31,954 bases of DNA. Origin: a virus. The stretch lies in the IMG/VR virus record IMGVR_UViG_3300003323_000316, positions 1 through 31,954 of that record; one strand, 5' to 3'. Below are positions 1-31,954 of this stretch, piece by piece; within the stretch, counting starts at the first letter, position 1, and the number at the start of each line of letters is the position of its first letter. The position numbers and the translations under genes are program-made. The notes under the pieces are model-generated. The model saw only the letters and a list, made by a program, of their open reading frames with translations. It had not been told where the DNA came from and made no database searches.

Positions 1-3000
1 CCGGTCGGCGGCGGCCTTCAGGGCGGCGTCCACCTCGGGCTTGTTCGGCGCGCCTTCGAGCTGGCGCAGGGTGATGTACGTTTCGGTCTTCGCGTGGTCG
101 TTCGCCAGGAGGGCGATGCGGTTGGAGAGCACCTTCTGGACCAGGTCGCGCTCGTGGTCGGGCAGGTCGCGGAACTCCTTCAGCCTGCCGTCGGGGACGA
201 CTGGTTTCCCCGAGTCGATGCCGAGGAGTGCCCGGACAAGCGCCTCCCTGGTGGTGTGCGACCAGGGGCTCTTCGGATCGAGGCCGGTGCTGATGGTGTG
301 CAGCCGCAGCGCCTTGACGGCTTCCGCGTGGATCGGGTGGGCGTTCTTCAGATCGTCGCTGGACGGCTGGAACAGCCGTTCCATGTCGAACTGGCTGAGG
401 CGAGGGGCGGGCTGGAAGTTGTGCTCGCCGGACGCCTGCTGGATGGCGTCGTAGATGCCGTTGTGCTTGCCGTAGTTGTCGTTCTCGACCATGTAGGCGC
501 GCTGGTGCAGCGGCAGGGACGGGTTGTCCTCCGCGATGCGCTGCGCCTCCCTCGCCACCTGGGCGTGCGGGTCGTCCTTGACGCCGGTGACAACGGGCGC
601 CTGGACGCGGGCCGACAGCCATTCACGCCGGAGTCCGGTGGCGTCGATCTTCCCGGCGCGGTAGTCGGCCTCGGCCTGCTTGAGCCGCTGCACGCCCGGG
701 TGGTGGCCGGTGAAGTCGACGACCGCCTTCTCCGCGGCCTTGTCGGCCGGGCGGGCGGCGTGCACCTCGATCAGGGCGTCGACGATCTTCCGCTTCTCGT
801 CGGGGGTGAGGCTGTCGTACTGGGCTTTCGTGATGCCGGTGAGTGCCTTGACGCGGTCGTCGAGGGGCATCTTCGCGTCGTCGGCGGCCTTGAGGGCGGC
901 GGCGACGGCCGGGTGCGGCCCGGTCGCGTTGGCGATGCCGGTCATGACGCGGTCGGCGTGGATCTCGCCGATCGACGCGGTGTGGTCGAGCTTGCCGGTC
1001 GGCTTCGTCGTGCCGACCAGGATCCGGCCGTAGGAGGCGGCCTTGAGCTTCTGCTCCTGCGTGGCCTGCGGGTGGGTAGCGATAAACGCCAGCCGGGAGG
1101 TGATGGCCTTCTTGTCGTCGTCGTCGAGCTTGCCCGCCTGCTCAGGGGACAGCCGGGCGACCGCCTTGAGGACGTCGTCGGGCTTGCCGCCGCCACGGGC
1201 CGCTTTGACGGCTTCGTTCATCGGGTCGCTGTAGCCCTTGGCGGCCGAGGTGTTGCCGGGGGCTGCGGACGGAGCGTGCGAAGATCCAAAACGATCGAGG
1301 AGATCGCGGGCGGCCTGCTGCTTCTTCGGGTCAAGGAACTTCGCTCGCGCGTCGGCCAAGTCGTCACGGATCTGCTTCTTCTCGCCGTCGGGGAGCGCGT
1401 CGAAGTCCGCCTTCGACAGCTTGGCGTAGGCGTCGAGGTGCGTCTTGGCCATCTGCGCCTTGGGCGCGGTCCGGTTCGCCACCGCCCTGGCGTGCTGGAT
1501 GTGAGCGGCAGTGCCGGGTGCGTTCGGGACGGCGGGCTTGATGCCGCCGGGGGTGGCCGTGGGTGCCGGGGCAGCCGACGGCTTGTTGGGCAAGGAGACG
1601 AGGATGCCGGACTGCTTCGGCAGGAACTGCAGCTCCTTGCCGTCCTTGTCGGTGATGTACCACTGCCCGGCACCCTTGGTGATGAGCTGGTGCTGGTGGC
1701 CGGGCCCGACGCCGACGTCGTGGAACGTCTTCTCCGCCCGGGTGCCCTTGCCGTAGGTGATGTCGACGGCGCCATGCTTCTTGATCAGGCCCTGCGCGGC
1801 GAGGGGTGTCACCCGGCTGGCGATCGACGGCGCAGAAGGAGTCGACGGGGCGGAGGGGGTGGACGGCGCCGCCGGAACGGTCGAAGGCGACGGCGCCGCA
1901 CCCTTGGTGATACCCAGCTTCTGCCGGATATCTGCCGCCGCCTGCTTCGCGGTCTGCGACTGCCCGGCGTCGATCGCGTCGAGGTCGTCGGCCAGCTTCT
2001 TCTTGCCCGCGTCGTCGAGCCGCTGGTAGTCGGCCTTGTCGAGCTTGCGGTATATAAATACCCGCGCCGACGGGGACAGCTGGGATCCCGGGTCCTGCGC
2101 CTTCTTCACCTGATCGACGACGTCCGGTCCGGCGGGCTTCGCCTTCGGCGCGGTCGGTGGCGCAGCGGGCAGGCCGGGCAGGCCGGTGCTCTTGCTGGCC
2201 TGCCCGAGGCTGACCTTGCCGGGGGTACTGGACGGCCCGTTGGTCGGGTTGAGAACCGGCACGACCTTGCCACTGGGCGTGGTGACGGTTCCGGCCGGAC
2301 GGAACGTCTGGGCGGGCTTGGTGCCCGGGGCGGGCAGCTTGGCGAGGAGCTCGTCGGCCTTCTTCTGCTGCGGGCCGAAGCCGCGCTGCTTGATCGCGGC
2401 CAGCTCGTCGCGGATCGTCTTCTTGTCGGCGTCGGAGAGGCTGTCCCACTCCTGCGGGGTGATCTTCGCGGCCTTGTCGAGCTTGTAGGTGTCGGTGACC
2501 TTCGGCTGCGTGATGACGAACGCGGGGCCGCGACCGGCGACCGACGGCTTCTTACCCTTCGGGCCGAGCGGCAGCGGAGGCGGGGTCTTCACCTGCACCC
2601 CGGCGGCCTGCGACACGGACTGGCCCGCCTTGTGGGCCTGCCCGCCTGCGAGGTCGGCCTTCTGGTTGACCTGGTGCAGAGGGACAGGGGTTGCGGCGTG
2701 CGCCGGGTGGCCCGGGGCGGGCTTCGGTTTGATCTCCTGCAGCAGGTGCCGGGGGATCGGCTTGCCCTGCGCCTTCAGGTCGTTGATGCGCTTGACGCGG
2801 CGTGCGTTGGCCTTACGTACGCGCTCACCTTCGAGCTGGTGCCAGGCGCCCGGGGACACGCTGTGCAGGGTGTGCTTCCAGCCCTTGCACGGGCCCGGGT
2901 GCAGCGGGTTGCGGCAGGCGACGAGGGCGTCGCAGGTGTCATGCGCGTCGTCGTCCTGGTTGGTCCAGGCCTCCATCGCGGAGAGGAGGCTGACGCCCGG

Positions 3001-3138
3001 CGGGAACGGGACCTGCTGCCCGGCGGCGATCAGGGAGGCGACGACGCTCTGCGCGAGCCTCGGCACGTCGAGCGGCTGACTGGAGGTCTTCCCGTTGGCG
3101 CGACCGCCGAGGGTGAGCAGGCTCCCGAGCGTCGTCAT
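1..3138 (-). CDS. Very large modular head-associated protein, partial (3' end beyond left edge)
   Basis: An open frame of 1,046 codons starts at ATG 3138 (AGGA eight bases upstream) and is still open at base 1. Residues about 66-90 hold a Cys/His motif (C, then HPGPCKGWKH) also found in the upstream MuF-like protein. The rest alternates Pro/Ala/Lys-rich linkers with a helical module of roughly 25-50 residues, pattern L-x-K-A-x-aromatic-x-x-L-x-D-x-x-K-K-x-I-x-D-x-L, seen near residues 216-250, 361-391, 568-616, 658-706, 759-808 and, more weakly, 981-1027. A beta-rich stretch lies near 461-530. Position after terminase, portal and MuF genes suggests a head or scaffold-linked protein, possibly injected; long multi-domain proteins of this kind in MuF loci can end in an enzymatic or toxin domain, which would lie outside the window. 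Function not recognised; the reading frame is certain. Confidence 0.85.
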   Translation of the reverse strand, partial: MTTLGSLLTLGGRANGKTSSQPLDVPRLAQSVVASLIAAGQQVPFPPGVSLLSAMEAWTNQDDDAHDTCDALVACRNPLHPGPCKGWKHTLHSVSPGAWHQLEGERVRKANARRVKRINDLKAQGKPIPRHLLQEIKPKPAPGHPAHAATPVPLHQVNQKADLAGGQAHKAGQSVSQAAGVQVKTPPPLPLGPKGKKPSVAGRGPAFVITQPKVTDTYKLDKAAKITPQEWDSLSDADKKTIRDELAAIKQRGFGPQQKKADELLAKLPAPGTKPAQTFRPAGTVTTPSGKVVPVLNPTNGPSSTPGKVSLGQASKSTGLPGLPAAPPTAPKAKPAGPDVVDQVKKAQDPGSQLSPSARVFIYRKLDKADYQRLDDAGKKKLADDLDAIDAGQSQTAKQAAADIRQKLGITKGAAPSPSTVPAAPSTPSAPSTPSAPSIASRVTPLAAQGLIKKHGAVDITYGKGTRAEKTFHDVGVGPGHQHQLITKGAGQWYITDKDGKELQFLPKQSGILVSLPNKPSAAPAPTATPGGIKPAVPNAPGTAAHIQHARAVANRTAPKAQMAKTHLDAYAKLSKADFDALPDGEKKQIRDDLADARAKFLDPKKQQAARDLLDRFGSSHAPSAAPGNTSAAKGYSDPMNEAVKAARGGGKPDDVLKAVARLSPEQAGKLDDDDKKAITSRLAFIATHPQATQEQKLKAASYGRILVGTTKPTGKLDHTASIGEIHADRVMTGIANATGPHPAVAAALKAADDAKMPLDDRVKALTGITKAQYDSLTPDEKRKIVDALIEVHAARPADKAAEKAVVDFTGHHPGVQRLKQAEADYRAGKIDATGLRREWLSARVQAPVVTGVKDDPHAQVAREAQRIAEDNPSLPLHQRAYMVENDNYGKHNGIYDAIQQASGEHNFQPAPRLSQFDMERLFQPSSDDLKNAHPIHAEAVKALRLHTISTGLDPKSPWSHTTREALVRALLGIDSGKPVVPDGRLKEFRDLPDHERDLVQKVLSNRIALLANDHAKTETYITLRQLEGAPNKPEVDAALKAAADR
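1283..1296 (-). repeat. Dispersed 14-bp motif, copy 1
   Basis: Minus strand GATCG-TTTT-GGATC, inside the large head gene (codes LDRFGSS); one mismatch to the consensus. Confidence 0.65.
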
Positions 3139-3142
3139 ACCG

Positions 3143-3310
3143 TCATCCTACCGATTGTTTTTGATCTTCAGCGGTCGACACGGGTGTCGTAGCGAGCGCC
3201 ATCTGCGCCTTCAGCCATCGGTCCTCCTCGTGCCAGCGGCGGGCGCGCAGCCACTCCTCGCGGGTCGTCGAACGGCCCTCCCTCACAGGCGCCCAGCACA
3301 CCTCGCACAT
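3143..3310 (-). CDS. Small CxxC protein, 55 aa, unknown function
   Basis: The ATG at 3310 overlaps the stop of the MuF-like gene as TGATG, and the gene fills the gap before the large head protein, so translational coupling is likely. The product starts MCEVC, then is rich in Trp and Arg (EEWLRARRWHEEDRW) and ends AEDQKQSVG. The single Cys pair could bind metal only as half a site or as a dimer. Its last codons are written across one copy of the dispersed 14-bp motif (3153-3166). Small genes like this between head genes are common in actinophages; I do not recognise a family. Confidence 0.7.
   Translation of the reverse strand: MCEVCWAPVREGRSTTREEWLRARRWHEEDRWLKAQMALATTPVSTAEDQKQSVG
3153..3166 (+). 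repeat. Dispersed 14-bp motif, copy 2
   Basis: GATTG-TTTT-TGATC, at the 3' end of the 55-residue gene, 15 bases before the start of the large head gene. Confidence 0.75.
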
Positions 3311-4722
3311 CAGCCGCGACCGGCCTCCTTCAGCGTCTTGTCCTCGGCCGCCTTACGCTGCTTCGCCGCCTGCGCGGCCTTCGCCTTGTGGTAGGCGGCC
3401 CGCTGCTTCGGGGTCATCTTCTTCAGTTTCGCCTGCTCCCGGCGCCGCTCCAGGATGCGCTGCGCGCGACGCTCCAGAGTGTCGTGCTTGGCCTGAGCGC
3501 GGCGCTTCGCCGTGGCGTCCATGCGGTCCTGCTCGGCGGTGTCCCGCTGGGCCTGCCGCTTCGCCCGGTCGTTGTCCGACGCGGCCTGCTTCAGGGTCTG
3601 CTGGTGCGGGCGCAGCGCCTTCTGGTAGTCGGCGACCGCCCGGCGGGCCATCGCGGCCAGCTTCGGATTCCGCTTCGCCTCGGCGGCGGCGACGGCCTGC
3701 GCCTGCGCGATGGCCGTGGACAGGCCCTTGACGGCCACCTGAGCCTTCTGGACGGGATCCTTGGCGGTGGCGTCCTGCACGCCGGGCTCGTAGCCGTTGC
3801 GGTGCTGGCCTTTGCAGAGGCCGGGCTTGTGGGTCTGCATGCAGAACTCACCGGTCTTGCATGCGGTCTGCATGAGGGTGAAGCCGGACGCGGTGATCCG
3901 GTGCTGGCGGTTGTCCATCCTCGTCGGCTCGTTTTTGATCTCCATCAGCTCGGTGCACCGGCAGTTGATCACCTGATCGGCAGGGGCGTCAGCAGCGTGC
4001 GGGTGCATCATCAGCACCGCGCCCGCAGGGCCGAGCCGGAACGGGTGCCCCCACGGCTGCACCTGGCCGTCGGCCTCCCGGTGGTCCGGGCGGGTGCGCT
4101 GGTCGTCGGTGGCCAGCCAGCGGTGCACGAACTCGGTGTCGTCGTCGGCGTCGGCCACCATCGAGAACGCGTCGTGCAGGCCACCGTTGTAGGCGCCCAC
4201 CACCTCGGTGCGGGCCACCGTGCGGGCGCGGTCCTTCCATCGCTGTATCCCGGCGTCGGCGAACAGCTCCTCCACCTGCGCGGTGACGTCGGGGATGCTG
4301 GCCCCGTTGGTGGTGCCGCTGTCGATGATGTGCTTGACGAGGCCGAACACCTCGTCGGGGACGCGCTGTAGCCGGTTGGCCCGGGTGGCGATCCAGTTCC
4401 GGACGAACGGCCGAGACTCGAACAGGGTGCCGTCGGCGAACAGGTCCCGGTAGGGGGCGGCGAGGACGTCGCGGGCGACCTGCTCGCTGTACTGCTCGGT
4501 GAGGGCGTGCCACTTCGGCGTCTGCGAGAAGACGGCCATCGGGTCGGGGACGAGGGCGAGCCGGGCCACGCCACCGGCGAAGATCGCGATGCGGACGGCG
4601 GCCAGCCATTCGAGCATCATGTCGAGGTACGCCTCATACAGGGGCGGCTCGTACTGGGCGAAGACCTCGACGGCGGCCTGCTTCTGGGCCTGCGCGGTGG
4701 GCAGGGTGGTCGGCTGGGTCAT
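3310..4722 (-). CDS. MuF-like minor head (head morphogenesis) protein with C-terminal coiled coil
   Basis: 470 residues. The N-terminal half is helical; residues about 160-255 carry the phage Mu gpF pattern: RARTVARTEVVGAYNGG, then W-x-x-TDDQRTRPDHREADG, and the terminal INCRC. MuF proteins bind the portal and take part in head assembly; some are injected or carry fused effector domains. After the MuF domain comes a Cys/His cluster near residues 282-307 (CKTGEFC, then HKPGLCKGQH), followed by about 160 residues of very basic, Ala/Lys/Gln/Arg-rich predicted coiled coil. The Cys/His motif recurs in the next large gene. Start ATG 4722 lies 34 bases after the portal stop with no strong ribosome binding site close by. 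A copy of the 14-bp motif sits in the gene (3927-3940) and another at the upstream junction. Confidence 0.85.
   Translation of the reverse strand: MTQPTTLPTAQAQKQAAVEVFAQYEPPLYEAYLDMMLEWLAAVRIAIFAGGVARLALVPDPMAVFSQTPKWHALTEQYSEQVARDVLAAPYRDLFADGTLFESRPFVRNWIATRANRLQRVPDEVFGLVKHIIDSGTTNGASIPDVTAQVEELFADAGIQRWKDRARTVARTEVVGAYNGGLHDAFSMVADADDDTEFVHRWLATDDQRTRPDHREADGQVQPWGHPFRLGPAGAVLMMHPHAADAPADQVINCRCTELMEIKNEPTRMDNRQHRITASGFTLMQTACKTGEFCMQTHKPGLCKGQHRNGYEPGVQDATAKDPVQKAQVAVKGLSTAIAQAQAVAAAEAKRNPKLAAMARRAVADYQKALRPHQQTLKQAASDNDRAKRQAQRDTAEQDRMDATAKRRAQAKHDTLERRAQRILERRREQAKLKKMTPKQRAAYHKAKAAQAAKQRKAAEDKTLKEAGRG
3927..3940 (+). repeat. Dispersed 14-bp motif, copy 3
   Basis: GCTCG-TTTT-TGATC, inside the MuF-like gene between the MuF domain and the Cys/His cluster. 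Confidence 0.75.
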
Positions 4723-4744
4723 TGCTGGTCAGGCCCCATCTCCT

Positions 4745-4758
4745 GCTCGTTTTCGATC
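4745..4758 (+). repeat. Dispersed 14-bp motif, copy 4
   Basis: GCTCG-TTTT-CGATC, in the portal/MuF junction, overlapping the portal stop codon. Confidence 0.75.
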
Positions 4759-6736
4759 ATGGTGCAAGGTCTCGGCGGGCCTGCTGCAACGTCGCCTTGA
4801 GCAGGTCGGGGTCGTGCGGGACGCCCCGCGTGAGCAACTCCCGGCAGTAGCCGCCGAGGAGGTCTTCGAGGGCGTCGGCGTCCACGCCCAGCTCGGGCGC
4901 CTGCTCCCGCACGTGTGTCCACGCCCCGGCGAGCAGCGACGGCACCTTGGCCTGCTCGGCGATGACGCGGGTGTGCAGCAGGTGCTTGGGTACGGCGTGG
5001 CGGGCGCGTTGCGGGCCGGGCACGAGTCGGCCACCGGCCAGCTCCATCGCCCGGCGTACGGCGGCGTCAGCGGCGTAGAACAGCGGGTCCTGCATGGCCT
5101 TGGCCGACGCGGCGAGCTGGGACAGCTTCTGCCCCCGGATCGGCTTGACGTTCCCGGCTTCGGCGTCGGCGACCGACGGCAGGTTGGGTAGCGGCCGGTT
5201 GCCTGCGTCGGCCGGTTCAGTTCCGGCTTCGTCGTAGCCGGGGTCGCCTGGCATGAGGTCGCCTTCGGCGGGGGCTTCTGGCGGGGCCGGTTGTGCGGGG
5301 GGCTGGATCTTCGGCAGGCCGAGAATCTTCTGCACCTCGGGGTCGGCGGCGTATGCGGGCTGGGCCTGCAACAGCGACTTGACGATCTTGTAGACGCGTT
5401 CCTTATCGTCGGGGGCGTCGTCGTCGGTGAAGGCAGCGTTGTCGCGGGCTGACGCGTCGGAGATGAGGCCGTTCTCGACGAACTGCAGGGCCTGGTCGGA
5501 GCGGTTGGGCCGGACGGTGAGGGCGGCGATGTCGAACCAGAGGGTGTACTTCTCCGGGTCGGCGACGTTCGCGGCTTTGAGGGCGGGCTGGAAGTAGCCG
5601 ATATTGAGGGCGTCGGCGAGCTGGATGAGCAGCGGCTCAATGTGGATCTTGATCGAGGACTCTTCGATCTGCCACCCGGACCAGTGGTTGGTGCCGCCCA
5701 TGCCGGTGAGGACCTCGGGCGGGATGTCCAGGGACATCGCCATCCGCTTGACGGCCTCGGACCGCATGTCGATGATCTTGTCACTGATCTGCGACTCGAA
5801 CGTCAAGTGTTTGATCTTGTCCAGCGCCTCGGGCGCCGCCTGCAGGATGATCGGCACCAGCGCGGCGGCCGAGTCCCGCTGCTGCAGCGACGTCGCCATC
5901 GTGCGCTGCAGCAACTGCGTCAGGCCCTCGATGCCGGTCTGCTCGATCTCCCCGGGCACGCCGGGCGTCTGCCGGGGGAAGTCGATGCCGTCCGGCACGA
6001 GCAGCATGCCCGCCCCGGCAAGCCGGGAATCGAGCTCGGCGAACACCCGCTTGGTGGCCTGCTCCATCTCCCGCAGCACCGGAAGGATCGCCCGGGTGGT
6101 CGAGTCGGCGGCGTCGTGGCGGCGCGGGTGCGGGTTCCACACCCGGATGAGGAGGTCCTTCTGCGGGTCGAGCTTGTAGGTGCCGCCTCCGTGCGTGATC
6201 GACCGCTTGATCATGATGTCGTCGCCCCGGCGGAACACCTCCGACGACGAGCACACGTACCACTTGTCCTGGTCGGGTGTGCCGTCCTGGCCGGTGTTCT
6301 GATAGCCCTCGGCGACGATGAACACGTCCCCGGCGACCATCATGTTGATGCCCATCAGGCGCTGCGCCTGCGCCTTCGCGGCCGGGGTGCCGAACATCGT
6401 CTCGGCGATGGTCTTCACCCGGGCGTCGGTGGCCTCGTCGCCGACGGTGCCATCGTTGCTGATCTGGGCGGCGTACATGCGGCAGCGGCTGATCGCGTTG
6501 CCAATCCAGTTGACGACGAACCGCAGCTCGCCGCAGATGTCGTAGTGGCGCCACGCCTCCCACTGCCAGCGGTGGTCACCGAGCTTGAACATCTGCCACG
6601 AGGTGGCGTCGCCGAGGTTGATCGGCACGGCGGCGCCGATGAGGGAGGCCCGCCGCTCGGCGGCGCGCAGGTCGGCCTCGGTTCCCCGGTCCGGCAGCGT
6701 CCCGGCGGGCACGACCTTACGCTTGATCAGCCCCAC
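4757..6736 (-). CDS. Portal protein
   Basis: 659 residues, the usual size for actinophage portals of the SPP1-like fold. The protein forms the dodecameric ring at the head vertex through which terminase pumps DNA and to which the tail joins. Recognisable portions are the N-terminal WQMFKLGDHRWQWEAWRHY region, where the clip and wing begin, and residues about 311-379 (MRSEAVKRMAMSLDIPPEVL, then GGTNHWSGWQIEE), typical of the crown/stem helices of this family. Residues about 469-519 are a Pro/Ala-rich linker before a helical C-terminus. The start is taken as GTG 6736, five bases after the preceding stop, with AAGGGA upstream; longer upstream frames lack a binding site. Order terminase-portal-MuF supports the call. 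Confidence 0.9.
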   Translation of the reverse strand: MGLIKRKVVPAGTLPDRGTEADLRAAERRASLIGAAVPINLGDATSWQMFKLGDHRWQWEAWRHYDICGELRFVVNWIGNAISRCRMYAAQISNDGTVGDEATDARVKTIAETMFGTPAAKAQAQRLMGINMMVAGDVFIVAEGYQNTGQDGTPDQDKWYVCSSSEVFRRGDDIMIKRSITHGGGTYKLDPQKDLLIRVWNPHPRRHDAADSTTRAILPVLREMEQATKRVFAELDSRLAGAGMLLVPDGIDFPRQTPGVPGEIEQTGIEGLTQLLQRTMATSLQQRDSAAALVPIILQAAPEALDKIKHLTFESQISDKIIDMRSEAVKRMAMSLDIPPEVLTGMGGTNHWSGWQIEESSIKIHIEPLLIQLADALNIGYFQPALKAANVADPEKYTLWFDIAALTVRPNRSDQALQFVENGLISDASARDNAAFTDDDAPDDKERVYKIVKSLLQAQPAYAADPEVQKILGLPKIQPPAQPAPPEAPAEGDLMPGDPGYDEAGTEPADAGNRPLPNLPSVADAEAGNVKPIRGQKLSQLAASAKAMQDPLFYAADAAVRRAMELAGGRLVPGPQRARHAVPKHLLHTRVIAEQAKVPSLLAGAWTHVREQAPELGVDADALEDLLGGYCRELLTRGVPHDPDLLKATLQQARRDLAP

Positions 6737-6741
6737 CCTGT

Positions 6742-7041
6742 CTATCCCTTCACGCGGCCGAGAACACCAGCGGCAGCGGAGAGGACCAGCACGTAAGCGG
6801 GCACGTACAGCCACCAGTGTTGGCCGTAAGCGTAGATGATCGGGGCGGCGGGGATGCCCAGCCAGATCGACAGGCACCAGGGGCAGCGGAACAGGTAGGC
6901 CAGCTTGTCGTGGCCGCGTACGACGAGGGCGAGCAGGAACCGGTCGCGGGGCTCCTCGATCAGCTTGTCGTCGACGAGGAAGACGATCACGCGGGCGAAC
7001 GCGATGGCGTAGATGAGCCAGAGAACGGGAAGGCCGGGCAT
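6742..7041 (-). CDS. DUF1360-like membrane protein
   Basis: 99 residues with an N-terminal hydrophobic segment (LPVLWLIYAIAFARVIVFLV), the phrase DDKLIEEPRDRF, a CPWC-x-x-W motif (FRCPWCLSIWLG) and two C-terminal membrane segments. This combination (D-D-K, E-P-x-R, CPWC-W) is the signature I know from DUF1360-type proteins that actinophages and actinobacteria carry; their function is not known. The CPWC pair could bind metal or form a disulfide at the membrane. The gene sits directly upstream of the portal with a 5-base gap, so it is probably cotranscribed. No strong ribosome binding site is seen at ATG 7041. Confidence 0.75.
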   Translation of the reverse strand: MPGLPVLWLIYAIAFARVIVFLVDDKLIEEPRDRFLLALVVRGHDKLAYLFRCPWCLSIWLGIPAAPIIYAYGQHWWLYVPAYVLVLSAAAGVLGRVKG

Positions 7042-7084
7042 GACCCCATCGTAGGGGGGATGCCCGGCCTCGACGTGCAGGCGG

Positions 7085-7648
7085 TCAGAGCCAGTACCGG
7101 CCTTCGCGGTAGACGGTCTGGGCCAGGTCGAACGTGTCCCGGTCGAACAGGACCAGGGTGACCCGCTGCACGTGCCGGTAGCGGCGGGAGCTGATCGCCT
7201 TCAGGGCCTGCTCGATCGCGTCCTTGACGGGCCAGCCGTACACGCCGGAGGAGATCAGCGGGAAGGCGACCGTCCGCGCGTGGAGCTGGTCGGCGACCTT
7301 CAGCGACGAGGTGTAGGCCGACCGGAGCTGCGCCGACCGGTCTTCCTTGGTGGAGTAGACCGGGCCGACGGTGTGCACGACGTAGCGGGCGGGCAGGCGC
7401 CCGCCCCGGGTGGGAACGGCTTCGCCGACCGGCAGGCCGTCGGGGTAGAGGGTGTCGCGGATGGCCCGGCACTGGGCGAGGATGGCCGGTCCGCCCGCCG
7501 CGTGGATCGCGCCGTCCACGCCGCCTCCGCCGAGCAGGGACGACTTCGCGGCGTTGACGATGACGTCGCTGCGGCGCTTGGTGATGTCGCCGACTTCGAG
7601 GTCGATGACGGGGGCCTGCTTGCGGGAGAACAGGTTGAACAGGTTCAT
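7085..7648 (-). CDS. Macrodomain protein (ADP-ribose binding/hydrolase family) with altered active-site Asn
   Basis: 187 residues covering one macrodomain: DVIVNAAKSSLLGGGGVDG at residues 28-46, H49, and ISSGVYGWP at 132-140. Family members bind ADP-ribose and many remove it from proteins or hydrolyse O-acetyl-ADP-ribose. In the YmdB/MacroD branch the motif is NAAN...GGGGVDGxIH, where the second Asn and the Asp ten residues later are catalytic; here the second Asn is Lys35 (codon AAG) while Asp45 and His49 are kept. The protein may therefore bind more than hydrolyse. It has its own promoter and a strong AAGGAGG, after a terminator. A role against host NAD or ADP-ribose-based defence, or in reversing ADP-ribosylation, is a guess. 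Confidence 0.9.
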   Translation of the reverse strand: MNLFNLFSRKQAPVIDLEVGDITKRRSDVIVNAAKSSLLGGGGVDGAIHAAGGPAILAQCRAIRDTLYPDGLPVGEAVPTRGGRLPARYVVHTVGPVYSTKEDRSAQLRSAYTSSLKVADQLHARTVAFPLISSGVYGWPVKDAIEQALKAISSRRYRHVQRVTLVLFDRDTFDLAQTVYREGRYWL

Positions 7649-7666
7649 GGTTCCTCCTTGGCGGTC

Positions 7667-7685
7667 TGTCTGCTGACAGAATACA
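7667..7685 (-). promoter_or_regulatory. Promoter with shared 19-nt element for the macrodomain gene
   Basis: Minus strand reads TGTATTCTGTCAGCAGACA, with TATTCT as -10 and TTGCCT (7706-7701) as a weak -35 at 17-base spacing. The element matches three others in the window (consensus TGTATnCTGnnnGCAGACA) and is followed by the leader CAAGGAGG. The -35 and -10 are both inside the preceding terminator hairpin. Confidence 0.65.
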
Positions 7686-7716
7686 GCCCCTCACCTGAGC
7701 AGGCAAGGGGCTGTAT
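7681..7716 (-). terminator. Hairpin terminator after the 8481-7732 gene
   Basis: An 11-bp perfect inverted repeat (ATACAGCCCCT with AGGGGCTGTAT) with a 14-base loop that itself can form CCTG-AG-CAGG. It follows the stop at 7732 on the minus strand; the trailing sequence TTCTGT is only weakly U-rich. The next promoter overlaps its far arm. Confidence 0.7.
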
Positions 7717-7731
7717 GCAACCGGGCGGGAA

Positions 7732-13046: not shown

Positions 13047-13199
13047 CTACTTACCGGTGTTGCCCTTGCCGCCCTTGGGCTTCTTCTTGGCGGTGTTGCC
13101 CTTCTTGCTGCCGTACTTGGTACTGCCGGTGTTCTGGCTGGCGTTGCCGCCGTGGTTCTTGCCGGGCTGGTTCTGGTGGAAGAAGTCGAAGATGCCCAT
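13047..13199 (-). CDS. Small Gly/Lys/Asn-rich basic protein, 50 aa
   Basis: ATG 13199 overlaps the upstream stop as TGATG. The product starts MGIFDFFHQNQPGKNHGG and continues as Gly/Asn/Lys repeats (KKGNTAKKKPKGGKGNTGK), low complexity and strongly basic, likely disordered with nucleic-acid affinity. It is similar in style, not in sequence, to the 41-residue basic protein at 8806-8931. No function is known. Confidence 0.7.
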   Translation of the reverse strand: MGIFDFFHQNQPGKNHGGNASQNTGSTKYGSKKGNTAKKKPKGGKGNTGK

Positions 13200-13387
13200 C
13201 AGCGGTTGCCCTTCCGGAAGGTGACCTTGATTTTGCCGAGGATGCCCGGGTTGGACGTGCGGCCGTCTCCGGCACGGGCGCCGTAGCCGTGGTCGCCTCC
13301 GGCGGTCCCGGCGGGCTCGGAGCGGCCGAACCAGCGGGTCGACGACTTGCCGGACTCGCGGCCGACGTGCTCGGTCTTCTTGGTCAT
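13199..13387 (-). CDS. Small polar protein, 62 aa
   Basis: ATG 13387 follows a strong AAGGAGG and the shared 19-nt promoter element. The product is Gly/Arg/Lys-rich with few hydrophobic residues (MTKKTEHVGRESGKSSTRWF, later ILGKIKVTFRKGNR) and is probably disordered apart from a short C-terminal strand. It is translationally coupled to the following basic protein. Nothing suggests an enzyme. Confidence 0.7.
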   Translation of the reverse strand: MTKKTEHVGRESGKSSTRWFGRSEPAGTAGGDHGYGARAGDGRTSNPGILGKIKVTFRKGNR

Positions 13388-13405
13388 GTGACCTCCTTGG
13401 TGTCC

Positions 13406-13424
13406 TGTCTGTCTACAGTCTACA
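13406..13424 (-). promoter_or_regulatory. Promoter with shared 19-nt element for the 13387 gene
   Basis: Minus strand TGTAGACTGTAGACAGACA, with TAGACT as -10; the -35 (TTTCCC) is weak. Follows a terminator, as do the elements at 7667 and 24555. Confidence 0.55.
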
Positions 13425-13451
13425 CCAAGATCGCAGCCAGGGGAAATGGGA

Positions 13452-13489
13452 ACACCCCGGGTCCTCTGGCGGGAGGATAGCCGGGGTGT
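13452..13489 (-). terminator. Terminator after the large terminase gene
   Basis: ACACCCCGG pairs with CCGGGGTGT, and inside it TCCTC pairs with GAGGA, giving a two-stage hairpin about 80 bases after the terminase stop, with CCCATTTCCCC beyond it on the minus strand. Confidence 0.7.
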
Positions 13490-13570
13490 CTTGAGTGTCG
13501 CGGCACTGCCGCGATTCTGCGTCCCATCGGAGCAACGGCCCGGGCGGGCGCCCAGATCGCTGACCCCACC

Positions 13571-14989
13571 TTAGTACGGGGAGGTCGTCGGCATAAAGGC
13601 GTCGAGCGGCGGGGCGGCCACCCGGACCAGCTTGCCCTCACGGCCCATCAGGAACAGCCCGGCCTGCACTAGGGCGTCGATGCGGTCCGGTGATGCGGCG
13701 GCGCCGGGCTCCCACGTGCACTGCTGGTCCTCCAGCTCGACGAACGTGCCGACGTGGTGCACGCGGCCCTGCTCGTAGCGGGCGGCAACCGGCTCGGCGC
13801 GCAGCTTCTTGCCCGCCAGGCTGGTGACCTCCTTGATCGGAGGCGGCCCGGGAGGGAATAGGCCCTCGGCCTGCATGGCCTTGTAGGCGTCGGACATGAC
13901 CTGGATGACCCACTTCTTGCCCATGTTCGTCTCGACGACCAGCCAGGTGGCATCCCACGTCCGGAACGTCTCCCAGGCGAGCCGGGCTGCGGGGGTGCCG
14001 ACGATCCGCTTGGTGACGTCGGCAAGCACGTAGTCATCCTCGTCGTAGCCGCGAGCTACCACGAGGATGCCGGTTTCGTCGTTGGAGCCGGAGGCGCCCG
14101 GGTCGACGGAGACGACGGTCTGCTTCAGTTCTGGCAGGTCAGCGGCCTTGATGCGATTGTTTTCGATCATGGGCCGGTTCCACAGCGCGCCCTCGATCTC
14201 TTCGAGGAGATGCCCGTACAGCTCCTGCAGCCCGGCGCGGGTGCCCTCGTACAGCTTCTTGAGCTTCTCGACGACGATCTGCGAGAGGTTCATGACGTTG
14301 TCGAAGATCGAGCCGGTGGTGATCTTCACAGTGCCGTCGTCGGTGTGCTTCCACTCGATGATCAGCTTGATCGGCTTCGGGGTGGTGGTGACCACCGCGC
14401 GCGGGTGGTCGTCGATCAGCGGGGCGCGCAGCGACGGCAGGATGCCCTCGTACCAGGCGTCGTAGGTGTAGCGCCACTTGGCGAGCTCGTCGAGCCAGGC
14501 CCCGGCGGCGTTGTAGCCACGGCCGACGTCGGCGTTGTCAGCGCCCTCGAAGTAGATGACCTGGCCGCTGGCGAATTCGATCATGAGCTTGGGCGACTTG
14601 GCGTAGTGGAAGTCGCGGTCCTTCTTCATGCCCATCCGGCGCAGCACCGATAGCAGGCCCGAGGTGCCCTCGATACATGCCGTACGGCAATCGTTGAGGG
14701 TCTCGGCAACCACAAGCCACTCGGTGCGGTTGCCGAAGGCGTCCACCGGGTGGCGGAAGACGCGGTCAAGAAGATCCTCGGCGCCGGTGCGGGTTTTGCC
14801 CCAGCCTCGGCCGGACAGGATCAGCCAGATCAGCCAGTCGCCGGGCGGCCGGAATTGCTCGGGGCGGCCGACCCACCACCAGGCGCCCTTGAGGATGTCG
14901 TCGAGGGTCTCGCGGGACTGCTCGGCCAGCCATTGCTTGCGCAGCTCGGGTGGGAGCAGGGCGAGCTTCTGGGCAGCGGACAGGCTCAT
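13571..14989 (-). CDS. Terminase large subunit
   Basis: 472 residues from ATG 14989. The N-terminal ATPase shows Walker A SGRGWGKT (residues 59-66), Walker B AWLDE (D168, E169) and the coupling TTTP at 201-204; the C-terminal RNase H-like nuclease shows VVSVDPG (D296), VVETN (E353) and a final acidic site near SPDRIDAL (D435/D438). It powers DNA translocation into the prohead and cuts the concatemer. Two copies of the dispersed 14-bp motif belong to this gene: one inside (14155) and one touching the start codon (14990-15003), so the Shine-Dalgarno (AGAGGA) is unusually far, about 12 bases. A longer upstream frame to 15049 has no binding site. Confidence 0.95.
   Translation of the reverse strand: MSLSAAQKLALLPPELRKQWLAEQSRETLDDILKGAWWWVGRPEQFRPPGDWLIWLILSGRGWGKTRTGAEDLLDRVFRHPVDAFGNRTEWLVVAETLNDCRTACIEGTSGLLSVLRRMGMKKDRDFHYAKSPKLMIEFASGQVIYFEGADNADVGRGYNAAGAWLDELAKWRYTYDAWYEGILPSLRAPLIDDHPRAVVTTTPKPIKLIIEWKHTDDGTVKITTGSIFDNVMNLSQIVVEKLKKLYEGTRAGLQELYGHLLEEIEGALWNRPMIENNRIKAADLPELKQTVVSVDPGASGSNDETGILVVARGYDEDDYVLADVTKRIVGTPAARLAWETFRTWDATWLVVETNMGKKWVIQVMSDAYKAMQAEGLFPPGPPPIKEVTSLAGKKLRAEPVAARYEQGRVHHVGTFVELEDQQCTWEPGAAASPDRIDALVQAGLFLMGREGKLVRVAAPPLDAFMPTTSPY
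14155..14168 (+). repeat. Dispersed 14-bp motif, copy 6
   Basis: GATTG-TTTT-CGATC, mid-gene in the large terminase (codes MIENNR), between ATPase and nuclease domains. Confidence 0.75.
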
Positions 14990-15003
14990 GATCGAAAACG
15001 ATC
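14990..15003 (-). repeat. Dispersed 14-bp motif, copy 7
   Basis: Perfect palindrome GATCG-TTTT-CGATC on the minus strand, immediately before the terminase ATG. Confidence 0.8.
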
Positions 15004-15086
15004 CTCTAATGGGCGGTGACCTGCAATGCGGGTCCCGGGGGCCGCCCATCCGCCCGGCAAGGCGGCCCCCGTCCGCGCACGCGCCC

Positions 15087-15827
15087 TCACTGCGGAGGAG
15101 GTGCAGGGAGCGCGGCGTCTATCTCGGCGAGGGCCTCCTTCGCGCTCGCAGTCAGCTCCTCGTATCCGGCGGCGAGCTGCTCGGGGCTCATCCGCTTCAC
15201 CATCTCGTCGAGGGTGCCCATGATGCGCTCGTGCTGCACGCCGACCTCGACGCGGGTCTCCTGGTCGCCTGCCGCGTTGGTCTTGGTGGTCGCAGCGACG
15301 GTGACGGTCGGGGCGGCCGAAGCGCCCTTGTTGAGGGTCTCCAGGCCGAGCGCGGCGCGTTCGATCTTCGCGGCGGTGTCGATCATCAGGATCAGGGCGT
15401 GCGGGCTGATCGAGTCGACGTCGAGGCTTTCCAGCCGGTCCAGGGCCTTCTTCATCAGCTTCTGGGCGGCCTTCTGGTGGACCTTTGCCATCTCCTCGCG
15501 GGCGGACTGCAGGCGGATAGCGGTGATGCGGTCCTGCTCGGCGTCCCACAGGGCGGCGCGTTCGGCCCACTTGTTGTAGCGGCCGATCCGGGTCATCGCG
15601 GCATAGGTGACGACCGGCGACAGCTCGGCGACCTGCGCTACCGAGCGCAGGCGGCCGTGGTCGCGGTACATGGCGAACAGGCCGTAGTTGCGGTCCAGCT
15701 CGCCCGGCTGCTGGTCCCACGGTTCGCGGGCAGGGTCCAGCTCCAGCTCACGGCGTTTAAGGCCGTCGAGTACCTCGGGTGAGCGGGTGTGGTCGTTCGT
15801 TCCCTTGCGGGCTGGGCGGCGTGGCAT
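15087..15827 (-). CDS. Terminase small subunit
   Basis: 246 residues, ATG 15827 after GGAGGAG. The N-terminal part has a helix-turn-helix-like region (YRDHGRLRSVAQVAELSPVV, then AAMTRIGRYNKWAERAALWD) as in actinophage small terminases that recognise the packaging site, a long central coiled coil (AREEMAKVHQKAAQKLMKKA) for oligomerisation, and an Ala-rich C-terminus. Its place directly before the large subunit supports the call. Packaging site sequence is not identifiable by eye. Confidence 0.8.
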   Translation of the reverse strand: MPRRPARKGTNDHTRSPEVLDGLKRRELELDPAREPWDQQPGELDRNYGLFAMYRDHGRLRSVAQVAELSPVVTYAAMTRIGRYNKWAERAALWDAEQDRITAIRLQSAREEMAKVHQKAAQKLMKKALDRLESLDVDSISPHALILMIDTAAKIERAALGLETLNKGASAAPTVTVAATTKTNAAGDQETRVEVGVQHERIMGTLDEMVKRMSPEQLAAGYEELTASAKEALAEIDAALPAPPPQ

Positions 15828-15858
15828 GGTCTCCTCCTACGCCGCCCAGCGTACGGGA

Positions 15859-16224
15859 TCAGACTCCCGGGAAGACCTGCTCGGGGCGGTAGCCGGAGTA
15901 GAGCATCATCAACGCGGCGGCGTCGAACCACTCCTCGGCGGCGTCGGCGATCACCGGGGGGATCTCATCGGCGGGGAGGATGCGGCCGGACGGCCGGTAG
16001 ACCAGGGCGTCGGTGCGGCCCCGGTCCATCTCGACCTCGCCGCGCCACTCGTAGACCCAGGCCTGAAAGCCAACGCGCTCGATCCAGCCGGTCCAGACCA
16101 GTTGGATCGGGGCGGCGGTGTCCGGGGGCACGAATAGCCCGGCCTCGCCGTCGAAGGGGCCGCCGCGCAGGATCATGCGGGCGAGATTGCTGGCCGGGGT
16201 GTGCGGCCATGCCCAGTTAGCCAC
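15859..16224 (-). CDS. Unknown protein with RGGPFDGE motif, 121 aa
   Basis: GTG 16224 overlaps the upstream stop by eight bases. The sequence MILRGGPFDGEAGLFVPPDT is a short motif often seen at the start of small actinobacterial and actinophage proteins (the LxGGPxDG type); here it is preceded by about 16 residues. The rest is beta-rich (QAWVYEWRGEVEMDRGRTDA) and ends with a helix (DAAALMMLYSGYRPEQVFPG). Function unknown. It lies in the operon leading into terminase. Confidence 0.7.
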   Translation of the reverse strand: MANWAWPHTPASNLARMILRGGPFDGEAGLFVPPDTAAPIQLVWTGWIERVGFQAWVYEWRGEVEMDRGRTDALVYRPSGRILPADEIPPVIADAAEEWFDAAALMMLYSGYRPEQVFPGV

Positions 16225-16402
16225 GGGACACGCTGCGGCAGGGGCAGCTAATGGGGCACTGGAGCGTGTAGATCCACTGCCGGTTGAAGTAGCGGGCTGA
16301 CCGGGCGCTGAAGCGGAAGGCCCGGATCCGTACGCGGGAGCCGGTGATAGTGGCGTGCTCCCTGGCCTGATACATCAGGCGGTTCCACTCTTCGAGCTTC
16401 AT
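16217..16402 (-). CDS. Small Arg-rich protein with CPISCPC tail, 61 aa
   Basis: Start ATG 16402 is preferred over ATG 16408 because GGAGGAG lies six to seven bases before it. The product begins MKLEEWNRLMYQAREH, has an Arg-rich strand region (VRIRAFRFSARSARYFNRQW) and ends QCPISCPCRSVSRG. The three cysteines could be part of a metal site with few other ligands. No family is recognised. Confidence 0.65.
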   Translation of the reverse strand: MKLEEWNRLMYQAREHATITGSRVRIRAFRFSARSARYFNRQWIYTLQCPISCPCRSVSRG

Positions 16403-16404
16403 GG

Positions 16405-16752
16405 TCATCTCCTCCGGTTGTTTTCGATCATGCGTCTGCGGGGGCAGCGGGTGTAGCGGCAGGGGTCGGCGCGGAAGATGTGCTCGTACTGGTCGGCGTC
16501 GGCCTCACGGTAGAACGCCCACTGCTTGGCGCCGCCCGGGTGGCCGCAGTGCGACCGGACCCACCACGAGAAGCTGTCGTCGCGGGGGGCGTTGATGTCC
16601 GGCGGCCATTGGCCGTCCGGCATGCGCCGCTTCATCCAGACGACGCCGGACGCGTCGGCGCGATCGCCTCGGGCGAGCCACACCCCGACAGGGGCAGCCC
16701 CCGTCCCCGGCTGAAACGGGGACGGGGGCTGCTGGCGGCGTCGGGTCGTCAC
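16405..16752 (-). CDS. Cys/His-containing unknown protein, 115 aa
   Basis: GTG 16752 overlaps the preceding stop as GTGA. The N-terminus is Arg/Pro/Gln-rich; the centre (ADASGVVWMKRRMPDGQWPP) and WWVRSHCGHPGGAKQWAFYR lead to RADPCRYTRCPRRR at the end. C and H residues (SHCGH, C-x4-C) could form a zinc site. The last codons read MIENNRRR, written across a copy of the 14-bp motif (16416-16429). Role unknown; it is part of the pre-terminase operon. Confidence 0.7.
   Translation of the reverse strand: MTTRRRQQPPSPFQPGTGAAPVGVWLARGDRADASGVVWMKRRMPDGQWPPDINAPRDDSFSWWVRSHCGHPGGAKQWAFYREADADQYEHIFRADPCRYTRCPRRRMIENNRRR
16416..16429 (+). repeat. Dispersed 14-bp motif, copy 8
   Basis: GGTTG-TTTT-CGATC, at the 3' end of the 16405-16752 gene and beside the next Shine-Dalgarno. 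Confidence 0.75.
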
Positions 16753-17543
16753 TGCCACTCGGGGAGCTTGGTGGAGCGGCGGCGCTCGTTGTACACCTGC
16801 GTGACCGTGCGGGCGACCTGCGTGGAGAGGTTCCCGGCGCGGGAGAACTTCTGGCCCCGGGCGAAGCCGAGCAGGGCGTCCGGGCCGCCCGGGTAGGCGG
16901 ACAGTCGCTTGCTCAGGTCGGTCAGGTCGACGTCTTCGCCGTACCGGTTGAGCATCCGGCCGACGCCCTCGATCAGGGAGCCGTTGACGGCGGCCGGGAT
17001 GTGGCCGAACGCGTTGGTGAGCACGGCGATGGCGGCAGATGCGGCGAACGGTCCGCGCTCGGCGAGGGCGTAGACGCGTTCCAGGCTGCGCACGGCGCTG
17101 ATCTTGCCCTTCCCGGCTGCCGTCGACACGGACCAGCCGTTGTCGGCCAGCACCTTCGCCAGGTAGAGGGCATCCTTGCGGCCCTCGACGCAGGCCACGA
17201 GGAACTGATCGATCGGGCCCACCTTCTCGGTGGTGTTGAGCAGGCGGAACAGGGCGGCTTCCTGCGCGAGGTTGAGGCCGTGGTATTCGTCGGTGCGGAT
17301 CGGCCCGTCGTACTTGGCGCGCAGGGCGGCGCCGTGCCGGTGCTGGCCGTCCACGATGTGGATGACCCCGTTGTCGCGGTACGAGGTGGTGATCACACCG
17401 AGGGCTTCTGGGTGGAAGTCGGCGGCGATCTTCTCGACGCGGCTCGCCTTCATGGCCCGCTGCACTGCCGGGTCGACGGTCAGCTCGACCGCCTTACGCT
17501 CAACGAGGTAGTGCGTCGCCCCGCCGATGGTCGGACTGGTCAT
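16749..17543 (-). CDS. ParB/sulfiredoxin-fold protein (DUF6551-like), 264 aa
   Basis: ATG 17543 overlaps the upstream stop as ATGA. Residues about 10-110 fit the ParB N-terminal fold: LTVDPAVQRAMKASRVEKIA, then a key VDGQHRHGAAL motif at 64-74 that corresponds to the ParB G-E-R-R box in nuclease/CTPase-like relatives. The C-terminal part is helical (KISAVRSLERVYALAERGPF). Phage proteins of this kind sit upstream of terminase and may bind DNA, hydrolyse nucleotide or nick DNA; activity cannot be judged from sequence. It is the second of two adjacent ParB-like genes. Confidence 0.75.
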   Translation of the reverse strand: MTSPTIGGATHYLVERKAVELTVDPAVQRAMKASRVEKIAADFHPEALGVITTSYRDNGVIHIVDGQHRHGAALRAKYDGPIRTDEYHGLNLAQEAALFRLLNTTEKVGPIDQFLVACVEGRKDALYLAKVLADNGWSVSTAAGKGKISAVRSLERVYALAERGPFAASAAIAVLTNAFGHIPAAVNGSLIEGVGRMLNRYGEDVDLTDLSKRLSAYPGGPDALLGFARGQKFSRAGNLSTQVARTVTQVYNERRRSTKLPEWQ

Positions 17544-18448
17544 TCGGACTCCTTCTTCATCTTCTTGATGATCTGCTCCAGGTTGCGGCGGGACGCCGCC
17601 AACCTGGCGTGAACGGGGGCGACGTGGTCTCGGGGGAGGTCGGGGTGGGGCGGCCCCAACTCAACGAGACCGGCGATCAGGCCCTCCAACTGCGGCAGTA
17701 CGCGAGCCCAGGTGGCGAGCTGGCGGGCGGCGGGCGCCGACTCCTCCGGCGGTTCGATCTTGCGCTGCTTCGCGGGTGCACTCTTGCGGCCGACGAACAG
17801 CTCCCGGTAGCCGCGCCACAGGCTGGACGTGCCGTCGTCGATGGCGGCCAGCGCCGCCCGGGCGGCCTGACGGCGGTCCTCGGGCTGGGCGGGGGAGCTG
17901 GCGAGCATGTAGATGGCCCACAGGCGGCTGGCTGTGGTGCCGGACATTCCGAAGGCGGGGGCCAGGGTGTCGAGCACGTAGTCGGTGGAGTAGCCGGAGC
18001 GGGCGGGCTTACGTTTCCCGGCCATCGTCGCCTTGCGCAGCTCGATCCCCCGGCGCTTCGCGGTCTCGAACCGGCGCAGGGCGGCCGGTGCGTCGAGCTC
18101 ACGTAGCAGCTCCCACAGGCGGCCGATCTCGGCGGTGCGCATCGGGAGGGCCAGGTGGTCGTCTTCGCTGTCGGCGAGCAGCCGTTTGGCGGCGTCCTCG
18201 ATGGTGTCGACGAACACGGCGCGAATGTGCCGGTGCTGGCTGCCTCGGATGCCGGAGGCGCCCGCCATCAGGAAGTGCGCACGCAGGCGGCGGGAGCCGG
18301 AGATCAGGGTGCCGTCTTTCCAGACGGTGATCGGGTGGCGCAGGCCCTCGGCCGCGATGCTCTCGCCGAGGTCACTGAGGATGCCGTAGGCCTCCCGGTA
18401 GGGCGGGACGCGGACGGACTCGATGCTGATGGTGACCTCGTCACTCAC
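17540..18448 (-). CDS. ParB-like nuclease-domain protein, 302 aa
   Basis: GTG 18448 overlaps the upstream stop as GTGA. The N-terminal domain follows the ParB pattern: SVRVPPYREAYGILSDLGES, IAAEGLRHPITVWKDGTLIS, and GSRRLRA at 51-57 in place of GERRxxA. The middle is helical (EIGRLWELLRELDAPAALRR) with an HTH-like YVLDTLAPAFGMSGTTASRL stretch, which could recognise DNA, and the C-terminus is a basic coiled coil (ARLAASRRNLEQIIKKMKKE). ParB-like proteins bind specific palindromes and slide or spread; the repeated 14-bp palindrome in this window is one candidate target, a speculation. Confidence 0.8.
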   Translation of the reverse strand: MSDEVTISIESVRVPPYREAYGILSDLGESIAAEGLRHPITVWKDGTLISGSRRLRAHFLMAGASGIRGSQHRHIRAVFVDTIEDAAKRLLADSEDDHLALPMRTAEIGRLWELLRELDAPAALRRFETAKRRGIELRKATMAGKRKPARSGYSTDYVLDTLAPAFGMSGTTASRLWAIYMLASSPAQPEDRRQAARAALAAIDDGTSSLWRGYRELFVGRKSAPAKQRKIEPPEESAPAARQLATWARVLPQLEGLIAGLVELGPPHPDLPRDHVAPVHARLAASRRNLEQIIKKMKKESE

Positions 18449-18774
18449 TGGACGATCACCAGCTCGCCCGTGTCCTCGGTGAGCGATGCGAGGAAGCGTT
18501 CGACCTGCTCCAGGCTGGTGCGTTCGTCGAGCGGGTCGAACGGCACGTCCGGCTCGACTGCCGGGACCGGCGGGGCCGAGATGGGAGTAACGGTGAGGGC
18601 GTGTGGCCGGTGGCGCGGCTCGGGCCGTACGGGCCGGTCGGCGTGGAGCTGGTTGACCATGAAGGTCAGCAGACCGGCGGCGGCGAGGACGGCCACGGCG
18701 GCGGCGAGGGGGACCACGTCGGCGGCCAGGAGGGCGAAGATACGCGCCGGGGCAGACAGGACGAAGTCGAGCAT
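18445..18774 (-). CDS. Membrane-anchored protein, 109 aa, first gene of packaging operon
   Basis: ATG 18774 has AAGGGAG seven bases upstream and a promoter about 30 bases further. Residues about 10-43 are hydrophobic (ARIFALLAADVVPLAAAVAV, LAAAGLLTFMV), one or two membrane helices, followed by a basic/Pro-rich cytoplasmic stretch and an acidic C-terminus (LDERTSLEQVERFLASLTED). The tail could bind a partner. No family known. The downstream ParB-like gene is coupled by a GTGA overlap. Confidence 0.75.
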   Translation of the reverse strand: MLDFVLSAPARIFALLAADVVPLAAAVAVLAAAGLLTFMVNQLHADRPVRPEPRHRPHALTVTPISAPPVPAVEPDVPFDPLDERTSLEQVERFLASLTEDTGELVIVQ

Positions 18775-18806
18775 GTCGGGGCTCCCTTGTTGATCGGTTG
18801 GCGACC

Positions 18807-18854
18807 ATAGTGCACCCGCCACGCAGCTCGCGTCAACCCGGCGGCTACAGCGCA
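18807..18854 (-). promoter_or_regulatory. Promoter of the packaging operon, with conserved upstream element
   Basis: TTGACG (18836-18831), 18 bases, CACTAT (18812-18807) on the minus strand. The plus-strand text GTCAACCCGGCGGCTACAGC from 18832 matches the 12548 site, so the two promoters share sequence beyond -35. Confidence 0.65.
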
Positions 18855-18941
18855 CATCAAGAACCTGCGACCTCTACAGGTACCAGGACCGCTTCATGTA
18901 GGCTCATGGCCGACGTAACCCCCGGCACTTGCGAGGAACAT

Positions 18942-19325
18942 ATGGGAACCAGCTATAAGAGCCTCTACCAGGAGGCGCAGAAGGAGATCGAGAAGCTCAC
19001 CAACGAAGTCAGGCACCTGCGCAGTGCCCTCGACATGAGCCCCGACGAGAGCCTGCGGGAATTGGAACGCACCCGCGAGATCGTTGACCTGGCGGGCATC
19101 GCCGCTCACATGCACGTCGAGCGCTTCACCCCGCAGCAGTGGCGGCAGCGCTACAAGGACGAGTTCCCGCCGGTGGACTTTCCGGCCATCAAGGAGCCGC
19201 TCTGGTACGCCTCGACGATCCGGGATGGATTTGCCAAGCCGACGCGGCGGCTGTGGTGCGAGACACCGACGTCGCTGTACGCGGCCGGATGTATCGTGCC
19301 TCACCCGATGCGCATCGCAGCCTAG
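18942..19325 (+). CDS. Coiled-coil protein, 127 aa, first gene of plus-strand block
   Basis: ATG 18942 has GAGGA six bases upstream; ATG 18906 in the same frame lacks one. Residues 1-55 form a coiled coil (YKSLYQEAQKEIEKLTNEVR, then ESLRELERTREIVDLAG); the C-terminal half is mixed (PQQWRQRYKDEFPPVDFPAI, LWCETPTSLYAAGC). No family recognised. Divergent from the packaging operon, it is probably an early gene; the 86-base intergenic region contains only a weak TAGGCT -10 candidate for this direction. Confidence 0.75.
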   Translation: MGTSYKSLYQEAQKEIEKLTNEVRHLRSALDMSPDESLRELERTREIVDLAGIAAHMHVERFTPQQWRQRYKDEFPPVDFPAIKEPLWYASTIRDGFAKPTRRLWCETPTSLYAAGCIVPHPMRIAA

Positions 19326-19334
19326 AAACGAGCA

Positions 19335-19362
19335 ACGCCCCGGGGCGGTAACCCCGAGGCGT
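19335..19362 (+). terminator. GC hairpin terminator candidate
   Basis: ACGCCCCGGGG pairs with CCCCGAGGCGT (one C-A mismatch in 11) around a 6-base loop, ten bases after the stop at 19325. There is no T-run, so termination efficiency is uncertain. Confidence 0.5.
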
Positions 19363-19461
19363 CGTAGGCACTCACATGTCCCTAACTTCTGGCACCCCGA
19401 GTCTACCGACGCCATACAGCTCGGACAACTCCGCAGGGTGCTCTATCTGAATCGAGCCCCA

Positions 19462-20253
19462 ATGGGAACCATCCGCATCCGTCGCGGCCCCCTGCCGACG
19501 GACAACTACACGATCATCCCGAACGCCTACGCCCGCGATCAGCGGCTGTCGTGGGGAGCGCGCGGCCTGCTCGGCTGGTGCATGAGCCACGCCGCCACGT
19601 ACGAGATCACCGAGGAGCGGATGATCGAGGCGAGCAGCCTCGGCCGCGATGGTGTGCGCAAGCTCGTCGGCGAGCTGGAGCGAGCCGGATACATGCGCCG
19701 CGACAAGACCTTCACCCCCGGCGTCGGAACGACGGTTGACTATGTCCTGACGGACCCTGACGACGGAAATGCCGTCGTAAGTGACGACGGAAAACCCGTC
19801 GCAAGCGATGACCAGGGGAAACAGGACGTTTCCGCAGCTCAGCCTTACGACGGAAAACCCGTCGCTCCTTCCTCTATAGAAGACCAGAAGAAGAACAAGA
19901 CGACTACGTCGTCTATGCGAGCGACACGTTTGCCCGAAAACTTTCAGCCCGACGAGAAGATGCGCGAGTGGTTCCGGCTCGGTCGCTACGGGGAGCTGAT
20001 CGACGGTCTCGTCGAGCACGAGAAGTTCTGCGACTACTTCGCTGGTGCCCCCGGGGTGAAGGGCCGCAAGGTCGACTGGCCTGCGACGTGGCGCAACTGG
20101 ATGCGCACGGCCGCCGAGCGGGCCGGGCGCCGCCCGGGGACCGCCTTGGCGCCGACGTCCGGCGCCCCGTACCGACAGAGCACGACCGACCAGAAGGTCG
20201 CCCAGACGCTGGAACTGGGCCGCCGCCTGCAAGCGATGGAGGACGCGAAGTGA
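19462..20253 (+). CDS. Replication initiator / helicase-loader-like protein with winged helix
   Basis: 263 residues from ATG 19462. Residues about 28-80 form a winged-helix DNA-binding region (SWGARGLLGWCMSHAATYEI, ERMIEASSLGRDGVRKLVGE, LERAGYMRR) as in phage replication initiators. Residues about 97-150 are a low-complexity linker with repeated DDGKPV units, encoded by iteron-like repeats. The C-terminal part (FQPDEKMREWFRLGRY..., KVDWPATWRNWMRTAAER) resembles the helicase-loading tail of phage O/DnaD-type proteins. Role: origin recognition and primosome assembly. No good ribosome binding site precedes the ATG, and a possible TATCTG -10 lies only about 15 bases upstream, so leaderless or near-leaderless translation is possible. 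Confidence 0.75.
   Translation: MGTIRIRRGPLPTDNYTIIPNAYARDQRLSWGARGLLGWCMSHAATYEITEERMIEASSLGRDGVRKLVGELERAGYMRRDKTFTPGVGTTVDYVLTDPDDGNAVVSDDGKPVASDDQGKQDVSAAQPYDGKPVAPSSIEDQKKNKTTTSSMRATRLPENFQPDEKMREWFRLGRYGELIDGLVEHEKFCDYFAGAPGVKGRKVDWPATWRNWMRTAAERAGRRPGTALAPTSGAPYRQSTTDQKVAQTLELGRRLQAMEDAK
19761..19913 (+). repeat. Iteron-like inverted repeats inside the initiator gene; candidate replication origin
   Basis: Three 17-bp units of identical 6-5-6 design, CGACGG-AAANN-CCGTCG, at 19761-19777, 19785-19801 and 19848-19864, plus a related GGAAAC-AGGAC-GTTTCC at 19817-19833 and GACGAC-TAC-GTCGTC at 19899-19913. The stretch after them (CTCTATAGAAG, then AGAAGAACAAG) is unusually AT-rich for this genome, as a DNA-unwinding element would be. 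Lambda places its origin in gene O in the same way. Confidence 0.6.
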
Positions 20254-20960
20254 ACATCACCGAGACCAGCCAGGCTCTGGCCCTGGCGCAGGCCTTCGAC
20301 AACCGGACCGTCGGCGAGATCAACGTGCGGGCTTGGCACGCTGTCCTCGGCGACCTGGACGCGGCCGACGTGATGGAGGCGATCCGACGACACTACGACC
20401 AGAGCACCGAGTGGCTGATGCCCGCTCACGTCCGGCGCCTTGTCGAGGCGATCGGGCAGGAGCGGGCGAAGGCCGGACGCCGGTGGGCGGCCGGGCAGGC
20501 GGGCGTGGCGCCGGAGGATGCCATGCCGGAGCTGCCACCGGGAGAGGCGACGATCGGGATCAGCCCGGACGTGCAGCGGCTTCTCGATGAGCTGCGGCAG
20601 AAGCTGACCGACGGCGACCGGGCGAAGCTGTTCCCCCGGCAGATGTATTGGGAGCGTGAGCAGCAGGCGTTCGTACGAGTCCGTGACGGCGAGCCCAACC
20701 CGATGTACAAGCCTGTCAGGTGGGCCGACGATGCCATTCCCTTCGGTCAGCACTACCGGCCGCAGACCGGCGAGCCCATGTCGACGTGTGGGGTGCCGTC
20801 GCCGCACCCGGGCCACGAGTGGCAGATCGAGGCGAATGAGGGAGAGGCGGAGCCTGACAAGTTCTGGTGCCCGGGGATCGGGCCGTGCGTTGTCGTCGGC
20901 GAGATGTGTACGACGCACCGGCGCCACGCTAGCCGGTGCGCTCCGGGCGTTGACGGCTAG
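20250..20960 (+). CDS. G39P-like helicase-loader/inhibitor-type protein with C-terminal Cys/His cluster
   Basis: GTG 20250 overlaps the initiator stop as GTGA with GGAGG upstream. Residues 1-70 (ALAQAFDNRTVGEINVRAWH, DAADVMEAIRRHYDQSTEWL, MPAHVRRLVEAI) follow the pattern of the G39P/G40P loader-inhibitor family: a helical domain with D-x-R, an aW, an Hy and a P-x-x-V/I-R. Such proteins control loading of the replicative helicase. The C-terminal 55 residues have several Cys/His (STCGVPSPHPGH, FWCPGIGPC, CTTHRRHASRC) that could bind zinc. Coupling to the initiator fits a replication role. The N-terminal match is moderate. Confidence 0.65.
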   Translation: MNITETSQALALAQAFDNRTVGEINVRAWHAVLGDLDAADVMEAIRRHYDQSTEWLMPAHVRRLVEAIGQERAKAGRRWAAGQAGVAPEDAMPELPPGEATIGISPDVQRLLDELRQKLTDGDRAKLFPRQMYWEREQQAFVRVRDGEPNPMYKPVRWADDAIPFGQHYRPQTGEPMSTCGVPSPHPGHEWQIEANEGEAEPDKFWCPGIGPCVVVGEMCTTHRRHASRCAPGVDG

Positions 20961-20988
20961 CGTGCCTCGTGTATGCTGTGCGTAGACA
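20950..20988 (+). promoter_or_regulatory. Promoter with shared 19-nt element for the ERF gene
   Basis: TTGACG (20950-20955), 16 bases, TATGCT (20972-20977), and the element TGTATGCTGTGCGTAGACA at 20970-20988. The -35 lies in the last codons of the preceding gene. AGGAGG follows before ATG 21012. Confidence 0.75.
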
Positions 20989-21011
20989 GTCACCTCAGGA
21001 GGTACAGCAGC

Positions 21012-21917
21012 ATGGCGGACCACAAGAGCATGAACGCGGCGCTCGCGGCGTTCCAAGCCGAAGTGCCGAAGATGAGCAAAGACGAACACGCCAAGGTCAC
21101 CGGCAAGAGCAAGGAGACCGGCGAGCGCTACGACCGCTCGTACAACTACGCGGGCCTGGACCAGTTCGTCGAGATCGCCGAACCGATCCTCGGCAAGCAC
21201 GGCCTGTCCCTCTCGTCGGTCAGTGAGTTCGACGACAAAGGCCGGTTCGTCCTAGTGGTCACCCTGTGCCACGAGAGCGGCGAGGAGAGGTCCGGGGTGT
21301 GGCCGCTGCCCGACCCGTACGGCCGAGGCGTTGGCCCGCAGGACATCGGGTCCGCGATGACCTACGGTCGCCGCTACCTCGGCTGGGCGCTCACCGGCAC
21401 CTTCCCCGGCGGGATCGACGACGACGGCGCGAAGGCGCAGCAGCGGGCCGACCGGGAGAGCTGGGACAGCGCGCGGCCCCGCGAGGAGCGGCCGGTGTCA
21501 GCGCCGCCCGCCACGCCGAAGACCTCGTGGACCGATGAAGAGGTCCTCAAGCTGGTCACGCCGATGCCGGTGGCACAGGTCGAGAAGGCGGTCGCCGTCT
21601 ATGACTGGATGGCGGCCCGGAACCTGCACAAGCGGGTCGTGGAGATGGACTACAAGGGCAGCCCGGTCAAGGTGACCGCCACCGACCTGATCGCGGGGCG
21701 TATCGCCGACGAGGCCCTCGTGCCCTACGCCACCGTGAACGGCATCAAGGGACTCCAGGCTCTGGCCAACGACCGGGGCCTGATGAAGGTGCAGGTGTCC
21801 GAGTCGGAGACCCTCGCCGAGGCCCTGTACAGCGCGCAGGAGCTGGCGGCGCACGCCGAGGCTGACCAGGGCACGCAGGACGGCAGCCCGACGGCCGCGC
21901 CCGGACAGGGCGACTGA
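21012..21917 (+). CDS. ERF-family single-strand DNA annealing protein
   Basis: 301 residues, ATG 21012 preceded by AGGAGG. The ERF core is clear: YNYAGLDQFVEIAEPILGKH (44-63), the strand VTLCHESGE, and QDIGSAMTYGRRYLGWALTG (110-129). ERF proteins (P22 Erf type) form rings on single-stranded DNA and promote annealing for recombination and circularisation. The C-terminal half (TDEEVLKLVTPMPVAQVEKA, GIKGLQALANDRGLMKVQVS) is variable in the family. Own promoter with a strong -35. An exonuclease partner is not obvious nearby. Confidence 0.9.
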   Translation: MADHKSMNAALAAFQAEVPKMSKDEHAKVTGKSKETGERYDRSYNYAGLDQFVEIAEPILGKHGLSLSSVSEFDDKGRFVLVVTLCHESGEERSGVWPLPDPYGRGVGPQDIGSAMTYGRRYLGWALTGTFPGGIDDDGAKAQQRADRESWDSARPREERPVSAPPATPKTSWTDEEVLKLVTPMPVAQVEKAVAVYDWMAARNLHKRVVEMDYKGSPVKVTATDLIAGRIADEALVPYATVNGIKGLQALANDRGLMKVQVSESETLAEALYSAQELAAHAEADQGTQDGSPTAAPGQGD

Positions 21918-21934
21918 TACGCCGCGAGACACGG

Positions 21935-22135
21935 GTGCACAACCTCCTCATCGAGGCCGGGTTCGTGCTGCACCGCAACCGCAAGCATCCGATCTACCAG
22001 TGCCCCTGCGGGCACGCCCAGCTCACCGGATGCTGCTCCGGCTACCGGGGCAAGGGTGACACCAACCTCCTCTCCCAGATGACCCGCACCCTGCGGGTCT
22101 GCAACGAGAACATGAAGGCGAAGGTAAACGCATGA
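21935..22135 (+). CDS. Small Cys-rich protein, HicA-like fold possible, 66 aa
   Basis: GTG 21935, 17 bases after the ERF stop. The sequence LLIEAGFVLHRNRKHPIYQC, then PCGHAQLTGCC and LLSQMTRTLRVC, recalls the HicA layout (hydrophobic helix, GF, a K/H pair followed by a strand, and a late helix with LL-x-Q) seen in dsRNA-binding-like folds; here extra cysteines (CPCGH...CC) suggest a metal site. HicA proteins are mRNA interferases, but phage homologues are usually of unknown role. Tentative. The stop overlaps the next start as ATGA. Confidence 0.55.
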   Translation: MHNLLIEAGFVLHRNRKHPIYQCPCGHAQLTGCCSGYRGKGDTNLLSQMTRTLRVCNENMKAKVNA

Positions 22136-22665
22136 CCGACGAGACGACGGGGGCCGCCACAACCGGCGGCCCCTCGGGGGGCGGGCCGACCGACGCTGAG
22201 GTACTGGTCGCCCTGGACCTGTACACGAAGGCCCTCAGTCCGACCAACATCGCGTTGCGCGCCCGCTGCACCGAGGACTTCGCGAAGCGGCACGTGGAGA
22301 AGGTCGGCGCCTACCTGCCCGACGGCACGAAGATCGGGGCGGTGGCCTACCGCAAGGGCGCGAAGACCGCCCGGATCACCGACGAGCAGGCCGCCCTGGC
22401 GTGGGCGATCAAGGAGCACCCCGAGCAGGTCATGCAGGCCGTCCGGCCCGCGTTCCTGTCGATGCTCCTCGACGTCGCCAAGAAGGAGGTCGAGGTCGGC
22501 GGCCACGGCTTCGACCCCGCCACCGGGCAGGAGCTCGACTGGATCGAGGTCGTCGAAGGCGCCCCCGGCGTCACGGTCACCAGCACCCCCGAGGGCAAGG
22601 CGCGCATGGCCGCCCTGGCGAACGGCTTCGGCCGCATGATCGGGGGCACCGGTGGCGAAGGCTGA
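22132..22665 (+). CDS. Unknown protein, 177 aa
   Basis: ATG 22132 overlaps the previous stop. A Gly/Thr-rich start (GAATTGGPSGGGPT) is followed by a helical domain (EVLVALDLYTKALSPTNIAL, CTEDFAKRHVEKVGAYLPDG) and a second one (DEQAALAWAIKEHPEQVMQA, VRPAFLSMLLDVAKKEVEVG). The C-terminus (TPEGKARMAALANGFGRMI) is also helical. Position after ERF suggests a recombination or replication accessory role; sequence alone does not show one. Well-supported as coding by codon use. Confidence 0.7.
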   Translation: MTDETTGAATTGGPSGGGPTDAEVLVALDLYTKALSPTNIALRARCTEDFAKRHVEKVGAYLPDGTKIGAVAYRKGAKTARITDEQAALAWAIKEHPEQVMQAVRPAFLSMLLDVAKKEVEVGGHGFDPATGQELDWIEVVEGAPGVTVTSTPEGKARMAALANGFGRMIGGTGGEG

Positions 22666-23128
22666 GGCGACCGTACACGTCGAGGTTGATATGAGCGCCG
22701 AGCTGCGCAAGGCGTTCGCGGACCTCGGCAAAGGCCTGGCCGCCGCCATGGCTGCCCTCCCGAAAGCCGCGCCGCCGCAGCTCCCGAGAATGGCTGAACT
22801 CCCGAGGCACTACCCGTCGGCTCGCTGCACGGTGTACGACTGCCGTATCCCGGAGCACTACGTCGGTGGCGTCGTGCCCGGTGAAGTGCGACCGCGTGTG
22901 CACGCCATGCGTACCGCCTTGCAGGCCGTCCTGGATGTCCTGGACGGCCGGATCGAGCGAGCGCAGGACAACCACCACGACAGCTATCACCCGAACGAGC
23001 CCCAGGGCCAGGAGTGTTGGCGCCGATTCTCGCCCGGCGACATCCGCAACATGATCAACGACGCCGCCCGCGCGGTGGGCCTCACTGAGTTCCCGCCGCC
23101 TAACGTCCGCAAGGAGGACGCCCTGTGA
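22652..23128 (+). CDS. Unknown protein, 158 aa
   Basis: GTG 22652 lies inside the preceding gene's end (14-base overlap). The N-terminus is strand then helix (AEATVHVEVDMSAELRKAFA, DLGKGLAAAMAALPKAAPPQ); two Cys (ARCTVYDCRIPEHY) and a His/Asp/Asn-rich turn (QDNHHDSYHPNEPQGQECW) could hold a metal. The C-terminal part, FSPGDIRNMINDAARAVGL, is helical. No catalytic pattern is certain. It may be part of the replication/recombination block. Confidence 0.65.
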   Translation: MAKAEATVHVEVDMSAELRKAFADLGKGLAAAMAALPKAAPPQLPRMAELPRHYPSARCTVYDCRIPEHYVGGVVPGEVRPRVHAMRTALQAVLDVLDGRIERAQDNHHDSYHPNEPQGQECWRRFSPGDIRNMINDAARAVGLTEFPPPNVRKEDAL

Positions 23129-23415
23129 ACACGTCCCGCATCGCGAAGATTGGCGCCGTCGGCGCGCTCGCCCTGGTCGCGCTGGTCGGCTGCGGCAACC
23201 ACTCCAGCGACAACACGCCGACCGTGCAGCAGCCGACTGGCCCGGCCACGCTGATCAAGTTCCCGTACGGCTTCCGTAACGTCACCGCCAAGTGCGACGG
23301 CCCGAACATGGTCTACAGCGGTTCGGCCGGGTCGGACGATAGCCTGCCGCCGTCGATCGCTGTCGTTCCCAACGACCCGCGCTGCCCGGGGCACCTGAAC
23401 TCCTCGGCCAACTGA
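23125..23415 (+). CDS. Lipoprotein, 96 aa
   Basis: GTG 23125 overlaps the preceding stop as GTGA. The N-terminus is a signal peptide (MNTSRIAKIGAVGALALVAL) with lipobox ALVGC, so C23 is the predicted lipidated residue. The mature part (NVTAKCDGPNMVYSGSAGSD, then AVVPNDPRC) follows a pattern I associate with small actinophage lipoproteins: GFRNVxxxC, NxVY, VvpNDPxC, probably with one disulfide. It would sit on the outer face of the host membrane. Function unknown; adjacent to the Ltp-like lipoprotein. Confidence 0.8.
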   Translation: MNTSRIAKIGAVGALALVALVGCGNHSSDNTPTVQQPTGPATLIKFPYGFRNVTAKCDGPNMVYSGSAGSDDSLPPSIAVVPNDPRCPGHLNSSAN

Positions 23416-23648
23416 TGTTGTCCCGGTCGGTCCGTCGCCGCCTCGCGCGGTGGCGGACCTTGCCGCCGGAGCCGACCGGAAGCGCGGTGCGCGTGTCACT
23501 GCAGTTGCGGGAGGCCAACGGCATCACTTCATCGTTTTTGATCTTGCCGGGCGAGGAGACATCCGCCGTCCTCTCCGGCTTCGTCGACAAGGCAGGCGGA
23601 TTCGAACGCATCCAGGTCCCGGTCAACATCCGGGCCACCATCGTCTGA
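23415..23648 (+). CDS. Small beta-rich protein, 77 aa
   Basis: ATG 23415 overlaps the lipoprotein stop as TGATG. An Arg-rich start (MLSRSVRRRLARWRTLPPEP) is followed by strands (GSAVRVSLQLREANGITSSF, LILPGEETSAVLSGFVDKAG, FERIQVPVNIRATIV). It has no recognisable motif. One copy of the dispersed 14-bp motif (23530-23543) lies in it, in the codons for SSFLILPG. Probably coupled to the lipoproteins on both sides. Confidence 0.6.
   Translation: MLSRSVRRRLARWRTLPPEPTGSAVRVSLQLREANGITSSFLILPGEETSAVLSGFVDKAGGFERIQVPVNIRATIV
23530..23543 (+). repeat. Dispersed 14-bp motif, copy 9
   Basis: CATCG-TTTT-TGATC, in the small gene between the two lipoprotein genes. Confidence 0.75.
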
Positions 23649-23660
23649 GGAGCAGCACCC

Positions 23661-24167
23661 GTGATCCGTACCCGTATCGGCCTCATCCTCGCCGGAGCCC
23701 TCGCCGCCATCGGCGGAGCAGTCGCCTGCGGTGGAGGGGCCAGCCCCGACCCGAGCCCCACCATCACCCTGCCGACCGTCAGCCCGAGCACGCAGCGGCC
23801 GACGCACCCCACCACCGCGCCGACCACCAACCCGCCGACGTCGCCCGCCCCGACCGCATCGCAGTCGCCGAGCCGCCTGACCGCCGAACAGCGCAACGCC
23901 GTCGGCACCGCGACCGACTACCTCCGCGACCAGCACTTCTCCCGCAAGGGGCTGATCGACCAGCTCAAGTTCGAGGGCTACTCGACCCACGACGCAACCC
24001 TGGCCGTCGACAGCTTGAAGGTCGACTGGAACGCGCAGGCCGCCGGTGTCGCGAAGGACTACCTGCAGGACCAGCACTTCTCCCGCGCCGGGCTGACCAG
24101 TCAGCTCGAATTCGAGGGCTTCACCAGCTCGCAGGCCAAGTACGGCGTCGCGCACAGCGGCCTCTGA
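23661..24167 (+). CDS. ltp: Ltp-type lipoprotein, putative superinfection exclusion
   Basis: 168 residues, GTG 23661 after GAGGAG. Signal peptide MIRTRIGLILAGALAAIGGA with lipobox (AVAC, C23), a long Thr/Pro/Ser spacer, and two tandem repeats of the Ltp helix-turn-helix domain: TDYLRDQHFSRKGLIDQLKF (EGYSTHDA) and KDYLQDQHFSRAGLTSQLEF (EGFTSSQA). In Streptococcus phage TP-J34 the Ltp lipoprotein blocks DNA injection of related phages, so this gene most likely prevents superinfection. A second lipoprotein gene lies two genes upstream. The Pro/Thr spacer would let the domain reach through the cell wall. Confidence 0.85.
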   Translation: MIRTRIGLILAGALAAIGGAVACGGGASPDPSPTITLPTVSPSTQRPTHPTTAPTTNPPTSPAPTASQSPSRLTAEQRNAVGTATDYLRDQHFSRKGLIDQLKFEGYSTHDATLAVDSLKVDWNAQAAGVAKDYLQDQHFSRAGLTSQLEFEGFTSSQAKYGVAHSGL

Positions 24168-24185
24168 GGGCATACCCTGGCGGGC

Positions 24186-24470
24186 ATGAAGCTTGCCACC
24201 CTCGCCATTGACCTCGGCTACGCCATCCGAGCGGCGGTAACGCCGGGCGGCGTGGCCGGGGAGGAGAAGCTCGACAAGTACTGGACCGAGGGGGAAGGCG
24301 CGGCGAAGATCCGCTGGCCCGAGCCGTGCGCGTTCTGCCGCTGCCTGACCCACCTCGGCAAGTACATCCAGGGCAACAAGCTCAAGGGCCACTGCGCCAA
24401 CCTGGAGAAGCGGGCCACTGGCCACTGGCCGAACCCGGAACACAGCAAGACGCACCACTGCCCCTGCTGA
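24186..24470 (+). CDS. Cys/His-rich protein, 94 aa
   Basis: ATG 24186 with a weak GGCGGG upstream. The N-terminus is hydrophobic/helical (MKLATLAIDLGYAIRAAVTP) but not a clear membrane helix; the C-terminal half carries PCAFCRCLTHLGKYIQ, GHCANLEKRATGHWP and SKTHHCPC, enough Cys and His for one or two zinc sites. No known family. It is the last gene before a terminator. Confidence 0.65.
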   Translation: MKLATLAIDLGYAIRAAVTPGGVAGEEKLDKYWTEGEGAAKIRWPEPCAFCRCLTHLGKYIQGNKLKGHCANLEKRATGHWPNPEHSKTHHCPC

Positions 24471-24491
24471 GGTGTGAGCGGTCCGGTCCCG

Positions 24492-24508
24492 TGCCGTTCG
24501 ATTCGGCA
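24492..24508 (+). other. Orphan T-arm-like hairpin
   Basis: TGCCG TTCGATT CGGCA has the exact T-arm signature (5 bp, G53-C61, TTCRANY loop) but no D-arm or acceptor partner lies upstream. It abuts the 5' arm of the following terminator. Confidence 0.4.
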
Positions 24509-24545
24509 ACGCCCTCGCCGGGTGTGCACAACCTAGCGAGGGCGT
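24509..24545 (+). terminator. Hairpin terminator before the 24588 gene
   Basis: ACGCCCTCGC pairs with GCGAGGGCGT (10 bp, 17-base loop), followed by a mildly T-rich CTCTGGTTGT. It comes right before a promoter, as at 7.7 kb and 13.4 kb. Confidence 0.6.
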
Positions 24546-24554
24546 CTCTGGTTG

Positions 24555-24573
24555 TGTATGCTGATAGCAGACA
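24555..24573 (+). promoter_or_regulatory. Promoter with shared 19-nt element for the 24588 gene
   Basis: TGTATGCTGATAGCAGACA with TATGCT as -10, followed by CCAAGGAGG and ATG 24588. The -35 is poor (TAGCGA), which suggests activator help or recognition mainly through the extended element. Confidence 0.65.
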
Positions 24574-24587
24574 CCAAGGAGGCAGCA

Positions 24588-24812
24588 ATGGACACCATCA
24601 CTCGACTCATCCACCTCGGCGGCCGGAAGCCCACCCCCGCCCAGCGGCGGCGCCTGATCAAGAAGGCCGGGCGTGACCCGATGGCCACCGTCGTCAAAGA
24701 CGACGGCATGGGCTACCCGCCCAACAAGCAGGGCTACCGGGAGCTCATCGGCTTCGGCGGGGAGAACATCCTCACCGACCGGCCGATTAGCGGTGCCCCG
24801 GCGGGCGCCTGA
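24588..24812 (+). CDS. Small basic protein, 74 aa
   Basis: ATG 24588 after AAGGAGG; upstream in-frame ATGs lie in the promoter. The sequence TITRLIHLGGRKPTPAQRRR, then LIKKAGRDPMATVVKDDG and NKQGYRELIGFGGENILT, has an N-terminal basic helical part and a Gly-rich tail. No known motif. First gene of a four-gene coupled unit ending with HNH and a small basic protein. Confidence 0.65.
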   Translation: MDTITRLIHLGGRKPTPAQRRRLIKKAGRDPMATVVKDDGMGYPPNKQGYRELIGFGGENILTDRPISGAPAGA

Positions 24813-25060
24813 TGTACACCACGCACGGGCTGATGACCCCAGCCGACCTCGCCGACCACGAGGCGCTGACCGATACCGGACGCAACCCGGACTGCCCCGG
24901 CCACGACGACGACCCCGTCGGCCAGTACGGGCAGCGCTACTACTGCTCGCAGGCTGAGAACTGCACCGCAGACGACGAGGAGTGGCCACGAGTGCCGAGC
25001 CGCGTCGCAGCCCGAGATGAGCCGTGCGCCGACCCAGCAAACTGCGACATCCATCGATGA
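24812..25060 (+). CDS. Acidic Cys-containing protein, 82 aa
   Basis: ATG 24812 overlaps the previous stop as TGATG. Asp/Glu-rich (TPADLADHEALTDTGRNPDC, then DDDPVGQYGQRYYCSQAENC) and ends EPCADPANCDIHR. Six Cys/His could hold a metal or disulfides. Its stop overlaps the HNH start as ATGA. Function unknown. Confidence 0.6.
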   Translation: MYTTHGLMTPADLADHEALTDTGRNPDCPGHDDDPVGQYGQRYYCSQAENCTADDEEWPRVPSRVAARDEPCADPANCDIHR

Positions 25061-25467
25061 GCTTTGAGACCGCCAAAGCCCTCGCGCAGGCCCGTTCCTA
25101 CGGGCGGTGCGAGGGCTGCGGCCTTTCCGGGCTGCCTCTCGACCCGCACCACCGGATGACGCGTGGCTCCGGCGGTGTGCACGGCGATGCCGAGACGGTG
25201 TCCAACGACGTGCGCAACCTGCTGATGCTGTGCCGGGGCTGCCATGACTCGACCCTCGCCGACGCGCAGGGCTGCATCCGTATCGGTTGGGTGATCGAGC
25301 GCCGTGAGGGAGTGGACCCGCGCGAGGTACCGGCCAAGCTGAACACGGTCAACGGGTCGGGCTGGTGGTTTCTTACCGAGGACGGCGGCTACCAGTGGGA
25401 TCCGATCATGAACATGATCGACTCGCCGGAGTGGGTCAAGATCGAAAACGATACGGAGAAGAGCTGA
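25057..25467 (+). CDS. HNH endonuclease
   Basis: 136 residues, ATG 25057 overlapping the preceding stop. The HNH fold is clear: C18-x2-C21, PLDPHHRMTRG with H31/H32, NDVRNLLMLCRGCH (N54, C59, C62, H63). The two Cys pairs hold structural zinc, and the His-Asn-His set is the nicking/cleavage site. In many phages a small HNH protein works with terminase at packaging; here the gene is far from terminase and on the other strand, so a free-standing nuclease or a recombination role is possible. A copy of the 14-bp motif lies at its 3' end (KIENDTEKS). Confidence 0.85.
   Translation: MSFETAKALAQARSYGRCEGCGLSGLPLDPHHRMTRGSGGVHGDAETVSNDVRNLLMLCRGCHDSTLADAQGCIRIGWVIERREGVDPREVPAKLNTVNGSGWWFLTEDGGYQWDPIMNMIDSPEWVKIENDTEKS
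25440..25453 (-). repeat. Dispersed 14-bp motif, copy 10
   Basis: Minus strand TATCG-TTTT-CGATC, in the last codons of the HNH gene, 14 bases before the next start. Confidence 0.75.
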
Positions 25468-25643
25468 TGCTGCGCCGACGCATCGAGACGACCGACGAAC
25501 AGGACGTCCACACCCGCTGGCGCCGCTGGTACACCCGCTACCAGCGGGCCGGGATGGCGAAGAAGGTCAAGCGGGACACCAACCAGCGTGAGCGGCATGA
25601 GGGGCGTCAGGCTCTCCGCGAGGGCCGCTACGACGCGCTGTGA
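25467..25643 (+). CDS. Small basic protein, 58 aa
   Basis: ATG 25467 overlaps the HNH stop as TGATG. Very Arg-rich (MLRRRIETTDEQDVHTRWRR, then GMAKKVKRDTNQRERHEGRQ), likely a single amphipathic helix that could bind nucleic acid. Last gene of the plus-strand block, seven bases before a terminator. No family. Confidence 0.65.
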   Translation: MLRRRIETTDEQDVHTRWRRWYTRYQRAGMAKKVKRDTNQRERHEGRQALREGRYDAL

Positions 25644-25649
25644 ATGAAT

Positions 25650-25684
25650 GAAGGCCGAGCCCGTTAACGCCAGGCTCGGCCTTC
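25650..25684. terminator. Strong bidirectional terminator between convergent blocks
   Basis: Perfect 12-bp stem GAAGGCCGAGCC/GGCTCGGCCTTC with an 11-base loop, flanked by AATGAATGAA on one side and AAGCTTGAAG on the other, between the plus-strand block and the lysis genes. Confidence 0.9.
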
Positions 25685-25695
25685 AAGCTTGAAGA

Positions 25696-25956
25696 TCAGA
25701 CCCGCTCGGGCCAGTGCCACGTGTAGGGGGCCGGGTCGTCCGAGCCGTCGTACTTCGCGCCGCCCTCGGACAGCGGCCGGAAGTGGATGCCGGTCGGATT
25801 CATGACCATCAGTCCGACCCGCTGCAGGTCAGCGTTGGTACCGTTCGGGTCGTCGACCTCGGTCACCTTCGCGGCCCGGCAGGTACGTGGGAACTTCCCG
25901 TCAGCACTACCCGCCGAGACGTAGTGCACGTCGCGGCTGATGCTCGGCATGGTCAT
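25696..25956 (-). CDS. Small conserved-type phage protein, 86 aa
   Basis: ATG 25956 (ATGA overlap with the upstream stop; ATG 25950 is possible) after GGAGG. The sequence SISRDVHYVSAGSADGKFPR, ACRAA-like core (TCRAAKVTEVDD), VGLMVMNPTGIHFRPL, and the end YTWHWPERV looks like a family repeatedly found near the lysis genes of Streptomyces phages; no function known. Last gene of the lysis block. Confidence 0.7.
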   Translation of the reverse strand: MTMPSISRDVHYVSAGSADGKFPRTCRAAKVTEVDDPNGTNADLQRVGLMVMNPTGIHFRPLSEGGAKYDGSDDPAPYTWHWPERV

Positions 25957-26240
25957 CGGTCCTCCACCAGTCCGGGAGCGTCCATACGCGGACGCATCGA
26001 AGCGGGGACCAGCTTACGACCTGCGGCATCCCTCGGGGCCGCCACCGGGGTGACATGCTGGCGCGCGTATGCGGTCAGCAGAATCTGGAGCAGACCGGCG
26101 GCCGTGTCCACCCAGCGGGCGGTCGTGCCGGTCAGGATGTGCGCCGACTGCAGGTACACCAGCACGGCGAGGACCGTGGTGGCGTACCCGATCAGCGTCG
26201 ACAGCGGGTGGCGCTTCAGCCATGCCCTCAGCCGTGCCAT
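25953..26240 (-). CDS. Holin-like membrane protein, 95 aa
   Basis: ATG 26240 lies inside the endolysin end (13-base overlap) with GGGGG five bases upstream. Residues about 14-35 (LSTLIGYATTVLAVLVYLQS) form a membrane helix and 45-60 (WVDTAAGLLQILLTAYARQH) a second amphipathic or membrane segment; the basic ends (MARLRAWLKRHP, RPRMDAPG) set topology. Overlap with the endolysin gene is a typical holin position. Other membrane proteins upstream of the endolysin are rival candidates. Confidence 0.6.
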   Translation of the reverse strand: MARLRAWLKRHPLSTLIGYATTVLAVLVYLQSAHILTGTTARWVDTAAGLLQILLTAYARQHVTPVAAPRDAAGRKLVPASMRPRMDAPGLVEDR

Positions 26241-27106
26241 TTGACCCCCATCTGGCCCCACGTCTGCGGGCCTACCTGACCGTCCACGTGGATGCCGCGC
26301 ATCCCCTGATACCAGCGGACGCCCTTCGCGGTGTTCGGGCCGAACTTGCCGTCGGCCGCCCCCGCGCGCTTGGAGCCGATGAACTGCTGCACGAACTTCA
26401 CGTCCGCGCCCGACATGATCGGGCTAACCTCCTTCAGGGTGCGGGTGCCCGGCTGGTGGCCGCCGGACGGCGCCGGAGGCTTCGGGGCGGGCGGCTTCGG
26501 GGCCGGGCAGATGTTGAACGCCGGGCTGGCTTTCTCCGCCGTGGTGTCGTAGCCGGTGCACGTCGCGCTGTTCTTGCGGCTGCTGCCGTGCTTGCCGGAC
26601 AGGTGCACGTGGTTGGTGTGCGGGTCCGAGCCGGTGTACTTGCGGGCCTGCCAGCCGACCGTCACCGACCAGATGGTTCGGTTGTGGATGACGTACTGCA
26701 GGTCGTCGTGGTGCGCGAGGGCTTCGCTGACAACCGCCTCCGCCCGGCTACCGGTCACCATCACGTCGATGGCGTGCACGACGGCGCCGGAGTCCGGATT
26801 GTGGTCGGAGCATTCGGACTGGTGGGCGGCGTCGCCGATCCAGCCGACCGACACACCGGACCAGCACGACTTGACCTTCTGCCGCCGCACGTCCAGGTTG
26901 TGCGCGAGGGACGCCGAGACGGTCGCGACGATCGCGTCGGGCTCCTCGTCGTCGCTGTCGGCCGCGAGGCGCGCGTCGTCGGGGTACTGGGTGAACGGGT
27001 CGTGGTCGGGGGCGTCGGGCGAGATGTACTGCTCGTACTGGCCGCCGCCCTCATCGTCGGTCGGGCCGGTGAAGTCGGCCAGGGTCACGTTTTCGTCAGG
27101 CTCCAT
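26228..27106 (-). CDS. Endolysin: M15-like peptidase with peptidoglycan-binding domain
   Basis: 292 residues from ATG 27106 (GGAGGAGAAGC). Residues 1-75 are acidic and probably disordered. Residues about 76-190 hold a metallopeptidase core of the M15 kind: SDHNP (H102), HAIDV (D114), LQYVIHNRTIWS, and PHTNHVHLS (H163-H168), zinc ligands and catalytic residues for cutting peptide cross-bridges. A Pro/Lys linker (KPPAPKPPAPSG) leads to a C-terminal PG_binding_1 domain (MSGADVKFVQQFIGSKRAGA, DGKFGPNTAKGVRWYQG, DGQVGPQTWGQMG). It opens the host cell wall for release. The acidic N-terminal extension is unusual for the family. Confidence 0.9.
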   Translation of the reverse strand: MEPDENVTLADFTGPTDDEGGGQYEQYISPDAPDHDPFTQYPDDARLAADSDDEEPDAIVATVSASLAHNLDVRRQKVKSCWSGVSVGWIGDAAHQSECSDHNPDSGAVVHAIDVMVTGSRAEAVVSEALAHHDDLQYVIHNRTIWSVTVGWQARKYTGSDPHTNHVHLSGKHGSSRKNSATCTGYDTTAEKASPAFNICPAPKPPAPKPPAPSGGHQPGTRTLKEVSPIMSGADVKFVQQFIGSKRAGAADGKFGPNTAKGVRWYQGMRGIHVDGQVGPQTWGQMGVKWHG

Positions 27107-27461
27107 GCTTCTCCTCCTGGATGGCCTTGTCTGCCTTACCGTACGCCGGGCGGCGGGTGCGCTCACTCCGGTGCCGGAACAGCTGAAGATCAAAAATGAT
27201 CCACGAACGCCACCCCAGCACCAGTGGCAGGCCGATGGCCAGCGAACCGGCCCGCAGGTAGGCGAACCAGGTCGTGTCGCGGAACAGGTGCGCGATGACG
27301 TTCAGGTCGAGGATCCAGGCCAGCACGAGCATGAACCAGAAGACGTGCCAGCCGCCCCGGGACGTCCAGAAACGGGCCAGGGTGGCGAAGCCGATGAAGC
27401 CGATGGTGGCGATGACGGCCGAAACCCACAGGCCGATGGTGCCGAGAAGTTGGGGGGTCAC
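27096..27461 (-). CDS. Three-helix membrane protein of the lysis cassette, 121 aa
   Basis: GTG 27461 overlaps the preceding stop as GTGA and the 3' end overlaps the endolysin start by 11 bases. Hydrophobic stretches LLGTIGLWVSAVIATIGFIG, GWHVFWFMLVLAWILDLNVI and FAYLRAGSLAIGLPLVLGWR form three membrane helices; the tail is basic and polar (RHRSERTRRPAYGKADKAIQ). It may be the holin, an antiholin or a pore regulator. A 14-bp motif copy (27188-27201) codes for WIIFDLQ. Confidence 0.7.
   Translation of the reverse strand: MTPQLLGTIGLWVSAVIATIGFIGFATLARFWTSRGGWHVFWFMLVLAWILDLNVIAHLFRDTTWFAYLRAGSLAIGLPLVLGWRSWIIFDLQLFRHRSERTRRPAYGKADKAIQEEKHGA
27188..27201 (-). repeat. Dispersed 14-bp motif, copy 11
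   Basis: Perfect palindrome GATCA-TTTT-TGATC on the minus strand, in the membrane-protein gene before the endolysin. Confidence 0.8.
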
Positions 27462-27667
27462 TCGTTGCCTCGCAGGACAGATTCGATCAGGGGGCCGATG
27501 TGATTCTCCGCCCTGAGCCGCTCCAGCGACGAGGTCACCCGGTCTACCCGGGGCGCGAGCTGGTGCACCTGCACCCGCTGCTCCTCGGCGTCGTCGCGGA
27601 GGCGCTCAGTCTCCCGCAGGCGCTCGTCGGCCAGTGCCAGCTTCCTGCGCCACGGTAGCCAGATCAC
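27458..27667 (-). CDS. DUF7620-like coiled-coil protein, 69 aa
   Basis: GTG 27667 overlaps the upstream stop as GTGA. The sequence LALADERLRETERLRDDAEE, then QRVQVHQLAPRVDRVTSSLE and RLRAENHIGPLIESVLRG, is one long coiled coil ending in the NHIG...IES..RG box that I associate with DUF7620-type small proteins of actinophage lysis cassettes. Function unknown, perhaps a spanin- or holin-partner-like role at the membrane. Confidence 0.65.
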   Translation of the reverse strand: MIWLPWRRKLALADERLRETERLRDDAEEQRVQVHQLAPRVDRVTSSLERLRAENHIGPLIESVLRGNE

Positions 27668-27978
27668 GATCCCCCACCTCGGTTCCGAGCCTGGTCGCGT
27701 CCGGCGCGGGCGTGCAGGGCCTTAAGCACCTTGTCTGTGTTCTCGGCGAACACCATGAGCCTCCCGACCTGCTCCACCAGCGACCTGATGCTCTCATTAT
27801 TGGCGGCCATGCCCGCCTCGGCGATCTCGGCCCGCTTTTCGGCGCTTTCGCGGAGCTGGTCGGCGACCCGACTGGGAATGATCTTCCCTCGCAGCATGGC
27901 GTAAAACACTGCGAGCATTCCAGACGCGAGAAGACTGATCAAATACCAGGGCAAAGTTTGCACATTTACTAGGTCCAT
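27664..27978 (-). CDS. N-terminal membrane anchor plus coiled coil, holin-like, 104 aa
   Basis: ATG 27978 is the preferred start; a frame open to 28020 lacks a binding site. Residues 8-27 (LPWYLISLLASGMLAVFYAM) are one membrane helix; the rest is a charged coiled coil (IIPSRVADQLRESAEKRAEI, SIRSLVEQVGRLMVFAENTD, KALHARAGRDQARN). This one-helix/coiled-coil form is common in actinophage holin-like proteins. It begins the lysis cassette after a 64-base gap. Confidence 0.65.
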   Translation of the reverse strand: MDLVNVQTLPWYLISLLASGMLAVFYAMLRGKIIPSRVADQLRESAEKRAEIAEAGMAANNESIRSLVEQVGRLMVFAENTDKVLKALHARAGRDQARNRGGGS

Positions 27979-28042
27979 TTCGCCCCGTTCCAACCGGCCG
28001 CCGACAGATGCAGTAAGCATCCTTTCATAAAGGTCTGACAGA

Positions 28043-28669
28043 TCAGGCGACGGACGGCAGAGCGACCACAGCCAGGGAAAGCACGGTCTTGTCGAACGTA
28101 TCCGTACTGAATGGACCCGCCGGGGAGCCCGTCCAGTACGCCTTCAGCTCCAGGTAGTCGCCCGCGTTCAGCTTCCACATCGTCAGGGCGCTGACACCCT
28201 GATAGTTCACGTCGGTGCTGATCGGGTTCCACTTCGAGCCCTGCAGATCGGTGCCTGACGAGACGCCGTTCTTCGTGACCGTGCACTGGATGGCTCCATT
28301 GGTCCCCAGCGCCGCCGTGACCTGCAAGCTCAGCATCGCCGACGCCAGCACGACACAAGGTGCCGGGGCGGTCAGCCGGGTCGGGTTCGAGTTGCTCCAC
28401 CACGCCCCGTTCGCGTACGGGCCGTCGGTGCCGTTGTCGATGACCAGGTTGTCGAAGCTGATCGCAGTCAGGGTGGCCTTGGTGATGCTCTGCGCCGCCG
28501 ACCGCTGCACGATCACCGACGACATGCGCGAGTAGTTGGTGGCCAGGTTGAACGTCTGCACGAGCGCCTGGTCGACGTCCTGCGCCATCGCCTGCACGTC
28601 GGCGGCGTTCACCACGTCACTTGCCCAGGGATACCTGATTCGCAGAAACGGTGTTTTCCGCATCGTCAC
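28043..28669 (-). CDS. Tail-tip protein with C1q/jelly-roll-like domain, 208 aa
   Basis: GTG 28669 (ATG 28663 possible), two bases after the preceding stop. A short N-terminal part (RKTPFLRIRYPWASDVVNAA, DVQAMAQDVDQALVQ) resembles an attachment helix; the rest is beta: SSVIVQRSAAQSITKATLTA, FDNLVIDNG, CVVLASAMLSLQVTAALGTN, YLELKAYWTGSP. This strand order fits the C1q/TNF-like jelly-roll domain of phage minor tail or receptor-binding proteins. Likely contacts host surface sugars or proteins. Assignment is by pattern only. Confidence 0.65.
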   Translation of the reverse strand: MTMRKTPFLRIRYPWASDVVNAADVQAMAQDVDQALVQTFNLATNYSRMSSVIVQRSAAQSITKATLTAISFDNLVIDNGTDGPYANGAWWSNSNPTRLTAPAPCVVLASAMLSLQVTAALGTNGAIQCTVTKNGVSSGTDLQGSKWNPISTDVNYQGVSALTMWKLNAGDYLELKAYWTGSPAGPFSTDTFDKTVLSLAVVALPSVA

Positions 28670-28670
28670 G

Positions 28671-29264
28671 TCAGCTCACCGGCCCCAGGTAGAGTCCCCA
28701 GAAACGGGAACCGGCCAAAATGCCTTTCGCGGTGCTGCCGTCGCACTTGTACGCCAACTGTGCCAGGCCGTGATAAATGGGCGCCACCGCGAATACGTTG
28801 AGCCATTCACCATTCGTGTTGGTGTCGTCGTTGCGCTGGTAGAAGTTCTTGTTTGTGATGGTGCCGGTCACCTGATCCGAGGTCTGCACAATGATCTCGG
28901 CTTCGTTCATGTCGCCGACCACCTGCGAGCCGGTCGGATTCACCCGGATGGTGCCGCCGAACATCCACCACGACGGCCCTTGAGCCGGGGGCTGAGTCCA
29001 GAAGGTCGCGTTGAGCGGTGCGCCGCCGGTGTTGTCCCACTCGATCGTCTGGAACTGCAGGTACTGCACGCCGCTGGTGATACCCGACTGCGTGGTCCCC
29101 TGCATGGCGATGAACGACGGCCGGGCCAGGTACTGCCGGAACGGGGCCTGCTCGGCGCGCAGACCGGCGTCGAGAGCGGACGCCAGCCGGTACGCGTCCT
29201 GCACATCGGCGAAGTCGCCTTCCAGCGGGTACGGGTATCCCTCGTAGGTCGTGTTGCCGGTCAT
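28671..29264 (-). CDS. Tail-tip protein with jelly-roll-like domain, 197 aa
   Basis: ATG 29264 overlaps the upstream stop as ATGA. The N-terminus (YPYPLEGDFADVQDAYRLAS, ALDAGLRAEQAPFRQYL) is a helical attachment part like that in the next gene; then FIAMQGTTQSGITSGVQYLQ, FQTIEWDNTGG, MFGGTIRVNPTG and GLAQLAYKCDGS form a beta sandwich ending GLYLGPVS. It probably belongs to the same tail complex as its neighbours and may be a fibre or spike subunit. Confidence 0.65.
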   Translation of the reverse strand: MTGNTTYEGYPYPLEGDFADVQDAYRLASALDAGLRAEQAPFRQYLARPSFIAMQGTTQSGITSGVQYLQFQTIEWDNTGGAPLNATFWTQPPAQGPSWWMFGGTIRVNPTGSQVVGDMNEAEIIVQTSDQVTGTITNKNFYQRNDDTNTNGEWLNVFAVAPIYHGLAQLAYKCDGSTAKGILAGSRFWGLYLGPVS

Positions 29265-30493
29265 AGGAAGAAGTCCGAAATCTTGTAGGCGGACATGGCC
29301 ATATACCAGGCCGAATACTGCAGGCCGGTAGCGGGGGAAAGAGTGAACGAGTAGCGGACCGCGTTGACCGGGTCGAACGAATACGTCAGCGCCGACACGT
29401 GCCCGGTGCCGCCCCGCTGCCCGCTGTTGTTGTGCGTCGGGTTCGACCGCATATCCACCAGCACGGTCCCGGCGAATGGTCCACCGGAGCCGGTCGACGA
29501 GATCTGAATGACGGTTGAGGCGGCCTCCTTCAGCTCGATCTCGAACGTGACCAGCCAGATTCCCGACGGCAGATAGAGGGCCTGGTTGTCGTAGCTCAGA
29601 TTCGTCGGGGTGCCGATGTTGAATTCGGTGGTGTCGAACGTGATGAACGGGTTGCTTTGCGGCACGCTCACGTTCGAGGCGCTCACCCGCACCCGGGGAT
29701 AGTTGGCGGCCAGCAGCGCGCCCGGGTCGAAGGCGTGGACGATCGGGTCGGCCGCCGCCGCGAGGGACTGCAGCGCCGTCTGATCGGGGTAGACGATCGC
29801 CGGGTCGTTGCACATCGGGTCGGTCAGGGCGGGCATCGGCAGGTGATAGGAGGCGGTCGAGACGCCCCGGAAGGTCGCGATGACCGACCCCACGGCGGTC
29901 TGCTCGTCACGCGCCCACAGGCCGACCTGCGTGCCCGAGTTGTACTGGGTGATCGAGTTGTCGGTGATCGACGTCTGCCAGCCGCCCGGCTGGGTGCCGC
30001 CGTTCGCCCACACCCGGGCCTGCAGCACGTTGGCCTGCAGCGTGTTACTCCAGAACGCCTGGAACCGCAGGTTGAAGTAGGCGCCTGCCGTGTACGTGCC
30101 CAGCGAGGCCAGCGACGTCGTGTTCAGCGTGGTCAGCGTGCCGGAGATCGTCTTCGAGATGCGGAGCGAGATCGCGCCGCCGGTGGCGACCATCAGCGCC
30201 GCCGAGTAGTAGCTGCTCGCCGCCCCCGACATCTTCACCGCGAAGCCGACGAAGGCCTGGTTGGTGGCTGGGACCGCCGACAGCGCGACCAGGCCGGTGA
30301 TGTCGGCGTCGATGGTCTGCGCGTCGACGTAGGCGGTCTTCGACCCCGCCGAGGTAAGGGTGATGCTGGCCGTCACCGGGGAGACGCCGTACGTCGCCGA
30401 GCCGTTGGTGGTGTACGCCTGGCCGGTGTCGGCTGTGCCGATCCCGCCGACCACGGTCCGGTTGAACGCGTCGATGTAGCCGGTGCTGGTCAA
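29261..30493 (-). CDS. Minor tail protein with LamG-like and jelly-roll domains, 410 aa
   Basis: Start is TTG 30493, unusual but supported by GAGGAGG seven bases upstream. Residues 1-215 resemble a LamG/concanavalin-type sandwich (IDAFNRTVVGGIGTADTGQA, AFVGFAVKMSGAASSYYSAA, ISLRISKTISGTLTTLNTTS, QVGLWARDEQTAVGSVIATF), common in actinophage tail tips for carbohydrate binding. A linker (MCNDPAIVYPDQTALQSLAA) leads to a C-terminal C1q-like part (VRVSASNVSVPQSNPFITFD, LPSGIWLVTFEIELKEAAST). The domain order suggests a receptor-binding protein. Confidence 0.7.
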   Translation of the reverse strand: MTSTGYIDAFNRTVVGGIGTADTGQAYTTNGSATYGVSPVTASITLTSAGSKTAYVDAQTIDADITGLVALSAVPATNQAFVGFAVKMSGAASSYYSAALMVATGGAISLRISKTISGTLTTLNTTSLASLGTYTAGAYFNLRFQAFWSNTLQANVLQARVWANGGTQPGGWQTSITDNSITQYNSGTQVGLWARDEQTAVGSVIATFRGVSTASYHLPMPALTDPMCNDPAIVYPDQTALQSLAAAADPIVHAFDPGALLAANYPRVRVSASNVSVPQSNPFITFDTTEFNIGTPTNLSYDNQALYLPSGIWLVTFEIELKEAASTVIQISSTGSGGPFAGTVLVDMRSNPTHNNSGQRGGTGHVSALTYSFDPVNAVRYSFTLSPATGLQYSAWYMAMSAYKISDFFL

Positions 30494-30503
30494 GTTCGCC
30501 TCC

Positions 30504-31061
30504 TCACGAGGTCAGCACGTCGAGCCAGTAGGAGAACGCGAACTGCAGGGAGCCGCTGGCCGTGATGTCGGTGACCTTCAGGTTGCCTGACGTGTCCACG
30601 TAGATTCGGACGCGGTTGGTGGTCTGGGCACAGATCGTAGTGATCTGTACCGGCGGGGCGGGCAGCCCGGCCACGATGATCGAGTTGTTGGACACCACGG
30701 AGGCGTTGGTCAGGTTGCCGACCACCTGCACCTCGTCGGCGACGCGCCGGAACTGGCCGGGCGCGAAGCCGGTGCCCAGGTTCGTCCAGCCGTTCTGGTA
30801 GCCGAGGGCGGCCATCGACTGCCACGGGTTCGCGCTGGCGGTCGGGCCGAGGATCAGCCACGAGGAGTCCTGCCGGAACACGGCCACCACGTCGCCGACG
30901 ACCGGCGCGTACGAGGTGACGACACCGACCCCGGCGGAGAACTGGCCGCCGTTGACGGAGATCGTGACCGATGAACTGGTGACGGCGACGATCGTTGCGG
31001 TGCGCATGCCGTTGGGGATGCCCGCTGTCTTCTGCGTCTGGTGTGCAAGCTTGGCCGCCAT
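30504..31061 (-). CDS. Tail protein with OB-fold-like N-terminal domain, 185 aa
   Basis: ATG 31061 overlaps the upstream stop as TGATG. Residues about 20-75 (MRTATIVAVTSSSVTISVNG, VVTSYAPVVGDVVAVFRQDS, WLILGPT) have the five-strand OB layout with 'GDxVxV' typical of phage spike/tip proteins. The rest is beta (FRRVADEVQVVGNLTNASVV, PPVQITTICAQTTNRVRIYV, SLQFAFSYWLDVL). Downstream of the DUF5047-like protein and probably part of the tail tip. Confidence 0.65.
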   Translation of the reverse strand: MAAKLAHQTQKTAGIPNGMRTATIVAVTSSSVTISVNGGQFSAGVGVVTSYAPVVGDVVAVFRQDSSWLILGPTASANPWQSMAALGYQNGWTNLGTGFAPGQFRRVADEVQVVGNLTNASVVSNNSIIVAGLPAPPVQITTICAQTTNRVRIYVDTSGNLKVTDITASGSLQFAFSYWLDVLTS

Positions 31062-31954
31062 CAGGAGGTCACCGGGGCGTACGCGCGCAGGCTCAAGGAC
31101 ATGTCCCCAGTCTCCCGCAGGGGCAGCGTGAAGCCGGTGATGACCTGCTGGCTGGTCGCGCCGTCGGCTGACATGCTGATCAGGTCGCCCAGTTCGAGCG
31201 ACGCGTCCGGCATGATCGAGACGGGGTCCCAGGTCTGCGTGATCGCCGTGGCGACCTTCAGTCCGCTCTGGGCGGCCAGGAGGCACTGCTGCTGGGTGAG
31301 GGCGGCCTGGTTCTGCACCAGCAGCGGTTTCTGGCCGAAGTTGCCTAGGTAGTAGGTCGGGCTGTTCGGGTTGGTGTCGCGGGCGACCGCGTAGACCGGC
31401 GCCGAGCCGTCCTGCCGTTCCGAGGTGAAGACCACCGAGTTGTAGACGCCGGTGCGGGATACGGTGATCGTCCAGTCGGAGATCGAGCCCTGCGGGCCCG
31501 AGCCGTCGGTCAGTGACAGCACCGGCGACAGCCCGGGCTTCGTCCACGGGGTGAGGCGCTGCACGAACGAGCCGTCGGCGAGCGGGTACCAGAGCATCGC
31601 GACGGTGGCCGACATGTCGTCGAGGGCTTGGGCCCGGTCGGACTGCCAGGCGATGGGGGCAATGAGTGTGGCGGTCAGGTCGGAGGTGCCGAACACCGCG
31701 TCGGGCAGTGCGCCGCGCACGAGCCGCTTGAACTCTTGCGTGATGGTGTTGGCGGGGATCGACGACTGCGGCGACTCGAACAGGGCGTCCACCACGTCGG
31801 CGGCCAGGTCGTTACCGGCCAGGCTTACGCTCCCGGCCCGGGTCATCTGCACCTGCTCGATCCGGCCGTAGAAGACCGGGAACTGCACGATCGAACCGTC
31901 GCCGTACTGGATGCCCCGGTAGGCGCGCAGCCGGTTCCCGAACGGGGCCAGCAG
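31061..31954 (-). CDS. DUF5047-like minor tail protein, 5' end missing
   Basis: The frame is open to the right edge, so the start lies outside. Visible N-terminal text (LLAPFGNRLRAYRGIQYGDG) is the G-x-RL...RGI-x-Y-x-DG phrase of DUF5047-type minor tail proteins. Then follow MTRAGSVSLAGNDLAADVVD, LTATLIAPIAWQSDRAQALD, a strand-rich core (SDWTITVSRTGVYNSVVFTS) and YAPVTS at the end. It is likely a tail-tip or baseplate hub component, next to tape-measure and distal tail genes expected beyond the edge. Confidence 0.75.
   Translation of the reverse strand: MLAPFGNRLRAYRGIQYGDGSIVQFPVFYGRIEQVQMTRAGSVSLAGNDLAADVVDALFESPQSSIPANTITQEFKRLVRGALPDAVFGTSDLTATLIAPIAWQSDRAQALDDMSATVAMLWYPLADGSFVQRLTPWTKPGLSPVLSLTDGSGPQGSISDWTITVSRTGVYNSVVFTSERQDGSAPVYAVARDTNPNSPTYYLGNFGQKPLLVQNQAALTQQQCLLAAQSGLKVATAITQTWDPVSIMPDASLELGDLISMSADGATSQQVITGFTLPLRETGDMSLSLRAYAPVTS

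Follow-up and report, generated by a model that had tools for sequence, protein, structure and literature searches.

A 16-base motif dispersed through the genomes of a family of uncultured soil bacteriophages: candidate sites for a phage DNA-binding protein

A conserved DNA word of 16 bases is repeated about 20 times in the genome of an uncultured soil bacteriophage. The word is enriched in the relatives of this phage, where its positions are conserved and selection acts on it at the DNA level; it is depleted from one region of the genome, and it co-occurs with two proteins, ParB1 and c8. The explanation we consider best, believing and doubting it in equal measure, is that the repeats are sites for a sequence-specific DNA-binding protein of the phage family, similar to stoperators or to the sites of KorB and Noc, and mainly serving the late region.

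The window, that is, the whole analysed stretch of 31,954 nucleotides (IMG/VR record IMGVR_UViG_3300003323_000316), was described in a first-pass annotation as carrying eleven copies of a spaced palindrome. All eleven positions are correct. The core TTTTYGATC, there expected far less than once by chance, has ten exact copies against 0.08 expected and occurs at most once in any dinucleotide shuffle. The eleventh copy (1283..1296, minus strand; GATCGTTTTGGATC) has a variant core, reading TTTTGGATC. Two copies are indeed perfect dyads, GATCG-TTTT-CGATC at 14990 and GATCA-TTTT-TGATC at 27188. However, the element as a whole is not a palindrome but mainly an asymmetric 16-mer, RTCGTTTTYGATCWTG: among the sites of the family the right arm is nearly invariant, the left arm is half-conserved, and only 16/290 sites are perfect dyads. 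With a weight matrix derived from the family, two further, weaker candidates emerge in the window, one at 477 (score 14.2) and a possible twelfth site within the portal gene (5803..5820, plus strand; AAGTGTTTGATCTTGT, score 19.2), the latter retained in about 11 relatives. GATC methylation, suggested earlier as another option, was rejected, since GATC itself is not the unit: the related genome G001 contains 420 GATC, over-represented everywhere, with only about 20 within the motif and about 95% outside it.

A check for whole-genome enrichment, set beforehand, was run on 17 near-complete relatives of 51-59 kb, with 69-99% identity in the portal. The exact motif occurs 14-19 times in each of them, the reversed control pattern in none. 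Thus the enrichment extends beyond the window, and the motif is genome-wide in the phage family. At a matrix score of at least 16 the asymmetric consensus yields 16-23 sites per near-complete genome; the density is about 20 copies per genome, or one per ~2.9 kb. Among the 9-mers of like composition over 965 kb, TTTTCGATC ranks first in frequency, with 192 copies where the class averages 2.6. When viral contigs were scanned with the exact pattern, unrelated records mostly gave single chance copies, the exceptions being family members such as G079 and G080.

Selection acts on the DNA. The first-pass annotation had reached the same conclusion from translation of the copies in different frames, but that argument is wrong, because the frame is the same in 202/205 of the coding sites that lie antisense, which mostly translate as [KM]-I-[EKQ]-N. 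Such a bias might suggest peptide-level selection for KIEN or MIEN in phage proteins; it fits GC-rich codon usage best. The conclusion is borne out by the codons. IEN at the sites is written with GAA in 130/137 cases, against 21% genome-wide, and IKN with AAA in 24/31, against 6% genome-wide. The copy in the gene of the terminase large subunit, TerL (14155..14168, plus strand; codons for MIENN), is kept at codon 275 in 18/18 genomes, with GAA in 18/18; here and at other loci the site codons are invariant and the neighbouring ones variable. At codon 328 of the tape-measure gene the reading sense is reversed and the site consists of the rare codons GTT-TTY-GAT-CTT. Besides, other sites lie in non-coding DNA or in the sense orientation as FDL or FSI. 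Peptide-level selection was rejected on these codon tests (IEN, IKN, TerL 275 and tape-measure 328), and we give it next to no credence.

The sites are placed unevenly. A majority lie within genes, and 125 are near starts or stops where 57 are expected. In our gene calls the copies at 4745, 9354, 14990, 16416, 23530 and 25440 are at most 60 bp from a start codon. One lies between the portal stop and the following ribosome-binding site (4745..4758, plus strand), and two more at gene ends upstream of the next Shine-Dalgarno box (9354..9367, just upstream of it, and 16416..16429, both plus strand). The dyad at 14990..15003 (minus strand) abuts the ATG of the terminase large subunit and forms, with the copy at codon 275, a widely conserved inverted pair about 830-835 bp apart. 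The copy at 25440..25453 (minus strand) covers the C-terminal KIEND codons of an HNH gene upstream of the next start, and this gene carries a site in 11 relatives; that at 23530..23543 (plus strand) is inside a predicted short plus-strand ORF. Within genes are the variant at 1283, in a large late-region gene, with the same site at 14295 in G001; the copy at 3927..3940 (plus strand), in the EIKNEP codons of the head-morphogenesis gene, which carries a site in 13/18 genomes; and the second dyad (27188..27201, minus strand), in FDL codons of a short endolysin-region gene, retained in 12/12 genomes having that gene.

This placement does not agree with the proposed analogy to the start-associated sequences of cluster K phages. 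Those are also short conserved repeats in many copies; however, they contain the Shine-Dalgarno sequence and lie 3-7 bp from start codons (PMC3203893). The motif described here contains no Shine-Dalgarno sequence and is not found at that distance; most sites are within genes, and the start-proximal ones are upstream of the Shine-Dalgarno box. Since some sites precede ribosome-binding sites and the ideal form could give a stem of 5 bp with a loop of 4 nt, an element acting in the transcripts, as a hairpin or a signal for translation, was considered as well. Yet the five pairs, with G-U allowed, are kept in only 27/290 sites in RNA of the AAAA strand and 52/290 in RNA of the TTTT strand, both strands are used, and no compensating changes are seen, because the right arm is nearly invariant. 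As arm pairing is not kept, the hairpin was rejected, and an element acting in RNA seems very improbable.

One site overlaps a candidate promoter. The copy at 3153..3166 (plus strand), which precedes the ATG at 3138 by 15 bp, occupies approximately positions -16 to -32 of a leaderless promoter on the minus strand, whose -10 element TAGGAT (3145..3150, minus strand) is 2 bp downstream of the site and 6 nt before this ATG. The arrangement of site, TAGGAT and leaderless ATG is repeated in several relatives, the motif ending 2-3 bp before the -10 element. It could be taken to mean that the repeats are activator boxes or elements of middle or late phage promoters. However, TANNNT occurs at the two relevant offsets in only 7/99 and 8/99 intergenic sites, sites within genes show no enrichment at any such offset, no phage sigma factor was found, and non-coding loci show both orientations. 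With so few sites having a -10 element at a fixed spacing, the promoter-element reading was rejected; we regard it as quite unlikely.

The analogy to the stoperators of phage L5 holds in part. As in cluster A phages (PMC9283540), the sites are short and asymmetric, number about 20 (in cluster A, about 20 or more) per genome, and occur scattered as well as over a promoter. A temperate phage with true stoperators, in which an immunity repressor would bind all sites and silence the prophage, would be consistent with these features, with the sites upstream of ribosome-binding sites, and with a raw excess of sites antisense to genes. But L5 stoperators follow the direction of transcription, whereas here the orientation bias (57 vs 16 at distinct coding loci) is no longer apparent outside coding DNA, where the counts are 20 vs 13 (p=0.30); within coding DNA it is explained by codon fit. 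No integrase, no conserved HTH_3 repressor and no ParA ATPase partner were found in 18-19 genomes, and PF00589, PF00239 and PF13614 had no matches in the genomes searched. Scans of 84,980 species genomes with the portal and ParB1 gave no relatives and no link to a host or prophage. Finally, sites are missing from the early control region, and no counterpart was found of the cluster A site at the early lytic promoter. A temperate system of the cluster A type is thus unlikely, if slightly less so than promoter elements.

One region is nearly empty of sites. Only 3/332 sites fall in the 10% of the genome containing Rep, Erf and ParB1, and in the window no strong site is observed between 16430 and 23529. 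Both ParB-like proteins noticed earlier are encoded there. ParB1 (17540..18448, minus strand; 302 aa) has a ParB fold with a predicted HTH, and its profile matches ParB N-domains (E 1.7e-7); the predicted model (mean pLDDT 84) matches structures of ParB and Noc. It retains the GxRR motif; in the NxxR motif of ParB the arginine is not kept, so that CTP clamping is uncertain. Cultured phages and plasmids gave no match to ParB1. The second protein, ParB2 (16749..17543, minus strand; DUF6551/DGQHR), is less likely to be the binder, as it is present in the relative G034, which has no sites. The alternative candidate is c8 (18942..19325, plus strand; 127 aa), the product of the first early gene, divergent from ParB1. 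Its very conserved core is putatively a winged HTH, recognised by eye and confirmed neither by models nor by structure prediction (mean pLDDT 62, low confidence, no fold match). Unrestricted searches with ParB1 and c8 gave only site-bearing family members, apart from one marginal c8 match of 41 residues, and G034 has divergent homologues of both. This co-occurrence is confined to one lineage and so does not show which protein binds. The ParB1/c8 divergent control region has no site nearby, and thus no autoregulation is seen.

The third proposed analogy, to parS, is supported by the ParB-fold protein with a predicted HTH in the same genome, but not by the sites, which are not palindromic, nor by the genomes, which have no ParA. 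A related possibility is that the bound protein loads on replicating DNA and organises it, protects it or readies it for packaging, as Noc or ParB would, the inverted pair in the terminase gene being part of this role. The match of ParB1 to Noc and ParB, the majority of sites away from promoters, and the wide conservation of that pair all point this way. On the other hand, regulation better explains why sites are in excess at gene boundaries and avoid the replication region, and the ParB genes have no adjoining sites, unlike parS. We consider such a role a minor but real possibility. The sites of Noc are multiple, and their binder has the ParB fold. In this they resemble the KorB operators of plasmid RK2 (PMC11790492): in both systems a ParB-fold protein represses or organises DNA at multiple sites, which is only predicted here, and in both the sites are symmetric and of other sequences.

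Dispersed short repeats of no known function recur in lytic actinophages of clusters O, EC, EG and EI, and the pattern of these clusters is seen here too: a short conserved motif in many copies, no integrase or repressor, and no clear link to promoters. Cluster O mycobacteriophages (Corndog, Catdawg) have more than 30 dispersed copies, about a third of them within genes, of a 17-bp repeat of unknown function. This repeat is a dyad whose 7-bp arms match perfectly across 3 bp (TGTTCGG-NNN-CCGAACA), and it is denser in the non-structural arm (PMC4351075). Common features are the dispersed copies, partly within genes, the T-tract centre, the lack of an integrase and a ParB-like protein, although Catdawg gp90 has no BLASTP similarity to ParB1. 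In contrast, the motif described here is asymmetric, lies mostly in the late region and is nearly absent from early genes. The Microbacterium phage repeats, with 5-12 copies in short intergenic regions, are an asymmetric 18-bp sequence in cluster EC and GATCAACC-NN-GGTTGATC in EG, while EI has two adjacent ParB-like genes and Erf (PMC7302621). These phages also have no repressor or integrase and carry dispersed repeats upstream of start codons; TTGATC is common to the EG half site and our motif, and the EI phages resemble ours in having Erf and a pair of ParB-like genes. However, their repeats are unlike our motif in sequence, fewer and intergenic. OneinaGillian (cluster EG) has the repeats and no annotated ParB, and thus repeats of this kind are not always accompanied by a ParB protein.

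The preferred reading, sites for a phage DNA-binding protein, can be outlined as follows. A phage-encoded protein, by preference ParB1 or alternatively c8, would occupy about 20 sites, mainly along the late region, with the replication, recombination and ParB region kept clear. It would block the one promoter overlapped by a site, and elsewhere could act as a stoperator-like roadblock or a KorB/Noc-like loading point. Late gene expression would be held back or timed as a result. A more specific version, tentative and rather doubtful, is that a ParB-family protein of the virus regulates late genes genome-wide through about 20 asymmetric sites, many of them at fixed codons of structural genes. 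It would be a counterpart of KorB and Noc that acts without ParA, in a phage where no lysogeny genes were detected.

Taken across about 20 genomes, the comparison demonstrates strong DNA-level selection even within conserved capsid, tail and packaging genes. It also maps the regions where sites are kept and those from which they are excluded, and narrows the candidate binder to two proteins. If ParB1 is the one that binds, this would suggest a role for the common, unexplained ParB-like proteins of phages that have no ParA.

All eleven sites listed by the first-pass annotation of this 31,954-base virus record lie at the positions reported. The core TTTTYGATC occurs ten times, compared to 0.08 in dinucleotide shuffles, and thus the repeat set is real and not a product of chance. 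A portal search of viral contigs produced 48 loci. The best match (99% identity) is in the 56.8-kb record G001, the majority of loci are 69-80% identical, and two distant ones are at 38-41%. The enrichment extends to whole genomes: each of 17 near-complete relatives (50.9-59.2 kb) contains 14-19 exact copies of the motif and no copies of the reversed control pattern. Over 965 kb of family DNA, TTTTCGATC is the top 9-mer of its composition class (192 copies, class mean 2.6). No exact copies were observed in the distant records G033 and G034, and no strong copy was found by a weight-matrix scan of the Actinoplanes phage phiAsp2, the closest cultured phage (38% identity in the portal).

The consensus derived from alignment of approximately 300 copies is RTCGTTTTYGATCWTG. 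Its right part, TTTTYGATCWTG, is almost invariant, and the left arm is conserved by half. The weight matrix identifies 16-23 strong sites in every near-complete genome, and nothing in Markov shuffles scores above 13. The sites had been described as palindromes. Indeed, two of the eleven window copies (14990 and 27188) are perfect dyads. However, perfect 5-bp dyads account for just 16 of 290 sites, and, given the half-conserved left arm, the motif is better called asymmetric.

Selection on DNA had been deduced from translation of the sites in different frames. This argument does not hold, as 202 of 205 antisense coding sites share one frame, mostly encoding [KM]-I-[EK]-N, and thus selection on the peptide needed testing. 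Genes were called by a purpose-written script and clustered by reciprocal best hits; individual gene boundaries may be off. The glutamate codon of IEN is GAA in 130 of 137 cases (GAA constitutes 21% of Glu codons), and the lysine codon of IKN is AAA in 24 of 31 (6% of Lys codons). At TerL codon 275, where the site is present in 18 of 18 genomes, ATC-GAA is invariant and adjacent codons show synonymous variation; comparable islands of codon conservation occur in three further structural-region genes. At codon 328 of the tape-measure gene the motif is in the gene sense, and rare GTT, GAT and CTT codons are retained. The skewed use of GAA and AAA and the codons fixed amid synonymous variation reject peptide selection. 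The conclusion itself, that selection acts on DNA, is upheld by these codon tests. The common frame would be the best fit to GC-rich codon usage.

The sites are concentrated near start or stop codons (125 observed, 57 expected) and in intergenic regions (99 observed, 48 expected). Many lie mid-gene at conserved positions. Some 100 lineage-specific sites accompany the conserved ones, pointing to site gain and loss. With the terminase start as the mapping origin, the Rep/Erf/ParB1 region covers 10% of the genome and holds 3 of 332 sites. Among distinct coding loci, 57 are oriented against the gene and 16 along it, whereas non-coding loci show no bias (20 and 13, p=0.30). Site 3153 adjoins a leaderless-type promoter, GG-TAGGAT-GACGGT-ATG. 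This layout recurs in several relatives, and others have no site at that locus; a -10 box at similar spacing accompanies only a small minority of sites. The terminase gene contains an inverted pair of sites (14155 and 14990), approximately 835 bp apart, conserved widely in the family.

One possibility is that the phage is temperate and the sites are of the immunity type. This is unlikely, as a search of 18 records revealed neither a tyrosine or serine integrase nor ParA, a search of 19 revealed no sigma factor, just three family members encode HTH_3 proteins, and scans of 84,980 species genomes gave no relatives.

In cluster O phages, which encode a ParB-like protein and lack an integrase, dyad repeats of unknown function number more than 30 (PMC4351075). 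The repeats number 5-12 in the Microbacterium phage clusters EC, EG and EI, the last of which carries two adjacent ParB-like genes and Erf (PMC7302621). The L5 stoperators are asymmetric and oriented with transcription (PMC9283540), the ParB-family repressor KorB has operators both near and far from its promoters (PMC11790492), and cluster K start-associated repeats include the SD (PMC3203893). The present family differs from all these systems in the site sequence and in that its sites are abundant within late structural genes and excluded from the early region.

Other repeats were observed in distant phages. phiAsp2 (NC_005885) contains 17 copies of TGACACTTCA inside a TTGACACTTCACAGTCAA dyad; roughly ten of these have a TGTAATGT-like -10 box downstream, and the others are dispersed and have none. 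This set looks like operators plus stoperator-like sites. In G034, a distinct dyad TTGAC-N6-GTCAA lies approximately 55-75 bp 5' of at least seven genes (e.g. 10279, 18447, 47162, 48350, 48775, 49576; 0-1 in shuffles) and overlaps promoter-like -35 boxes. Since both have their own repeats at promoter-like positions, the wider group may habitually carry operator-like repeat sets.

Among other window genes, ARAGORN predicts tRNA-Arg genes with anticodons CCG and GCG in a variable region (11089-11173 and 11413-11486, minus strand); the Rfam calls differ (11414-11486 and 11572-11637). A macro-domain-like protein (GDITKRRSDVIVNAA; 7085-7648, minus strand) was recognized by eye, as were DUF1810-like and ADP-ribosylglycohydrolase-like proteins in relatives; together they perhaps form an NAD/ADP-ribose module. 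The gene for a 66-aa HicA-toxin-like protein (21935-22135, plus strand; by eye) is flanked by the Erf gene on one side and on the other by a conserved gene whose function is unknown.

The predicted structure of ParB1 (17540-18448; mean pLDDT 84) matches ParB and Noc folds with modest TM-scores, and its profile matches ParB N-domains (E 1.7e-7). Read by eye, ParB1 retains the GxRR motif and lacks the NxxR arginine. The small protein c8 (18942-19325) is encoded by the opening gene of the early operon on the opposite strand. Its near-invariant core resembles by eye a small winged HTH, unconfirmed by family libraries and structure prediction. Viral-contig matches of ParB1 or c8 are members of the site-bearing family, with one exception, a marginal 41-residue match of c8 in a 127-kb record. 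Both proteins have diverged homologues in the site-less G034 (ParB1, E 6e-7; c8, E 4e-4). ParB2, the second ParB-like protein of the window (16749-17543), is found in G034 too, making it a less likely binder. Co-occurrence is consistent with either ParB1 or c8 as the candidate binder and does not separate them.

The best reading is that the sites are binding sites of a phage-encoded DNA-binding protein. When bound, it would act on the late region and leave the early genes free. A site overlapping a promoter would serve as an operator, and the remaining sites may be roadblocks or loading points.
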